From Thiomicrorhabdus sp. (GTDB taxonomy: Bacteria; Pseudomonadota; Gammaproteobacteria; Thiomicrospirales; Thiomicrospiraceae): DNA of 64,000 nt. The position numbers and the translations under genes are program-made. The stretch covers positions 1-64,000 of the forward strand of contig NZ_OY759719.1 of the NCBI RefSeq assembly GCF_963662555.1, given 5' to 3'. Position 1 is the stretch's first letter, and every line of letters begins with the position of its first letter. This document shows, one piece after another, positions 1 to 64,000 of this stretch. The notes beneath the pieces are model-generated. The model saw only the letters and a program-made list of their open reading frames with translations, was not told the origin of the DNA and did no database searches.

Positions 1-432
1 GATTAAAATCATATCAATCTTATCCATTACGTGATCTAGGTATGATAAAGAAGTTGCTGGGTTAAATACTAAACCTGCTTTTAGGCCAGCGTTTTTGATT
101 AGCCCTAAGTCACCATCAATATGCTCAGTGGCTTCTGGGTGAAAAGTAATAATATCTGCACCCGCAGAAGCAAAATCACCAATAATTCGACTAACAGGCT
201 TAACCATTAAGTGTGCATCGATCGGTGCGTTTACGCCTTCTTTAACCATAAAGTTTTTTAGCGATTCACACACTAATGGCCCAATAGTTAGGTTAGGAAC
301 ATAGTGATTGTCCATTACATCAAAATGCACTACGTCTGCACCTGCAGCAATCACGTCTTTTACATCTGTACCTAACTGAGCAAAGTCAGCAGATAGGATT
401 GAAGGAGCAATCCAATTTTCTTGTTTAGCCAT
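1..432 (-). CDS. rpe: Ribulose-phosphate 3-epimerase, C-terminus cut by window edge
   Basis: Interconverts ribulose 5-phosphate and xylulose 5-phosphate in the cytoplasm, serving the Calvin cycle and pentose phosphate pathway. The frame is open from an ATG at 432 leftwards to base 1, giving 144 residues of a TIM-barrel family that is usually about 220 long, so roughly 80 C-terminal residues lie outside. Visible family motifs are APSILSADF near residue 9, [12 protein letters not shown] near residue 36 (metal-binding His and Asp) and APIDAHLMV near residue 69. It is transcribed away from the psiE-purC genes. Its presence agrees with the Calvin-cycle genes further right, though it is not linked to them. 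The upstream GGTGTG is only a weak ribosome-binding site. Confidence 0.95.
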
Positions 433-674
433 GTTTACACACCTTATATCTGTAAATGTTTAAAAAATAATTCGTGCATTCTACCAGCATCCTATAGAAT
501 GGGCAAAAAATTGACGTAAAATTAGAGTGAATTACAACCTTGCAAAACCTTGGTATTATCAAGCTCTAATCAGACTTTGAAGCTAATAAATATTTTATTA
601 AAATCATACACCATGTTAATCATGGCTTAGCTTAATCAAAAGCCTAATTGCTAGAATTTAATTTTGGAAAGAAT

Positions 675-1133
675 ATGGATATTGAAGAACTGAACGATTC
701 ACCTGTAAGACCAGATAAAGAACAGGTTTCTAAACCTGAGATTGCCTTTAAAAAAAGCATTCATTTCATTGAATTTATAGGTCTGATTATTATTGCAATC
801 GCCACCGTTTTTGCTGGATTTGATGCGGTAAAAACAATGTTTATTGCTGGCAAAGTCTCATTAGGTGACTTACTACTATTATTTCTATACTTAGAAGTAT
901 TAGCCATGGTTGCTATCTACCTAGATTCAGGTAAATTACCCGTAAGATTGCCACTCTACATTGCCATTGTTGCTCTAGCTCGATACCTCATTTTAGACAT
1001 GAAAGATCTTAGCGAGTGGCAAATGCTCGCCGTTGCTGGCACAATCACGCTTATTACTCTATCTACCCTGATTTTAAGATATGGTCATATTCGTTACCCG
1101 TACCCAACAATCAAACGTACAAAAAAAAGCTAA
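675..1133 (+). CDS. PsiE-like phosphate-starvation-inducible membrane protein
   Basis: A 152-residue inner-membrane protein with about four hydrophobic segments (roughly residues 30-55, 62-87, 93-110 and 115-135) and a basic tail ending in KRTKKS. The spacing of segments and the central LLLLFLYLEVLAMVAIYL stretch fit the PsiE family, whose biochemical role is not known. I start it at the ATG at 675, which has GGAAAG seven bases upstream. An in-frame TTG at 648 would add nine residues but has no ribosome-binding site. purC follows after 27 bp on the same strand, so the two may be co-transcribed. The family name is likely; function is not inferred. Confidence 0.75.
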   Translation: MDIEELNDSPVRPDKEQVSKPEIAFKKSIHFIEFIGLIIIAIATVFAGFDAVKTMFIAGKVSLGDLLLLFLYLEVLAMVAIYLDSGKLPVRLPLYIAIVALARYLILDMKDLSEWQMLAVAGTITLITLSTLILRYGHIRYPYPTIKRTKKS

Positions 1134-1160
1134 TCAAGACATAGATATACAGGAATTTTT

Positions 1161-2051
1161 ATGCAAGCACTTTATGAATCTAGCTTAACAAGCCTACCTC
1201 TTATTAATAAGGGGAAAGTTCGAGACATCTATGATATTGATGATAATCATTTATTGATTGTTACCACGGATAGAATTTCTGCATACGATGCAATCTTACC
1301 GACACCCATCCCAGGTAAAGGACGCATCTTGACCGAAACTGCCCAGTTTTGGATGAAAAAAATGCAAGACATCGTGCCAAACCAATTAGCCGAAGGCATG
1401 AATTTGGCAGACTATTTAACGCCTGATGAGCTTAAGCAGCTCGATGGTCGTGGCATGATTGTTAAAAAGCTTAAACCGTTACCCGTTGAAGCGATTGTAC
1501 GTGGCTATTTAGTAGGTTCTGGTTGGAAAGAGTACAAAAAGACGCAAAGTGTTTGCGGCATTGCCTTACCAAAAGGTCTAAAACAAGCAGCTAAACTACC
1601 AGAACCTTTATTTACACCATCAACCAAAGCCGAACAAGGCGATCATGATGAAAATATCAGTTTTGAACAACTGGTTGAAATTATGGGCGAAGAAAAGTCA
1701 AAAGCCGTTCGTGATTTAAGCCTAAAGCTATACACCACTGCGGCAGAATTTGCTTTAGAACGTGGAATTATTATTGCCGATACCAAATTTGAATTTGGCG
1801 AAGATGATAAAGGGACTATCCACTTAATCGATGAAGCCTTAACTCCAGACAGTTCACGCTTTTGGCCAGCTTCAAGTTATGAAGTAGGCAGTAACCCACC
1901 AAGCTTTGACAAACAGTTTATTCGTGATTACTTAGACAGCCTTGATTGGGATAAAAACCCTGCCACAGGCCCAGAATTGCCTGAAGAAGTGGTTTGCCAA
2001 ACCTATGACAAATACCGTGAAGCTCAATCGCGTTTAATTGAAAACTTATAA
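1161..2051 (+). CDS. purC: Phosphoribosylaminoimidazole-succinocarboxamide synthase (SAICAR synthetase)
   Basis: Joins aspartate to CAIR using ATP in de novo purine synthesis. At 296 residues it belongs to the longer, yeast-like size class rather than the roughly 240-residue type. Motifs visible are NKGKVRDIYD near residue 16 (ATP site), TTDRISAYDA near 35, VEAIVRGYLVGSGWKEY near 110, EQGDHDENIS near 158 and IADTKFEFG near 204, all in the family order. It starts at an ATG preceded by CAGGAA. bioD follows 58 bp downstream in the same direction. Nothing unusual was seen in the reading frame. Confidence 0.96.
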   Translation: MQALYESSLTSLPLINKGKVRDIYDIDDNHLLIVTTDRISAYDAILPTPIPGKGRILTETAQFWMKKMQDIVPNQLAEGMNLADYLTPDELKQLDGRGMIVKKLKPLPVEAIVRGYLVGSGWKEYKKTQSVCGIALPKGLKQAAKLPEPLFTPSTKAEQGDHDENISFEQLVEIMGEEKSKAVRDLSLKLYTTAAEFALERGIIIADTKFEFGEDDKGTIHLIDEALTPDSSRFWPASSYEVGSNPPSFDKQFIRDYLDSLDWDKNPATGPELPEEVVCQTYDKYREAQSRLIENL

Positions 2052-2109
2052 AGTTAATAAAAAACATATGAAGCTAATATGCCTTTTGTAAAGCAAGTTC
2101 ATCTTTAAT

Positions 2110-2844
2110 ATGCCTTTAAAAACACCTATTGATTCACCTTTTTTTAAAGCCACCAATCGTTTTACCAGGCCTGGTAAAACAGTAAGTGGTTTTTTTATTA
2201 CTGGCACAGACACAGATGTTGGCAAAACCTATGCATCTGGTTGTATTGCTCATACCTTAATAAGCAACGGTATAAAGGTTATTCCTCGTAAACCCATAGC
2301 CTCGGGCTGTATCAAACAAGCCGACGGCAGTTTAGTCAGTGGCGATGCTCTATTTTTAAAGCAAGCTTGTGAATCTTCCGATCCCATCAGCACTCTTTGT
2401 CGCTACCAATTTGAACCACCCGTTTCCCCTCAATTGGCTATAGAACAAGCAGGCCTGTTTATTTCTACTGACGATTTAGTAAAGGCATGTGATCTTCCCC
2501 AAACACCGCCAGAAAATACACAGTATTTAGTTGAAGGTGCAGGTGGATTTTTTTCCCCACTGTGTTCTGATGGTTTAAACCAAGATTTAGCCAAGGCTCT
2601 TAATTTACCGGTTATTTTGGTGGTTAAAAACCAGCTTGGTTGCATAAACCACACCTTACTTACCCTTCACGCTATTGAACAAGCAGGCTTGCAAACCCTA
2701 TGCATTGTGCTTAATTTTGCAGACCAAACCAATCACCTAAAAGGCATAGAAAACTGGACAGACATTCCAATTATTAATTTGCCAATCTGTAAAAACTACA
2801 CGCCATCGCCTGTCATTATTTCTGAATTTTTATCGTTAATTTAA
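2110..2844 (+). CDS. bioD: ATP-dependent dethiobiotin synthetase
   Basis: Closes the ureido ring of dethiobiotin from 7,8-diaminopelargonate, CO2 and ATP, the penultimate step of biotin synthesis. The P-loop GTDTDVGKT lies near residue 32, followed by KPIASGC near 60 and VEGAGGFFSPL near 141, all typical of BioD. The length of 244 is slightly above usual because of about 25 extra N-terminal residues. That extension contains a perfect copy of the dispersed palindrome (2164-2175), read as TRPG, so the repeat may have been added to the gene end. No other bio genes are in the window. The start lacks a strong ribosome-binding site, and an internal start is possible. Confidence 0.93.
   Translation: MPLKTPIDSPFFKATNRFTRPGKTVSGFFITGTDTDVGKTYASGCIAHTLISNGIKVIPRKPIASGCIKQADGSLVSGDALFLKQACESSDPISTLCRYQFEPPVSPQLAIEQAGLFISTDDLVKACDLPQTPPENTQYLVEGAGGFFSPLCSDGLNQDLAKALNLPVILVVKNQLGCINHTLLTLHAIEQAGLQTLCIVLNFADQTNHLKGIENWTDIPIINLPICKNYTPSPVIISEFLSLI
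2164..2175. repeat. Dispersed palindrome, perfect copy, inside bioD
   Basis: ACCAGGCCTGGT with flanks extending symmetry to TTTACCAGGCCTGGTAAA. Read in the frame ACC AGG CCT GGT as Thr-Arg-Pro-Gly. Confidence 0.95.
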
Positions 2845-3066
2845 ACAACTGTAAACCTATTCAAAGCCATGTTTTATCTTCAAAACGCTCACTCTCTTTG
2901 AATACACCTCACCACCTATAAACAGAATATTTTAAGCATAATTAAACTCAATCATGCTACCTAAAAATATGCAGTATCATCTGTATATATCGTATTTTTT
3001 AGTATATTCAGCCCATTTTCCGTACAGCGACGTATGTGATAATTTTTAGGATATAAAGCCTCCTTA

Positions 3067-4446
3067 ATGCAGTCAGCCTCTCTTCCTTTTAGATATATTG
3101 TTTATGTACTTTTAGCATTATGGCTAAAGCCAGCAATTGGTTTTGCCAGCACAAACACTTACACAGATTTTGAGCAATCTATATTTGAATCACCTTTTGT
3201 GAAGTTGGATGAAATTACTGGAACGGTTATAGGCCAAGGCTTTACCGACCAAGCGCTATTGAAAAACTCGGTTTATGGCTTATTGGAGTTGAAAAAAACG
3301 TTAAACGACACTGAACTAGAAATAGGCCTAGCTTTTGATAGCATCGATAACCAGCCTAAAATCAATACGCTTTCTTACACACATTATTTTGATGACTATG
3401 AAATAAAAATAGGTAAGTTCGTTTCAAAGATTGGGGTCCTTGATTTTTTCAGCTGCATTGATGTCTTAAATACAACCCGAATTCAATATTACGATGAAGA
3501 GAATATTAATCTTCGTCAAAGACCATCTTTACTTGGGCAATTTAATTATTTTTTAGATGAAAACAGCACACTCAATTTCATTGTGGCTCCCTATGATGAC
3601 AACCGACGAGATTACGTAAATCAATCCATTGGTCTTTCCTTAAATATTGGCGTACCGTATTACCTTCTAAATAGCGGTAATAGCACCATAGACCTTATCG
3701 CTAAACCCATTCTGTTACCTGTCTATAACCAAGGAGCTAAACAGGCGGTTAGTAAATATATAGACAACAAGCTACCTAAAAATCATATTGAATTAGATAC
3801 CACTACATTTGCTATGAACTATACAACTTATCAAAACCAATCGACTTTTGGGGCTGTGTATATCAATGGGTATTCAAATATCCCTATAATAAAGCTTGAC
3901 CCTGATTTGATCGCCGCGGTAGAAAATTTAAATGACGAAGATGCCGTAAATTATATCGACACCTATTTACAAAAAGACGAAAACGAACCCATAAAATCCA
4001 TTCAATACAATCGTTATAACCAAATTGCTGTTTATACCGAAACCGCGATTCAGTCATACGGTCTACGTGCTGAACTTAGCTATAGAGATCAGTTTCCAAT
4101 TATTAATGATGTTACAGAACAACTGAGCTTGGGCTTGGGAATTGATCACAAAGGTGAAATCTATAATAACTTGGAGTTACAGTATTTTTATTTACCCAAT
4201 AAGTCAATCAAAGCCTATTATGCAATCTGGCAAATGCGTTTTGACAGCTTTTATATAGGTAAATGGAAAACCCAGATTGAAAATACCTCTAGCTTAGCAA
4301 CCTATGAAAACAACCAGCTATATGGCATGCTGCCTTCTATAAATTTTAACTATAAAAACCTTAATATCTCTTTAAAATACTTAATGCATTCAAAACAAGA
4401 GTTAGTTGAAAACACGGCTATACTCTCTGTAAAGGCGGTATTTTGA
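3067..4446 (+). CDS. Putative outer-membrane beta-barrel protein of an RND-linked module
   Basis: A 459-residue protein with a probable signal peptide (hydrophobic residues about 8-28, cut near GFAS). The rest is rich in alternating hydrophobic/polar strands and aromatic residues, and the chain ends in Phe (LSVKAVF), as outer-membrane barrels do. It resembles the porin-like proteins (DUF1302-type) often found beside MMPL/RND transporters and LolA-like proteins, but I cannot assign a family securely. Its TGA overlaps the start of the downstream transporter gene, which strongly suggests translational coupling. Substrate unknown. The start ATG has only a weak, distant AGGAT upstream. Confidence 0.65.
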   Translation: MQSASLPFRYIVYVLLALWLKPAIGFASTNTYTDFEQSIFESPFVKLDEITGTVIGQGFTDQALLKNSVYGLLELKKTLNDTELEIGLAFDSIDNQPKINTLSYTHYFDDYEIKIGKFVSKIGVLDFFSCIDVLNTTRIQYYDEENINLRQRPSLLGQFNYFLDENSTLNFIVAPYDDNRRDYVNQSIGLSLNIGVPYYLLNSGNSTIDLIAKPILLPVYNQGAKQAVSKYIDNKLPKNHIELDTTTFAMNYTTYQNQSTFGAVYINGYSNIPIIKLDPDLIAAVENLNDEDAVNYIDTYLQKDENEPIKSIQYNRYNQIAVYTETAIQSYGLRAELSYRDQFPIINDVTEQLSLGLGIDHKGEIYNNLELQYFYLPNKSIKAYYAIWQMRFDSFYIGKWKTQIENTSSLATYENNQLYGMLPSINFNYKNLNISLKYLMHSKQELVENTAILSVKAVF

Positions 4447-6299
4447 TTCGCATTATTCGGTTAAGTTTACTTTTGTTATTGGTATTGGGTTCCAATGTTT
4501 TTTTGGCTAAAGATACCACCTTAAAACCGATAGATATTGAACACTTTTTTCCACATAAGGCAACAAAGAGTATTCCGCCAAAAACCTTAGATTTTCGATA
4601 TCTATTTGTCCATCAAGCCAATACCGACAAATTAACGGAATTAGAAGACGAACAGGTCATTAACTATTTTTTAAATATACCTAATTCCCAAAACAACTAC
4701 TTGGTGCTCTATAAAGAACCGCAACAAACCGCACTGTTAAAGTCATTAAACTCTGCCGACTATATGGGCACCCCCATACTTGGTTCTATACTTTCCAATG
4801 AATTTTTGACGGATGTATTCACCTATTTAATTCTATTAATTCCAATCCTAATTCCATTTATTATTTGGTTAACTTCGGTTCGGTATTTGTATAAATTAAC
4901 GCTTGAAGTATCGCTGTTTTCTATCTTAGTACTGGGTTGTATATACGCCTTAAATATCGCTTTAGATGCCGCTTATATGCTGTCACTGCTGTTTGTGTAT
5001 CTGTATGCGTTTACCATGGTGAATCAAATCTACTTCAATGGGATTAAAACCAAACAACTTTTGATGAGTATTGGTGTATCACTGTTAACGACCTGGCTTA
5101 GTGCCATGCTACTCTACTTTTCAGAGTTTGATGTTATTAGTAAATTTGGTTCTTCTTTAACGGTTTGGCTCGCCATACTGACTTTATATTTAGGCCTACG
5201 TTTATGGTTAAAATCAAGAATTGCATTGAATTTAAAGTGGTTTAAACTTAAACCCTTTTACATAAAAAAACACCAGGCCTGGTTATTTATCGTTACCTTG
5301 CTCGTTTTATCTATTGGCCCGTTTATTAAACCTATTGACGTAAACTTAAACCCGTTAAACCTGTCTGCTTTTCAAAATAAAATCGAACAATTTGAGAGCA
5401 AACATATTTTTTCTCAACCTATTCTGATTTCAATACAATCTAAAAATTGCTCTTTTATTAAACTTAGTTGCAATCAAAAACTAGCTAAGATTGAAGACAC
5501 AATCAGCCAGCAATTTCCAATCCCCATGAACAGAGTGACCGATATTAAATCACTTTATAAAAACTTTACTAACCATGAATTTAGCCAGGCTACAAGTGCA
5601 ACTTTTGCTCAATTTAAACTGGCAATGGAAATGATGTCTTCAGAACAATTTCTGTACAACAATAATTACCAAACGGCTTTTATGATGGTTTCTGTAAGCT
5701 TACTTACCCCAATTCAGCAACTTACCCAAACCAAAGACTATTTAGTAAATCTCAACCAACAATACCCCGATTTTAAAATCACTTTATTAGGACGTTTTAA
5801 TGATATTGCACATTATCAATCTATTTTTCTTGATGAGATGTGGTTTGGCATCTTGCTGATATTTTCACTGATTGCGATGAGTCTTATTTTTTATTTTAAA
5901 AACGTCAAAGTGGTTGTTACCCTTATTCCAGCCGTACTGACATTAGTAATTTTTACCGCCATTCACTGGTGGGCTAATATCGATCTTTCTATTATGAGTT
6001 TAATTGCGGTCATTCTGTTTGTAGGCCTTATTGCAGATAATCTGATTCACATTCTTTTTGCCTACAAAATTGTGTTTGAAGATTGCTATAAAACGGCTTT
6101 AAAACCCATTATTCTTTCAAATGTGATTATGATTGTAAGCTTGGGATTAATGCTTTTTTTAGAGAAGGGATTTTTAAAATTCTTTGGACTCGAGCTGGCT
6201 TTATTATTAGCTGTTCATTTACTGCTTATAATATTTTTATTACCAGGCCTGTTAAAAGCCTATTTAACCAGGCCTGGTAAAATGGTTAAAACAAAATAA
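4443..6299 (+). CDS. Compact RND/MMPL-type membrane transporter
   Basis: A 618-residue inner-membrane protein. The order is an N-terminal signal/TM segment, a short periplasmic part (about residues 25-120), a cluster of about five TM segments (about 125-260), another TM near 280, a larger periplasmic domain (about 300-460), then about five TM segments to the C-terminus. This two-half pattern is that of the MMPL/RND superfamily, although the first periplasmic loop is much shorter than usual. FVGLIADNLIHILFAYK near residue 525 matches the charged motif of the RND proton path. It starts at TTG overlapping the upstream TGA. The C-terminus contains two copies of the dispersed palindrome 25 bp apart. 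Related systems move lipids or envelope molecules; the cargo here is unknown. Confidence 0.75.
   Translation: MIRIIRLSLLLLLVLGSNVFLAKDTTLKPIDIEHFFPHKATKSIPPKTLDFRYLFVHQANTDKLTELEDEQVINYFLNIPNSQNNYLVLYKEPQQTALLKSLNSADYMGTPILGSILSNEFLTDVFTYLILLIPILIPFIIWLTSVRYLYKLTLEVSLFSILVLGCIYALNIALDAAYMLSLLFVYLYAFTMVNQIYFNGIKTKQLLMSIGVSLLTTWLSAMLLYFSEFDVISKFGSSLTVWLAILTLYLGLRLWLKSRIALNLKWFKLKPFYIKKHQAWLFIVTLLVLSIGPFIKPIDVNLNPLNLSAFQNKIEQFESKHIFSQPILISIQSKNCSFIKLSCNQKLAKIEDTISQQFPIPMNRVTDIKSLYKNFTNHEFSQATSATFAQFKLAMEMMSSEQFLYNNNYQTAFMMVSVSLLTPIQQLTQTKDYLVNLNQQYPDFKITLLGRFNDIAHYQSIFLDEMWFGILLIFSLIAMSLIFYFKNVKVVVTLIPAVLTLVIFTAIHWWANIDLSIMSLIAVILFVGLIADNLIHILFAYKIVFEDCYKTALKPIILSNVIMIVSLGLMLFLEKGFLKFFGLELALLLAVHLLLIIFLLPGLLKAYLTRPGKMVKTK
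5272..5283. repeat. Dispersed palindrome, perfect copy, inside the RND/MMPL gene
   Basis: ACCAGGCCTGGT read in the frame CAC CAG GCC TGG as His-Gln-Ala-Trp, a different frame from the copy in bioD. Confidence 0.95.
6242..6253. repeat. Dispersed palindrome, near copy (ACCAGGCCTGTT)
   Basis: One mismatch to the 12-mer; centre 25 bp from the perfect copy at 6267. Read as Leu-Pro-Gly-Leu-Leu. Confidence 0.8.
6267..6278. repeat. Dispersed palindrome, perfect copy, at the 3' end of the RND/MMPL gene
   Basis: ACCAGGCCTGGT read as Thr-Arg-Pro-Gly, eight codons before the stop. Confidence 0.95.
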
Positions 6300-6349
6300 T
6301 GAAGTGTTGACCGATGGTCGTTTAGATTTTATCTAGTTCTAGTGCAGAT

Positions 6350-7126
6350 TTAAAATATGCAGCGTTTTAAACGGTTTTTATAAAACAGTCCATCATCGAC
6401 ACTATTTACTACTGAATCTTGGCGTATTGCGTAGTCAATGGTGCGTTTTTTAAGCATATCTTTAATACTCCAATTAAAAATAATTTTTTGGTTGAACAGA
6501 TTTCGAATATCTTTGATATCCACCTCTTTTTGCAAAACGTTATCTTGATACACCAATATTTTTTTTAGATCAAACGAGTCTGGTTCAACATAAATAACGG
6601 TTTTTTTATGTCCATCAATTAAGTTTAACTGTAATTGATTTTTACCATCAAGCTCTACCTTTTTAACAGCCTCAAACTCGCCCTTTGGTTGCGTCATCTC
6701 TTCATAAGAGATTCCCATGCCTAAGACCTCTTTCTGCTTATCACTTTCCGGTATCACCCTTACTCGCTTCAGCGAGGGAAAATAAACATAGCGTTGCAAC
6801 TGATCATCGGTTTTGTTAATCAACACCGCAGTACATTTAATGTCTTGAGGTGCGACAAAACGCAATAATAAAGCGGCATTATCTTTATCTTGTTTTTTAC
6901 TGGCGATAAAAAATGAACGCTGTTCTTTTACCCCTTCACCATAAAAAATGTCACTATCAATCACAAAACTCATATGTTTATGCGTAAAGATATTGACACT
7001 TTTTGTAAAGATTTCTTGAGCATCTAAATGGCTAGATGCCATAGTCACAGGTGATAATGCAAACCCTAAAATAATCGCAAAGCCAACAAATTTATGCTTT
7101 GATTTTTTATTGCTCATCAAAGCCAT
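6350..7126 (-). CDS. LolA-like outer-membrane lipoprotein-sorting protein
   Basis: Probably a periplasmic carrier with the LolA-like fold that works with an RND/MMPL transporter; the family is known to sit beside such transporters. An N-terminal signal peptide (hydrophobic about residues 13-27, cut near TMASS) is followed by a beta-rich body with RFVAPQDIKCTAVLI, YVYFPSLKRVRVIP and GMGISYEEM, typical of the outer-membrane lipoprotein-sorting (LolA-like) group rather than classical LolA. I start it at the ATG at 7126, one base after the upstream gene's stop (TGA-A-ATG); a second ATG at 7117 is possible. It converges on the barrel/transporter pair at 3067-6299 and is coupled to the lipoprotein gene. 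Confidence 0.75.
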   Translation of the reverse strand: MALMSNKKSKHKFVGFAIILGFALSPVTMASSHLDAQEIFTKSVNIFTHKHMSFVIDSDIFYGEGVKEQRSFFIASKKQDKDNAALLLRFVAPQDIKCTAVLINKTDDQLQRYVYFPSLKRVRVIPESDKQKEVLGMGISYEEMTQPKGEFEAVKKVELDGKNQLQLNLIDGHKKTVIYVEPDSFDLKKILVYQDNVLQKEVDIKDIRNLFNQKIIFNWSIKDMLKKRTIDYAIRQDSVVNSVDDGLFYKNRLKRCIF

Positions 7127-7127
7127 T

Positions 7128-9248
7128 TCAAGTAGCCGTTCTGTTTGCAAAATCAATGGTATCAATAGCATCTTGTGTAGACGTTCTTAAAATGACTTGG
7201 TTATCTAACACATGCTGAGCATACTCATTCATATTTTCTAACATGGTTGCCACATTCGCTTTTACCATGTCTACAACAATGTCTTGAGTTTGCGGTTGAT
7301 ACCATTCACGGTCAAGAATTAACGCCATACCCGTTAAGATAAGATTGGTAATTTGCTTGATTGTGCCGTAAATCAGCATACCAAAATCTAAAATTAATAT
7401 TTCTGTGTAGACAATCAATTGCTCGGTATAAACAATACGGTCGGCCATTTCACCAATACGATCAGCCATAACACCAATTTGTACCGCCATCCATAAAATA
7501 CGATCAGCCATAACACCCACTTCTTCACCACGTGAAGCAAATAAGTAGCCGTACTCCATACCTTGCATGGCAAACTGGTAAGCATCTTCTTCAATATCCA
7601 TTGTAAATTGGTAGGCTAAATCAGCCATATGCGTTGCAAAATCAAAGGCATCTGATTCAGTTTCACTGGTAAATTGATATGCAAAGCTTGCCAGCTGGGT
7701 TGCAAAATCCATTGCTGCCGCATCAACCGTATTGGTTTCTGTAACAGCTTCTGACTTAGAAGAGGTTTTTAAGGTGGTTGCCGAAACGACACTTAATGCA
7801 TCAAACTTAGCAGACCCATCGGTAGTGGCATCATTAGCAAAAAATGTTTTGAATGCATCAATGATAGAGGTTAAATCTAAAGCATTTACTAATGTTTGAT
7901 CATCTGCATTTTGCACAGAACCAAACAAAAAGCTAAAGAATTTAGCGGTACTTTGTGAATCAAACCCCATATTCTCAACTAAACCAATATTGCTTTCACC
8001 ATCTGGATTAGTATCTACATAATCTTGTGTAGCTTGAGTAACATAAAGCGAAAGCAGCGTTTTAACACTAAGAGCCGTAATCGCTAATAAACTGGCTTTT
8101 TCTTGTAGTGTTGTTGCAAGAGCGGCTTTATCAATATCGTCTTGTATATTTGTACCGTCAGCTTCTGAAATGAACGCGGTTTTTGATTGAGTTAACCCAG
8201 TCTGCATCGCAGAGAAGGTTTCTCCCATAATGCCGTCAATTAATGACAACCAAACCATAGACATTTTACTTGCTAGATCACCTGAAGAAAGAAGTGCTTT
8301 GATTAAGTCATCTTCTTGTTCAGTGGTTGCACTTTCAACTTCTTGAATTTTGCTGGCACCAATTATGGCTGCGGAAGCAACACTAATTTTGCCCAAACTC
8401 AGCATAATGGCCTGCTTGCTTGAATAATCTAAGTTAGTAATAGATTTTTGTGCTACGCCCTGCAAAAGGTCATCAATGGCAAGGTTAGCTAATAGAGCCA
8501 TTGAATATTTTGTAAGAACATTTAAAGATGAAGAAACTAAATAATCTGCTATTGATTTAATTGCCGTAGCAACAGCATCTAATAATGAACTCGTTAATCC
8601 ATTATTCAGTACGACGTTGATTGCGACCGTTAATATATCCACTAAACTTAATGCTTCAGGCTCTAATGTTTTTACCGCGATTGCCGTTGCTTTTATTTGA
8701 GCCGAACTTTGTTCAGTGGCTTCTAAAGCAGAGCTGTTTTTATGATCAAAAAGACGCAATGTCGCCTTCAGTTTAGTCAACTGATTTACACAAAGAGAGT
8801 ATGCATTTTGATGAGCGGCAACTTGAGCTTTCCAAAACTCTGTGCCTGTAGAAGAGCCATCTATCAAATAGTGAGCTGTGACACTTGAAAAAGCTGGATT
8901 GGTTGCATCTGGTGATACCGAGTAATCTGGTAAACGAGTACTAAAAAATTCTTGAATAGTTGTTGGAGTGGGTTCAACGGATATAGCCGTACTTTTAACT
9001 GAAGCAGGGGTTGATGAGGCTGTTGTTACCTGACCCAACTCTGAACTTAACTGGCTATTAGTTGAATCTAATGAATTTTGTTGTGTATTTACGGCTGCAA
9101 TTTGAGTACTAACCGATGAAACACTAGAAACTGATGCAGCAGAATCAGTACCACCACCACCCCCACAAGCAACCAAAACACTTGGAATTGAAGTGGTAAC
9201 GACTAGCTTAGTCGCTAAGCCTAAAAAACCTCTACGTTTTAGTTTCAT
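7128..9248 (-). CDS. Large Tat-type lipoprotein with internal repeats, function unknown
   Basis: Not recognised. I start it at the ATG at 9248, which has AGGAG upstream; the in-frame start at 9317 has none. The 706-residue product begins KLKRRGFLGL, a twin-arginine motif, then a hydrophobic stretch and a lipobox LVAC (Cys 28) followed by a glycine run, so it should be exported by Tat and lipidated. A long Ser/Thr/Ala-rich helical region follows. About 120-190 residues before the end are degenerate repeats: first units of about 20 residues around DFATxxAxxAYQFT, then heptad-like MADRI units (three copies). It is translationally linked to the LolA-like gene. Confidence 0.7.
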   Translation of the reverse strand: MKLKRRGFLGLATKLVVTTSIPSVLVACGGGGGTDSAASVSSVSSVSTQIAAVNTQQNSLDSTNSQLSSELGQVTTASSTPASVKSTAISVEPTPTTIQEFFSTRLPDYSVSPDATNPAFSSVTAHYLIDGSSTGTEFWKAQVAAHQNAYSLCVNQLTKLKATLRLFDHKNSSALEATEQSSAQIKATAIAVKTLEPEALSLVDILTVAINVVLNNGLTSSLLDAVATAIKSIADYLVSSSLNVLTKYSMALLANLAIDDLLQGVAQKSITNLDYSSKQAIMLSLGKISVASAAIIGASKIQEVESATTEQEDDLIKALLSSGDLASKMSMVWLSLIDGIMGETFSAMQTGLTQSKTAFISEADGTNIQDDIDKAALATTLQEKASLLAITALSVKTLLSLYVTQATQDYVDTNPDGESNIGLVENMGFDSQSTAKFFSFLFGSVQNADDQTLVNALDLTSIIDAFKTFFANDATTDGSAKFDALSVVSATTLKTSSKSEAVTETNTVDAAAMDFATQLASFAYQFTSETESDAFDFATHMADLAYQFTMDIEEDAYQFAMQGMEYGYLFASRGEEVGVMADRILWMAVQIGVMADRIGEMADRIVYTEQLIVYTEILILDFGMLIYGTIKQITNLILTGMALILDREWYQPQTQDIVVDMVKANVATMLENMNEYAQHVLDNQVILRTSTQDAIDTIDFANRTAT

Positions 9249-9615
9249 AAAATCTCCTTTAATTTCAAGACTATTTACATAGAAATTGTAGGCAACCTTG
9301 AGATAAACAGCAAACACAGTACCAATTACTTATATACCCAAAGACTTTAATAAAACATTCATAATTTATAATGACCGTTAAATTTTGTATTTAAAACTCA
9401 AATTAAGCGTAGTTAACATACGTTTTTGTTTTCCATCAATACATCATTATTCAATAATATCTTTGTTTTTTAGCCTATTTTTTTCTAATATGGATGGCTA
9501 TTTATACATTTACAAAAGAGTGCATATACAATGGGCTATAAAGCTATCTATGTGGATAGCTAAGTTGACTATTTTTTAGCTTGCACTATGACGCTAATCC
9601 AAAGAAGGACCGCAA
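9249..9615. other. Divergent intergenic region between the lipoprotein operon and metY
   Basis: About 367 bp of AT-rich DNA holding the divergent promoters. The only clear structure is an inverted repeat AGCTATC (9542-9548) / GATAGCT (9555-9561) followed by a T-run (9571-9577), so it could be a terminator-like hairpin in the metY leader. No SAM riboswitch-like fold and no MetJ-type AGACGTCT boxes were seen. A 64-codon open frame at 9385-9579 has no ribosome-binding site or family likeness. AAGAAGGA lies just before the metY ATG. Confidence 0.5.
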
Positions 9616-10893
9616 ATGAAACTCGAAACAATTGCCATTCACGGCGGCTACACACCTGAAGAAACGACTAAAGCTGTAGCTGTGCCAATTTATCAAACAA
9701 CTTCTTATGCTTTTGATAACGCACAACATGGTGCCGACCTCTTTGATTTAAAGGTTCCTGGTAATATTTATTCACGCATTATGAACCCTACTAATGCAGT
9801 ATTAGAATCTCGTGTTGCGGCAATGGAAGGCGGAATTGCCGCTTTGGCTGTGGCATCAGGCATGTCGGCGATTACTTATACTTTGCAAACTATTGCCGAA
9901 ACTGGGGATAACTTTTTAAGTGCTAGTGAGCTTTATGGTGGAACCTATAACCTATTTGCTCATACTTTACCTCGCCAGGGAATTGAGGCTCGCTTCTTTA
10001 ATAAGGATGCTAGCGATGCTGAAATTAGCAATTTAATTGATAATAAAACTAAAGCCATCTACTGCGAAACGATTGGTAACCCTTCTGGTGGTATCGTAGA
10101 TGTTGCTAGATTGGCAGACATTGCCCATGAACATGGCATTCCTTTAATTGTTGATAGCACAGTCGCTTCTCCTGCATTATGGCGCCCTATTGAAGACGGT
10201 GCGGATATTGTAATTCACGCAGCTACCAAATACATCGGAGGTCACGGCACAACCTTGGGTGGTGTTATTGTTGATTCAGGCAAATTCCCTTGGGCAGAAC
10301 ATGCTGAGCGTTTTCCATTATTGAACACGCCTGATATCTCTTATCACGGAGTGACTTATACAGAAGACTTTGGTGCGGCTGCCTTTATTGCTCGTTGTCG
10401 TGTTGTACCTTTACGCAATATGGGAGCAGCATTGTCGGCACAAAGTGCTTTTCAACTATTGCAAGGGCTAGAAACTTTAGCTTTACGTATGGAACGTACT
10501 TGTGAAAACACCCAAAAGGTTGCTGAGTGGTTAGAAAAACATGAACTAGTATCTTGGGTAAATTATGCTGGCCTGCCAAGTCATAAAGATTATGCTTTGG
10601 CACAAAAATATATGGGTGGCAAAGCGTCTGGCATATTAAGTTTTGGTTTGAAGTCAGGACGTGATGGAACCATTAAGTTCTATGATGCTCTGAACTTAGT
10701 AGTACGTTTGGTAAACATTGGTGACTGTAAATCTCTTGCCAGTATCCCTGCTGAAACGACACATCGCCAGTTAAATGATGAGGAATTAAAATCAGCTGGT
10801 GTTAGTCCAGAGATGGTGCGTTTATCGATTGGTATTGAACATATTGACGATATTTTAGAAGACTTAGAACAAGCGTTAAAAGCGTCAGTTTAA
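9616..10893 (+). CDS. metY: O-acetylhomoserine sulfhydrylase (PLP enzyme)
   Basis: Makes homocysteine directly from O-acetylhomoserine and sulfide, a fitting route for a sulfide-rich organism. Its 425 residues match the MetY branch of the Cys/Met metabolism PLP family. Visible motifs are AIHGGY at the N-terminus, PIYQTTSYAF near residue 24, ASGMSAITYTL near 79, YCETIGNPSGG near 149 and IHAATKYIGGHG near 197, the last carrying the PLP-binding Lys. SIGIEHIDDILEDLEQAL closes the chain as in the family. MetZ-type O-succinylhomoserine sulfhydrylase is the alternative, but the length and motifs favour MetY. A strong AAGAAGGA precedes the ATG. A repeated hairpin lies just downstream. Confidence 0.93.
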   Translation: MKLETIAIHGGYTPEETTKAVAVPIYQTTSYAFDNAQHGADLFDLKVPGNIYSRIMNPTNAVLESRVAAMEGGIAALAVASGMSAITYTLQTIAETGDNFLSASELYGGTYNLFAHTLPRQGIEARFFNKDASDAEISNLIDNKTKAIYCETIGNPSGGIVDVARLADIAHEHGIPLIVDSTVASPALWRPIEDGADIVIHAATKYIGGHGTTLGGVIVDSGKFPWAEHAERFPLLNTPDISYHGVTYTEDFGAAAFIARCRVVPLRNMGAALSAQSAFQLLQGLETLALRMERTCENTQKVAEWLEKHELVSWVNYAGLPSHKDYALAQKYMGGKASGILSFGLKSGRDGTIKFYDALNLVVRLVNIGDCKSLASIPAETTHRQLNDEELKSAGVSPEMVRLSIGIEHIDDILEDLEQALKASV

Positions 10894-10912
10894 ATAGGAA
10901 GTTTTAATTTTG

Positions 10913-11024
10913 CCCTATGCTTACACCATTTTAGATGGTCACAGGGCATACCAGGCCTGATATTTTTTGAATTTACCCTATGCTCACACCATTTTAGATG
11001 GCCACAGAGCATACCAGGCCTGGT
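10913..11024. repeat. Two tandem 48-bp hairpin repeats ending in the dispersed palindrome
   Basis: Units at 10913-10960 and 10976-11023 are about 90% identical, 63 bp apart. Each begins CCCTATGCT, contains ACCAT-TTTAG-ATGG, which can form a hairpin, and ends with a copy of the dispersed palindrome (ACCAGGCCTGAT at 10950 in the first, perfect at 11013 in the second). The first unit can also pair GCCCTATG with CACAGGGC. They lie between the convergent metY and DUF3240 genes and could act as bidirectional termination or processing signals. Confidence 0.85.
11013..11024. repeat. Dispersed palindrome, perfect copy, downstream of metY
   Basis: TACCAGGCCTGGTA at 11012-11025, forming the end of the second 48-bp tandem unit. 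Confidence 0.95.
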
Positions 11025-11032
11025 AATTTTAA

Positions 11033-11335
11033 TTAAAGTACGCCAGATTCTAATACTGGCGTGATTAAATAGTGACAATCCAATCTTGGATGCTCTTCTT
11101 TGAGATACGCCAAAAGATTCTTGTACTCTTCTTCTGTGGTAATGATTTCAACTTGTACTTTTGCCAAATAACCCGCTACTTGCTCCTCAATCTCTTCAAA
11201 CTCATGTTCATTACTGAATGAACGAATCGACAAAGTCTTGAATTCAATTTGTGCCTTTTCATAGACCAATAAACTATCTGCAACGGCTGCAAAAACACCT
11301 TCATCTATTACAAGCTTAATTAATACGCCTGACAT
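11033..11335 (-). CDS. DUF3240 family protein of a heavy-metal efflux operon
   Basis: A 100-residue soluble protein that I place in DUF3240, a small family usually encoded next to CusA/CzcA-type pumps. The pattern of alternating strands and helices (LIKLVIDEGVFAAVADSLL, then VQVEIITTEEEYKNLLAYL) suggests a PII-like ferredoxin fold, but this is inference. Its ATG lies one base past the stop of the pump gene, so it is translated from the same message. It may sense or buffer the exported metal; no metal-binding motif is obvious. Confidence 0.75.
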   Translation of the reverse strand: MSGVLIKLVIDEGVFAAVADSLLVYEKAQIEFKTLSIRSFSNEHEFEEIEEQVAGYLAKVQVEIITTEEEYKNLLAYLKEEHPRLDCHYLITPVLESGVL

Positions 11336-11336
11336 A

Positions 11337-14300
11337 TTAGGCTCCTTTCTTTAAATAGTTTAGTCTTGTACCTTGGCCAAACAGACGATAAAAAATCGGC
11401 AAGATCAGCAAAGTTAAGGCAGTTGATGAAATCAATCCACCAATGACTACAATCGCTAATGGGCGTTGAATCTCTGAACCTGGCCCGGTTGCAAACACTA
11501 ATGGTACCAAGCCTAATGCAGCGATACTGGCTGTCATTAATACAGGTCTTAATCGACGCATAGCCCCTTCGGTAACCACTTCGGTGATTGACATACCTGA
11601 TGCCGCTAACTGGTTAAAGTAAGAGATCATCACCACCCCATTCAGTACCGCAATACCTAACAGGGCAATAAAGCCAACTGAGGCTGGTACAGAAAGATAT
11701 TCACCGGTTATCCACAGGGCAGTAATTCCACCAATCAAAGCAAAAGGCACGTTGGTTAAAATCATCGCGGCTTGAGGAATTGATCTAAAGGTACTGAATA
11801 AGATGATAAAGATCAGAATCAAAGCAATTGGCACCACCACAGCTAATTTAGCTGCAGCACGCTGCTGGTTCTCAAATTTACCACCCCATTCAAAGAAGTA
11901 ACCCGCTGGGATATTCATCTGAGCCGCTTTTTGTTTAGCCTCTTCAACAAAACCAACCAAATCACGCCCTTTTACGTTGGAAACTACCACCGCAAAACGT
12001 TTGCTTTGTTCACGCTGAATAGAAACAGGCCCTTCAACCTCTTTGGCGTTAACCAACTGACTTAACATAACGGTTTGACCATTTTCTAAGGCAATAGGTT
12101 TTTGCAACATCTCTTGTTTAGATGATTTATAAGACTCACCCGCCCTAACAACGATTGGGATTCTACGAATACCTTGATACAAAATACCCGCCTCTAAACC
12201 ATTAACTTGGGCTCGTAAAATGGCTTGCACATCATTCACACTTAAACCAAACTTAGCCGCCATCTCTTTATTAATATCTAACTGTAAATAACGTAAACCT
12301 TCGTTGGTTGGTGTAAATACGTCTTCTGCACCTTTTATTGAACTGACTGTTTCTACCATTTTTTTGGCGACTTCATTTAACTGCTCTGGATCGTCACCAA
12401 AAATCTTAATAGCCACATCACCACGAGCTCCCGTTAACATTTCATCAACACGCATTTGAATTGGTTGAGTAAAGGCAAAGTTAACGCCAGGGAAGTGATT
12501 TTCAAGACCGGTACGAATCTCATCAAGTAGTTCTTCTTTGGTAGCCATTCGCCATTCTTCTTTTGGTTTTAACACCAAAAAGCTATCGGTATCATTTAAA
12601 CCCATTGGGTCCATACCCAACTCATCTGAGCCAACACGTGCCACAATACGGCTAATCTCTGGAATATTTTTTAACAGATATTTTTGTACCTGTTTATCCA
12701 TATTTACCGTCTCTTTAAGACTAATTGCAGGTAATTTTTCAATTTGCATAACGATATAACCTTCATCCATTTGCGGAATAAAAGTTTTACCTACTTGAGT
12801 ATAAATAAAGCCTGCAAACACCAAACCTAGTAAAGCGATACTAATCACCTTTTTACTGTTAGCCAAACTCCAACCCAATACAGGACGATAAAGTTGAAGC
12901 AACTTCTCTATTAACCACGGCTCTTTATGGCTTGGTTTACCCAACATAAATGATGCTAAAGTTGGAATAATGGTTAATGAAAGCAGTAACGCACTACCTA
13001 ATGCAAAGATAATCGTTAGAGCAACAGGTACAAATAATTTACCTTCTAAACCTTCAAGAGTTAACAGCGGTAAAAACACCGTCATAATAATTAAAATACC
13101 CGAGATAACTGGTACCGATACTTCTTGCACCGCTCGGTAAATAATATGTAATTTTGGCAGGCCTGCTCGGTCTTTCTCTTGATGGGTAACAATGTTTTCA
13201 ACCACCACAACGGCAGCATCAACCAACATACCAATCGCAATCGTTAAACCGCCCAATGACATTAAGTTGGCCGATAAACCAAACTGTTTCATTAAAATAA
13301 AGGTGAGCAATGCCGCTAAAGGTAAAATTAAGGCAACGGTTAAGGCAGCACGTAAATTACCTAAAAAGATAAATAACACCAATACAACCAAAACAACGGC
13401 TTCGGTTAAGGCACCAGAAACGGTATCAATTGCTTGTGAGATTAAGTCTTTACGGTTATAAAACACATTCAAAGAGATACCTTGTGGCAAGGCACGTTGA
13501 ATATCGGCCAAACGTGCTTCAATACCAGACACAACGTCACGAGCATTGGCACCTTTAAGAGCCATAACTAAGCCTTCTACAGCTTCTTCACCATTCTGGG
13601 TAACAGCACCATTACGGTATAAAGAATCTACTTCAACCTTAGCTAAATCTTTAACATAAATTGGGCGACCACCAGAATTATCGACAATGATATTTTCAAT
13701 ATCGTTAATATTGGTTAAGTTCCCCAAAGTTCTTACCAATAAGACTTCTTCACCTTGATTGACTCGACCCGCACCATCATTTTGGTTATGAGTTTCTACG
13801 GCATTAATTAAGCGGGCAAGTGAAATTTTAAAAGTGCTTAACTTATTAAAATCTGGCTTAACCGCAAACACACGTACGTTACCACCTAAGGCATTAACGT
13901 CTGCCACACCTGGCACCGAACGCAAAGCTGGACGAATAACCCAATCTAACAGATCACGTTTTTCCATATTGTTTAAAGTATTACCATCAATGGTAAACAT
14001 AAAAATATCACTTAACGGAGTAGATAAAGGCGCCATTCCCCCTGTTACCCCAGTCGGCAAATTCACACCATTTAAACGCTCTGCCACCAACTGTCTAGCC
14101 CAGTAAATATCAGTGCCTTCGGCAAAGTTTAGGGTAATATCAGCAATAGCATATTTAGCTAAAGAGCGCAGCAATGTCTCTTTAGGAATCCCTAATAACT
14201 CTTGCTCAAGTGGTGCGATAACACGCTGTTCAACCTCAGTAGGTGTCATACCTGGTGCTTTAAAAATCATTTTTACCTGTACAGGTGAAACATCTGGAAA

Positions 14301-14411
14301 GGCATCAATAGGCGTTTTCTGAAATGCCATCCATCCGCCTGCAACAAGTGCAAAAATGACCAACACTACAAAAATTCGCTGGGTTAAGAAAAACTGTATT
14401 AAACGGTTCAT
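11337..14411 (-). CDS. Heavy-metal RND efflux pump, CusA/CzcA family
   Basis: The proton-driven inner-membrane subunit of a tripartite metal exporter. Its length of 1024 fits the family. The order is TM1 at the N-terminus with FPDVSPVQVKMIFKAPGM after it, a large periplasmic domain, TM2-6, then a second copy of the same plan. The TM4 motif GGLTIAIGMLVDAAVVVVEN near residue 395 carries the proton-relay Asp and Glu. IGMLVDA is nearer the Cu/Ag (CusA) type than the DFG type of Zn/Co/Cd CzcA, yet the surrounding residues do not settle the metal. It is followed at once by DUF3240 and preceded two bases away by the adaptor gene. Confidence 0.92.
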   Translation of the reverse strand: MNRLIQFFLTQRIFVVLVIFALVAGGWMAFQKTPIDAFPDVSPVQVKMIFKAPGMTPTEVEQRVIAPLEQELLGIPKETLLRSLAKYAIADITLNFAEGTDIYWARQLVAERLNGVNLPTGVTGGMAPLSTPLSDIFMFTIDGNTLNNMEKRDLLDWVIRPALRSVPGVADVNALGGNVRVFAVKPDFNKLSTFKISLARLINAVETHNQNDGAGRVNQGEEVLLVRTLGNLTNINDIENIIVDNSGGRPIYVKDLAKVEVDSLYRNGAVTQNGEEAVEGLVMALKGANARDVVSGIEARLADIQRALPQGISLNVFYNRKDLISQAIDTVSGALTEAVVLVVLVLFIFLGNLRAALTVALILPLAALLTFILMKQFGLSANLMSLGGLTIAIGMLVDAAVVVVENIVTHQEKDRAGLPKLHIIYRAVQEVSVPVISGILIIMTVFLPLLTLEGLEGKLFVPVALTIIFALGSALLLSLTIIPTLASFMLGKPSHKEPWLIEKLLQLYRPVLGWSLANSKKVISIALLGLVFAGFIYTQVGKTFIPQMDEGYIVMQIEKLPAISLKETVNMDKQVQKYLLKNIPEISRIVARVGSDELGMDPMGLNDTDSFLVLKPKEEWRMATKEELLDEIRTGLENHFPGVNFAFTQPIQMRVDEMLTGARGDVAIKIFGDDPEQLNEVAKKMVETVSSIKGAEDVFTPTNEGLRYLQLDINKEMAAKFGLSVNDVQAILRAQVNGLEAGILYQGIRRIPIVVRAGESYKSSKQEMLQKPIALENGQTVMLSQLVNAKEVEGPVSIQREQSKRFAVVVSNVKGRDLVGFVEEAKQKAAQMNIPAGYFFEWGGKFENQQRAAAKLAVVVPIALILIFIILFSTFRSIPQAAMILTNVPFALIGGITALWITGEYLSVPASVGFIALLGIAVLNGVVMISYFNQLAASGMSITEVVTEGAMRRLRPVLMTASIAALGLVPLVFATGPGSEIQRPLAIVVIGGLISSTALTLLILPIFYRLFGQGTRLNYLKKGA

Positions 14412-14413
14412 AC

Positions 14414-15613
14414 TTATTCTCCGCCTTCTTCAGCCATCATGTTACTTTTAAGGCTTGATGCACCATGAGTAACTACAATACTTTGTGCATTAATATCCTC
14501 TTGATGGACTGGGTTAAAGAACAATTGACCATTAGAAGTTTGTAAAACAACAACTGGCACAGCCTTAATTTCCTTCTGTTGCTGTACAAAAATAATGTCT
14601 TGATTATTCATCGTTGTTAAGGCGTTCATTGCCGTTTGATATGCAGGTTGTTCATGTTGAAATTGCACATAAAACAACTGACCGGGTTTGATAGCAAAAT
14701 CGGCATTATCAAATACCGTATGTACTTCAACCGACTGCGTATCAGGAGTTACAAAATCTGAAATATGTGCAACTTTACCTGGTTTATCAAGCGTAGCAAC
14801 GGTGACAGATTGACCCTCCGCTAACCCTTCAACGTCTTTAACAGGTACTTCTAAATTAATAACGATTGGATTAGTTTTAGCAATGGAAACCACAGCCGCT
14901 TGTGCTTCAACACGTTTACCAGCTTCGACTTTAATATCAAATAATTCACCCGTTACCGGAGCAACTAACGAAAACTCTGCTGACTGAATTTGCTGGGTAT
15001 TTTCTAGTTCTGCAACCAATTTAGAATCCATTCCCACATGCAATAGTTCTTGCTTTTGCTGAATTTTCATTTGAGAAAGCTTTCTCACGCTTGCCTCTAG
15101 TGCTTGACGTTGCTTGCTAGAAATTGCCCCCGTTTTACTTAGTGACTTTGCACGCTTTAATGCCGCCTTTTGTGCTTTTAAATCTGCCAAGGTCGCCACA
15201 AAATCACTCTGCATCATTTGTAGCTCAGCACTGTAAACAGTGGCAATAACATCACCCTTATCTACATGACCATGCACATGATATATGGCAGAGATTTGCC
15301 CTGATACAGGCATGGTAACAGCATAACGTTGATTTAACGGCACCATGCTTTGTGCAATAAAAGCACTACTTGGATAAGTCTTAACCATTGCTACTTTTTG
15401 CGTTTGAATAGCAAGAGCATCCATCTGTTCTGTGGTTAAGTTTAGAGTGGGCAATGTTGCAGCTTCTGAAGCACTTGCATAAGGTACATAACCTATTGCA
15501 GAAACAGAGAGTACCAAAGCAGCAGTGACCTTAGAAATTTTAGAAAGTTTTAAGGACTTACAAAATTGAGCTAAATAATTATTTTTAGTCTGAGTTAACA
15601 ATGTAGTGTGCAT
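14414..15613 (-). CDS. Periplasmic adaptor of metal RND pump, CusB/CzcB-like
   Basis: A 399-residue membrane-fusion protein linking the RND pump to the outer-membrane channel. After an N-terminal hydrophobic signal or anchor (about residues 29-48), the motif VSGQISAIYHVHGHVDKGDVI marks the first half of the lipoyl-like domain. A helical hairpin (about residues 145-200) and the second lipoyl half (APVTGELFDIKVEAGKRVE) follow, then a beta-barrel domain. The start overlaps the stop of the TolC-like gene at 15613. No Met- or His-rich metal-binding N-terminus is present, so the metal cannot be read from the sequence. Confidence 0.88.
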   Translation of the reverse strand: MHTTLLTQTKNNYLAQFCKSLKLSKISKVTAALVLSVSAIGYVPYASASEAATLPTLNLTTEQMDALAIQTQKVAMVKTYPSSAFIAQSMVPLNQRYAVTMPVSGQISAIYHVHGHVDKGDVIATVYSAELQMMQSDFVATLADLKAQKAALKRAKSLSKTGAISSKQRQALEASVRKLSQMKIQQKQELLHVGMDSKLVAELENTQQIQSAEFSLVAPVTGELFDIKVEAGKRVEAQAAVVSIAKTNPIVINLEVPVKDVEGLAEGQSVTVATLDKPGKVAHISDFVTPDTQSVEVHTVFDNADFAIKPGQLFYVQFQHEQPAYQTAMNALTTMNNQDIIFVQQQKEIKAVPVVVLQTSNGQLFFNPVHQEDINAQSIVVTHGASSLKSNMMAEEGGE

Positions 15614-16812
15614 TATAAAGATACTCCTGCAATTTGGTTGCGGTTGGCAATGGCTTTAGCCATTTCAATTTGGGTAAGTGCTTGCTGTAATGAGCTTTTT
15701 AAAAAAGTCTGTTGAGCAGCCATTAAAGTCTGTATATTACTTTCACCTGCCCGATAGGCTTGCTGAGCGAGTTGTAACGTTTGTTCCGCTAGTTGCATAT
15801 CTTGAGCACTAATGGTGAGTTTTTTCGCTGTTAAAAACACGGCCTGCTGGCTTGCATATAAACGATTTTGCAATTCGAATTGATAACGCTTAATCTTGGC
15901 TTCTTTGCTTAATACAACTGTATTTTGTTTAGCCGTTTCAACTTTTTTGGTTGGGCTTGAGCCAATTGGATAGGTAATTTGAGCAAATAAAGAGGTATTA
16001 GGAGACATCGCTCTATCCTCTTCTTGAAAACCACCAATGCTTAATACAGGGTTATCTTTTTGAACCGCTTTTAGGTTTTGCAATTCAGCTCGAGCAATAT
16101 CTAATTCGGTTTTCAACTTGTTGAGTTCAGGATGATTATTAATATCATAAGCGGTGGTATTTTCAGTAAGCGGTACAGGCAATTCAAGTGTGCCAGTCCA
16201 AGACTGATAACGCTTCTTAACTGAATCTAACTGGTTACGCTTAGAAAGAAGTTGAGACTCTGCAGTTAACAAGAGTTTTTGAGCCATCAATGCATCAATT
16301 TTTGGTTTTTCACCAACCATAACGAGCTTATTAATTAGATCGAATAATGCATTAGCCTGAGCAACTGATTTTTCAGCCATCTCAGCTTGAACTTGAGCTT
16401 CTCTGTATTGCCATACCAAATCACGCAGTTGACCTGAAGCCTGCCATTTTAGATAGTTAACCTGATCATTTCTAAGACTAGAATAGCCTTTGGCTAATTG
16501 TTCTTGGCTATCAGCTTGGCCTGGCAGCCACAAAGGAAACTCGGCACCAATATGCCACTTAGTTTTATCTAAATTACCTGTCATGGCATCATTTTCATGA
16601 GCGATAACCAAGTTGGTGTTACCAGCAAACAGGCTGTTTGCTGCATTGTTAGCTGAACGTTCAACCTCGTCATAACCTGATAATGAGGTTTGTTCAGGCT
16701 GGTTTTGCATAACATTTTTTAATAAATCAGAGTAAGTTGCAGCTTGTGCAACTTGGCTGGATAGCCCAAATAAGAATAGGCCTGTAAGACTTAAAATCTG
16801 GATTTGCTTCAT
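15613..16812 (-). CDS. TolC-family outer-membrane channel of metal efflux pump (CusC/CzcC-like)
   Basis: A 399-residue protein with a clear signal peptide (cut near VAQA-ATYS) and the long, Gln/Ala/Leu-rich helical segments of the outer-membrane efflux (OEP) family, including QAYRAGESNIQTLMAAQQTF near the end, the usual equatorial-domain motif. It is first of the three pump genes and begins 128 bp after the histidine kinase gene. The intervening minus strand is A/G-poor on its own strand and T-rich, and probably holds the pump promoter. It forms a tripartite pump with the adaptor and CusA/CzcA-like protein. Confidence 0.88.
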   Translation of the reverse strand: MKQIQILSLTGLFLFGLSSQVAQAATYSDLLKNVMQNQPEQTSLSGYDEVERSANNAANSLFAGNTNLVIAHENDAMTGNLDKTKWHIGAEFPLWLPGQADSQEQLAKGYSSLRNDQVNYLKWQASGQLRDLVWQYREAQVQAEMAEKSVAQANALFDLINKLVMVGEKPKIDALMAQKLLLTAESQLLSKRNQLDSVKKRYQSWTGTLELPVPLTENTTAYDINNHPELNKLKTELDIARAELQNLKAVQKDNPVLSIGGFQEEDRAMSPNTSLFAQITYPIGSSPTKKVETAKQNTVVLSKEAKIKRYQFELQNRLYASQQAVFLTAKKLTISAQDMQLAEQTLQLAQQAYRAGESNIQTLMAAQQTFLKSSLQQALTQIEMAKAIANRNQIAGVSL

Positions 16813-16940
16813 AACACTTTCCTAGAGTCATCAATAATGAAGCATATGTTAGAAAATGAAAATGAAATGAAACTGAAAATTAAAAAGAAAATAAATAAGG
16901 AGGAAAAGAAAAAACAAAAATCTGTGTAATACCGGTGTAA

Positions 16941-18308
16941 CTATCGAGGCCTAAAAATAATCTGTACTTTTAAACCACCCAAATCCGAACGACTAAATTG
17001 TAATTCGCCTGAATAGGCCTCTACTAAGTCTTTAACAATCGATAAGCCAATACCGTGACCGGGAATGCTTTCATCCGCTCTAAAACCACGGGTTTGTAAA
17101 CTGTTTAACAGTTCATCACTCACACCTTTACCATCATCCTCAATCATAATGGTTGTACAACCTAGTTGTTCGGTAAGAGTAAAGGTCACTTGTGTTCTTG
17201 CCCATTTAAAGGCGTTGTCTAATAAATTACCAAATAACTCAAAGCCATCTTCTTTTTCAATGACCAGGCCTGGTAAATCAGGCAAATTAAGATTTAGCTG
17301 TATATTTTTGACTTGATGTAATTGCTTTAACGAGTCGGCTAACTCCTCCAAATCACTTTTATAATCAAAACGATTACTTAATGGAGCATCTGAAGCGATT
17401 CGGGCTTTTTTAAGCTCTCTATCAATTAAATGATGAATCTTAGACAATTGCTGCTGCATCTGTTGCTGAACAACCTGCAAATTTTCTGGCGAAGGATTTA
17501 TGGCGACTTGCTCTAAAATTTGAAAGGCTAAATTTAGCGGTGTTTTTAAGGCGTGCGACAGATTAGCATTAGACTGACGAGACGTTTTTAATTGTTTAGC
17601 CGCTTGTTGCAATGCTCCTTTTAAAGCTTCAATCAGCGATTCAACTTCTTTTGGATATTGAGTCTGATCAATGGAAAATTGATGAGTGATCTCTAAATCT
17701 TTTAGCTGTTTCTCAATGGGCGCCAACTGTGTAAAGGTACGCTTTAAAATCCATTTTTGTAACGCATAAAGTAGCAATAACGTAATTAAAGCAAAGCTAC
17801 CAAACACCCAATCAAAATATTTTAAACTCTCTTGTATCGGAGAATGATCCTCAGCAACATAGAGACGGATTGGCACATTGTTTTTACTGGTTTTAGTTGC
17901 TAAAACCAGCAGTTTTGATCGTTTAACTTGATCACCCTCTCCAACCAAAGGCCCTAAGGTTTCATACACCAAGTTTTCATTATCACTGTTTTTCCAGGCC
18001 TGTAACAACAAAGGGTATTGGTTTAATGAGGGGGATTTAAAGATTTGTTGACCCACTTTTACAACAAAGTAATGGCCCGAATGCGTTTTAGAGTAGATAG
18101 GTTCAATATTCTCAATGTCTAAATGCCATTGATTATTTTTAAGGTGCAGGTTTTTCACCACCGCTTCTGAATCATGGTCTAAACGAGTTAACACATAGTC
18201 ATCTGCAACCTGATGAATGGTATTGATTGAAAACCACCAAAACAAAATAAAGACACCCAGCACACTTAGCCCAAGTAAGACGGATAATTGATGCTGCAGT
18301 GATTTCAT
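16941..18308 (-). CDS. Two-component sensor histidine kinase
   Basis: An inner-membrane sensor of 455 residues. TM1 lies at about residues 8-28, then a periplasmic sensor region to about 155 and TM2 at about 160-180. The phosphoacceptor is in SNLSHALKTPLNLAF, the N box is ELFGNLLDNAFKWA, the G1 box EDDGKGVS and the G2 box GHGIGLSIVKDLVEAYSG, so all catalytic elements are intact. I start at the ATG at 18308, just past the regulator's stop; an upstream in-frame ATG overlaps the regulator. It lies before a metal efflux operon, which suggests metal sensing, but no metal ligands are evident. One perfect dispersed palindrome lies in the ATPase domain. Confidence 0.93.
   Translation of the reverse strand: MKSLQHQLSVLLGLSVLGVFILFWWFSINTIHQVADDYVLTRLDHDSEAVVKNLHLKNNQWHLDIENIEPIYSKTHSGHYFVVKVGQQIFKSPSLNQYPLLLQAWKNSDNENLVYETLGPLVGEGDQVKRSKLLVLATKTSKNNVPIRLYVAEDHSPIQESLKYFDWVFGSFALITLLLLYALQKWILKRTFTQLAPIEKQLKDLEITHQFSIDQTQYPKEVESLIEALKGALQQAAKQLKTSRQSNANLSHALKTPLNLAFQILEQVAINPSPENLQVVQQQMQQQLSKIHHLIDRELKKARIASDAPLSNRFDYKSDLEELADSLKQLHQVKNIQLNLNLPDLPGLVIEKEDGFELFGNLLDNAFKWARTQVTFTLTEQLGCTTIMIEDDGKGVSDELLNSLQTRGFRADESIPGHGIGLSIVKDLVEAYSGELQFSRSDLGGLKVQIIFRPR
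17263..17274. repeat. Dispersed palindrome, perfect copy, inside the sensor kinase gene
   Basis: ACCAGGCCTGGT; on the coding strand read as Leu-Pro-Gly-Leu-Val, a third reading frame of the same DNA word. Confidence 0.95.
17993..18004. repeat. Dispersed palindrome, near copy (TCCAGGCCTGTA)
   Basis: Nine to ten central bases match the 12-mer; in the periplasmic-domain part of the kinase gene. Confidence 0.6.
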
Positions 18309-18309
18309 T

Positions 18310-19029
18310 TTATTCGCTACCCTCTTCTTGAGCAGGAATTGAATTGTCATCCGCTAATGTTAGTCGATACCCCTGTCCACGCTGGGTTAGAATAGCTTCT
18401 TTTCCAAGGTATGAACGTAATCTACGGATATAAACTTCAATAATGTTTGACTCTTTTTCATCGTTGCTTTCGGAGATTTTATCGAGCAAAACTTGTTTAG
18501 AAAAAACCTGCTGTGGGCGACTAAAGAATGCGTACGCTAAACGGTATTCTGTAACGGTGAGTACTTGTGGTTGTTGATTAATTAATAAACTTTTTGATTG
18601 GGTGTCTAAACAGACTGAATCTAAGCCTGCGATGTGTTTAGGTGAAAAACAGATGGCATCACGTTTAGGCAAGTGGCGTTTAACTAACGCCTCAATTCTT
18701 GCCAATAATTCTTCAAAATGGAAGGGTTTGCCTAAATAATCGTCGGCTCCTTTTTTTAATCCTTCTACGCGCTCTTGCCAGCTATTACGTGCCGTAAGAA
18801 TTAAAATAGGAATAGAGATGTTAGCCTCACGAAGTTTCTCTAAAACAACCAGGCCTGGTAATTTTGGTAAACCTAAATCCAGAACAATCAGATCGTATTG
18901 ATGCTCTAGGGCTAAATACAAACCTTCTTCACCGTCATAAGCCGTGTCAACAATAAAACCTGACGTTTTAAAACGCTGGGTTAAATTTTCCACCAGTAAA
19001 GGTTCATCTTCAACCAATAGTATTTTCAT
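18310..19029 (-). CDS. OmpR/PhoB-family response regulator
   Basis: A DNA-binding regulator of 239 residues. The receiver domain (about 1-120) shows LLVEDEPLLVE, the phosphorylated Asp in LIVLDLGLPKLPG, LTAR and the conserved Lys in DYLGKPF. The C-terminal winged helix (about 135-230) ends with NIIEVYIRRLRSYLGK and TQRGQGYRL. It is paired with the kinase downstream and most likely controls the efflux operon. The gene starts 18 bp after the carbonic anhydrase stop in the same direction, so it may be co-transcribed with it. A perfect dispersed palindrome encodes part of the KLPGLVV stretch just after the phosphorylated Asp. Confidence 0.94.
   Translation of the reverse strand: MKILLVEDEPLLVENLTQRFKTSGFIVDTAYDGEEGLYLALEHQYDLIVLDLGLPKLPGLVVLEKLREANISIPILILTARNSWQERVEGLKKGADDYLGKPFHFEELLARIEALVKRHLPKRDAICFSPKHIAGLDSVCLDTQSKSLLINQQPQVLTVTEYRLAYAFFSRPQQVFSKQVLLDKISESNDEKESNIIEVYIRRLRSYLGKEAILTQRGQGYRLTLADDNSIPAQEEGSE
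18848..18859. repeat. Dispersed palindrome, perfect copy, inside the response regulator gene
   Basis: ACCAGGCCTGGT read as Leu-Pro-Gly-Leu-Val, in the receiver domain three residues after the phosphorylated Asp motif. Confidence 0.95.
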
Positions 19030-19047
19030 TAGATTAATTTTGGCTCT

Positions 19048-19704
19048 TTAGTCTCTAACAATGGCTTTCTCAGCATCTTCTAGATTATCAACCGAAACAT
19101 CTAGGTTATGTAATCTACCATCATTAATATTGTAAATAAAACCATGAATGGCTAAAGATTGGCCATTTTTCCAGGCTTTCTTAACCGCAGGAATATGACA
19201 AATATTTCTAACTTGCTCTACCACATTAATTTCACAAAGTTTATCAACCTGAGCTTCTTCTGATAAACCAACAAATTCTTCTTTTAAGCGAGAATGGTAT
19301 TTACGAATTGGGCGAATCCAATGATCGATTAAGTCTGGGTTTGACTCATTAAAAGTAGCTTTAACACCACCACATCCATAATGACCATTCACAATAATGT
19401 GTTTCACTTTTAAAATCTCAACCGCATATTGAATAACAGACAATACATTCATATCACTCGAATTTACTAAATTGGCAATATTACGGTGAACGAAAATGGT
19501 ACCTGGATCCATCTTTACAAGTTCGTTTGCAGGTACTCGGCTATCAGAACAGCCAATCCATAAGTATTCTGGTTTTTGTTGCAAAGCTAAACGTTCAAAA
19601 AAACCAGGAGTTGCTGCATTGACTTCATCAACCCACTCTTGGTTATTATGAAAAAGCTCTGCAAGGTCTTGATTACAATTACACGGTTTACTTGACTGGC
19701 TCAT
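19048..19704 (-). CDS. Beta-class carbonic anhydrase
   Basis: Interconverts CO2 and bicarbonate; in an autotroph without a visible carboxysome it probably serves cytoplasmic carbon supply. The zinc ligands are visible: Cys in WIGCSDSRVPANE, then His and Cys in NGHYGCGGVKA, with the Asp-Arg dyad in CSDSR. The start at 19704 (AGGA upstream) gives 218 residues, normal for the family. Its ATG overlaps the TGA of the small membrane-protein gene (ATGA), so the two are translationally coupled. An in-frame extension to 19806 lies wholly within that gene and is rejected. Confidence 0.94.
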   Translation of the reverse strand: MSQSSKPCNCNQDLAELFHNNQEWVDEVNAATPGFFERLALQQKPEYLWIGCSDSRVPANELVKMDPGTIFVHRNIANLVNSSDMNVLSVIQYAVEILKVKHIIVNGHYGCGGVKATFNESNPDLIDHWIRPIRKYHSRLKEEFVGLSEEAQVDKLCEINVVEQVRNICHIPAVKKAWKNGQSLAIHGFIYNINDGRLHNLDVSVDNLEDAEKAIVRD

Positions 19705-19943
19705 TGGTTTTCCTGTTCTGTTGTGGATTCTGCTTTTTTTGCAAATTTCATAATGATTAATACGGCAAAGATACCTGCAAAAAACATAAATGCCATTGCT
19801 GGCCATAAACTATACAGTATTTGCCAACCCTCACTAGCTGGAAGAGAAATTCCATCAATCACTTCAGTTAACTGAAATTGACCAATTGAGCCAGAAAGAT
19901 AAAATAATAAAATCCCCATTATGGCTAGGATAAATATACACAT
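19701..19943 (-). CDS. Small two-TM membrane protein coupled to carbonic anhydrase
   Basis: Not recognised. The 80-residue product has a TM segment at about residues 2-17, a short loop with a possible periplasmic face, a second TM at about 48-66 and a charged C-terminus (KKAESTTEQENQ). The stop overlaps the start of the carbonic anhydrase gene by four bases, which makes it very likely real and functionally linked. It might anchor the enzyme or be part of a carbon or ion transporter; this is inference only. Confidence 0.65.
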   Translation of the reverse strand: MCIFILAIMGILLFYLSGSIGQFQLTEVIDGISLPASEGWQILYSLWPAMAFMFFAGIFAVLIIMKFAKKAESTTEQENQ

Positions 19944-20046
19944 AGTATTTAACTCTTATCTACAAACTTACTTGTCAATAATAAACAAAAAGAGGCTATC
20001 CATTTCCTTGGCACAATCTCTAAATTAATATTTCTAATATTGTAGC

Positions 20047-20083
20047 CAAAAAAAATGCCCATAAATAAATTTAGGGCATTTTA
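20047..20083 (-). terminator. Rho-independent terminator of the cbbM-cbbQ-cbbO operon
   Basis: On the minus strand AAAATGCCC pairs with GGGCATTTT around a 13-nt loop and is followed by a run of T. It lies 28 bp past the stop of the 151-residue gene, marking that gene as the operon's last. Confidence 0.85.
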
Positions 20084-20110
20084 TAGTGTTTATTTGATTG
20101 AAGAAACTTT

Positions 20111-20566
20111 TTACTGGGAGCCGCCTTTAGACAACCCTATCTCATAGGCTTGTTTTAATGCTTGTTCTAATTCTTTACCTAAAGCGACTTTTAAGTCCGC
20201 TTGAGCCGTAATGGTGCTTTGGAGCGTTTGACTCGTAAGAGTAAAGTTTTCAGCAATATCTTGTAACAAAGATTCAGGAGTAACATTATTGCAGGCTGCG
20301 ACAAATTCATCCATTGACACTGGACCATTTTCAAGAAAACGTGCCACATAACCTGTTGCAGATATTACCTCAATGGGACTGCTTTCCATCATATCAAACA
20401 TATATGAGTAGGTATCCACTCCATTACGTTCTGCAATACGGCGAGGCAAACTGTAATAAAATTCGGTCATACCACCTAAATGTAAAGGTAGTTGAATTTC
20501 TGCACGATAACAATGCTCTTCACCCTTAAAATGAAACAGCATTTGCACAGTAATTTTATTTGTCAT
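20111..20566 (-). CDS. Uncharacterised protein at the end of the form II RuBisCO operon
   Basis: Not recognised. The 151-residue soluble protein has a beta-rich N-terminal half with LLFHFKGEEHCYRAEIQLPLH-like strands, a middle segment SYMFDMMESSPIEVISATGYVARFL, and a helical C-terminal half (about residues 95-148). It follows cbbO by about 40 bp, precedes a clear terminator, and no other gene intervenes, so it belongs to the cbbM-cbbQ-cbbO unit. A role in RuBisCO expression, folding or activation is suggested by position alone. Confidence 0.75.
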   Translation of the reverse strand: MTNKITVQMLFHFKGEEHCYRAEIQLPLHLGGMTEFYYSLPRRIAERNGVDTYSYMFDMMESSPIEVISATGYVARFLENGPVSMDEFVAACNNVTPESLLQDIAENFTLTSQTLQSTITAQADLKVALGKELEQALKQAYEIGLSKGGSQ

Positions 20567-20605
20567 TCACTTTATTCCCAATTAATCAGTTAAATTTTTA
20601 CGCTC

Positions 20606-22870
20606 TTAATGCGTTAACTTCATAAACACTTGTGGTAATTGCTCTGGTAGCTTGTCTACATGATCAATAACGGTATATTGAGAACCAAAGACATCTTCCA
20701 CATACTCATCTGCTTTTGGATCAAGCGTAATACAGTATGTGTAAATTCCACGACTTTTTAATTCTTCAACCGCTTTATGCGTATCACGAATTAACATTTG
20801 TGGATCTTTAGTATCAATATCAGCAGGTTCACCATCTGTTAACACCAACATCAATTTCTTTTCTGCCTCTTGAGCTTCCAAGTAATGTGCTGCATGACGC
20901 ATAGCCGCTCCCATACGAGTAGAGAACTTAGCTTCCATAGCACTAATACGTACTTTAACTGGATCTCCGTAATGTTCAGAGTAACCTTTAATGTGCTGAT
21001 AACGCACTTCATGACGAGTGTCAGAGCTAAAGCCTGCAATGGCAAACTTATCACCTAACTGTTCAACCGTCCAAGCGGTAATAGCCAAGGCTTCTTGCGA
21101 AAGCTCCAATAACGTTTGGCCAGTATCTTTATTACGTTCATTTAGCGATTGTGACGTATCGACCAATAACATAACTGCGATATTACGACTATCCGTAGTA
21201 TGACTATAGTTAATACGAGGGTCTGGTGCTTGGCCATTTTTAAAGTCAATAATGGAACGTAATGCCACATCTAAATCTAGCTCATCACCCTCTTCTTGAA
21301 AACGAATACGCTTTTTATTTTGTGGCTTCAACATTTCAATCATTTTCTTTAAACGTTTCGCTAAATCACCATGTTTCTCCATCAACTTATCAACCTTATT
21401 GGCACTGGTTGATGGGTGCAAACGTTCATAAACTGTTGCCCAATCTGGACGATAAGTTTCTGAAATATAATCCCATTCATCATAATGACGTGGCGGTAAG
21501 CTATCAGCAGTATCAACAACCTTTTCTTCACTTTCGTATTCATTAGGTACGATTTCATCGGCCTCATCGTACTCTTCATAATGATGCCAAATATAGCGGT
21601 TATCATCACGATAACTGACTTCAGTGTCATCAAAGAAAATATCCGGCAAACTATCAGAAGATTGTTTTCTGGCCTTAACATAAAACTTGGTACCCAACAT
21701 CGCCATATCTTGCGTAGTCGAATCTTCACCTTTCTCTTCCATAATGGCATGGAACTGCTGACGAAAATCTTCAATCAACGAATTACTTGAATCAAAATTT
21801 TCATCTAACAAGGCACGAGATAAACGCGTTGCTCTATATCGTAGACAAGACTGTTTTTTATCATCACATGCTCCTTTTTCAGGACATGGATGTAATGCCA
21901 TAAAGAGTTTTCTGAAACCTGGATACTCTTTCATTAACAGATATTCAACACGAGAGTCTTCAAAAATAGAGACAAATAACTGCATATGCGGGGCAAAGTT
22001 ATCCGCCATCAACTTACCTGACCAGCGTTTATGGGCCATGATATGGGCTAACATGGCACGATAACGATCTTTACCACTGATACCATTTTCATCTTCATAG
22101 ACATCAGGTACCGCAATCAGATCATCATCTAAATATGGGGTAGGCACACGAATCTGATCAAAGGCGGTTGAGAAAATAGAAAATGGTAATTCACAATCCC
22201 ACAAGCATTCTTTTAACATATCCATGTGGCGTTCAACATCTTTAAATGTTGTGCCCTGGCGTTCACGTTGAATAATGCTTTTAGCATCATGTGATTCTAA
22301 ACTGAAATAGGCAATCTGTTCATCTGGTGAGGCTTGGTAATTGACCGCACCGTAATGTATAAAGTTACGAATTCCCGTTAAACACAAACGTGAAATTAGT
22401 TGAGGCATATGTGTTAATAATGCAACCATTCCTGGACTTTCATGGATTGAATGATGCCCATGAATGACGGTCTGAGTCTTATCTACAAACTCATCCAGAA
22501 TAGTAAGATATTGCTCTAGATCTTCTACTCGGTCAATACGACGACACACATGACCTAAAGTGGCCAAAAATGGAATTAGCGATTTTTTGTTTGGACTACG
22601 AGCCAATTGATAAGCATAGTCAGATACCAATTTATTGGTACCCGGACCAAAGTGAGCGGCAATCTCGGGCATCACTTCCATATAAACCAACACAGGTTCA
22701 ACACCTTGGCCAATTTTACACAAGAAGTTAGCCGCATCCAGATACGCCTCAACCCCTTCAGGACTCAAGGTTTTAACAGCATGATCAATAAATTCCGGAA
22801 ACAGCTCTATCGCTTTTGGAAACTTACATGTAAATTTATGCTGATATTCGGCAAATAATTCTTCATTCAT
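20606..22870 (-). CDS. cbbO: RuBisCO activase subunit CbbO (partner of form II RuBisCO)
   Basis: The von Willebrand factor A protein that works with the AAA+ ring CbbQ to remove inhibitory sugar phosphates from RuBisCO. The C-terminal vWA domain (about residues 560-754) carries the metal-ion site MLLVDTSQSLNERN (DxSxS), with the later LVLTDGEPADID. The N-terminal part, about 500 residues, is the helical CbbO-specific region with acidic stretches. I start it at the ATG at 22870 (GAGAG upstream), giving 754 residues; an in-frame upstream ATG at 23002 has no such site and would read through a repeat element. A second cbbO at 30813 is clearly diverged from this one. Confidence 0.93.
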   Translation of the reverse strand: MNEELFAEYQHKFTCKFPKAIELFPEFIDHAVKTLSPEGVEAYLDAANFLCKIGQGVEPVLVYMEVMPEIAAHFGPGTNKLVSDYAYQLARSPNKKSLIPFLATLGHVCRRIDRVEDLEQYLTILDEFVDKTQTVIHGHHSIHESPGMVALLTHMPQLISRLCLTGIRNFIHYGAVNYQASPDEQIAYFSLESHDAKSIIQRERQGTTFKDVERHMDMLKECLWDCELPFSIFSTAFDQIRVPTPYLDDDLIAVPDVYEDENGISGKDRYRAMLAHIMAHKRWSGKLMADNFAPHMQLFVSIFEDSRVEYLLMKEYPGFRKLFMALHPCPEKGACDDKKQSCLRYRATRLSRALLDENFDSSNSLIEDFRQQFHAIMEEKGEDSTTQDMAMLGTKFYVKARKQSSDSLPDIFFDDTEVSYRDDNRYIWHHYEEYDEADEIVPNEYESEEKVVDTADSLPPRHYDEWDYISETYRPDWATVYERLHPSTSANKVDKLMEKHGDLAKRLKKMIEMLKPQNKKRIRFQEEGDELDLDVALRSIIDFKNGQAPDPRINYSHTTDSRNIAVMLLVDTSQSLNERNKDTGQTLLELSQEALAITAWTVEQLGDKFAIAGFSSDTRHEVRYQHIKGYSEHYGDPVKVRISAMEAKFSTRMGAAMRHAAHYLEAQEAEKKLMLVLTDGEPADIDTKDPQMLIRDTHKAVEELKSRGIYTYCITLDPKADEYVEDVFGSQYTVIDHVDKLPEQLPQVFMKLTH

Positions 22871-22920
22871 AATTAAACTCTCGCGTTTAACAGAAAAAAA
22901 TCTCTTTCTAAATAAAAGAG

Positions 22921-23042
22921 AATCATCTAATTGTGGTTGATGGTTTTGAGTGCTGTGCAAAGCGGGTTGAGGGAGTGTACAAATGTACATGAACGAAACC
23001 AATGAAGTACAGTGCCAAAAACAGCAATCCTCAATAGATGAT
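22921..23042. repeat. Intercistronic hairpin element, copy A (cbbQ-cbbO gap)
   Basis: The ends AATCATCTAATTG (22921) and CAATAGATGATT (23031) are inverted repeats, and a long imperfect stem continues inwards (TTGATGGTTTTG near 22938 against CAAAAACAGCAA near 23018). The apex is TGTAC-AAAT-GTACA around 22976. The core 22961-23003 aligns with 39267-39309 in the second copy. Confidence 0.75.
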
Positions 23043-23843
23043 TTAGCCGAAGATCATTTCGATTGCGTTGTCTAATGTTTCGCGAATATCCGCATCATCC
23101 GTGATTGGACGCACCATCGCCATTTTACAAGCTTCAATCGGCTCAATACCTTGGTTAATTAAGGTTGCTGCGTACACCATCAAACGTGTAGAGATACCTT
23201 CATCAAGACCATGACCTTTTAAGCTACGAGCTGCTTCACCAATTTTAACTAACTTGTTAGCCGTATCACGATCGACACCACCTTCTTTTTCTAGAATGGT
23301 GGCTTCAGCGGCTGCGTCGGCGTAATCAAAATCTAGACCACAAAAACGCTGTTTTGTAGATTGTTTAAGATCTTTCATCATTGTTTGATAACCAGGGTTA
23401 TAAGAGATAACTAACTGAAAATCTTCATGTGCCTTGATTAATTCACCTTTTTTATCCAATGAAAGTTCACGACGGTGATCCGTTAATGCATGGATAACAA
23501 CCATGGTATCTTGACGTGCTTCAACAATTTCATCTAGGTAACAGATGGCACCGTAACGCGCAGCCATAGTCAAAGGACCATCAACCCAACGTGTTCCATT
23601 AGCGTCTAATAAGTAACGGCCTACTAGATCTGATGCGGTAATATCTTCGTTACAAGAAACCGTAATAATTGGCTTACCTAGTTTCCATGCCATATGTTCA
23701 ACAAAACGTGATTTACCACAACCTGTTGGCCCTTTAACCATTACTGGCAAACGTGCCCCATAAGCCGCTTCATAAAGCTCAACTTCATTTGACTGTGCAT
23801 TGTAAAAAGGTTCGCTATCAATTCTATATTGTGAAATATCCAT
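23043..23843 (-). CDS. cbbQ: RuBisCO activase AAA+ subunit CbbQ (partner of form II RuBisCO)
   Basis: A MoxR-type AAA+ ATPase that forms a hexamer with CbbO and reactivates RuBisCO. The Walker A motif GPTGCGKSRFVEH lies near residue 41, Walker B AICYLDEIVEARQD near 104, and sensor 1 VISYNPGY near 148. Start at 23843 with a strong GGGGAA upstream gives 266 residues, normal for the family. The gene sits between cbbM and cbbO, downstream of a hairpin at 23955-23990 that should limit read-through from cbbM. It is very similar in motifs to the second CbbQ at 29921. Confidence 0.95.
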   Translation of the reverse strand: MDISQYRIDSEPFYNAQSNEVELYEAAYGARLPVMVKGPTGCGKSRFVEHMAWKLGKPIITVSCNEDITASDLVGRYLLDANGTRWVDGPLTMAARYGAICYLDEIVEARQDTMVVIHALTDHRRELSLDKKGELIKAHEDFQLVISYNPGYQTMMKDLKQSTKQRFCGLDFDYADAAAEATILEKEGGVDRDTANKLVKIGEAARSLKGHGLDEGISTRLMVYAATLINQGIEPIEACKMAMVRPITDDADIRETLDNAIEMIFG

Positions 23844-23954
23844 GTCTGTTCCCCGTAACATTAATGGTTGGCTGAAAAGTGATTTATCACTGTATTTTTA
23901 TATAAAAACATAGTGGTAAATAACCTAGTAGTTTGATTGGTTTTTTATTTTGTA

Positions 23955-23990
23955 TTAAAAAAAACCCCTGCTCGAAAGCAGAGGTTTCCT
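23955..23990 (-). terminator. Hairpin/attenuator after cbbM
   Basis: On the minus strand AAACCTCTGC pairs with GCAGGGGTTT across a 6-nt loop, followed by a T-run. It lies inside the operon between cbbM and cbbQ, so partial termination would give more RuBisCO than activase. Confidence 0.8.
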
Positions 23991-24025
23991 TTTGGGTGTT
24001 TAAATAAGATTCGAAACCGAATTTC

Positions 24026-25405
24026 TTATTTATGTACGCCCAATTTCTCTCTCCAACCTGGGTAGATTTTATCTGCATCACCAGGGAAAGATTCAAACGC
24101 ACGTGCGAACTCATTGTGTTCTTTAGCGTATTCGATTGGGTCTGCACCAGACTTCCAGCAATCATATGCTTGAGCAAGTGACTTAGCACCAGCTGCAGGA
24201 GAGTCAATGTGACCGTAAGAACCACCACCAGAAGTGTTGATTACGTTACCGTGACCTAGGTTTTCGAAGAAACCAGGTAGACGTAGAGCGTTCATACCAC
24301 CAGAGATGATAGGAGTAGTAGGCTTAGTACCGTTCCACTTCTGGAAGAATGCTGGACCTTGAGCTTCATCACGTTCGATCATGTATGCGATGTTACGGTC
24401 ATCAGCACCACCTTCCATCTTACCGAAGCCCATTGTGCCCACGTGGATACCAGAAGCACCCTGTAGACGAGAGATCTTAGCAAGAACAAAAGCAGTATAA
24501 CCACGTTTAGCAGAAGGAGAAGTAATCGCTCCGTGACCTGCACGGTGATAATGTAAGTACTGAGACGCGTAGTTACGACGTGCAGTAGTAATCATACCTG
24601 GACCACCAACATAACCATCAACTAAGAAAGCAACTTGTGGAGCGTTAGGTCCGAAAGCTTCTAGGATGTAGTCTGCACGGTAGCACATTTCGTGGTGATC
24701 ATCTGCAGTGATGTTAGCAGAGAAAAGTTTCGCTTCACCAGTTTCATCTTGAGCACGGTTCATTGCGTCAACAACTAATGGGATAACTTTTTTCATTGGG
24801 CAGAAAGTTTGGTTACCTTGTGGTTCATCATTTTTGATGAAGTCACCACCTAGCCAGAACTGGTATGCTGCGTCAGCAAACGGCTCAGGACGTAGACCTA
24901 ACTTAGGCTTGATGATAGTACCAGCGATGTAACCACCGTTCTCTTGTGGACGACCAAGCATTTTCCACATATCAGAGATATCTACTGCTGGGCAGTCAAA
25001 TAGGTGTAATTTAGTTTCTGGAACCCAGAAATCAAACATCTGAAGGTTCTTAACATCACCCATACCTTGGTTGTTACCAATAGCAAGAGTTAGGAAAGAA
25101 ACGATCATCGTCTTACCGTCAGTACCGTTACGATCGAAAAGATCGAAAGGGTATGCAACTTTCATGATGCCTTCAGCTTCATCGATTTCATATACTAAAG
25201 CGTCAACACCTTTAGTGAAATCATCAGTAGTACATACTTCAACGTTAGTACCAGTTGAAGATTCAGCAGCGATGTGAGCGGCAACTTCTAGGTAACCGTA
25301 ACCAGCAGCTGGTTCCATTGTATAAGCCACAAGAATGTGGTTTTGACCTGCAATCAGATCTTCTTCTTTCAAAGACAAGTCAGCATAACGATTCGACTGA
25401 TCCAT
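24026..25405 (-). CDS. cbbM: Ribulose bisphosphate carboxylase, form II
   Basis: The homomultimeric form II RuBisCO fixes CO2 on ribulose 1,5-bisphosphate and works best at high CO2 and low O2. The length of 459 is typical. The active-site Lys lies in [13 protein letters not shown], the carbamylated Lys with the Mg ligands in [13 protein letters not shown], and the mobile loop-6 Lys in [13 protein letters not shown]. It is first of the operon cbbM-cbbQ-cbbO-orf151. A LysR gene (25660) lies upstream in the same direction, and the 254-bp gap between them contains likely operator sequences. Confidence 0.97.
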
Positions 25406-25659
25406 TTTCTATACCTCATATTGGGGTTTGTGAAATTGATTCACTGCCCTTTATTTTTAGTTAAACCATTGATACTTCAAATAATTGAAAAATATTCAAT
25501 TTGATTTAACCCCGAAACGAGAAACTATTATAGAGGTGTAATCAATAAGTTCAAATCAATAATTTTGATTGTTTCTATAGATAAAAGACTATAGCTTTTT
25601 CAAATTCACCAATAAATAACCAATAGTTACCAAAATATAGAAACTAAATACAAGGCAAA
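25406..25659 (-). promoter_or_regulatory. Upstream region of cbbM with candidate CbbR sites
   Basis: Holds an inverted repeat ATCAA (25555-25559) / TTGAT (25565-25569) and two CTATAG hexamers at 25575 and 25589, 14 bp apart. Such short, spaced symmetric sites are usual for LysR regulators, but the exact CbbR site and promoter are not proven by the sequence. Confidence 0.45.
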
Positions 25660-26601
25660 TCAGAACTCATTAAATGCTTTTTGGCTTAATCTCTGACCTT
25701 CTACTTTTAAGAGTTCTATCATTTTTTCTGCCGCAATAGAAAGCACCTTACCCTTTGGATAAGCCAGATACCAATGACGGTTAATTGGAAAACCTTTTAC
25801 ATCAAGAATTTTTATCTTGCCTTGACCAATCTCTTCCATTAATGTGGGAACCGATGCAACCGTAACACCCAAATTCTGTAACAATCCCAAACGTATCGCT
25901 TCATTTCCACCTAGAACCATCTTGATATGCGGTTGAAATTCAAATTCAGCAAACACTTTATCTATTTGAGCTCGGATACCTGAACCAGTTTCACGCATTA
26001 AAAATGGTTCATTGGCCAAGTCTGAGATATCTAATTTCTTACCGACTAAAGGATGATTGGCATTGGCAACAAAAGCTAGTGGATTTACCGCCAACTGGGA
26101 AGATTCAACATTGAGTTCTTCCGTAGGTTGACCGAGCAAATAAAAATCATCACTGTTTTTTGAGATTCTTTCTAAAAGCGTTTCTTTATTACCCACTCTT
26201 AACAAAACAGTGACATCTGGATAGGCTTGAGTAAACTCATGGATAACTTTTGGAACAAAATATTGTGCAGTAGAAATAACCGCAAGACTAACACTTCCGC
26301 CAGAGAAACCTTTTAAGTGGTTAATCTTTTGTTCTGCTAAAGAGAGTTGATTTAGGATGACATTAGCAGAATCATACAGAGCCTTCCCTGCATCGGTTAA
26401 ATACACTTTACGACCGATTTGTTCGAATAAAGGCGTATCCAACACTTCGCTGAGTTTCTTTACCTGCATTGACACAGTTGGTTGAGTAAGGTGCAGTTCT
26501 TCTGCCGCCCTGGAAAAACTACTATGACGAGCAATGCTTTCAAACACTTGCAACTGACGTAATGTAGCATTACGTGCGAGAAGTGAAATTTTCTCAGGCA
26601 T
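25660..26601 (-). CDS. cbbR: LysR-family regulator of RuBisCO genes (CbbR), cbbM-proximal
   Basis: A LysR-type activator of 313 residues. The N-terminal winged helix carries LRQLQVFESIARHSSFSRAA and LHLTQPTVSMQVKKL (about residues 13-50). The effector-binding domain begins near residue 93 with SLAVISTAQYFVPKVIHEF and includes FLMRETGSGIR, both also seen in the second regulator and typical of CbbR. Position just upstream of cbbM in the same direction suggests it controls that operon. Effectors in this family include RuBP, NADPH and related metabolites; the one used here is unknown. Confidence 0.9.
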   Translation of the reverse strand: MPEKISLLARNATLRQLQVFESIARHSSFSRAAEELHLTQPTVSMQVKKLSEVLDTPLFEQIGRKVYLTDAGKALYDSANVILNQLSLAEQKINHLKGFSGGSVSLAVISTAQYFVPKVIHEFTQAYPDVTVLLRVGNKETLLERISKNSDDFYLLGQPTEELNVESSQLAVNPLAFVANANHPLVGKKLDISDLANEPFLMRETGSGIRAQIDKVFAEFEFQPHIKMVLGGNEAIRLGLLQNLGVTVASVPTLMEEIGQGKIKILDVKGFPINRHWYLAYPKGKVLSIAAEKMIELLKVEGQRLSQKAFNEF

Positions 26602-26666
26602 ATTTATTCACTCCACTGCTAAATTAATAATATGAACCTTATAAATTTTGACTAAAAAACGATTCA

Positions 26667-27593
26667 TTAACGCGTATCAGACATAACTAATAGTTTATTA
26701 ATATCAACAGAATTTAAGAATTCCAAAAAAGCTTGTGCAGCAGGAACTAATGATTTACCAGCCACTTTTGCTACATACCAATCTCGTGTAATAGGAAACC
26801 CTTCAACATCCAAAACATCTATATGTCGGTAGCGATTTTCTAACCGAATGGCTTGCTTAGGTAAAACAGAAATACCTAAACCTGCCATTACTGCTTGTTT
26901 AATACTTTCAGTACTTCCTAATTCCATATAAGGTTCAAGATTAATACCGTTTTCAACAAATCTTTCTTGCACAGAATCACGAATACCAGACCCTTTTTCA
27001 CGCATTAAAAAGCGTTCATTTGAAAGAGCTGTAATAGGAATTTTTTTCTCTTTAGAGAGAGAATGTTTTGGCGGAGCAACTACCACAAGCTCGTTTTGAA
27101 AAAACGGAAAAGCTTGCATATTTAAGTCTTCGGGAACTCGCCCCATAATAGAGAGATCATATTGATTATGCTTGATTTCATCAAGGATTCGACGACGATT
27201 AATAACCGTAATCATTGGCTTAACATCAGGGTAACGATTAAGAAATGCTTTAAGAATATAAGGCATAAAATACTTGGCTGGGGTCACCACGGCAATACGC
27301 AACTCACCATCAATACGAGCCTGCTCAGACTTGATACTAATATTAAGATCATTTAACTCAGCTAATATTTTTTTACAGGTCTTAAACATATGTTCACCAG
27401 GCCTGGTCAAAAACAATTTTTTACCAACAACTTCAATAAACTTGACGTCATTATTCTCTTCTAAACGCTTCACCTGAATGGAAACTGCAGGCTGAGTTAG
27501 ACTTAATTCTTCCGCTGCTTTTGTATAACTTAAATTACGTGCAACCGCTTCAAATATGCGGATTTGCTGGGCAGTAATATGGAGATTATGCAT
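26667..27593 (-). CDS. cbbR: LysR-family regulator of RuBisCO genes (CbbR), divergent from cbbL
   Basis: A 308-residue LysR regulator, divergent from cbbLS as is usual for cbbR. The helix-turn-helix is LSYTKAAEELSLTQPAVSIQVKRL (in two parts, residues 21-44), and the effector domain has VTPAKYFMPYILKAFL and FLMREKGSGIRD. It is a paralogue of the gene at 25660, with the same domain motifs but clearly different sequence, so each RuBisCO operon may have its own regulator. A perfect dispersed palindrome (27396-27407) lies in its 5' part, read as Thr-Arg-Pro-Gly. Confidence 0.92.
   Translation of the reverse strand: MHNLHITAQQIRIFEAVARNLSYTKAAEELSLTQPAVSIQVKRLEENNDVKFIEVVGKKLFLTRPGEHMFKTCKKILAELNDLNISIKSEQARIDGELRIAVVTPAKYFMPYILKAFLNRYPDVKPMITVINRRRILDEIKHNQYDLSIMGRVPEDLNMQAFPFFQNELVVVAPPKHSLSKEKKIPITALSNERFLMREKGSGIRDSVQERFVENGINLEPYMELGSTESIKQAVMAGLGISVLPKQAIRLENRYRHIDVLDVEGFPITRDWYVAKVAGKSLVPAAQAFLEFLNSVDINKLLVMSDTR
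27396..27407. repeat. Dispersed palindrome, perfect copy, inside cbbR
   Basis: ACCAGGCCTGGT read on the minus strand as Thr-Arg-Pro-Gly, at the end of the DNA-binding domain. Confidence 0.95.
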
Positions 27594-27801
27594 ATATTTT
27601 TTTTACCGTAACAAGTGTAAGTTTATGAATTTGAATTTTTTCTATTATATACATTTGTCTATGTTGTGCATAACAATCGCTGTATTGCCATGGTTGGGAA
27701 AAGTTTTTAACATGGGCAGCAACTGAAAACGAAGGGGAACAACTTCCCACTCAATATACGATTTTCAGATAAAAGTTTTTTTAACCTATATGAGGTAGAA
27801 C
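27594..27801. promoter_or_regulatory. cbbR-cbbL divergent control region with nested hairpin leader
   Basis: Near 27663-27676 TTGTGCATAACAA is a partly symmetric, LysR-box-like site. Closer to cbbL, CTGAAAA (27723-27729) pairs with TTTTCAG (27762-27768), enclosing GGGAA (27735-27739) / TTCCC (27744-27748), a nested hairpin in the probable 5' leader. TGAGG lies before the cbbL start. Which of these binds CbbR is not known. Confidence 0.5.
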
Positions 27802-29220
27802 ATGGCTAAGACTTACAATGCCGGTGTAAAAGAATACCGCGAAACTTATTGGATGCCAGATTACGAGCCAAAAGACTCAGATTTTCTAGCATGTTTTAAA
27901 GTAACTCCACAGGATGGTGTTCCACGTGAAGAAATCGCTGCTGCGGTAGCTGCAGAATCTTCAACAGGTACATGGACAACTGTTTGGACTGACTTACTAA
28001 CTGACCTTGACTATTATAAAGGTCGTGCGTACAGAATTGAAGACGTTCCTGGTGACGATACTTGTTTCTACGCTTTCATTGCATACCCAATTGACCTATT
28101 TGAAGAAGGTTCAGTTGTATCTGTAATGACTTCATTAGTTGGTAACGTTTTCGGATTTAAAGCATTACGTGCTTGTCGTCTTGAAGATATCCGTTTCCCA
28201 CTAGCTTATGTTATGACTTGCGGTGGGCCTCCACATGGTATTCAAGTAGAACGTGACAAAATGGACAAGTATGGTCGTCCAATGTTAGGTTGTACTATCA
28301 AGCCTAAACTAGGTCTTTCTGCTAAGAACTACGGTCGTGCAGTATATGAGTGTCTACGTGGTGGTCTTGACTTCACTAAAGATGATGAAAACGTAACTTC
28401 ACAGCCATTCATGCGCTGGAGAGATCGTTTCCTTTTCTGTCAAGATGCGATTGAAAAGTCACAAGCAGAAACTGGTGAGCGTAAAGGTCACTACCTAAAC
28501 TGTACAGCTGGTACTCCAGAAGAAATGTATGAGCGTGCTGAGTTCGCTAAAGAGATTGGTACGCCAATCATCATGCACGATTACCTAACGGGTGGTTTTA
28601 CTGCTAACACTGGTCTTGCTAACTACTGCCGTAAGAACGGTCTATTGTTACACATTCACCGCGCAATGCACGGTGTAATTGACCGTAACCCACACCACGG
28701 TATTCACTTCCGTGTTTTAACTAAAGCACTACGTTTATCTGGTGGTGATCACTTACACTCAGGTACTGTTGTAGGTAAGTTAGAAGGTGACCGTGAAGCA
28801 ACTCTAGGTTGGATCGACATCATGCGTGATTCTTTCATCGCTGAAGATCGTTCACGTGGAATCATGTTTGACCAAGACTTTGGTGCTATGCCTGGTGTTA
28901 TGCCGGTTGCATCTGGTGGTATTCACGTATGGCACATGCCTGCTCTTGTTACTATCTTCGGTGATGACTCTGTTCTTCAGTTCGGTGGTGGTACTTTAGG
29001 TCACCCATGGGGTAACGCTGCTGGTGCAGCTGCTAACCGTGTTGCGTTGGAAGCTTGTGTACAAGCTCGTAACGAAGGCCGTGAAGTTGAGAAAGAAGGT
29101 AAAGAAATCCTTACTAGTGCTGCTAAAGATAGCCCAGAACTTAAGATCGCAATGGAAACTTGGAAAGAAATCAAGTTCGAATTCGATACAGTTGATAAGC
29201 TTGACGTTAAGCATAAGTAA
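27802..29220 (+). CDS. cbbL: Ribulose bisphosphate carboxylase large subunit, form IA
   Basis: Catalytic subunit of the L8S8 RuBisCO. Length 472 is typical of form IA. Key sites are [15 protein letters not shown] (active-site Lys), [12 protein letters not shown] (carbamylated Lys and Mg ligands), and [14 protein letters not shown] (loop 6 Lys). Codons are strongly biased towards those of highly expressed genes. cbbS follows 24 bp downstream and cbbQ-cbbO after it, while no csoS or other carboxysome genes are near, which points to the cytoplasmic, CbbQO-dependent (IAq) type rather than the carboxysomal one. Confidence 0.97.
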
Positions 29221-29244
29221 TTGAAAATTTAGGAGAATAGAATA

Positions 29245-29595
29245 ATGAGTATTCAAGATTACCCATCACGTATTTCTGATCCTAAGTCACGTAAGGCTGA
29301 GACGTTCTCTTACTTACCGACTATGACTTCAGAACAGGTTAAAGCACAAGTTCAGTACATCATTGACAAAGGCTGGAACCCTGCAATCGAACACTCTGAG
29401 CCAGAGCGTGCGACTGACTACTACTGGTACATGTGGAAACTTCCAATGTTCGGTGAAACTTCTGCAGACGCAGTACTAGCTGAAGTTGATAACTGCATCA
29501 AAGCTAACCCAAACAACCACGTTCGTTTGATTGGTTATGATAACTTTGCGCAGTCTCAAGGTGCTAACATGCTTATCAAGCGTGGTGATATGTAA
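29245..29595 (+). CDS. cbbS: Ribulose bisphosphate carboxylase small subunit, form I
   Basis: Caps the large-subunit octamer. The 116 residues include [20 protein letters not shown] near residue 21 and [20 protein letters not shown] near 54, the usual small-subunit core, with no chloroplast-type or carboxysome-linked extension. AGGAGAA precedes the start. The gene is followed by a 325-bp stretch dense with hairpins before cbbQ. Confidence 0.96.
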
Positions 29596-29920
29596 TAACA
29601 GCGTTTTACGCTCTTATTAATATCAGGTGTTAATTTATAAATTTACCAGGCCTGGTAAATTTATAAAACACCGCCCTTTTAGACTAGAAAAACTTTTTTC
29701 TAGTCTATCCAAATTCTGAGAAATGCCTACACAACTAAGTCTAGGCCTTTCTTAACCAAGTTTGCTAAATCACTTTTATACCTCACGATTTAGTAAAACA
29801 GGTCGGCTGGCCCCGAAACTGGCCGACCTTTCACTTTAGATTTGTTTATTTCTAAATAAGTGAACAAATCTAAAAGTTTGAAAACTCTTTTTTGAATTTG
29901 TCATGTTAACGGAGAATCCC
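29596..29920 (+). other. Hairpin-dense gap between cbbS and cbbQ
   Basis: Six inverted repeats follow one another: a perfect 34-bp palindrome (29634-29667) built around ACCAGGCCTGGT; TAGACTAGAAAA / TTTTCTAGTCTA (29680-29707); GAAATGCCTA / TAGGCCTTTC (29720-29751); TTTGCTAAATC / GATTTAGTAAA (29761-29797); AGGTCGGC / GCCGACCT (29800-29829); and TTTAGATTTGTTTA / TGAACAAATCTAAA (29835-29874). None has a long T-run directly after it, so processing or stabilisation of the cbbLS message is at least as likely as termination. GGAGA before 29921 is the cbbQ ribosome-binding site. Confidence 0.8.
29645..29656. repeat. Dispersed palindrome, perfect copy, after cbbS
   Basis: ACCAGGCCTGGT at the centre of a perfect 34-bp palindrome (29634-29667), the longest symmetric flanks of any copy in the window. 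Confidence 0.97.
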
Positions 29921-30739
29921 ATGTCAGAAGTCAATGCATTAGATCCATCTCAATACCTAATTAAAGAAGAACCTTTCTACCGCCCTGTTGCGGATGAAAT
30001 TGAGTTATTTGAATCTGGTTACGCATCACGTATGCCAATCATGCTTAAAGGACCTACTGGTTGTGGTAAGTCTCGTTTTGTTGAGTATATGGCTCACAAA
30101 TTAAATAAGCCATTAATTACTGTTGCCTGTAACGAAGATATGACTGCATCTGATTTAGTTGGTCGTTTCCTAATCGATATCAACGGTACACGTTGGCAAG
30201 ATGGTCCTTTAACCGTTGCAGCACGTATCGGTGCTATCTGTTATTTAGATGAAGTTGTTGAAGCTCGTCAAGATACTACGGTTGTTATTCACCCGTTAAC
30301 GGATCACCGTCGCATTTTACCTTTGGATAAGAAAGGCGAATTAGTTGAAGCACACCCTGATTTTCAGTTAGTTATCTCATATAACCCTGGCTATCAGTCA
30401 ATGATGAAAGACCTAAAACAATCAACTAAACAGCGTTTTGGTGGATTCCGTTTTGACTACCCAGAAGCAAAAATTGAAGCCGATATCGTTTCTAAAGAAG
30501 CGGGTATTGACCAAGCAACTGCAGAGAAATTGGTTCAAATTGCTCAGCGTTCACGTAACCTTAAAGGTCACGGTTTAGATGAAGGTATCTCTACACGTTT
30601 ATTAGTATATGCAGCACAGCTTATTAACAAAGGTGTTGATCCTAAGAAAGCTTGTACTATGGCACTTATCACTCCACTAACGGATGATGATGATATTTTA
30701 GATACGTTATTAACAACAGTAGATACATTTTTTGAATAA
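29921..30739 (+). CDS. cbbQ: RuBisCO activase AAA+ subunit CbbQ (partner of form I RuBisCO)
   Basis: MoxR-type AAA+ ATPase paired with the CbbO at 30813 for reactivating the form IA enzyme. Walker A GPTGCGKSRFVEY near residue 43, Walker B AICYLDEVVEARQD near 106 and sensor 1 VISYNPGYQSMM near 150 are intact. The ATG at 29921 is chosen because GGAGA stands seven bases upstream; an ATG at 29903 is in frame but lacks one. The product has 272 residues. It parallels the CbbQ at 23043, with most motifs identical, so the two QO pairs are paralogous. Confidence 0.95.
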   Translation: MSEVNALDPSQYLIKEEPFYRPVADEIELFESGYASRMPIMLKGPTGCGKSRFVEYMAHKLNKPLITVACNEDMTASDLVGRFLIDINGTRWQDGPLTVAARIGAICYLDEVVEARQDTTVVIHPLTDHRRILPLDKKGELVEAHPDFQLVISYNPGYQSMMKDLKQSTKQRFGGFRFDYPEAKIEADIVSKEAGIDQATAEKLVQIAQRSRNLKGHGLDEGISTRLLVYAAQLINKGVDPKKACTMALITPLTDDDDILDTLLTTVDTFFE

Positions 30740-30743
30740 AACC

Positions 30744-30755
30744 ACCAGGCCTGTT
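30744..30755. repeat. Dispersed palindrome, near copy (ACCAGGCCTGTT)
   Basis: One mismatch; in the 73-bp gap between cbbQ and cbbO. Confidence 0.75.
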
Positions 30756-30812
30756 GCTCTTAATTAATGAGCACAGGTGCTAAGTTGAATAAAAAATGTA
30801 TAGGATAATGTT

Positions 30813-33146
30813 ATGAGTTTTGATCTAGAAGAAGTCAGAGCATCATTGATCAAAAGCGTGCCTCAACTTGAGGACAAGCTAGACTCTTTGATCCAAGAAG
30901 CTTCTCACTACATGAATGAGCACTCTCGTGAAGAGTGGTTAGACAACGCCAATGCCCTTGCTTATTTAGGTAAAGGACAAGAAGTTGTAGTGAGCTATCT
31001 TGAAGCAGTTCCACAAGTTATTGCTAAAGTCGAAGACGAGATTATGGATGATATCCATGAGACCGTAATGAAATTATCATCAGTAACATCTGGGGAAGTC
31101 ATTGCACTCGTTTTAGACTCATTGCCGACCATTGCTGACAAAACACGAGATATAGATTTAACTAGACAATACCTAGCTTTAATCTATCAAATTGGGTCTA
31201 AAACACCACGTGGTATGCGTCCAATGTTAGCCAATATGGATGAGCTTATGTCTAAGCTTACTGTATCTGGTTTACGTCGTTGGGCTCAATGGGGTGCACA
31301 AGCACATGCTCGTAATTTCCCGGCACAAATTAAGTACTTTGGTTTAGAGTCAGAGGATTCTAAAGCGGTCTTTCAGCAACAGCGTAAAGGTTCATTGTTT
31401 ATCGATTACCATCGACCAATCAACTTTTACCTGCGTGCTTTCTGGGCCCGTGATTTCTTTATTCGTCCAGCCGCTGCGGACTTTGAAGACTTTAAACCTT
31501 ACTTTGAAAAGATGGCCTTACACCTTCCAGACGCCTTAAATGATATAGGTGAGGTATCAGGTGGTGAGCTTTACCGAGCAATGGCGGCACATTTGGCGTC
31601 ACACGTTTGCTACAGTAAAGCAGCTATATCCATGGAACAGTTAACACCACAGCAGATGTTTTTTATAGAAATCATCGAAGATGCTCGAGTGGAATACAAT
31701 GCGATTAAGCAGTTTCCAGGGTTACGCAACCTGTGGATGAAAGTCATTAAAGCGAGTCAAGAACAAGTTGATTTAGACCCTAAGTCAAATGCATATCGCA
31801 TTGAACAACTTGCTATTAAGTTAATGGATAAAAACCATGACTTACAAGATGATCAATTAATGATTGTTGCTGATAAGTTCTATGCTGAAATCGAAGACAA
31901 TTTAGAAAACGAAAAATGGTCATGGAATTTAGGTGTTTTACTACACAACGTTCTAAATATCGCTACCAATAAATGGGTTTCTTTAACTGAGTTAAACAAA
32001 CAACGTTTCGGTTACCGTGATGACAACCGTTTTGTATGGGCTTCTGAAGAGTGGGCTGAAATGGATGCTGGCTCTGCAGGTTACCAAGAAACTGTACGCA
32101 GAAATGTTTCTGTTATGGAAATGATTAACGAGATCGATTCTGAGCTTGTTGATGTTGACCATGATGAAGTCTGGGTTTTAGGTTCTGAACTCATGCCATA
32201 CGAAGATAACGGCCTCTCTTATAATGAGATGGAAGGAATTGAACCGGTTTCAGATCCTTATCATTACCACGAGTGGGATTACCGTGTTCAGCTTAATCGC
32301 CCTAATTGGGTAACGCTGTTTGAACGTCGAGCTAAAAAAGGCGACCCTGAACTTTATAATCGCATTCTTGATGCCAATAAAGGCATTGCACACCGTATAA
32401 AACAGATTGTCGATAAACTACAAGCTGTTGGTTTGCAACGTATCCGTCGCTTAGAAGATGGTGATGAACTCGATTTAAATGCATGTGTAGAAGCCATCAC
32501 GTCAATTCGTATGGGACAAGAACCAGACCCACGTATTACCATGAAAAACGTAATTCGTAGTCGTGAAGTATCGGTGGTTATATTGTTAGACTTATCTGAA
32601 TCGACTAATGAAAAAGTGGCTGATTCCGATAGAACGATTCTAGAAGTGACTCAAGAAGCGGCCATTTTAGTATCGCATGCGATTAACGGTATTGGAGATC
32701 AGTTTGCTGTTCACGGCTTCTCATCTGATGGTCGTCACGACCTTCAGTATGTACGCTTTAAACAGTTTGATGATTCATTTGATGCCGAGGTTCACGCTCG
32801 TTTAGCAGGCATGCAAGGCGGATTATCTACCCGTATGGGTGGTGCAATGCGTCATGCTGGACATTATCTAGAACAACAAAACAGTAAGCAAAAATTACTG
32901 CTCGTTATTACAGATGGTGAACCCGCTGATATTGATGAACAAGATGGTCAGTACTTAAAACAAGATGCTAAAAAAGCGGTAGAAGAATTGCAATCTAAAG
33001 GCATTCACTCATACTGCTTAACGATTGACCAGTACGCAGATAAATATGTGCATAACATCTTTGGTCAAAACCGTTACGCTATCGTTGATGACGTAATGAA
33101 ACTGCCTGAAAAGTTACCGCAATTATTTGCAAACCTGACAACTTAA
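30813..33146 (+). CDS. cbbO: RuBisCO activase subunit CbbO (partner of form I RuBisCO)
   Basis: 777 residues with the CbbO layout: a long helical N-terminal part (to about residue 560) and a C-terminal vWA domain with the metal-ion site VILLDLSESTNEKV (DxSxS) near residue 590 and LLVITDGEPADIDEQ near 700. The acceptor and adaptor regions differ from the other CbbO, which is consistent with different RuBisCO partners. The upstream gap is 73 bp and AGGATAATG gives the start. A strong terminator (33173-33207) ends the cbbL-cbbS-cbbQ-cbbO unit. Confidence 0.93.
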   Translation: MSFDLEEVRASLIKSVPQLEDKLDSLIQEASHYMNEHSREEWLDNANALAYLGKGQEVVVSYLEAVPQVIAKVEDEIMDDIHETVMKLSSVTSGEVIALVLDSLPTIADKTRDIDLTRQYLALIYQIGSKTPRGMRPMLANMDELMSKLTVSGLRRWAQWGAQAHARNFPAQIKYFGLESEDSKAVFQQQRKGSLFIDYHRPINFYLRAFWARDFFIRPAAADFEDFKPYFEKMALHLPDALNDIGEVSGGELYRAMAAHLASHVCYSKAAISMEQLTPQQMFFIEIIEDARVEYNAIKQFPGLRNLWMKVIKASQEQVDLDPKSNAYRIEQLAIKLMDKNHDLQDDQLMIVADKFYAEIEDNLENEKWSWNLGVLLHNVLNIATNKWVSLTELNKQRFGYRDDNRFVWASEEWAEMDAGSAGYQETVRRNVSVMEMINEIDSELVDVDHDEVWVLGSELMPYEDNGLSYNEMEGIEPVSDPYHYHEWDYRVQLNRPNWVTLFERRAKKGDPELYNRILDANKGIAHRIKQIVDKLQAVGLQRIRRLEDGDELDLNACVEAITSIRMGQEPDPRITMKNVIRSREVSVVILLDLSESTNEKVADSDRTILEVTQEAAILVSHAINGIGDQFAVHGFSSDGRHDLQYVRFKQFDDSFDAEVHARLAGMQGGLSTRMGGAMRHAGHYLEQQNSKQKLLLVITDGEPADIDEQDGQYLKQDAKKAVEELQSKGIHSYCLTIDQYADKYVHNIFGQNRYAIVDDVMKLPEKLPQLFANLTT

Positions 33147-33172
33147 TTAACCCTAAAAGTTAATCAAGTCAT

Positions 33173-33207
33173 AACCCTAGTCAGGATTACCTGACTAGGG
33201 TTTTTTT
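33173..33207 (+). terminator. Rho-independent terminator after cbbLSQO
   Basis: AACCCTAGTCAGG pairs perfectly with CCTGACTAGGGTT across ATTA, followed by a T-run. Confidence 0.95.
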
Positions 33208-33262
33208 ATACCCAAATTTGATAAAATACTTTGCAAATAGTGCAAAAAACTAGGATTAAACA

Positions 33263-33826
33263 ATGAATGCAGAACAGTTCAAACAGGCTTTAGCTGAATT
33301 TCCAGATGAAAATTACCAAGAGATTCTTGATGGTGCTGCCTTAATTATCTTTGAAGACAAAGCATTAACGTTAGGTAAATCACAACAAGCTTATGTTATT
33401 TTTGAAATGGGTGATGAAAAATTTAATTCTACAGAAGAACTTAAAAAATCACTTATAGAGCGTGCAGATGATCTCATCTTAGAATACTATCAATATAACC
33501 CTATTAGTAAAATGCACTTTAACAACCAGCTTACCGCCCTAGTTAAAGAACATGGTGCAAATGCGTTTGTTACTATGCCTGGGCAAGAAGCTAGCGTTAA
33601 GCTATTTGTAGAAGGCAGTAAAGTCATTGTTGAAACTAATGAAAGCGAAAGGTTTAAATATGGCTTTTGCTTAGTTTTAAATGAAAAGGTTTTACCTCAA
33701 GCTGTAGAAAATAAAGTCAAAAACTGGGTATCTAGCGGCAGTGCTTATGATGACTATATTAGCGTGAATGTGTGTCGATTCAGTAGTACCGATCTAGAAG
33801 ATCTTGAAACTAGCGACTATGTATAA
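33263..33826 (+). CDS. Uncharacterised protein downstream of the form I operon
   Basis: Not recognised. A soluble, acidic protein of 187 residues without signal peptide or TM segment. It contains a helical segment LKKSLIERADDLILEYYQYN near residue 57, then beta-type stretches (AFVTMPGQEASVKLFVEG, KVIVETNESERFKYGFCLVL) and an acidic C-terminus. It has its own terminator at each end (33173-33207 upstream, 33858-33887 downstream), so it is transcribed alone. AGGATTAAACA precedes the ATG. There is no basis to link it to RuBisCO other than position. Confidence 0.7.
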   Translation: MNAEQFKQALAEFPDENYQEILDGAALIIFEDKALTLGKSQQAYVIFEMGDEKFNSTEELKKSLIERADDLILEYYQYNPISKMHFNNQLTALVKEHGANAFVTMPGQEASVKLFVEGSKVIVETNESERFKYGFCLVLNEKVLPQAVENKVKNWVSSGSAYDDYISVNVCRFSSTDLEDLETSDYV

Positions 33827-33857
33827 CCACTAATATTTTATTAGCAAAATTAGAGCA

Positions 33858-33887
33858 ATAAAAAAGGGCGTTAAACGCCCTTTTTTA
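33858..33887. terminator. Bidirectional terminator between orf187 and cnoX
   Basis: AAAAAAGGGCGT-TAA-ACGCCCTTTTTT is symmetric and has A- and T-runs on both sides, so it serves both convergent genes. Confidence 0.93.
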
Positions 33888-33927
33888 TTATTTTAATAAT
33901 CTTGGTTAATTATTATTTTGCTAGCAT

Positions 33928-34803
33928 TTATTTTGCCAACATATTACCCAGAATTCTGCGTGCATCTTTAGCTAACTCAGGTTGACTACCTTCCAACATA
34001 TTAATAATCGTGATAGTGAGTTCTTGTGCAGCACCGTCTTTAAATCCAGGCATATTTTCTAATATTTCAAAAGTCTGGTCTAAAGCTTCTTCATAAGCAT
34101 GTTCAGCAACATAACAAACCGCTAAATACAATCTAGCTTCATAATTAGCTGGATCTTCATCAACCATTTTAATTAAACTTACCAGGCCAGGTGTTTTAGC
34201 CGCCAAATCTTTAAATGTCATTTGACCGACTATTGCTTTACCTATCTCTGAATTTTTATCTTTGTCTGGTAAACGGTTAAATAAAGATTTAGCTTCTTCT
34301 AATTCGTTAATATCTAGTAATATTTGAATCATATCCAGTGCAACACGAGTGTTTCTAGGATCCGACTGTATTGCTTCAGTGAGAGTTTTAATTGCACCTG
34401 CTGTATCGTTATTTAGATGCATCTGCTTGGCCTTTTCACGCATATCATCTGAAGCTTTATAAATACCGAAAGATTTTAGTAAAGCAGCTAATTCTGCCTC
34501 TTCTAAAAGACCCACTTCTTGATGGACCATCTCACCATCTTTAAACACTTTTAAAGTCGGTACATTAACAATCTCATATTGCTCACGTAAGTCTGTTTCC
34601 ATATCGATATCAATACGTGCCAATAAAAACTCACCAGCAAAGTCTTCTGCATATTTTGTAAGAAGATTTTCTAACTGAATACACATCCCTAAACTTGGGC
34701 TCATAAACAATGTGAAAACGGGTAATTTATATGAATTCATTAAAACAACAGAATTGAAATTACTTTGCGAAATCTCAAAGTTTAAAACTTGTTTATCACT
34801 CAT
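33928..34803 (-). CDS. cnoX: CnoX-like thioredoxin-TPR chaperone/redoxin
   Basis: A cytoplasmic protein of 291 residues with an N-terminal thioredoxin fold (about 1-110) and a helical TPR-like C-terminal part (about 120-290) with NDTAGAIKTLTEAIQSDPRN and NYEARLYLAVCYVAEHAYEEA. In E. coli CnoX (YbbN) protects proteins from oxidation and feeds them to GroEL. The WCxxC motif is reduced to a single Cys in SPSLGMCIQLENLL, as in the CnoX family. I start at the ATG at 34803 (AAGGAAGG upstream). The dispersed palindrome variant ACCAGGCCAGGT lies within it. Confidence 0.85.
   Translation of the reverse strand: MSDKQVLNFEISQSNFNSVVLMNSYKLPVFTLFMSPSLGMCIQLENLLTKYAEDFAGEFLLARIDIDMETDLREQYEIVNVPTLKVFKDGEMVHQEVGLLEEAELAALLKSFGIYKASDDMREKAKQMHLNNDTAGAIKTLTEAIQSDPRNTRVALDMIQILLDINELEEAKSLFNRLPDKDKNSEIGKAIVGQMTFKDLAAKTPGLVSLIKMVDEDPANYEARLYLAVCYVAEHAYEEALDQTFEILENMPGFKDGAAQELTITIINMLEGSQPELAKDARRILGNMLAK
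34181..34192. repeat. Dispersed palindrome, near copy (ACCAGGCCAGGT)
   Basis: One mismatch in the right arm; inside cnoX. Confidence 0.7.
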
Positions 34804-34936
34804 GTTTACCTTCCTTAAACTATTAATGACTTTATTATAACAGTCTAATTTCAAGCTACTATTACATGCCGTTATGTTCTATATAAGCAGTTCTATATAA
34901 GTTATTCTCTAGAAATAATTCATAAACGCCAGATAC

Positions 34937-34966
34937 AAAAAAACCCGCTTAAAGCGGGTTTTTTAA
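34937..34966 (-). terminator. Terminator of the tkt-gap-pgk-pyk-fba cluster
   Basis: AAAACCCGCTT-AAAGCGGGTTTT with A- and T-runs on its two sides, 20 bp past the fba stop; could also work in the other direction. Confidence 0.9.
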
Positions 34967-34985
34967 GTTCAGACTAAACTGTTAT

Positions 34986-36050
34986 TTATTTAACAGTTTG
35001 GTTCAATGAACCTGACGCATAACGAGCTTGCATTTCTTCTAAACCAACAGATTTGATTTTAGAACCGTGACCCGCACAACCAAATGCTTCAAAACGTGCT
35101 TTACAGATTTCCATCATTGCATTTTCAGCAGCATTAAAGAATTTACGTGGATCGAAGTTAGAAGTATTTTCAGCAAGGTGCTTACGGATTGCACCAGTAG
35201 ATGCCATACGTAAATCAGTATCGATGTTAACTTTACGAACACCATACTTGATACCTTCAACGATTGCTTCAACAGGTACACCGTAAGTTTGACCCATATC
35301 ACCACCGTAGTTATTGATGATTTCTAACCACTCTTCTGGAACAGAAGAAGAACCGTGCATTACGATGTGAGTATCAGGAATACGCTCATGGATTTTCTTG
35401 ATTTGGTCAATCTTAAGAACATCGTCAGATGGCTTAGAAGTAAACTTGTAAGCACCGTGAGAAGTACCAACCGCAACTGCTAAACAGTCAACGTTAGTAT
35501 CTTTAACGAACTGTGCTGCTTCTTCAGGATCAGTTAATAGGCTATGCATATCAAGCTTCTCATCAGAACCGTGACCATCTTCTTCACCCATCATTCCTGT
35601 TTCTAATGAACCTAGGCAACCTAGCTCACCTTCAACAGAAACACCACCAGCGTGAGCAATTTTAACTACTTCAGCAGTGATACCAGCATTGTATTCGTAA
35701 GAAGCAGGAGTCTTCATATCAGCTTCTAATGAACCATCCATCATAACTGATGTAAAACCAGACTGGATTGCACGTAAACATACGCCAACATCAGAACCGT
35801 GATCCTGGTGCATTACAACTGGAACGTTAGGGAACATTTCAACCGCAGCAGCGATCATGTGACGTAACATTGGCTCACCAGCATATTTACGTGCACCAGC
35901 AGAACCCTGAAGGATTACTGGAGAATCTACAGCGTCAGCAGCACGCATGATTGCACGAACTTGTTCCATGTTGTTTACGTTAAACGCAGGCATACCGAAG
36001 TTGTTTTCTGCTGCGTAGTCCATTAATTCACGAAGTGTAATCATCGCCAT
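34986..36050 (-). CDS. cbbA: Fructose-bisphosphate aldolase class II (CbbA type)
   Basis: A zinc-dependent aldolase joining glyceraldehyde 3-phosphate and DHAP to fructose 1,6-bisphosphate, and by side activity sedoheptulose bisphosphate in the Calvin cycle. Its 354 residues fit the CbbA (Calvin subtype) group. Motifs are MPAFNVNN near the N-terminus, [12 protein letters not shown] near residue 79 (catalytic Asp and zinc His), [10 protein letters not shown] near 98 and [11 protein letters not shown] near 231 with a zinc His. It is last of the cluster led by tkt. Codon choice is that of highly expressed genes. Confidence 0.95.
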
Positions 36051-36127
36051 ATGCGAGACTCCTCTAGTTTAGTTTTCAAAAAAGGTATCTTTGTATTTTA
36101 ACAAGCTTTTAATAAACTCGCCAATTT

Positions 36128-36163
36128 GAATTTACTCACTCTATTCACGAGTAGAGCAAATTC
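36128..36163 (-). other. Intercistronic hairpin between pyk and fba
   Basis: GAATTT-A-CTC-ACTC pairs with GAGT-A-GAG-C-AAATTC across a 7-nt loop. There is no T-run directly after it on the minus strand, so processing or stabilisation of the message is more likely than termination. Confidence 0.6.
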
Positions 36164-36178
36164 AGACAAAAGTTTTAA

Positions 36179-37621
36179 TTATGGAAGTTTTACAATTTCC
36201 ATTTTGTTTGTTCCACCCATAGTGCCATTTACTTCACCACGAGTCATAAGAATTAGATCACCTGATTTGGCAATTCCAAATTCTTTAATTCGATCCATAA
36301 TCGATGCTTTTACTTCTTCATCATTCAAACCATCGTAGGTCAGAGTTGACGGATATACACCACGGAATAAAGTTACTTTACGACGCGTGTCTAAATGCGG
36401 TGTTAAAGCGATAATTGGCATACCAGAACTAATACGTGACATTAATAAAGCCGTATTACCAGATTCAGTTAACGCTGCAATACATTTCACACCAAAGTGG
36501 TTCGCCGCATACATGGTTGCCATTGCAATCGTTTCATCTACTGCTGTAAATGACTCATCAATACGGTGAGTTGATTCACGAGAAGTACGTGACTTCTCCG
36601 CTTCACGACAAATATTACCCATTGTTTCAATAACTAAGCTTGGAGAATGACCCGTAGCCGTTTCACCAGATAACATTACTGCATCTGTTCCATCCATTAC
36701 CGCATTGGCAACGTCAAAGACTTCTGCACGCGTAGGAATTGCATTTTCAATCATAGTTTCCATCATCTGAGTTGCAGTGATAGTCACACGATTAAGTTGG
36801 CGAGAACGCTTAATCATTTTCTTTTGTAACGCTGGTAATTGTGCATCACCAACTTCTACACCTAAGTCACCACGAGCAATCATGATGACATCTGAAGCTA
36901 GAATAATTCCGTCTAACGTAGCGTCATCCGCAACTGCTTCAGCACGCTCAACCTTAGAAACAATGCTACAGTTTAAGCCAGCTTTAGAAGCTAAAGAACG
37001 ACAGTATTCAACATCTTCTGCTGAACGTGGAAAAGATAAAGCTAAGTAATCTGCTTTAATCTCAGCTGCCGTTAAAATATCTTCTTTATCTTTTTCAGTT
37101 AATGCCGCAGCAGATAAACCACCACCGGCAAGGTTAATCCCTTTATTATTTGATAAAGAGCCACCAACGATTGTTGTGGTATTAACACGCTCACCCTCAA
37201 CACTATCTACTTGAAAAACTAAACGACCATCATCAAGCAGTAACTTATCACCTTCTTTTACATCATAAGGAAGGTTTTTGTAGGTTAGACCAACTTCATG
37301 TTGATTACCATCGTTGTTACCTACGGCATTATCAAATGCAAACTTATCACCAGCTTTCAGGAAAACTTTGTCATCTGCAAAGCGTGCAATACGAATTTTA
37401 GGACCTTGTAGGTCAACTAAAACACCGACTTGTCTATCAAATTTTTCAGCCATTTCACGAACAGCTTGAGCACGCAAAATATGCTCTTGTGGAATACCGT
37501 GTGACATATTAATACGCACAACGTCCACACCCGCTTTAATAATTTTTTCTAGCTCACCTTCACGATCCGTAGCAGGACCTAAAGTTGCAACAATTTTTGT
37601 TCTTCTTAAACCACTTGGCAT
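36179..37621 (-). CDS. pyk: Pyruvate kinase
   Basis: Converts phosphoenolpyruvate and ADP to pyruvate and ATP. Length 480. Motifs include TKIVATLGPA at the N-terminus, VRINMSHG near residue 35, LVDLQGPKIRIARF near 67 and the catalytic stretch VIMIARGDLGVEV near 245, then ATQMMETMIENAIPTRAEVF (substrate and regulator sites). It lies inside a Calvin-cycle cluster although it is not a Calvin enzyme, so its placement supplies pyruvate from fixed carbon. The C-terminal domain is intact. The 129-bp gap to fba contains a hairpin at 36128-36163. Confidence 0.96.
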   Translation of the reverse strand: MPSGLRRTKIVATLGPATDREGELEKIIKAGVDVVRINMSHGIPQEHILRAQAVREMAEKFDRQVGVLVDLQGPKIRIARFADDKVFLKAGDKFAFDNAVGNNDGNQHEVGLTYKNLPYDVKEGDKLLLDDGRLVFQVDSVEGERVNTTTIVGGSLSNNKGINLAGGGLSAAALTEKDKEDILTAAEIKADYLALSFPRSAEDVEYCRSLASKAGLNCSIVSKVERAEAVADDATLDGIILASDVIMIARGDLGVEVGDAQLPALQKKMIKRSRQLNRVTITATQMMETMIENAIPTRAEVFDVANAVMDGTDAVMLSGETATGHSPSLVIETMGNICREAEKSRTSRESTHRIDESFTAVDETIAMATMYAANHFGVKCIAALTESGNTALLMSRISSGMPIIALTPHLDTRRKVTLFRGVYPSTLTYDGLNDEEVKASIMDRIKEFGIAKSGDLILMTRGEVNGTMGGTNKMEIVKLP

Positions 37622-37839
37622 TTTGTTTTTTCTACCTTATAAAAATTTGAACTCGTTAGTGTTCAAAAAAGATGTCTCGCAAAATAAACTCCGACCAAAC
37701 TGAACAGCCAATCTTTTTGGCTGAGGTGTCAAAAGTGTTATTTACCGAGTCACCCTCTTTCGTGAACTATTTAAATCTAACAGAGTTATGTGACAATAAA
37801 ATGAAAACAACCTGAATAAGTTCAAGCTGTGTTAATACT

Positions 37840-37851
37840 ACCAGGCCTGGT
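37840..37851. repeat. Dispersed palindrome, perfect copy (first of a pair), pgk-pyk gap
   Basis: ACCAGGCCTGGT; the next copy starts 24 bp on, about two helical turns and a bit. Confidence 0.96.
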
Positions 37852-37863
37852 AAATTTAATTTT

Positions 37864-37875
37864 ACCAGGCCTGGT
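37864..37875. repeat. Dispersed palindrome, perfect copy (second of a pair), pgk-pyk gap
   Basis: ACCAGGCCTGGT with flanks AATTTT / AATTT; 20 bp from the stop codon of pgk. Confidence 0.96.
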
Positions 37876-37894
37876 AATTTATTCGTAAAACGAA

Positions 37895-39079
37895 TTATTT
37901 TGCAGCTGCTGCTTTTTCTAACATAGTTACAGCTGGTAGTTCTTTACCTTCTAAGAATTCTAAGAAAGCACCACCACCAGTAGAGATGTAAGAAACTTTA
38001 TCAGCGATATCATACTTATCAATTGCCGCTAAAGTATCACCACCACCTGCAATCGAGAATGCTGAAGACTCTGCAATTGCCATAGAGATTGCTTTAGTTC
38101 CTTCACCAAATTGATCAAACTCAAAAACACCTACTGGACCATTCCATACAACAGTACCTGCATTTTTGATGATTTCAGCTAATTCTGCTGCAGAATCAGG
38201 ACCGATATCAAAAATCATATCGTCATCAGCGGTTTCAGAAACATTTTTAGTTTCAGCTGCCGCTGACTCAGAGAATTCTTTACCACATACTACGTCTGAC
38301 GCTAAAGGAATCGCCGCACCACGTTTTTCCATGATTTCGTTAAGCTTCTTACATGTTGGTACTAGATCCGTTTCAGAAAGTGATTTACCAACGTTATAAC
38401 CAGCTGCTTCAATAAACGTGTTAGCAATACCACCACCTACAACTAATTGGTCAACTTTTTCAGAAAGTGACTCAAGAACAGTTAACTTTGTAGAAACCTT
38501 AGAACCACCAACAATTGCAACCATTGGACGTGCTGGGTTATGTAAAGCCTTACCTAAAGCATCTAATTCTGCTGCTAATAATGGACCTGCACACGCTGTA
38601 TCAGCAAATGCACCTGCACCATGTGTTGAAGCTTGTGCACGGTGAGCTGTACCGAAAGCGTCCATAACATATACATCACAAAGTGCTGCATACTTCTTAG
38701 AAAGAGCTTCATCGTCTTTCTTTTCACCAACGTTGAAACGAACGTTTTCTAAAAGAACTACTTCACCATCAGCTACATCAAAACCACCATCAAGGTAATC
38801 TTTAATAAGACGAACTTCTTTACCTAGTTTAGCTGTAAGATCAGCAGCAACTGGAGCAAGAGAGAACTCTTCTTCATATTGACCTTCAGTAGGACGACCA
38901 AGGTGAGACATCAGCATTACCTTAGCACCAGCGTCAGCGGCCATTTTGATTGTAGGTAATGAAGCACGAATACGTGCATCAGAAGTTACTTTACCGTCTT
39001 TAACTGGAACGTTAAGGTCTTCACGAATCAATACGCGCTTACCAGCTAAATCTAGATCAGACATCTTAATTACAGACAT
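37895..39079 (-). CDS. pgk: Phosphoglycerate kinase
   Basis: Phosphorylates 3-phosphoglycerate in the Calvin direction. I start it at the ATG at 39079 (AAGGACT upstream), giving 394 residues, the usual size; a longer frame begins at 39100 without a good site. Motifs are [11 protein letters not shown] near residue 15, LMSHLGRP near 53, [16 protein letters not shown] near 110, [11 protein letters not shown] near 190, [10 protein letters not shown] near 322 and [11 protein letters not shown] near 350 (ATP and substrate sites). The 273-bp gap to pyk has a pair of palindromes; the gap to gap holds hairpin element copy B. Confidence 0.96.
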
Positions 39080-39231
39080 GTTGAGTCCTTTTTCTTTCAA
39101 GTTGAACTGTTTTCAGAGAGAAAACAGATTTGGATTAAAATTAAATTTACTTTTTTATACTCAGACAAAACCAAATACAAACAAGAAAATTTAATTTGGA
39201 GAGATAACTCCCTCCAAACTAAACCAAAATA

Positions 39232-39342
39232 ATTAATTGATTCGCTCAGTAGCGAGTTGAGTTCGAGGCGGGCGAAGGGAGTGTGCAAGTGCACACGACC
39301 GACAACCAACAAAGAAATCAGCCGCTAATGAGATGAATCAAT
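39232..39342. repeat. Intercistronic hairpin element, copy B (gap-pgk gap)
   Basis: The ends ATTGATTCGCTCAGTAGCG (39236 on) and CGCTAATGAGATGAATCAAT (39322 on) are near-perfect inverted repeats. The apex is GTGTGC-AAGT-GCACAC. Its core (39267-39309) is about 75-80% identical to 22961-23003 in copy A, with compensating changes in the apical stem. Confidence 0.75.
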
Positions 39343-39344
39343 AA

Positions 39345-40349
<1,005 letters not shown>

Positions 40350-40363
40350 TTACTCCAATTGTT

Positions 40364-40375
40364 ACCAGGCCCGTA
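40364..40375. repeat. Dispersed palindrome, near copy (ACCAGGCCCGTA)
   Basis: Two or three mismatches in the right arm; in the tkt-gap intercistronic gap. Confidence 0.5.
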
Positions 40376-40456
40376 AATGATAAACAGACCTGACTTAATA
40401 AAAAATTTAAATATTTAACCTGTAAATAATACTGCCATCTTAACGATGGCTAACAA

Positions 40457-42445
40457 TTATTTACCTAAAACTTTGTTTGCTGTAGCAACAACGTTTTCTA
40501 CTGTGAAACCAAACTCTTTAAATAGTTCGTCCGCAGGTGCTGATTCACCGAAAGTAGACATACAAACTGTTCCACCATCAAGACCAACGTACTTGTACCA
40601 ACCATCAGCAACACCAGCTTCGATTGCAACACGTTTAACACCAGGAATAAGAACAGAATCTTTATAGGCTTGATCTTGCTCATCATAAGCACTAGTACAA
40701 GGCATAGAAACAACACGAACATTTGCATCCATTGCTTCAGCTGCTTCAACTGCTAGACCTACTTCAGAACCTGTAGAGATGAAGATAATGTCTGGAGTAC
40801 CAGCACAATCTTTCAATACATAACCACCTTTTTCGATGTTTGCTACTTGTTCAGGTGTACGTTCCATCGGAGTTAATGCCTGACGAGAGAAAATCAATGC
40901 CGTAGGAGCTTTATCACGCATGATAGCCATTTTCCAAGAAACAGCAGACTCAACCGCATCACAACCACGCCAAGTTTGGAAGTTAGGGATAACACGCATT
41001 GTTGCTAACTGCTCAACTGGCTGGTGAGTAGGACCATCTTCACCTAGACCGATAGAATCATGAGTGTAAACATAGATAGTACCGATTTTCATCAGTGCAG
41101 ACATACGTAAAGCATTACGCATGAACTCCATAAACATGAAGAAAGTTCCACCGAATACTTTGAAACCACCGTGAAGAACCATACCGTTCATCATGTGAGC
41201 CATACCGAATTCGCGAACACCCCAAGATAGGTAGTTACCATCAGCGTTTTCTTTGTTAACCTTAACCATCTTAGACCAGTTAGTTAAGTTAGAACCTGTT
41301 AAGTCAGCAGAACCACCAAACATTTCTGGTAGTAAGTTACCTAGTTCTTCGATTGTTTTCTGCGAAGCTTGACGTGAAGCTAGCTTAGGCATTTCAGCCT
41401 GAGTCTTAGCGATAAACGCATCCATATCTACTTCGAAGTTAGCTGGTAATTCACCCGCCATACGACGTTCAAATTCTGCTGCTTCAGCTGGGTAAGCTGC
41501 TTTATAAGCTGCAAACTTCTCGTTCCAAGCTGCTTCATCTTTAGCACCTTGAGCTTTATGATCCCAACCAGCGTAAATATCTTCTGGAATTTCGAATGGA
41601 CCAGCAGTCCAACCAAGTTCTTTACGTGCTAGAGCGATTTCATCATCACCTAAAGGTGCACCGTGACAAGAGTAAGTACCACACTTGTTAGGAGAACCAA
41701 AACCGATAACTGTCTTAGTACAGATTAGCGTAGGCTTGTCTGTTACTTTCTTAGCTTCTTCGATTGCCGCATTGATTGCGTCAGCATCGTGACCATCAAC
41801 GTTAGGAATAACGTGCCAGTCATAAGAAACAAAACGTCCAGGAACGCCTTTTTCCATCCAGTCACCGATGTTACCGTCGATAGAGATATCGTTGTCATCC
41901 CAGAAAGCGATTAACTTACCAAGACCTAAAGTACCAGCCATTGCACACGCTTCGTGAGAAAGACCTTCCATTAAACAACCATCACCCATGAATACATAAG
42001 TGTTATGGTCAACGATATCGTGTCCAGGCTTATTGAACTGTGCTGCTAGAGTACGTTCAGCGATAGCCATACCCACTGCGTTAGTAATACCCTGACCTAG
42101 AGGACCCGTTGTTGTTTCAATACCTTCTGCATAACCATATTCTGGGTGACCAGCCGTCTTAGCGTGTAGCTGACGGAACTGTTTGATGTCTTCCATGCTT
42201 AGGTCGTAACCAGAAAGATGTAATAGAGAATACATAAGCATTGAACCATGACCATTTGAAAGTACAAAACGATCGCGGTCAGCCCACTTAGAGTTTGTCG
42301 GATTGAACTTCATGTGGCTGTTCCACAATACTTCAGCGATATCCGCCATACCCATTGGAGCACCTGGGTGACCAGAATTTGCTTTTTGAACTGCATCCAT
42401 ACTTAACGCACGGATTGCATTTGCTAGATCTCTACGAGTTGCCAT
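40457..42445 (-). CDS. tkt: Transketolase
   Basis: A thiamine diphosphate enzyme that moves two-carbon units in the Calvin cycle and pentose phosphate pathway. Length 662. Motifs are [13 protein letters not shown] near residue 22, [13 protein letters not shown] near 65, the ThDP motif [15 protein letters not shown] near 150, and [19 protein letters not shown] near 463 in the pyrimidine domain. It leads the cluster tkt-gap-pgk-pyk-fba on the minus strand. The upstream gap contains a perfect inverted repeat that may regulate the cluster. Confidence 0.97.
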
Positions 42446-42798
42446 ACAACTTCCTCAACTTTTTTAAAAATTCGGTACTTGCGGGGTAATCTTATTGAAG
42501 TTTCAGAGGTTTACTATCAACATCATCTGATTATAAAAAAGGACTTCAATAACTACCGCAATATAAATTTGGACGATTATTCTCTCTTAAAATGACAAAA
42601 TCATCAAGTTTTCTTATCTATTGATTGCTTTTATTTAATAAAAACCACGTATAAAGTCAGTTTTTTCACAAACTGCAATATACACAAACTCTGTTTTTAT
42701 AACAACGAGTTACTAAAAAATTGTTACACAAAGCTATTTTGCAATATAAAAAACCCAGGCTAAACCTGGGTTAAAGAGTTATGAAGCTATTGTGACAG
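42446..42798 (-). promoter_or_regulatory. Leader/promoter region of the tkt cluster with inverted repeat
   Basis: TTATTGAAGT (42492-42501) and ACTTCAATAA (42543-42552) are perfect inverted repeats, and outer GCGG-GTA (42481) and TACCGC (42554) extend the pairing. They lie in the probable 5' leader of tkt. The rest is AT-rich and should hold the promoter. The RND operon's terminator is at the far side. Confidence 0.5.
42747..42772 (-). terminator. Terminator of the second RND efflux operon
   Basis: On the minus strand AACCCAGG-TTTAG-CCTGGGTT is followed by TTTT. Confidence 0.88.
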
Positions 42799-45700
42799 CT
42801 ATATAACGCCAGTTACAGAACCCTCATTCTCAATTTTGTGTTTATTTTTGGGAGCCCATTTATCCATAAAACCTTCATAAATAGAAAGCATGGCAGGAAG
42901 CACCAACAAGATTAAAAAGGTTGAGAACATCAAACCAAAAGCAATCGCTGTTGCCATTGGAATTAAGAATTGAGCTTGTAAAGAAGTTTCAAACAACAGT
43001 GGCGTTAAACCAGCAATGGTAGTCAGTGACGTTAAGATTACTGCACGAACCCTTTGCACAGCGGCCTCTTCTAAGGCTTTATTAATGCCTAAGCCAGATG
43101 CCCTCAATGATTTATAAAAGCTCACTAAAATAATCGAATCATTCACTACAATTCCTGACAAACCAAAGAAACCAAACATAGACAGAATCGTCATATCTAG
43201 CCCCATCCACCAGTGGCCAAGAATTGCTCCAACCAAACCAAACGGAATCGCCATCATCACCACTAAAGGCCAGCCATAAGAGCCAAACACCCAGGCAAGC
43301 ACAATATAAATCATTGATAAACCAATCAATAACCCTACTTTCATATCGGCCATGGTTTCTGCTTGACGTTTATTTTGCCCTTCGATGGTATAGCTAATAC
43401 CGTATTTTTTCTCTAACTTTGGTAAAGCTGTATTCTTTAAGCTTTCTAAAATCTGATTAGCGTTGTTAGCATTATTATCTACATCACCTAAAACCGTTAC
43501 CGCAAGCTGTCCATCAACGTGTCGCATGGCATCAAAACCTTGCTGAGTTGTCCAACTGGCAACGGAGTTCAATGGCACTCTTTCCCCTTTAGGCGAAACA
43601 ACTTGCATGTTATTGATGGTACCTAAAGAAGCTTGCTGTGACGCAGGAAACTGAACTCGCACTTCAACCTCATCTTCACCATCGGTAAAAATCTGAGCTA
43701 AACGACCAGAAAATGCATCTGATAACTGACGACCTAAAGAAACATAGGTGAACCCTAATGCTTTACCTTGCGGCGTTAAACGATAAATAAGCTGATCACG
43801 ACCAAATGGCAAATCATCTCTAATACCGCTCACACCTTGAATCTGTTCAAGCACTTGCTCCAAATCCAAAGCAGCTTGCTTAAGTTTCATCGGCTCAGCA
43901 CCAAACAATCGCACATCCACATCACTGCCTGGTGGCCCTCCTCTTGGTGCACTAATTGTTAAAGTATCCAGGCCTGGTGCACTGCCCGCTTTTTCTTGCC
44001 ACACTTTCAAAAATTCGGCGTTACGAGTTTTGCGTAAATCAGGCTCTTCTAATTGAACATTAATAGCTGCAAAATTAGCACCCGCTTGCGTTGTAGTTTC
44101 GTTGTAATGCACTACAGCCACTTTAACAATACCCGGCTCCAATTCTTTTTCTGTTGCCAACAAGGCTTCATAAAGATGATCGACATATTTAGCCGATACA
44201 GACGCAGGTGTACCCGCAACAAAGCGTACATCGGCATTTAATTTAGTTGACTCTGGAGAAGGGAAAAACACAAAACCTAAACGCCCACCAGCTAAAAGCC
44301 CAATAACAAAAATCATTAAAGCTAAAGTCGTTGCAATGGTGATACCACGGTGGTTGAGCACCCAACGAATAACATTTCTAAACTGGTGATGCCTAAAATG
44401 ATTAATTCCTGAATCTAATCGATAGCGAATAGAACCTTGTTCTGCTTTTTTAACGCCTTTTAATGCATGACGTAAATGTCCAGGCAGAATGGTAAAACTC
44501 TCAAGCAAAGAAGCAAAAATAACCGCAATAATCACTAATGGAATCGCAAATAAAATATTACCAATCTCACCACCAATTAACATGAGCGGCAAAAATGCAG
44601 CTACTGTCGTTAGCGATGAAGCGGTAACGGGCCCAAGCATACGATGAGCACCACCTTCTGCAGCTTGTAGGTCAGGCTCACCCATTTCATGGTGGGCTAA
44701 AGCATCTTCGCCCACCACAATGGCATCATCAACAATAATACCCAGAGCCATAATTAGGCCGAAAAGGCTGACCATATTAATAGAACCGCCAGCCAGATAC
44801 ATAATCATCAAAGTCGCCATAAATGAGACTGGAATCCCAACAGCAACCCAAAAAGCGACTCGGCCGTTTAAGAAAATATAGAGGATTAATACCACTAGAA
44901 TTAAACCACCAATACCATTGTTTACCAACAACATAATACGTTGGTTAACCAGTGACCAGGTTTCGTCGTAAACTTGCAAATGCACGCCTTTTGGAAGCTG
45001 GGGCGTTACATCTTTAAGCCACTGCTGCATAACTTCTGAGGACTTAAGTGTATCGCCACCTTCAGCACGCATTAACTGCATCTCAATGGCAGGTGTTCCA
45101 TCCACCGTTAAGTAAGGAGCATTTTTAGTTGGTCGCCGTTCAACCTTGGCAACATCCCCTAAAGAGAGATTTTGAGAATCAGAAACCACTAAAGGCATTT
45201 GACTATATGCGATATCAGTTCGTTTTTGCTGCAAGGCACGTAAATCACGCACACTGTCATCATCGCCCACCGAACCGGCAGGGTAATCTCGGCTCATTCC
45301 CGCTACTCGATCACCGATCGACTCTAATGTAAGATTGTATTGATCCAAGGTATCTTGAGAAACCTCAATCGCCATCTGGTCTGTTGGCAAGCCTTTAAAA
45401 TTGACTTTATCAATGCCCCGATTCAGTAAATCACGCTCAAACCCTCTTACTAAGGGTCTAAGTTCCTGAAGACTGCCATTATCCGTTCTCACCAATACTC
45501 GAGCAATTGACTCGTATCTGACAATTCTTTCAATAATGGGCTTTTGAGAGTCTTGCGGTAAGTTCCTGAGCTCACCTACTCGTTGGTTAATTTGATCTAA
45601 GGCCTCGATCATATCGGTGCCTTCTTTAAATTTTAACGAGATAGAAGCCACACCCAAAGAGGAGGTGGATGTCATTTCATCAAGGTTATCAATATTTCGT

Positions 45701-45984
45701 AAAACACGTTCTACCGGATCGGTAATACTTCTTTCGACATCTTGAGCATTGGCTCCTGGCCAAATAATCCTGACTGACGCATAATCCAAAGAGAAGTTTG
45801 GGAAGAACTGCACGTTTAACTTCATTAACGCCACGATCCCAGCCAGAATCATAATAATCATTAATAAGTTAGGAGCCACTTTATGGCGTGCAAAAAGACC
45901 AATTATGCCGCGAGACTTAAATTTTGACTCGCTTGGATGGATATCTAAATCATCCTTTTCAGGCGTAGTATCTATATGGCTCAT
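42799..45984 (-). CDS. RND-family efflux transporter permease
   Basis: An inner-membrane proton-driven pump of 1061 residues. TM1 (about residues 33-53) is followed by a periplasmic domain with WPGANAQDVERSITDPVERVL, then TM2-6 with LFGLIMALGIIVDDAIVVGED (proton-relay Asp pair), and a second copy of the plan ending SGIVVNDSIILVSFY. An unusual N-terminal extension of about 30 residues is rich in Asp and Ser. The drug or metabolite it exports cannot be told. It starts four bases inside the adaptor gene's end, and no outer-membrane channel gene is adjacent, so it may use a shared one. Confidence 0.9.
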   Translation of the reverse strand: MSHIDTTPEKDDLDIHPSESKFKSRGIIGLFARHKVAPNLLMIIMILAGIVALMKLNVQFFPNFSLDYASVRIIWPGANAQDVERSITDPVERVLRNIDNLDEMTSTSSLGVASISLKFKEGTDMIEALDQINQRVGELRNLPQDSQKPIIERIVRYESIARVLVRTDNGSLQELRPLVRGFERDLLNRGIDKVNFKGLPTDQMAIEVSQDTLDQYNLTLESIGDRVAGMSRDYPAGSVGDDDSVRDLRALQQKRTDIAYSQMPLVVSDSQNLSLGDVAKVERRPTKNAPYLTVDGTPAIEMQLMRAEGGDTLKSSEVMQQWLKDVTPQLPKGVHLQVYDETWSLVNQRIMLLVNNGIGGLILVVLILYIFLNGRVAFWVAVGIPVSFMATLMIMYLAGGSINMVSLFGLIMALGIIVDDAIVVGEDALAHHEMGEPDLQAAEGGAHRMLGPVTASSLTTVAAFLPLMLIGGEIGNILFAIPLVIIAVIFASLLESFTILPGHLRHALKGVKKAEQGSIRYRLDSGINHFRHHQFRNVIRWVLNHRGITIATTLALMIFVIGLLAGGRLGFVFFPSPESTKLNADVRFVAGTPASVSAKYVDHLYEALLATEKELEPGIVKVAVVHYNETTTQAGANFAAINVQLEEPDLRKTRNAEFLKVWQEKAGSAPGLDTLTISAPRGGPPGSDVDVRLFGAEPMKLKQAALDLEQVLEQIQGVSGIRDDLPFGRDQLIYRLTPQGKALGFTYVSLGRQLSDAFSGRLAQIFTDGEDEVEVRVQFPASQQASLGTINNMQVVSPKGERVPLNSVASWTTQQGFDAMRHVDGQLAVTVLGDVDNNANNANQILESLKNTALPKLEKKYGISYTIEGQNKRQAETMADMKVGLLIGLSMIYIVLAWVFGSYGWPLVVMMAIPFGLVGAILGHWWMGLDMTILSMFGFFGLSGIVVNDSIILVSFYKSLRASGLGINKALEEAAVQRVRAVILTSLTTIAGLTPLLFETSLQAQFLIPMATAIAFGLMFSTFLILLVLPAMLSIYEGFMDKWAPKNKHKIENEGSVTGVI
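43967..43978. repeat. Dispersed palindrome, near copy (TCCAGGCCTGGT)
   Basis: One mismatch, inside the RND permease gene; read Pro-Gly-Leu-Asp on the minus strand. Confidence 0.75.
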
Positions 45985-47213
45985 TGCCCCTCCTCAGAGA
46001 CTTTTAAGCCAGTAGTCGCATTAGGTAAATGCGTGATATTAATCTTCACCCCTTCTTTAAAGTCGGGTTTAACCAACGCCCATAATTGATTATTACGCTG
46101 CACTTCGCCCACAACATTGACGGTATGGGAGACTAGGCGATTATCTTCAACCAAATAAATACGATCATTGCCATAGATTGCACTGTAAGGAACTGCCAAT
46201 ACATCACCTTTAGTCACACCCTCGAGACTAATATCCATCAAAGCTCCTGGGCGTGCACCCAACAGGCTTTCTGGCAATTTAAAAAACGCATCTACACCAC
46301 TGGTGGTTGCTTCACCAGCAAGTCTAAGTAGAGGTAAATCGGTTTTACTCCCGCCAGATTCATAAAATGCATTTAAAGCTACATTATCACGTAAAGCTTT
46401 TTCTACTATAGGTAGCTGAGTAACTGGTAACTTGGCACGTAATTCTAAACTGTCTAACGCATAAAAACTGACCATAACCGTACCCGCATTCACCCGAGAA
46501 CCTTCACTAACATTAACCGAGGCAATACGAGCATCATAAGGGGCGACTAACTGACCGCGTTGTAAATTTAATTGAGCTTGTTGAAGAGCCGCTTGAGCCT
46601 TTTCTAGTGATGCTTGAGCTTGAATCAATTTTGATTGATTCTCTTGAACCGCTAACTTAGCCCCAACCACAGTATATTCTTGTCTAACCAAAGCTTCATT
46701 TGCCGCATCCAGCGAAGATTGCGAAGCTAAATTTTTCTGCATAAGCTGTTTGGCACGAGTAACCGCTATCTGTTTTAATTTGAGGACTTTTTTCTCATGC
46801 TCTAAACGTTTTTGATTGGCGGTATTGGTAAATTTTTGCTGGGTCAATTGAGCTTTAGCATTAGCGGCTTCTGCCTCGGCTTGCCTTAAAGGGATGGTTA
46901 AATCGGTTTCATCAATAAACACCAATTTTTCACCTTTTTTAACGGTTTGCCCGTCCTTAACAAACACCTTAGAAATCACTCCCGTTACTGGAGCAGATGC
47001 CGACACCATAGAGTAAGACTCCACCGTTCCGTAGAGTTTCTGCACAGGAGCCAAACGTTCAAACTGAGCCGTAAGCGTTTGAACCATCCAAACCTTTTCT
47101 TTGATATCAACTGGCTTTTGCACTGGCTTGGTTGATTTCATATACACAAAAACCATAATGGCAAATACTATAATAAGTATTGGAATCAGAAAACGTTTGA
47201 TCTTTTGCAGCAT
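45981..47213 (-). CDS. Periplasmic adaptor (HlyD/AcrA type) of the RND pump
   Basis: 410 residues with an N-terminal membrane anchor (IPILIIVFAIMVFVYM, about residues 10-26), the first lipoyl half VTGVISKVFVKDGQTVKKGEKL near 75, a long coiled-coil hairpin rich in Gln, Ala and Leu (about 105-205), the second lipoyl half and a beta-barrel. It overlaps the permease start by four bases and is preceded, after 120 bp, by cca in the same direction. Confidence 0.9.
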   Translation of the reverse strand: MLQKIKRFLIPILIIVFAIMVFVYMKSTKPVQKPVDIKEKVWMVQTLTAQFERLAPVQKLYGTVESYSMVSASAPVTGVISKVFVKDGQTVKKGEKLVFIDETDLTIPLRQAEAEAANAKAQLTQQKFTNTANQKRLEHEKKVLKLKQIAVTRAKQLMQKNLASQSSLDAANEALVRQEYTVVGAKLAVQENQSKLIQAQASLEKAQAALQQAQLNLQRGQLVAPYDARIASVNVSEGSRVNAGTVMVSFYALDSLELRAKLPVTQLPIVEKALRDNVALNAFYESGGSKTDLPLLRLAGEATTSGVDAFFKLPESLLGARPGALMDISLEGVTKGDVLAVPYSAIYGNDRIYLVEDNRLVSHTVNVVGEVQRNNQLWALVKPDFKEGVKINITHLPNATTGLKVSEEGQ

Positions 47214-47280
47214 AATTTTTGCTCTTTTATAAAATTAGGTTGTTTATCAATTCGATTTTATCAGTAATTTTGAGCATTTT

Positions 47281-47292
47281 ACCAGGCCTGGT
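47281..47292. repeat. Dispersed palindrome, perfect copy, between cca and the adaptor gene
   Basis: ACCAGGCCTGGT with symmetric TTTT / AAAA flanks. Confidence 0.96.
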
Positions 47293-47333
47293 AAAAGCAA
47301 TTTACTCAACATAATTACTGTATTAATTCATTG

Positions 47334-48578
47334 TTAACTAAACTGGTTAATAAATTGGGTAATCTGCTGCAGTCGAACCTGTTCAATTGCCTCAGCAATC
47401 TCAGCACCTTTAACACCAGTGGCAAGGATTTCTTGATTATTGACTTGATTGGCAGCTTTTAAAACCTCTAACCAAAACGGTTTTTGTGGGTACTCCACTT
47501 GCTCAAAACCTAATCGCCCTTTGGCATCCGCTTCACAACCCAATAAAATCAATTCAAACTGCTTAACATCTTTTAAAGCACCACACTGTTTTAATACTTT
47601 TAAATAGGTTTTAGGTTTTAAATGCGGCTTGCCCTCAGAAGTTAACCCTTGATGAATAAGCCCATGAAATTCAGTCACTTTCTCTGCCATAATTTGGGTT
47701 TTCTTTGGTAAACGATAACGCTTTGCAAGAGTGGCAACCAAAGGCACACCCGCGGCTTCATGACCATGATGTTTAGGCCATAACTCTTTAGGAGTTAACC
47801 CTTTACCCAAATCATGAACCAGAGCCGCAAAACGTACATTTTCGTCATTGGTTAACTGGGCTGCGGCATCCAACACCATCATGGTATGTATCCAAACATC
47901 ACCTTCCGGGTGATGTTTTTCAGGTTGAGTTACATCATGCAACGCATAAAGTTCAGGAAACAGCTCTTCAACAGCACCAACCTGATCTAATACTTCAAAA
48001 AACACGCTCGGTTTTTCTGTATTCAGGGCTTTAGTAACCTCTTGCCAAACTCGCTCTGGCGTTAAATCAGCCAACTCGCCAGATGCATTCATTTGCGTCA
48101 TCAGCTGTTTGGTTTCTTCTGCTAATGTAAATCCATAAGGGGCAAGTTTAGCCGCAAAACGAGCAACCCTTAATACTCGCAAAGGGTCTTCAGCAAAGGC
48201 GTCAGAAACATGGCGTAATATTCTGTTTTTTAAATCCTCCAGGCCACCATAAGGGTCAATGATATTGCCTTCGTCATCTTGTGCCATCGCATTTATGGTT
48301 AAATCTCGACGAATTAAATCGTCTTGCAAAGTCACGCTTGGATCAGAAAAAACCTCAAAGCCATGATAACCAACCCCCACTTTACGTTCGGTTCTGGCTA
48401 ATGCATACTCTTCTTTAGTTTGTGGGTGTAAAAACACAGGAAAGTCTTTACCCACTTGCTGAAAACCTTGGGCAAGCATCTCTTGTGGTGTTGCACCAAC
48501 CACCACCCAATCATGATCATAGGCTTTACCACCAAGTAAGGCATCTCTTACTGCTCCACCTACCAAATATATTTTCAT
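47334..48578 (-). CDS. cca: Multifunctional CCA tRNA nucleotidyltransferase
   Basis: Adds or repairs the 3'-CCA end of tRNA. It has the [15 protein letters not shown] start, the catalytic DHDWVVVG (paired Asp), and [12 protein letters not shown] and [16 protein letters not shown] in the class II head domain. The HD-phosphohydrolase motif [11 protein letters not shown] near residue 260 makes it the longer, multifunctional type with added phosphatase/phosphodiesterase activity. The length of 414 agrees. A terminator stands between this gene and the one upstream, so it has its own promoter. Confidence 0.95.
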
Positions 48579-48732
48579 CTACCCATAACCCGCTTTTTTT
48601 CAAAACCTACTTATATATTTAGTTATATCTAGGTTGTTTTAATAATCCATTAATAGTGCATTAACTTCATGAAATAAGGTAATCAAAATCCCAAAACCAA
48701 ACTTATATTGGTTTGAGTGATAATTTAGACAA

Positions 48733-48758
48733 AAAAGCCGTCTAAATGACGGCTTTTA
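48733..48758 (-). terminator. Terminator after the NAD-binding epimerase-like gene
   Basis: AAAAGCCGTC-TAAAT-GACGGCTTTT, with an A-run before it (T-run on the minus strand). Confidence 0.9.
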
Positions 48759-48791
48759 AATCATATTTTCTTGTAAAACTTCAACGAACAA

Positions 48792-49763
48792 CTAAACAAG
48801 TTCTCGTTGATTCCTACCCGCTTCTTTACGATAAAAATTATAACGTTCGCGAATATCGTGCGGAGCAGCGTAAGTTGAAATAGACCACTCTAAACTACTT
48901 GGTACAAAACCAAATTGTGTAGCAAAGTCATTATCAGTCGTCATATCTTTAGCAAGCATAAACAACTGCGATTTTGAAACCGACGCGATTGGTGCAAAAG
49001 CACCGAAGAAAGTCATGATTTTTGCATTTAACTTACACATTGGAAAAACAATGGCGTCTTTTTGCATTAACTCTGCAACAAGCTCACCAAGCTCTTTCAT
49101 AGTTAAACGCTCTTCACCGGCCATCTCTATCTTTTTATCATATGTCGCTGAATTCTTAATGCTAGAGACCATTGCTTGTGCAAAATCTTTTACCCACAGT
49201 GGCTGAACAACTGTGCCTGACTGTGCCACCATTAACAAATCCATACGGTTCAATTGGTTAACAAAACGTGTGGTTGTGTCATCACCTTGACCAATTAATA
49301 GACTTGGCTTAAAAATCGTTACTTTGGCATTAGCCACATTGTGCATTAAGTTATCTACTTCACCTAACTCGCCTAACCATTGAAAATTTGGAGCATCAGT
49401 ATTGGCCCCAATTTGCGATAAACTCAGTACACGCTTTACACCCGCCGTTTCTGTAACAGATTTAATCTTCTGATTAATAGGCGTTAAGTCTTTCTGCTCA
49501 ACCATTTCAGTGCCAGTAGTTCGGTCAGTTGTTAAATTAACAACAATACTTGCCCCTTCTACTGAAGCTTTTAATTGTTCTGCGTTATCAAAACTTTCTA
49601 AGGTGTGCAAAGTGGTATTAGGATAAAGCAAAAACTCTCTAAATCTTTCAGGACGTCTTACAACAACTTTAACTTCATAACCGGCTTTTGACAGTTCGTT
49701 TACAACAGCTCTTCCTACAAAACCTGTTCCACCAAATACACTGACTTTATTTCCTAGTAACAT
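48792..49763 (-). CDS. Complex I NDUFA9-like / NAD(P)-binding epimerase-family protein
   Basis: An extended short-chain dehydrogenase of 323 residues. The Rossmann motif is VFGGTGFVGRAVVNEL near residue 9, then RRPERF (NADP-type Arg) and a long C-terminal part with ATYDKKIEMAGEERLTMKELGEL. It has the look of the atypical SDR group linked to quinone or complex I assembly (NDUFA9-like), and the usual catalytic YxxxK is absent, so a catalytic function is uncertain. It is divergent from ycgL and ends at a clear terminator. Confidence 0.8.
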   Translation of the reverse strand: MLLGNKVSVFGGTGFVGRAVVNELSKAGYEVKVVVRRPERFREFLLYPNTTLHTLESFDNAEQLKASVEGASIVVNLTTDRTTGTEMVEQKDLTPINQKIKSVTETAGVKRVLSLSQIGANTDAPNFQWLGELGEVDNLMHNVANAKVTIFKPSLLIGQGDDTTTRFVNQLNRMDLLMVAQSGTVVQPLWVKDFAQAMVSSIKNSATYDKKIEMAGEERLTMKELGELVAELMQKDAIVFPMCKLNAKIMTFFGAFAPIASVSKSQLFMLAKDMTTDNDFATQFGFVPSSLEWSISTYAAPHDIRERYNFYRKEAGRNQRELV

Positions 49764-49892
49764 GCTTTATCCAATTTTTTTAACAAAACCGAGTAAGAAT
49801 AAGTAAATGCTGATGCAAGGTCAAGTTTTTATCTCAGATTCACCCTGACTATTTTGATACAATACGCTCAAAATTTAACAAAGGATTGACCC

Positions 49893-50189
49893 ATGTCAGT
49901 AATGAACATTTCTGCTTACAGAAGCCCAAAAAAAGCTGAGCTATATCTGTTTGTACCCCAAGAAAACGGTTTGCAAGAACTCCCAAATGAACTGCTTGTT
50001 ATGTTTGGTGAACCTGAGCATATTATTGATTTTGAATTATCGCCTGAAAAAAAATTAGCTAGAGAAGATTCTGCTACGGTACTGCAATCAATTAAAAGCA
50101 AAGGCTACTTCATGCAAATGCCGCCGAATGAAATTGAAAAGTTTGGTGATATGGCTCCGCCACCAGAGCGTTTGGATAATATCTGTTAA
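49893..50189 (+). CDS. ycgL: YcgL domain-containing protein
   Basis: 98 residues with the YcgL pattern: ISAYRSPKKAELYLFVP at the N-terminus, FGEPEHIIDFELSPEKKLARED in the middle and GYFMQMPP at the end. The family is small, soluble and of unknown role in gammaproteobacteria. A strong AAAGGA lies before the start at 49893. The neighbours give no hint of function. Confidence 0.88.
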   Translation: MSVMNISAYRSPKKAELYLFVPQENGLQELPNELLVMFGEPEHIIDFELSPEKKLAREDSATVLQSIKSKGYFMQMPPNEIEKFGDMAPPPERLDNIC

Positions 50190-50345
50190 TAAAAAGTCTC
50201 ATATTCCAAATATAAGTGATTATTAATAGCCACAAATCAAAAAACCAAATAACCAATTAAATCACTCAGGCATTTACAAACGCTTTAATGTGAATACAAT
50301 AGAGTTTTAGTTTTAAATTCAACACACATTTACAAGGAAATCACC

Positions 50346-50957
50346 ATGGCTTTTACTCTTCCAGATCTACCTTATGATTACGACGCTTTAGAAGTATCTA
50401 TTGATGCTCGCACTATGGAAATTCACCATACCAAACACCACAATACTTACATTACTAATCTGAACAATGCCATTGCAGATACTGAATTAGCAGACATGTC
50501 TTTAGAAGATATGATGGCTAAAGCGGGAACTTTACCGCCAGCAATTCGTAATAACGGTGGTGGACACTGGAACCATTCATTCTTTTGGGATGTTATGTCT
50601 GGTGACAGCATGGGAGCTCCAACTGGTGCTTTAGCTGATGACATTAACGCTACATTTGGTGGCTTTGATGACATGAAAACTCAGTTCAACACTGCGGGTG
50701 CAACTCAATTTGGTTCTGGTTGGGCGTGGTTAACTGTTGCTGCTGATGGTTCATTACAAATTTCTTCTACACCAAACCAAGACAACCCATTAATGGATTG
50801 TGCTAAGGTTCAAGGAACACCTATCTTAGGATTAGATGTTTGGGAACACGCTTATTACCTACGTTACCAAAACCTACGCCCAGCTTATATGCAAGCTTGG
50901 TGGGATGTTGTTAACTGGGATAAAGTGTCAGAACTTTATTCTGCGGCTAAAGCGTAA
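50346..50957 (+). CDS. Superoxide dismutase, Fe/Mn family
   Basis: Detoxifies superoxide in the cytoplasm. Its 203 residues show metal ligands His near 27 ([11 protein letters not shown]), His near 79 ([11 protein letters not shown]), and Asp and His in [12 protein letters not shown] near 165. The Gly in GGGHWNH and the Gln in PNQDNPLM are at positions that usually favour manganese, or a cambialistic enzyme, over iron; I therefore give no symbol. The start has AAGGAAA upstream. A perfect terminator follows. Confidence 0.93.
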
Positions 50958-51452
50958 TTTTTACTTTTTTCGCAACACATCTCTTTGCTACTCATTTTAT
51001 ATAAACGTGAGTACTTAAACCTCCTCTTTTGAGGAGGTTTTACTTTATATATCACCACTCTATTTAGTTAAAAATCTTAGTTATAAATCACTCTTTTATT
51101 ACTTTATTGCTCAACTTTTAATCATTTAATAGTTTGTTTTTAAATGCTAATTTAAACCTTACCTTAATCTATCTTAATCAATCTAAGCACCCCACCAATC
51201 TAGTTATCTGTAAAACTCTCATACAATCCTATCTAACTTTTAGAAAAACCAAAGCTTAAGAAAAGCTCGATTTTCTCTTTCAATCTTTTATCAAGTTATA
51301 TCGCATCACCACTATTTCTTAAGGCTTTCTACTCTTTATGAATACAGTTTGTGTGTTTCATTTTTTATGAAAAAAGTGTGATAGATTGAGCTTGAGGTTC
51401 ATAAATTATATTTATAGAAACTGATTAAACGCACACAATTTGGAGGTAAGTT
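50958..51452. other. Long AT-rich gap between sod and sqr
   Basis: About 495 bp. It has the sod terminator at 51017-51041 and near the far end a TTTCAT (51356) / ATGAAA (51367) hairpin. Further on a TTGAGC or TTGAGG with a TATATT about 20 bp later may be the sqr promoter. GGAGGTAA lies just before the sqr start. No reading frame, RNA gene or repeat copy was seen in the rest. Confidence 0.5.
51017..51041 (+). terminator. Terminator after sod
   Basis: AAACCTCCTC-TTTT-GAGGAGGTTT followed by T and A/T-rich sequence. Confidence 0.9.
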
Positions 51453-52754
51453 ATGTCAAATACAAACCAACCCCATGTTCTTGTTTTAGGCGGAAACTTT
51501 GCTGGATTAGGCTCTGCTCAAGCGGTTCGTAAACATGCAGGAAACAACGTTAAAATTACGGTAATAGATAAAAAAAATTACCTACTCTATGTTCCCAATA
51601 TCTCAACTGAAATTCTTGAATCAGACAATTTCAATCTAGAAAAATCACTCACCATGGATTTACCATCCACTCTAAAAAAAGACAATATTGACTTTATTCA
51701 AGGTGAAGTAACCAATATCAACCCTGACAATCAAAATGTCAGCTTTGTTCCGAGTGAACGTCCAGGAGCTGAACAGCAAACCCTAACTTATGACTACTTA
51801 GTCGTTGCTGTTGGCTGCGAACTCGCCTATGACGATATTGAAGGTTTTGCCGAATTTGGTGACACCGTATCCGATTTTTATCATGCCAAAAAGCTCCATA
51901 AAAAACTCCGTCAAGATTACAAAGGCGGCAATATTGTTGTTGGCTCTGCATTATTTCAACAGGGTAATGGTGCTTTAGGTTTAGAGCCTTATCCAGGCGG
52001 TTCAATTCCAGATGCCAAAGCCGCATGTGAAGGCCCTCCTGTAGAAGTGTCATTATCACTCGCCACTTGGTTAAATAAAAACAACAAAGGTGGTCCCAAA
52101 AATATCACCATTACCACACCAGGAGAAATGATTGCCGAAGATGCTGGAGAGAAAGTGGTAACTCAACTACTTGAAGCGGCCTCAAGCATGGGATTTAACT
52201 ATATCAATAACACCGGAGACATTGTTAAGCTGACCGAAAAAACCATTGAATTTGCAAACGGCGATGTCATTGATGCAGAAATAAAAATCCTTTTCCCTAA
52301 CTGGAAAGCCCATCAATTTTTACACGATTTAGCCATTTCCGATGATAAAGGTTTTGTGATTACCGATCTTTATATGCGAAACCCCAAATACTCCAATATC
52401 TTTGCCGCTGGTGACTGTGCTGCAGTTACGATGCCCAAACTAGGTGCCATTGGTCACCAAGAATGTGATATTGTTGGCCGTCAAATAGCCAAAGACACTC
52501 AACATATGCAAGCCAGTGAGGCCGACGTATCTTTGCAACCGATTGTTTTTTGTATTGGTGATATGGGAGCAGGCAAAGCTTTTTATATTCATTCCAATTC
52601 TTGGTTTGGTGGTAAAGAGCAAAGCTTAGTTATGGGGCGTGTGCCGCACTTTTTAAAAATGCAGTACAAACACATGTTTATGAACAGTGACGGTAAAGTA
52701 CCGCCTTGGGGCTTAGATGTTGCTGAAATATTAGCCGAAAAAGTGCCTATCTAG
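51453..52754 (+). CDS. sqr: Sulfide:quinone oxidoreductase-like flavoprotein
   Basis: A peripheral membrane FAD enzyme oxidising sulfide and passing electrons to quinone. The N-terminal VLVLGGNFAGLGSAQAV (FAD fold) and GDCAAVTMPKLGAIG (second FAD motif) are clear. Three Cys stand where SQR needs them: Cys 122 (VVAVGCELAYDD), Cys 192 (AACEGPPVEV) and Cys near 367 (IVFCIGDMGAGKAFYI). Length 433. Together with cydAB, which follows, this allows sulfide to be oxidised with oxygen. It differs enough from type I SQR that another SQR type is likely; substrate not shown by sequence. Confidence 0.85.
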   Translation: MSNTNQPHVLVLGGNFAGLGSAQAVRKHAGNNVKITVIDKKNYLLYVPNISTEILESDNFNLEKSLTMDLPSTLKKDNIDFIQGEVTNINPDNQNVSFVPSERPGAEQQTLTYDYLVVAVGCELAYDDIEGFAEFGDTVSDFYHAKKLHKKLRQDYKGGNIVVGSALFQQGNGALGLEPYPGGSIPDAKAACEGPPVEVSLSLATWLNKNNKGGPKNITITTPGEMIAEDAGEKVVTQLLEAASSMGFNYINNTGDIVKLTEKTIEFANGDVIDAEIKILFPNWKAHQFLHDLAISDDKGFVITDLYMRNPKYSNIFAAGDCAAVTMPKLGAIGHQECDIVGRQIAKDTQHMQASEADVSLQPIVFCIGDMGAGKAFYIHSNSWFGGKEQSLVMGRVPHFLKMQYKHMFMNSDGKVPPWGLDVAEILAEKVPI

Positions 52755-52795
52755 GCACTGTATCTAAATAAAATGAATACATTAAATATAAATTT

Positions 52796-52807
52796 ACCAG
52801 GCCTGGT
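52796..52807. repeat. Dispersed palindrome, perfect copy, between sqr and cydA
   Basis: ACCAGGCCTGGT with flanks AATTT / AAATT; symmetric over 20 bp or more. Confidence 0.96.
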
Positions 52808-53035
52808 AAATTAAGAATTGCTTTTTATTCCAAGCTATTTTTAAACATAGTGATAAATATAATCTTAATTTATATTGAATTTTCAAGCTAGGCCATAATT
52901 TTGAAAGCATATCTTAGATTAGATAATATCCACAAAAACAATAACAAAAATTACAACAAATACTTACCTAACTCTCCGAAGCAAGTCTCTTTTAGGGGAG
53001 TTTTTATAAACCGTCAGATATAGAGATAAACGCCA

Positions 53036-54460
53036 ATGGAAACCTTATTTGATCCAACCCTGCTTGCCAGAGTACAGTTTGCCTTTACTATCGCTTTTCA
53101 TATTATTTTTCCTGCATTATCTATTGGTCTTGGTAGTTATTTATTCATTACAGAAGCCCTTTGGTTATGGAAAAAGAACCCCGTCTATATATCTATTTTT
53201 GAATACTGGAAACGCATTTTTGCCATCACTTTTGTATTAGGCACAGTAACGGGCATTACCATGTCATTTCAGTTTGGTACCAACTGGAGTATATTTTCAG
53301 AAAAAACAGGGCCAATTCTAGGGCCTTTAATTGCCTATGAAACACAAACTGCGTTTTTTCTAGAAGCCATATTTTTAGCCATCTTATTACTTGGGCGTGA
53401 TCGCGTTGGCAAATATATTTATCTGTTTGCCACTGCTATGGTCGCCTTTGGTTCTTTGCTCTCAGCCTTTTGGATTTTAAGCACAAATTCTTGGATGCAA
53501 ACCCCTGCTGGCTTTAGCATCAATGATGCAGGGCAATTTATACCTGTTGACTGGCTCGCCATTATCTTTAACCCCTCTATGCCATACCGTTTTGTACATA
53601 TGGTTATTGCCGCTTATTTAGCCACTGGGCTTTTTGTAGGTGGCGTGGCTGCATGGCATTTATTAAAAAACAGCCAAAACCAAGTGGCTCGTAAAATGTT
53701 TTCAATGGCAATGTGGATGGTTATCTTTTTAGCACCAATCCAAATCATTGCAGGTGACCAACAAGGTTTAAATACCGCACAATATCAACCTGCAAAAATT
53801 GCGGCCATTGAAGGCCATTACCAAAGTGAACGTGGAGCACCGCTATATTTATTTGGTTTTCCGGATGATAAAACTCAAACGGTTAAAGATGCCATTGCGA
53901 TTCCAAAACTTGGTTCATTAATCTTAACCCATTCACTCAATGGCAAAGTAGATGGCTTAAATGAATTTGCTCAAGACAAACGCCCTCCTTCAGCAATTAT
54001 TTTTTGGACATTTAGAATCATGGTTGGCTTAGGTTTTTTAATGCTTTTCTTAGGTATTTGGGCATTCATCAAACGTAGAAAAGGAGCTTTATTTACCAGC
54101 CGTAAATTACTTTGGGCCAGCACTCTAATGGCTCCTGCCGGGTTAATCGCCATTCTCGCTGGCTGGGTTACAACAGAAGTTGGTCGCCAACCCTATACCG
54201 TTTATGGCTACCTTCTCACCTCCGATTCCGTCTCTGCAACCCCCGCTCAGTTTGTAGGAGGCTCTTTAACCGCTTATATCATCTCCTACCTGCTCATTCT
54301 GTTATTTGCTGTCTATTTTTTAATAAAACAGCTTAAAAAAATGCCAAATATGCAAGATACATTACAAGATGATTTAATTCAGACTCGCACCAATAGAAGA
54401 AACACTAAAACCCAAAAATCGCACGATAAAAACCAGGAGAATAATCATGGATCTGATTAA
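53036..54460 (+). CDS. cydA: Cytochrome bd-type quinol oxidase subunit I (CIO-like)
   Basis: Oxidises quinol and reduces O2 to water; it lies in the inner membrane with hemes b558, b595 and d. Length 474 with a short Q loop, ending VTTEVGRQPYTVYGYL near residue 380 (in E. coli the loop is longer), so it is the CIO (cyanide-insensitive) type. LARVQFAFTIAFHIIFPAL (heme ligand His), TGITMSFQFGTNW and FLEAIFLAILLLG (Glu-rich proton path) fit the family. It overlaps cydB by 14 bp. The bd oxidase is tolerant of sulfide, which suits the sqr neighbour. Confidence 0.95.
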   Translation: METLFDPTLLARVQFAFTIAFHIIFPALSIGLGSYLFITEALWLWKKNPVYISIFEYWKRIFAITFVLGTVTGITMSFQFGTNWSIFSEKTGPILGPLIAYETQTAFFLEAIFLAILLLGRDRVGKYIYLFATAMVAFGSLLSAFWILSTNSWMQTPAGFSINDAGQFIPVDWLAIIFNPSMPYRFVHMVIAAYLATGLFVGGVAAWHLLKNSQNQVARKMFSMAMWMVIFLAPIQIIAGDQQGLNTAQYQPAKIAAIEGHYQSERGAPLYLFGFPDDKTQTVKDAIAIPKLGSLILTHSLNGKVDGLNEFAQDKRPPSAIIFWTFRIMVGLGFLMLFLGIWAFIKRRKGALFTSRKLLWASTLMAPAGLIAILAGWVTTEVGRQPYTVYGYLLTSDSVSATPAQFVGGSLTAYIISYLLILLFAVYFLIKQLKKMPNMQDTLQDDLIQTRTNRRNTKTQKSHDKNQENNHGSD

Positions 54461-55493
54461 TGCATGGGCAGCCATTCTGATTTTTTCTATCTTTATGTAT
54501 GTGGTTTTAGATGGCTTTGATTTGGGCGTAGGAATTATATTTCCATTCTTTGCAGACTCATCTCAACGGGATGTAATGATTAACAGCATCGCTCCAGTAT
54601 GGGATGGTAACGAAACCTGGTTAATTTTTACTGGCGTATGCTTGTTGGCTATTTTCCCCAAAGCCTATTCCATTTTATTGCCCGCTTTGTATATACCTGT
54701 TATCGCCATGTTATTGGGCTTAGTCTTTAGAGGTGTGGCCTTTGAGTTTAGAGAGGCTGGCGGTGCTTGGAAACTCCGTTGGGATATTCTTTTTCATATT
54801 GGCTCAGTCGTAGTGGCTTTTAGCCAAGGCATAATTTTAGGCAGTGTTATTCAAGGCACCACTATATTTAACGGTCAATTTGCGGGCTATTGGTTAGATT
54901 GGCTAAGCCCTTTTACTTTATTTACAGGACTGGCGGTTGTTATAGGTTATGCGTTAATGGGAGCGAGTTGGTTAGTCATGAAAACCACTGATGGTATGCA
55001 ACAAAAAGCTCGTACAATCAGTGCCTTTGCAATAACAATCACTTTTGTGGCTCTAATTATTATCAGTTTATGGACAACTGACCTTAATCAGTATTATTTT
55101 GATAAATGGTTTAACTGGCCTGGGTATTGGTTTACTTTGCTAATTCCTCTAATGTCTATTATTGCTACAACCTGGTTTATTTACGGGTTATATAAACAAA
55201 GTCAATTTACTCAAAAACAAGCTACAGAAAAACAAGTGACAGCAAAACATCAAAGCACGCCTTTTTTAGCTTCTATTGCTTTATTTGCCTCTGGTTATAT
55301 TGGCGTGTTATACAACTTATATCCTTATATTTTGCCTCCAAACCTTACCTTTAAAGCCGCAGCCGCTCCCGACAGTAGCTTACACTTTTTAATCATTGGT
55401 ACTTTAGTCATGTTACCCATTGTGGTGAGCTACTTCGTTTATAGTCATTATGTATTTAGAGGTAAAGTAAAACCAAAAGAGCTGGATTATTAA
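54447..55493 (+). CDS. cydB: Cytochrome bd-type quinol oxidase subunit II
   Basis: Partner of CydA with about eight TM segments. 348 residues. IAPVWDGNETWLIFTGVCLLA near residue 50 is the family signature, and the N-terminus MDLINAWAAILIFSIFMYVVLDGFDLG is typical (given here in two parts: residues 1-15 and 16-27). It starts within cydA, at an ATG after CAGGAGAATA. No cydX-like small gene follows; a terminator comes 27 bp later. Confidence 0.95.
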   Translation: MDLINAWAAILIFSIFMYVVLDGFDLGVGIIFPFFADSSQRDVMINSIAPVWDGNETWLIFTGVCLLAIFPKAYSILLPALYIPVIAMLLGLVFRGVAFEFREAGGAWKLRWDILFHIGSVVVAFSQGIILGSVIQGTTIFNGQFAGYWLDWLSPFTLFTGLAVVIGYALMGASWLVMKTTDGMQQKARTISAFAITITFVALIIISLWTTDLNQYYFDKWFNWPGYWFTLLIPLMSIIATTWFIYGLYKQSQFTQKQATEKQVTAKHQSTPFLASIALFASGYIGVLYNLYPYILPPNLTFKAAAAPDSSLHFLIIGTLVMLPIVVSYFVYSHYVFRGKVKPKELDY

Positions 55494-55519
55494 CTCACGC
55501 ACTCTTCTATTTCACCTAC

Positions 55520-55548
55520 AAAAAAGCCAGACAATGTCTGGCTTTTTT
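55520..55548. terminator. Bidirectional terminator between cydB and the propeller gene
   Basis: AAAAAAGCCAGAC-AAT-GTCTGGCTTTTTT, with A- and T-runs on both sides; serves both convergent genes. Confidence 0.95.
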
Positions 55549-55570
55549 GCTCAATTAAAAGTCTGAACGT

Positions 55571-56512
55571 TTAATTGTTAACTAGTGATTTAATCCACAC
55601 TTTATTGGTTAAAAATGATGGAATCAATAGGCGTTCACGTTTGCTATCAAAACCTAAATCAGCTGGTGACTCTAATCCTGAAAACAACGTTTTTGGTTCA
55701 GCATTATTTTGCATCTCTTTAATAGCTTGTGCTTTCCAACTAGAAAAAATCACATTGCCATTATTGTCAGTAATCAAACCGTCTAACTTGTTATACGGTA
55801 GCTTTTCACTGCTTAACAACTTACCTTGTAAATCAAAACGATGCACTTGACCACTAGCGATAGTCACCATAATCAATTGACCATCTTTTTCAAGAATACC
55901 GTTTGGACGACCCAAATCTTGCCCCTTAGTTAAAGTAGTAATATCACCTTTAGCTGATACATGGTAAATCGCATCGGTTCCTGCTGGTTTAAACCCTGCA
56001 GCTACACCACTATCGGTTACCCAGACACCCCCTTGTGACGATGGCGTAACCCCATTTAAAAATGAACTGCCTGCAATAGGGAAACTCGCCATTGGCTTTC
56101 CGGTGGTCAAATCAAAAGTGCGAATCGTATCAATATCAGCGACATAAAGCGTATTGCCATCCGCAACCATACCTTTTGGAGCACTTAATTTAACCCCATT
56201 TTTACCACCTGCTATCCATTTTAAATCCAAAACTTTCCCATCTGGACTAAGCTTGGAGATAAAACCATTATTGTCTTTATCAAAAGGGCTTCCATGAATA
56301 TTTGCCACCAAATAAACATCATGTTTAGCGTCATACTCTACCGATTCAGGCGTTTGAAAACCGACATTATCCACTACAATATTTACAGAATTTTTAGCAT
56401 CGGCCGTATTTGCCGCATGAACTACAGAGATAGAAGATAAGCTTACCAGGCCTGTAAAAAACAATCCTAAAGCAACCAACAAACCTTTTTTATTTAAAAC
56501 TTGAACGTCCAT
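55571..56512 (-). CDS. Secreted SMP-30/NHL-like beta-propeller protein
   Basis: A periplasmic protein of 313 residues. The signal peptide (hydrophobic about residues 10-30, cut near VHA-ANT) starts at the ATG at 56512, with GGAGAT upstream; the extended frame at 56569 is not supported. The body repeats short blade-like patterns such as PESVEYDAKHDVYLVANI, APKGMVADGNTLYVADI and RPNGILEKDGQLIMVTI, like SMP-30/gluconolactonase or NHL propellers. The substrate and role are unknown. A near copy of the dispersed palindrome lies in the signal-peptide part. Confidence 0.8.
   Translation of the reverse strand: MDVQVLNKKGLLVALGLFFTGLVSLSSISVVHAANTADAKNSVNIVVDNVGFQTPESVEYDAKHDVYLVANIHGSPFDKDNNGFISKLSPDGKVLDLKWIAGGKNGVKLSAPKGMVADGNTLYVADIDTIRTFDLTTGKPMASFPIAGSSFLNGVTPSSQGGVWVTDSGVAAGFKPAGTDAIYHVSAKGDITTLTKGQDLGRPNGILEKDGQLIMVTIASGQVHRFDLQGKLLSSEKLPYNKLDGLITDNNGNVIFSSWKAQAIKEMQNNAEPKTLFSGLESPADLGFDSKRERLLIPSFLTNKVWIKSLVNN
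56445..56456. repeat. Dispersed palindrome, near copy (ACCAGGCCTGTA)
   Basis: Two mismatches in the right arm; in the signal-peptide coding part of the propeller gene. It is the rightmost copy, just before the island. Confidence 0.65.
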
Positions 56513-56704
56513 AACATCTCCAATTAACCAGACAATATCTACTTTTTTGATATGAGGTATCGCACTCATGAATACTCATTCTAATATTAGCAAATTCGTT
56601 AACAAAAACTAAAATCAAAACCACAAAAAACATACAAATAGAAGATTGCAGCCACAAACGCATTACGGCATACTTTCAGTCACTATAATTTATGAGGAGC
56701 CATC

Positions 56705-57100
56705 ATGGTCAGTTTAACTACTCCAATTTGCAATTTTAACGCACCTGCTATTGATTTTGATTTACTGGGCGTAGATAACCAAAACTGGACACTTGAAAAA
56801 GCGAAAGGCCCAAATGGATTATTAATTATGTTCATTTGCAATCACTGTCCTTACGTTAAAGCAATCCAACAACGCTTGGTTGAAGACACCCGTATTTTAC
56901 GTGATGAATACGGCGTAAATAGTATTGCCATAATGTCTAATGACCCCAATGAATATTCAGAAGACTCTTTTGACAACATGCGAGCTATCTCCGAAAAACT
57001 GGGGTTTCCGTTTCCTTACGTGTTAGATGAAACTCAGCAAGTGGCAAAAGCTTATGGTGCCGTTTGTACTCCAGATTTTTTTGGCACGGTAAACATTTAA
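56705..57100 (+). pseudogene. Peroxiredoxin/thioredoxin-like protein, 3' end cut off by the island
   Basis: The first 126 or so residues match the thioredoxin-fold family of AhpC/TSA type (Prx-like), with FICNHCPYVKAI near residue 45 and AYGAVCTPDFFG near 116. Relatives are normally about 180-190 residues and continue with a stretch of the kind FN..LQYRGRLD. Here the reading changes after PDFFG to GTVNI and stops at 57100, so about 55-60 residues are missing. The recombinase genes of the island begin 90 bp on. The simplest reading is that the island inserted at about 57085-57100 and broke this gene. The promoter end and start (GAGGAG upstream of the ATG) are intact. Confidence 0.8.
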
Positions 57101-57190
57101 ACCATACCCCGCACTACTTTACTTAGAATCATAGACATTAAATTAATCACCTGTTATGCTGTATCCATTCTCAAATAATGGGTTAGAGCT

Positions 57191-58495
57191 ATGGCTGTTC
57201 TTGAAAATATCAATCATCAACCAATGATGTTTGAACCAACCTCAATCAATTCTGAGCACGGCTTAGTTGCCAACCCCAACAGAAAGCCTCTTGACTCATT
57301 TCCTCAAATTTTCTTCTCAGATGGCGAGCCTTGGTACGAAGCAAATAGATATGCTTTTTATCGCCATGATGATTTACAAAAGGAATTAAAAACTGTAAGC
57401 CGTGAAATGACACACTTGGCACGTTATGCCGATTGGTTAGAAGAGGCAGACTTGCATTGGTTGCACTTCCCGAAGAAGAAAGGTGAACGCTGCTTATTCA
57501 AGTTTAGAGGTTATCTGATAGATCAAAGAGACAAAGGATTCCTAGCACCATCAACAGCAACGCAAACAATGACAGCTGTAATTGCATTTTATCGATGGGC
57601 TTCAGCAACAGGATATGCTGGAGAGCGTTCAAAACTATTTGATGACAAAACTAAAGTCGTCTCATTTTTCGACAAAGTTGGTTTTAGCCGAACCATGAGT
57701 GTGACATCTTCAGAACTTTCTATTCCCAATCGAACTAGAACAGGAACCCTCCTTGAAGATGGATTAACCCCAATTAACCAAGCTAGCACTAAAACTCTTA
57801 TGGCTTACCTTTCTGAACATCGAAACTATGAACTTTACTTGATTTCTAAGGTAGCGCTTCAAACAGGTTGCCGCCATGAAACAGTTACAACGCTCAATAT
57901 TGACGCAGTTCAAAACGCATACCCTGATCAAATTCTGTCAAACATCATGAGAGTAAAAGTTGGCCCAGGAACAGGTGTGGAAACCAAATTTAATGCATCT
58001 GGAGATATTTATATCCCTCAAGCATTGCTTTCAGAGTTAACCGAATACTTCAATTCAGCAGAAGCGATATTAAGACGCTCCAAAGCCTCGAACGCACTCC
58101 AAAGAAATATCTTCTTAACATCCCGAGGAAACAGATACACCTCTCAGACATTTGGCACACTATTACATCGTTTAAAAAACGAACTAATTGAAGCTGGTCA
58201 TACGGAATTTGGCCGTTTTAAATTCCATCAACTAAGAGCAACTTTCGGAACTATGTTGATGCGAGCACTTCTTAAAACTCAAGGAATGTCTTCACTAAAT
58301 GCTATTGAGTTTGTTCAAGAAGCAATGCTCCACAAAGATCCTAGCTCTACTTGGAAATACATTAAATTTATTGAGAAGGAGCCTATAGAGGAAAAGTTTC
58401 TCGAAACTTTATGGTCTATATTTACAGGCTCACAAGAGCAATCCAATCAAATCATTGAACACTTAACAAGCGGAGAAACATTTGAAGATGAATGA
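57191..58495 (+). CDS. Tyrosine recombinase 1 (GmtY-like, tentative)
   Basis: A 434-residue integrase with a complete catalytic set: Arg 228 (TGCRHETV), His 346 and Arg 349 (FHQLRATFG), His 381 (MLHKDPSS) and the nucleophile Tyr 390 (TWKYIKF). The N-terminal part (about 60-160) has the SAM-like core-binding layout. It is first in the module and its stop overlaps the start of the second recombinase by 14 bp. Size and order fit the first recombinase of a Tn554-like or gamma-mobile-trio island; the latter name is from memory and not verified. The ATG has AGAG six bases upstream. Confidence 0.85.
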   Translation: MAVLENINHQPMMFEPTSINSEHGLVANPNRKPLDSFPQIFFSDGEPWYEANRYAFYRHDDLQKELKTVSREMTHLARYADWLEEADLHWLHFPKKKGERCLFKFRGYLIDQRDKGFLAPSTATQTMTAVIAFYRWASATGYAGERSKLFDDKTKVVSFFDKVGFSRTMSVTSSELSIPNRTRTGTLLEDGLTPINQASTKTLMAYLSEHRNYELYLISKVALQTGCRHETVTTLNIDAVQNAYPDQILSNIMRVKVGPGTGVETKFNASGDIYIPQALLSELTEYFNSAEAILRRSKASNALQRNIFLTSRGNRYTSQTFGTLLHRLKNELIEAGHTEFGRFKFHQLRATFGTMLMRALLKTQGMSSLNAIEFVQEAMLHKDPSSTWKYIKFIEKEPIEEKFLETLWSIFTGSQEQSNQIIEHLTSGETFEDE

Positions 58496-60134
58496 TTTAC
58501 CCGACTTGTTCATAACTCATTTTAGAATTGAAACTCCGAATTCATCGCGTTGGAATATGATGCCTTTTGTTTTTCTTGGTGGCGCTTTTGTCAAAAAAAA
58601 TACTCGCAAATGGCTCAAAGAAATTGAATATCTTCCTCTTGTTGAAAACCGGATCAAATTTGTTGAATCTCTTAAAGATCATTCAATTGAATTACTAGAC
58701 AGAGGAACATCTCAGCATTCAGTTTTGGTCTATTTAGACAAACTAAAGTCTTTTTTTACTTTTATCGACAAAAATAAACAACCATTGAATACACCACTTA
58801 ATGTCCGTCAAGCACTATATGACTATGCGGAACATGAATTTAATCGTGCTTCACTTGGCAAAATAGAACATTTGACTGCATACCGTTCAATAGAGTTTGT
58901 TTCAGCGCAAATTAACGAGGCGATTGCTGGAGTTAACTTTGATATTAAACACACTAGACTAAAGAGAAAAAGACGTTCTAGAAGAGCTATTAGTCGAAAC
59001 GCAGAAAAAGTACTACTTCATGACGCTACTAAATTAGCAAAGTTCTGCTTTGAAATTACACAGAATTTTGATCCAAAAGACCTTATCTCTGGAAAGCTAC
59101 CTATCGAAATCAATGTAAGCCGTGAACTAAAAAAGACTTTAGTGAACTTAACTCCTAAGAAAAAAAAACGTGCTGAACTAAATGATGATTTTTTTAACAC
59201 CCATGCTGCTTTAGCCTTCAATCATCGAGTTTCCGCAGAACTTATGGTTTTTCTGGCTATGACTATTCAAAATATTACACCTACGCTAAACCTGAAGCGT
59301 GAAAAATTTTACTATAAACCACTAAATGATAAGTATGAGGTTCGTGAATACAAGGCTCGAAAAGGAGGTGAAATAATATTCTCAATACCAAAACCCTATA
59401 AACCTTATTTTGAAAATTACCTTCAGTTCCTTGAAGAATATGCACCAAATGCTGAATGGGTATTTCCTTTTTTGGAAAAAGGGAAAGGATTCACCAAAAG
59501 GCAAATACGTTGCATTGAGCCATTTAGAAGACTTTGCAACATTAATCAAATACCTTGGACCCCACCAAGGGAATTCAGGAAAATCGGACAAAACGTTCTA
59601 ATGAGGCTTTGTTCTAACGAAAAAACTGCTGCTGAATATGCTGGCCATGGAGTTGCAGTATTTAGAAACTATTATGAAACGCCTTCTCTTCAAAGGGCTG
59701 GTGATGAAATCACCCGTTTTTGGAATGAAAACGATCCACTGTTTCACGGAACGCCAAAGGTTTCTTTGTTTGGTTCACCATGCATTGGAATACCCGAATC
59801 TATACAAGCGGCATCAGGCCGACTACCAGCCCCTGATTGTATAACGCCTACCGGCTGTATTGGGTGCAAACACTATAGAGATGAAGATTCCTTTGAGTAT
59901 GTGTGGAATTTATATAGTTTTAGGTATTTAAAAATTATTGAATCCAGCTCTCATCGTACTTAAGATGAAAAGCCCTCAAACACTGCCATAGAGTGGGTCA
60001 ACTATAAAATAAACTGGTTTAAAAGCTCTGATAATCCTGAACATAAGAAGTGGGTTGATGAATCTAAAATGAGGATTATTGAAGGCTCATACCACCCAAA
60101 CTGGTTTAAAAAGATTGAAAAATTTTATGGATAG
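58482..60134 (+). pseudogene. Recombinase-like protein 2, interrupted by one in-frame TAA
   Basis: The frame runs from the ATG at 58482 to TAA at 59961-59963 (493 residues). The same frame then continues without stop for 56 sensible codons (DEKPSNTAIEWVN..., ending KKIEKFYG) to TAG at 60132-60134, four bases before the next ATG. The 550-residue full form restores the tight packing of the operon, so the TAA is a nonsense change, a sequencing error or a site of read-through. The C-terminal part has a Cys cluster (APDCITPTGCIGCKHY). Arg 366 (REFRKIG), His 389 and Tyr 397/398 (AGHGVAVFRNYY) are present, but the first catalytic Arg is replaced around residue 264 (TIQNITPTLN). It may be a helper protein (compare VPA1269-type proteins). 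Confidence 0.8.
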
Positions 60135-60137
60135 CTC

Positions 60138-62111
60138 ATGCAACAGAACTTAGTCGAAAACTTACAATTTAAAGCCGATATTGATTTTGTATCAGAGAAT
60201 AGTGCTTGCTTCAAATCAACTGAGTACCCACCCAAAGGTGACTTTGTAGTATCTATTGATAAAGATGGAAAAACCATTTCCAGATATATGGATGACTCCT
60301 GGGATTTTAGACATTTTGGAAACCCAAACTTAATGTACTTTCATGAATATGATGATGAGAATAAGAAGTTGTTCAAGCAAGTTGTGTATTACATAATTTA
60401 CAGTCATTTATTTCCATCAAAATACATTAGTCTTAGAGGTTGGTATCTTGCTTTACAAGCCCTATTTAAACAGTGCACTAAGTCTGGAATTCAAGCAAAT
60501 CAATTAAGCCGACACCCCAAAGTAATTGAAGCCATCTCAAAAGAAATATCCACAAACACTCCATCAAGCTTTCAAATTTATATTTTTTACTTCCACCAAC
60601 TGTTTAAGAACAAAGATCAGATTGGGTTCACACTCCTAAATGAAAGAGCTATTGGTATATTTAAATCATTTGACCCCAAGTATAAGCTTGGACAAACACC
60701 ATATATACCAGTAAAAATATGGACAAAACTAATTCAACATATCAAGGTTGTCTTTGATGACTTTGAAGCACACCACAAGGAGCTTGAGGAGCTATACCAC
60801 TATACAGCCCTAAACACTATTGAAAATAAAAAAAATGGAATTAAACAACCAAGCCCATTCGATTCAATAGGCCCAAGCAAAAAAATTAAATTCAATGGCT
60901 CCCTAGAAGATTATCTGATTGCAAACGATCTATTGCAGCTTTTTGAAAAATATGAGGTTAGACCGAATAATGGTTTTAACCAATACCAAGTTCAACAGTT
61001 CAGCAGCCTTTTAAATAACATAGTTGCCAGCTGTTACCTTTATGTACTTAATTATTCAATTATGCGAAAACTTGAAGCAAACAAACTTCGCCTAGATTGT
61101 TTAAGAAAAGAAAAAGATAGTAATTTAGGCTCGTTCACTTTGCTTGCAGGTGAAACAACAAAAACCGATCCTGACAGTGACGATAGGTGGATTGTTCCAT
61201 ATCACGTTGACCGAGCGATAAATATTGCTAGCACAATAGTTTCTTGGAAGTTAAAGCATAAAAAAATTACTGACGAAAGTGAGTATATTTTTCAAAGGGT
61301 AGAAATTTGGAATAGTAATGGAAAAGCGTCAACTTATAGAAACTTTGATAAATGCACATACCTCATGAAGCATGGCGCTGATTTTTTTAACGTTAAGCAA
61401 TTTGTAATAACTCAAAGTGATTATGACGAGGCAATAGCACTCACCCCTAGTCTATTGAGAAAAGACTGGTTTAAAGTCGGCAATATCTGGCAATTTGGCT
61501 TCCATCAATTCCGGAGAACTCTAGCAGTTCACTTTGCCTTGAATCAAGTTTCTCCATCCTCGACTCAAGTTCAAATGAAGCATAGTACTCGTGAGCAACA
61601 GTATCACTACCAAAATAACGCTGGACGCCTTCGTTTAAACCATTTAGCTGAGCAAGAAGTGGTCAATGAGTATTACGCTGAAATGGCTCGCAATATCGCA
61701 TCAGTAGTACATGGTGATGCGGTACTCCCTCACAAGCAATCTCCTGTTAAGCAGGATGTCGTCTGTTTTGTTGAAGAAGGCGAAATGAAAAAGCTTCTCA
61801 AAGCTCAGAAAAACGGTGCAGTGGGTTATAGAAAAAACCTACTTGGTGGCTGTATGAAGCAAGGAACTTGCGAATATGGTGGTTTTGATTCAATTACCCA
61901 TTGTGCAGGTGGCACGGGTGGTAATATGTGCTCAGACCTAATTATTGATGGTTCCAGAGAACAAGAATTTGAAGATGATAAAGCCTATTACGAAGAACAA
62001 ATGGATGAAGTCCCAGAAGACTCCCCAAGATACGGGGCATTGAAAGCCGAAGTGCGAGGGTATGAAAAAGTCTTAGACGTAATTAAAACCAAAAAAGGCG
62101 GTGCAAAATGA
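60138..62111 (+). CDS. Large tyrosine recombinase 3 (GmtZ-like / TnpB-like, tentative)
   Basis: A 657-residue recombinase. Its catalytic residues are Arg 310 (YSIMRKLEANKLR), His 456 and Arg 459 (FHQFRRTLAV), His 482 and Tyr 489 or 491 (MKHSTREQQYHYQ). The C-terminus carries a Cys-rich patch (GGCMKQGTCEYGG, THCAGGTGGNMCSDL, about residues 584-615) and an acidic, helical tail. It ends in ATGA, overlapping the next gene by four bases. TnpB of Tn554 is also a large recombinase in second or third place. The region 58482-62111 is AT-rich like the host, so composition alone does not show transfer. Confidence 0.82.
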   Translation: MQQNLVENLQFKADIDFVSENSACFKSTEYPPKGDFVVSIDKDGKTISRYMDDSWDFRHFGNPNLMYFHEYDDENKKLFKQVVYYIIYSHLFPSKYISLRGWYLALQALFKQCTKSGIQANQLSRHPKVIEAISKEISTNTPSSFQIYIFYFHQLFKNKDQIGFTLLNERAIGIFKSFDPKYKLGQTPYIPVKIWTKLIQHIKVVFDDFEAHHKELEELYHYTALNTIENKKNGIKQPSPFDSIGPSKKIKFNGSLEDYLIANDLLQLFEKYEVRPNNGFNQYQVQQFSSLLNNIVASCYLYVLNYSIMRKLEANKLRLDCLRKEKDSNLGSFTLLAGETTKTDPDSDDRWIVPYHVDRAINIASTIVSWKLKHKKITDESEYIFQRVEIWNSNGKASTYRNFDKCTYLMKHGADFFNVKQFVITQSDYDEAIALTPSLLRKDWFKVGNIWQFGFHQFRRTLAVHFALNQVSPSSTQVQMKHSTREQQYHYQNNAGRLRLNHLAEQEVVNEYYAEMARNIASVVHGDAVLPHKQSPVKQDVVCFVEEGEMKKLLKAQKNGAVGYRKNLLGGCMKQGTCEYGGFDSITHCAGGTGGNMCSDLIIDGSREQEFEDDKAYYEEQMDEVPEDSPRYGALKAEVRGYEKVLDVIKTKKGGAK

Positions 62112-62503
62112 GCAAAGCAGAAACATTATTCAGAGAAGCCTTTGAACGCCTTAAAACAAACACGCCTATCAATTTACCGAAGGGAACAAAGGTCAGCCAA
62201 AATAACATCGCTAAAGAGGCAGGAAAGCATCCTACAGCGCTTAAAAAAGACCGTTTCCCGTTGTTAGTGTTAGAAATACAAGATTACATAAAACAGCAAG
62301 AAATTGATAGCGACATCATCAACAAAAAAAAGCAACTGCGGAAACAGCGAACACTTGAAGAGCGTTTAGCAGATTGCAAAAAGCAGCGCGATAAGCTAGC
62401 TTCAATTTGCGAAGCTCAAGCCCAGCTCATTGACGACTTGAGAGACCAATTAAGTGACTGTGAAAATGGCATTAAGAATCCTACTAACCTTAATAGGATT
62501 TAG
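62108..62503 (+). CDS. Small helical partner of the recombinases (TnpC/GmtX-like, tentative)
   Basis: 131 residues. An N-terminal helix-turn-helix-like part (KVSQNNIAKEAGKHPTALKK, about residues 27-46) is followed by a long coiled coil with charged residues and Gln (about 60-125: KKQLRKQRTLEERLADCKKQ, KLASICEAQAQLIDDL). The size, the coiled coil and the place after the large recombinase parallel TnpC of Tn554 (about 125 residues). It overlaps the recombinase gene by four bases. Probably a regulatory or orientation factor for the reaction; not demonstrated. Confidence 0.75.
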   Translation: MSKAETLFREAFERLKTNTPINLPKGTKVSQNNIAKEAGKHPTALKKDRFPLLVLEIQDYIKQQEIDSDIINKKKQLRKQRTLEERLADCKKQRDKLASICEAQAQLIDDLRDQLSDCENGIKNPTNLNRI

Positions 62504-62561
62504 CCAACCGACTGAAATCATAGAATTGAGGTGCTGAAGTTTAACTCAAATATTTTTTTAG

Positions 62562-62587
62562 GCGAAAGACTGAAATCAGTTTTTCGC
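62562..62587. terminator. Hairpin between the recombinase operon and the opposing gene
   Basis: GCGAAA-G-ACTG-AAAT-CAGT-TTTTCGC; a T-run lies inside the stem rather than after it, so termination is plausible but not certain. GACTGAAATCA recurs at 62510 and 62569. Confidence 0.55.
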
Positions 62588-62602
62588 ACATAAACATTCT
62601 CG

Positions 62603-63283
62603 CTACATAAAGAATTTGCCTTCTATTTCGAATCCAAGCGGCTCAGGGTTTGGCAAAACTTTAACTTTTTGTAATTCCCCTTTTCGAGTATATCTGTCAA
62701 AAATTGATTCATTACCATACCCTTGAATATGTCGGCCTGAATCCCTTTCGATCCAGGCACTACATACGATGCCAACAAATTCTTTATAACGCTGCCTTTT
62801 GGCCAAAGGTAAAGAAGTCTGAAAACATTCTTTGTATGGAGCTCTCATATTAGCCTGAGGGTGTTGATTATGGTCATAATTCCACCAAACACTTATTCTG
62901 ATTTCACCGAAGCTTGCATCAGACCAATTGATTACAGTGTTTTCACCAGCAATTGAGGTTATGAGGTATCCTGATTCTTGTCGCTCTTTATTATCCCAAT
63001 TGAGAGAAATTTTTCCAGATTCAATAGCCTTATTTAGAGCCAATGTAACTAGCTTTCTATAAGGGTTCATATTTGTTTTTGGTGTATTAATAGACTTTAC
63101 TGGATAAGTTTTTTGTAGGGTTTTTATGGCATTTTTCCAACCATTCAGAGATCCATTCTCTTCCGCAACCGTGTCTAATGCGACATGTAAAGGGATCTGT
63201 TCTTTTTTGGCCAAGGCTTTAGCGTCCTGCTTGAGCCTTTTTACTGTTCGGCCTGAAGGGAATTTGAGGGTATCGGGTAACAT
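62603..63283 (-). CDS. Uncharacterised island cargo protein
   Basis: Not recognised. I start at the ATG at 63283 (GGAG eight bases upstream) giving 226 residues; longer in-frame starts have no ribosome-binding site. The N-terminal 50 residues (LKFPSGRTVKRLKQDAKALA, KEQIPLHVALDTVAEENGSL) look like a small helical domain of a kind I associate with mobile-element accessory proteins; the rest has beta-type stretches with many Trp (ISVWWNYDHN, VCSAWIERDSGR). It runs against the recombinase operon and against the SIR2 gene. It may be a defence or regulatory gene. No catalytic motif is obvious. Confidence 0.65.
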   Translation of the reverse strand: MLPDTLKFPSGRTVKRLKQDAKALAKKEQIPLHVALDTVAEENGSLNGWKNAIKTLQKTYPVKSINTPKTNMNPYRKLVTLALNKAIESGKISLNWDNKERQESGYLITSIAGENTVINWSDASFGEIRISVWWNYDHNQHPQANMRAPYKECFQTSLPLAKRQRYKEFVGIVCSAWIERDSGRHIQGYGNESIFDRYTRKGELQKVKVLPNPEPLGFEIEGKFFM

Positions 63284-63527
63284 GTTATATTGCTCCATAA
63301 TAATGTTTTTTTGCGTGTGCCGCCGACAAGCCATACGTAAACAACAAAATGTACGGTTCAATATTTGATTTTATACCTGCTATCCAGAAGGGGATTTTAC
63401 CAATGGTCGGCCGTAAGCTTGCAGAAAGCTTCCAAATCATATTACCCATTTACAAAAAAAGACGCAACTAATACTATTCTAGCTACTCGAGTTTAACAAA
63501 CCAAATAAAATAACGTAGACTACTTAT

Positions 63528-64000
63528 ATGCAATTCATTCCAAATGGCCCAGACATACCGAACGACCTTCTTCAAGCTCACGAAGAAGGAAGAGTAGTCT
63601 TCTTTTGCGGGGCAGGGATTTCTTACCCAGCAGGCTTACCAGGCTTTGAAGCTTTAGTCGAGAGTATTTATGAATCCCTTAATGAGGAAAAAGCGCCGTT
63701 GGAAGAAAGCTCTTTTCAAAGAGCTCAGTATGATGTCACTCTGGATTTACTAGAGCGAAGAATTACTGGTAACCGGCTAACAGTTCGCAGTGCTTTAAAA
63801 AACTCTCTAAACCCTGATTTATCTTTAAGTAACGCGACTAAAACTCACGAATCACTGATAAAGCTCGGAACGGACAATTATGGTTCATTACGAATTGTAA
63901 CGACCAACTTTGACCATATATTTGAAGAAGCTGCTAGTCTTTTAAAAGTTGAAATAAATTCTTATGCAGCGCCTATGCTTCCAACCCCCAAAGTTAGCCG
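63528..64000 (+). CDS. SIR2-domain protein, C-terminus cut by window edge
   Basis: 157 N-terminal codons of a protein that leaves the window. RVVFFCGAGISYPAGLPGF (residues 22-40) is the NAD-binding GAGxS motif of SIR2-like domains, and LRIVTTNFDHIFEEA near residue 125 is the second conserved stretch. In bacterial antiphage systems SIR2 domains hydrolyse NAD+ to stop phage growth, with partner domains (STAND, DUF4020, APAZ or others) in the C-terminal part. Which partner occurs here is not visible. The region before it (63370-63527) has no gene and a likely promoter. Its place in a recombinase island supports a defence cargo role. Confidence 0.82.
   Translation, partial: MQFIPNGPDIPNDLLQAHEEGRVVFFCGAGISYPAGLPGFEALVESIYESLNEEKAPLEESSFQRAQYDVTLDLLERRITGNRLTVRSALKNSLNPDLSLSNATKTHESLIKLGTDNYGSLRIVTTNFDHIFEEAASLLKVEINSYAAPMLPTPKVS

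What the first reader, a model, noticed from the sequence alone, without database searches (positions are those of the whole stretch)
2164..52807. A perfect 12-bp palindrome, ACCAGGCCTGGT, iterated 12 times within genes and between them
Perfect copies start at 2164, 5272, 6267, 11013, 17263, 18848, 27396, 29645, 37840, 37864, 47281 and 52796; eight near copies start at 6242, 10950, 17993, 30744, 34181, 40364, 43967 and 56445. By chance a given 12-mer would be seen about 0.004 times in 64 kb. Six perfect copies lie inside genes and use all three reading frames (Thr-Arg-Pro-Gly in bioD, cbbR and RND; Leu-Pro-Gly-Leu in the kinase and regulator; His-Gln-Ala-Trp in RND), so selection acts on the DNA and not on the protein. 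Many copies extend to TTTACCAGGCCTGGTAAA. It is like the cyanobacterial HIP1 idea: a highly iterated palindrome that may be a binding site for a chromosome-organising protein, a methylase target or an uptake signal. No copy falls inside the island.
Basis: partly seen in the sequence, partly recalled or inferred. Interest (0 to 1): 0.78.

Follow-up and report, generated by a model that had tools for sequence, protein, structure and literature searches.

The report
Likely DNA-uptake signal, palindromic
A 12-letter mirror-image DNA word repeated 488 times in this bacterial genome looks like a tag by which cells recognise and take up DNA of their own kind, a trait so far described in two other bacterial families; nobody has tested it here.

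Summary
In detail: 12 perfect ACCAGGCCTGGT in the window, 488 in the 2.70-Mb genome, reversed control 0. Across 62 genomes of the family the core CAGGCCTG is bimodal: 236-1173 copies in 32, 0-74 in 30. Ten of those 30 carry another iterated word: CCGGCCGG, non-palindromic ACAGGCCGGGT or TCTGCCAGGCTGGG, or G-runs followed by AAAAATTTT. Sites are enriched between genes, above all convergent ones; arise by substitution; keep their place far above background; use all three frames. Non-palindromic relatives lie on both strands, some as inverted pairs. Cores are followed by an A-then-T tract, as in Haemophilus uptake signals. Two methylase families are absent from the genome and not associated with the word, against a HIP1-like role, though other methylases were not searched. 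ComEC is intact. Best explanation: dialects of a DNA-uptake signal, a third such family beside Neisseriaceae and Pasteurellaceae. The receptor was sought and not found; binding and uptake are untested.

The parts
2164..2175 (.). perfect palindrome, inside ORF 2110..2844 (+)
5272..5283 (.). perfect palindrome, inside ORF 4443..6299 (+)
6267..6278 (.). perfect palindrome, near the end of ORF 4443..6299 (+); near copy 25 bp before it
11013..11024 (.). perfect palindrome between convergent genes
17263..17274 (.). perfect palindrome, inside ORF 16941..18350 (-)
18848..18859 (.). perfect palindrome, inside ORF 18310..19029 (-)
27396..27407 (.). perfect palindrome, inside ORF 26667..27593 (-)
29645..29656 (.). 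perfect palindrome between genes (tandem), with TTT/AAA on both sides
37840..37851 (.). perfect palindrome between genes (tandem), first of two copies 24 bp apart
37864..37875 (.). perfect palindrome between genes (tandem), second of two copies
47281..47292 (.). perfect palindrome between genes (tandem), 41 bp past the stop of ORF 47334..48578 (-)
52796..52807 (.). perfect palindrome between genes (tandem), 41 bp past the stop of ORF 51453..52754 (+)
2448..2459 (.). near copy, 2 mismatches, core CAGGCCTG intact
6242..6253 (.). near copy, 1 mismatch, core intact
10950..10961 (.). near copy, 1 mismatch, core intact
17993..18004 (.). near copy, 3 mismatches, core intact
30744..30755 (.). near copy, 1 mismatch, core intact
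34181..34192 (.). near copy, 1 mismatch within the core (CAGGCCAG)
43967..43978 (.). near copy, 1 mismatch, core intact
56445..56456 (.). near copy, 2 mismatches, core intact

Best explanation
ACCAGGCCTGGT with its A-then-T tails (consensus AAATTTACCAGGCCTGGTAAATTT) is the DNA-uptake signal of this species. Inferred mechanism: a surface receptor, probably a minor pilin, binds the core on free DNA; the flanking A-T tract helps the DNA bend or melt at the outer-membrane pore; ComEC imports one strand; recombination copies word-bearing kin DNA over homologous alleles. Biased uptake makes and keeps the word wherever the sequence is permissive (between genes, at gene ends, at tolerant codons). Related species changed the preferred word, which gave palindromic, asymmetric and poly-G dialects. 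Shown here: copy number, placement, conservation in place, origin by substitution, dialects, tail, an intact comEC frame. Not shown: binding, uptake, receptor.
For: 488 copies, control 0; core bimodal among 62 genomes; four other word types in 10 of the 30 core-poor genomes, two of them non-palindromic with near-equal strand counts (G021 253/250, G063 88/109). 46 of 76 sites in the 13.3% non-coding DNA, convergent spacers richest. Frames of 30 genic sites 9/8/13. Opposite-strand close pairs: 8 in 57 G021 copies, 3 in 28 G063 copies. 22 of 22 alignments of G000 sites to relatives have no gap in the 12 bases, 16 of them to a relative without the perfect word. Perfectly kept at 20 of 30 orthologous places against 77 of 1104 control 12-mers. 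31 of 35 one-mismatch copies differ outside the 8-bp core. A-then-T tract after the core and in G021 a second AT-rich segment (0 of 5000 rotations), as described for Pasteurellaceae signals (PMC1626085, passages). ComEC in 31 of 32 core-rich genomes.
Against: No receptor found: the 11 non-T2SS prepilins of G000 are acidic, the minor-pilin family tested is not associated. ComEC is equally common without the word (17 of 20 none-found genomes), so it does not discriminate. Uptake or competence has not been shown in these genera in anything seen. The second AT segment is weak in the poly-G set (36 of 5000) and absent in G063 and G000; the other side of the G021 word also has an unusual contrast (10 of 5000) though no AT peak (804 of 5000). 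A perfect palindrome is unlike the known uptake words. A specific binding protein of another kind would give many of the same marks.
Confidence: 0.72

Rival explanations
1. Binding site of a cytoplasmic chromosome-organising, segregation or recombination protein (of the SlmA, Noc, MatP, KOPS or Chi sort), whose specificity drifts between species.
For: Palindromes suit a dimeric DNA-binding protein; sites avoid genes and are kept in place.
Against: Core counts per 20-kb stretch are Poisson-like around the sampled chromosome (mean 6.4, variance 6.7), with no ori/ter domain seen; the asymmetric words lie on both strands within single 20-kb stretches, unlike KOPS or Chi; presence is patchy within one genus; relatives use asymmetric or poly-G words.
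Confidence: 0.12
2. HIP1-like palindrome made and kept by DNA methylation and mismatch repair.
For: Palindromic, highly iterated, replaced by other GC-rich words in relatives, and one-mismatch copies concentrate at the ends of the word, as Elhai reports for HIP1 (PMC4390886, abstract).
Against: PF00145: none in G000, 11 of 32 core-rich and 13 of 30 other genomes; PF01555: none in G000, 13 of 32 and 11 of 30; 13 of 32 core-rich genomes have neither. Two dialects are not palindromic. Other methylase families were not searched.
Confidence: 0.07
3. Transcription terminator hairpin or other RNA element at gene ends.
For: Enriched between convergent genes (17 sites in 6.9 kb); asymmetric words form inverted pairs. 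This may well be a secondary use, as in known uptake signals.
Against: 30 of 76 sites are inside genes; most asymmetric copies are single (41 of 57 in G021, 22 of 28 in G063); no terminator needs one fixed core sequence; no long T-run follows in the consensus.
Confidence: 0.05
4. Dispersed mobile repeat (REP or MITE-like).
For: Dispersed and intergenic-rich; one longer form recurs (window 10950 and 11013).
Against: 22 of 22 alignments of sites to relatives have no gap in the 12 bases; beyond the core and tails no longer element is shared by the sites.
Confidence: 0.01

Closest known systems
Uptake signal sequence (USS) of Pasteurellaceae (AAGTGCGGT / ACAAGCGGT)
   Same: Hundreds of copies, strong core, non-coding bias with many genic copies, oppositely oriented close pairs, origin by substitution, an AT-rich segment of A's then T's just after the core, and in G021 a second one further on (PMC1626085 passages).
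   Different: Different core (CAGGCC-type, or poly-G); palindromic in this species with a tail on both sides; uptake and receptor untested.
DNA uptake sequence (DUS) of Neisseriaceae
   Same: Dialects within one family, intergenic preference, inverted pairs at terminators, genic copies too (PMC3630211 passages).
   Different: DUS is asymmetric with no flanking tract and is read by ComP; no ComP-like basic pilin was seen here.
HIP1 of cyanobacteria (GCGATCGC)
   Same: Palindromic, highly iterated, replaced by other words in some relatives, mismatches at the ends.
   Different: No cognate methylase in the two families searched; relatives use non-palindromic words.
Chi / KOPS type oriented motifs
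   Same: Short overrepresented DNA words.
   Different: The asymmetric dialects show no local strand polarity.

Membership tests
DNA uptake signal (DUS/USS) | Hundreds to thousands of copies with a strong consensus core | tested here: met
   488 perfect 12-mers, 904 cores, controls 0 and 1; 76 perfect against 35 one-mismatch copies in 464 kb, 31 of the 35 outside the core
DNA uptake signal (DUS/USS) | Preference for non-coding DNA, with many genic copies | tested here: met
   46 of 76 in 13.3% of DNA; G021 40 of 57, G063 17 of 28
DNA uptake signal (DUS/USS) | Both orientations, some as close opposite-strand pairs | tested here: met
   Only in asymmetric dialects, where orientation can be seen: G021 32+/25-, 8 pairs; G063 12+/16-, 3 pairs
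DNA uptake signal (DUS/USS) | Origin by substitution, not insertion | tested here: met
   22 of 22 alignments ungapped in the 12 bases; 1 of 30 gapped
DNA uptake signal (DUS/USS) | USS only: AT-rich segment after the core and a second one further on | tested here: inconclusive
   First segment seen in most dialects (weak in G035); second clear in G021 (0 of 5000), weak in poly-G (36 of 5000), not in G063 (1799) or G000 (2639)
DNA uptake signal (DUS/USS) | Dialects in related species with a shared inner core | tested here: inconclusive
   Dialects met; CAGGC is shared by the CAGGCCTG, ACAGGCCGGGT and TGCCAGGCTGG words, but not by CCGGCCGG or poly-G
DNA uptake signal (DUS/USS) | Natural-transformation machinery | tested here: met
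   Only ComEC tested: 56 of 62 genomes; 955-aa ORF in G000
DNA uptake signal (DUS/USS) | Sequence-specific receptor (ComP; ComN predicted) | tested here: inconclusive
   Not identified; candidates tried
DNA uptake signal (DUS/USS) | Preferential uptake of DNA bearing the word | not testable with these tools
   Needs an uptake assay
HIP (highly iterated palindrome) | Overrepresented palindrome | tested here: met
HIP (highly iterated palindrome) | Methyltransferase that recognises the word | tested here: not met
   PF00145 and PF01555 only: none in G000 and no association; other methylase families not searched
HIP (highly iterated palindrome) | One-base deviations biased to the ends of the word | tested here: met
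   31 of 35
Chi/KOPS-type motif | Strand polarity along a replichore | tested here: not met
   Strands mixed within single 20-kb stretches of G021 and G063; palindromic in G000, so no polarity is possible there

The most novel reading that the evidence does not exclude
A third, independent family of DNA-uptake signals that exists within one bacterial genus as palindromic, asymmetric and homopolymeric (G7-11 then AAAAATTTT) words, which share with Haemophilus signals the layout 'GC core, then an A-then-T tract'. Uptake specificity would have switched several times within the genus and could be a barrier that separates species.
Probability: 0.55. Interest if true: 0.9.

Novelty: new variant of a known kind. 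Interest (0 to 1): 0.82.

Why it matters
PMC12616744 (2025; [quoted passage not shown] A third family, with several quite different words and species that seem to lack any, would let one test by comparison how uptake specificity arises, which receptor reads it, and whether it isolates species. The A-then-T tract shared with Haemophilus signals points to a common physical need of DNA entry or to a common type of receptor.

Tried and rejected
Methylase link: PF00145 and PF01555 not associated. Receptor: PF12019 (GspH/FimT type) matched 3 of 62 genomes, G011, G026 and G020, all without a found motif; prepilin N-termini were listed in 10 genomes; the A2 minor-pilin alignment scores 285 bits or more in 11 of 32 core-rich and 10 of 30 other genomes, so it is not associated; four tandem small pilins of G000 lie in a type II secretion cluster by gene order; NCBIfam gave only generic prepilin and pseudopilin names below their cut-offs or the N-terminal domain for eight proteins. 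Strand skew was not read from the place list, because it omits a minus-strand copy seen in my sample. An 83,316-bp stretch of G036 without the 12-mer (P 1.6e-8 for that one gap out of 67) holds a TrwC relaxase and an integrase-core gene in one 8-kb sample but type II secretion genes in the other, and each sample has one CAGGCCTG, so I do not claim that it is wholly mobile DNA. In 20 of 62 genomes no motif was found, but only nine of them (G003, G011, G013, G014, G020, G024, G026, G031, G064) were sampled with 20 kb or more; top words of G064 are dominated by an unexamined local repeat. Paper searches: the 12-mer in 0 papers; 'DNA uptake sequence' with 'Thiomicrospira' in 0; of 132 papers only 30 were listed and of 187 only 15, none of those pairing a genus of this family with an uptake-sequence term; one search listed one paper. 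Subscription papers and preprints are not held.
Full report
OBSERVATION. The window holds 12 perfect ACCAGGCCTGGT at the stated places; 20 sites with up to two mismatches against 1.37 expected from shuffles. Two of the eight near copies listed (17993, 40364) have three mismatches. The genome (G000, one contig, 2,696,250 bases) holds 488 copies and none of the reversed control word. In 464 kb of it (window plus 20 evenly spaced 20-kb stretches) there are 76 perfect copies against 0.18 expected from an order-4 Markov model, and 148 cores CAGGCCTG against 15.8 (which stopped later on another sample). Core counts per 20-kb stretch have mean 6.4 and variance 6.7, that is Poisson-like.

WHOSE GENOME. 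G016 has a contig of 2,211,915 bases, the length of NZ_KL370891.1 (Thiomicrorhabdus sp. Milos-T2), and G036 one of 992,021, the length of NZ_LQBN01000001.1 (Thiomicrospira sp. WB1). G064 has the 2,491,293 bases of Hydrogenovibrio marinus MH-110 (PMC6797543, abstract start in the listing). G000 shares the genus label of G016, so it is taken as a Thiomicrorhabdus species; the family name Thiomicrospiraceae is recalled, not from a call.

DISTRIBUTION. Among 58 relatives the 12-mer is rich in some members of the genus and absent or rare in others; the 21 genomes from other families of the class have 0 or 1 copy each. Over 62 genomes of the family (own included) the core CAGGCCTG has 236-1173 copies in 32 and 0-74 in 30; the reversed control has 0-36. 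The 18-mer TTTACCAGGCCTGGTAAA was found in 37 stretches of the 84,980-species collection, 33 of them in four genomes of this group and four single hits elsewhere (the window's own and very near records may be left out there). The 16-mer TTACCAGGCCTGGTAA occurs in four viral contigs, one site each.

DIALECTS. Samples of the relatives show that core-rich genomes differ in flanks: TTTACCAGGCCTGGTAAA (G000, G016, G030)...GGTCA (G019, G036; partly G015, G027)...GGTTA (G033; mixed in G009), AACAGGCCTGTT (G018; mixed in G005), AGCAGGCCTGCT with ACCAGGCCTGGT (G035). Some samples are small. Ten of the 30 core-poor genomes have another word: ACCGGCCGGT in G023 (12 in 40 kb; not counted genome-wide); non-palindromic ACAGGCCGGGT in G021 (253 forward, 250 reverse) and G004 (143, 150), at most 9 in any other genome; non-palindromic TCTGCCAGGCTGGG in G063 (88, 109), at most 2 elsewhere; GGGGGGGWRAAWWTT in six genomes (89-155 each, both strands summed; their reversed control 3-10), at most 1 in each of the other 56. 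In 20 of 62 no word was found, but only nine of these were sampled with 20 kb or more.

PLACEMENT. In G000, 46 of 76 perfect sites lie in the 13.3% called non-coding; convergent spacers hold 17 sites in 6.9 kb, tandem 22 in 42 kb, divergent 4 in 11 kb, 3 could not be classed. The excess between genes and in convergent spacers is strong, the deficit in divergent spacers is not significant (P 0.08). The 30 genic sites use the frames 9/8/13. In G021, 40 of 57 copies are intergenic, 32 on + and 25 on -, genic ones 10 sense and 7 antisense, with 8 close opposite-strand pairs; in G063, 17 of 28, with 3 pairs. In the poly-G genomes 33 of 47 tracts (7 G or more) are genic, with 4 close pairs.

ORIGIN AND MAINTENANCE. 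Sites of G000 align to relatives in 22 cases, none with a gap in the 12 bases; 6 relatives have the perfect word there and 16 do not, so the word arises by substitution. Between genomes that use the 12-mer an orthologous place keeps it perfectly in 20 of 30 comparisons against 77 of 1104 control 12-mers in the same alignments; 1 of the 30 is gapped. Many comparisons are reciprocal or share a site, so far fewer than 30 are independent. Of 35 one-mismatch copies in 464 kb, 31 differ in the outer two bases at either end and 4 in the 8-bp core.

ARCHITECTURE. Read outward from the centre the G000 consensus is CCTGGTAAATTT, stronger between genes (G .91, T .92, A .86 at positions 5-7) than within (.70.70.55). 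After the core, G023 reads TAAAATTT, G063 GATTTT, G021 TTGAGTTTT (all as the strand that runs outward), poly-G AAAAATTTT. In G021 the same side has a second AT-rich segment at positions 19-24 after a GC-richer dip (0 of 5000 rotations reach it); its other side has no AT peak (804 of 5000) but an unusual contrast (10 of 5000). In the poly-G set the second segment is weak (36 of 5000), in G063 and G000 there is none (1799 and 2639 of 5000). PMC1626085 (passages) describes Pasteurellaceae signals as a core followed by an AT-rich segment of A's then T's and a second segment further on, with non-coding bias, closely spaced oppositely oriented pairs and origin by substitution.

TRANS FACTORS. PF00145 and PF01555 methylases: none in G000; found in 11 and 13 of the 32 core-rich genomes and in 13 and 11 of the other 30; 13 of the 32 have neither. 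ComEC (PF03772): 31 of 32 core-rich, 8 of 10 other-word, 17 of 20 none-found; the G000 ORF has 955 aa with Competence and metallo-beta-lactamase domains. G000 has 15 prepilin-type N-termini; four lie in a type II secretion cluster, the other 11 are acidic, pI 4.1-4.8. The A2 minor-pilin alignment is not associated with the word; PF12019 matched 3 of 62. No receptor is proposed.

READING. The features together are those of uptake-signal words; each alone is weaker. That the palindrome lets one site be read in either orientation and double as a hairpin is inference. Confidence 0.72, with an unknown cytoplasmic binder as the main rival.

LITERATURE. PMC12616744: abstract and introduction. PMC4390886: abstract, section 2.5, passages. 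PMC3630211, PMC1626085, PMC1939737: passages. Other papers: listings only. The 12-mer is in no held paper; 'DNA uptake sequence' and 'Thiomicrospira' share none; searches showed no such pairing among the rows listed.

Noticed in passing
L046, L058, L031, L057, L098, L103 and genomes G001, G012, G017, G022, G028, G029: Runs of 7-11 G followed by AAAAATTTT occur 47 times in 83 kb, mostly inside genes, in six incomplete genomes of the same genus. A homopolymer as an iterated word is unusual, since such runs tend to slip.
   Followed up: partly
G036:C1 209038-292354 (L311, L312): 83-kb stretch without the 12-mer; low G+C samples; TrwC relaxase and integrase-core gene in one, type II secretion genes in the other.
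   Followed up: partly
window 10930-11024; G000 101,351: The sites at 10950 and 11013 share 20 upstream bases (TTTAGATGGYCACAGRGCAT), and the copy at genome position 101,351 has a similar flank in the other orientation: a longer form of the repeat.
   Followed up: no
L223-L231, L241: Minor-pilin operons of two kinds, with unusually large acidic pilins of about 460-570 aa, sit between miaB and a porin-like gene or elsewhere and vary between species.
   Followed up: partly
L123-L125 (G064): 12-mers present 18 times and 10-mers up to 34 times in 60 kb of the genome with the length of H. marinus: a local repeat array, nature unknown.
   Followed up: no
genomes G011, G026, G020: The only 3 of 62 genomes with a GspH-family (PF12019) match are all without a found iterated word.
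   Followed up: no
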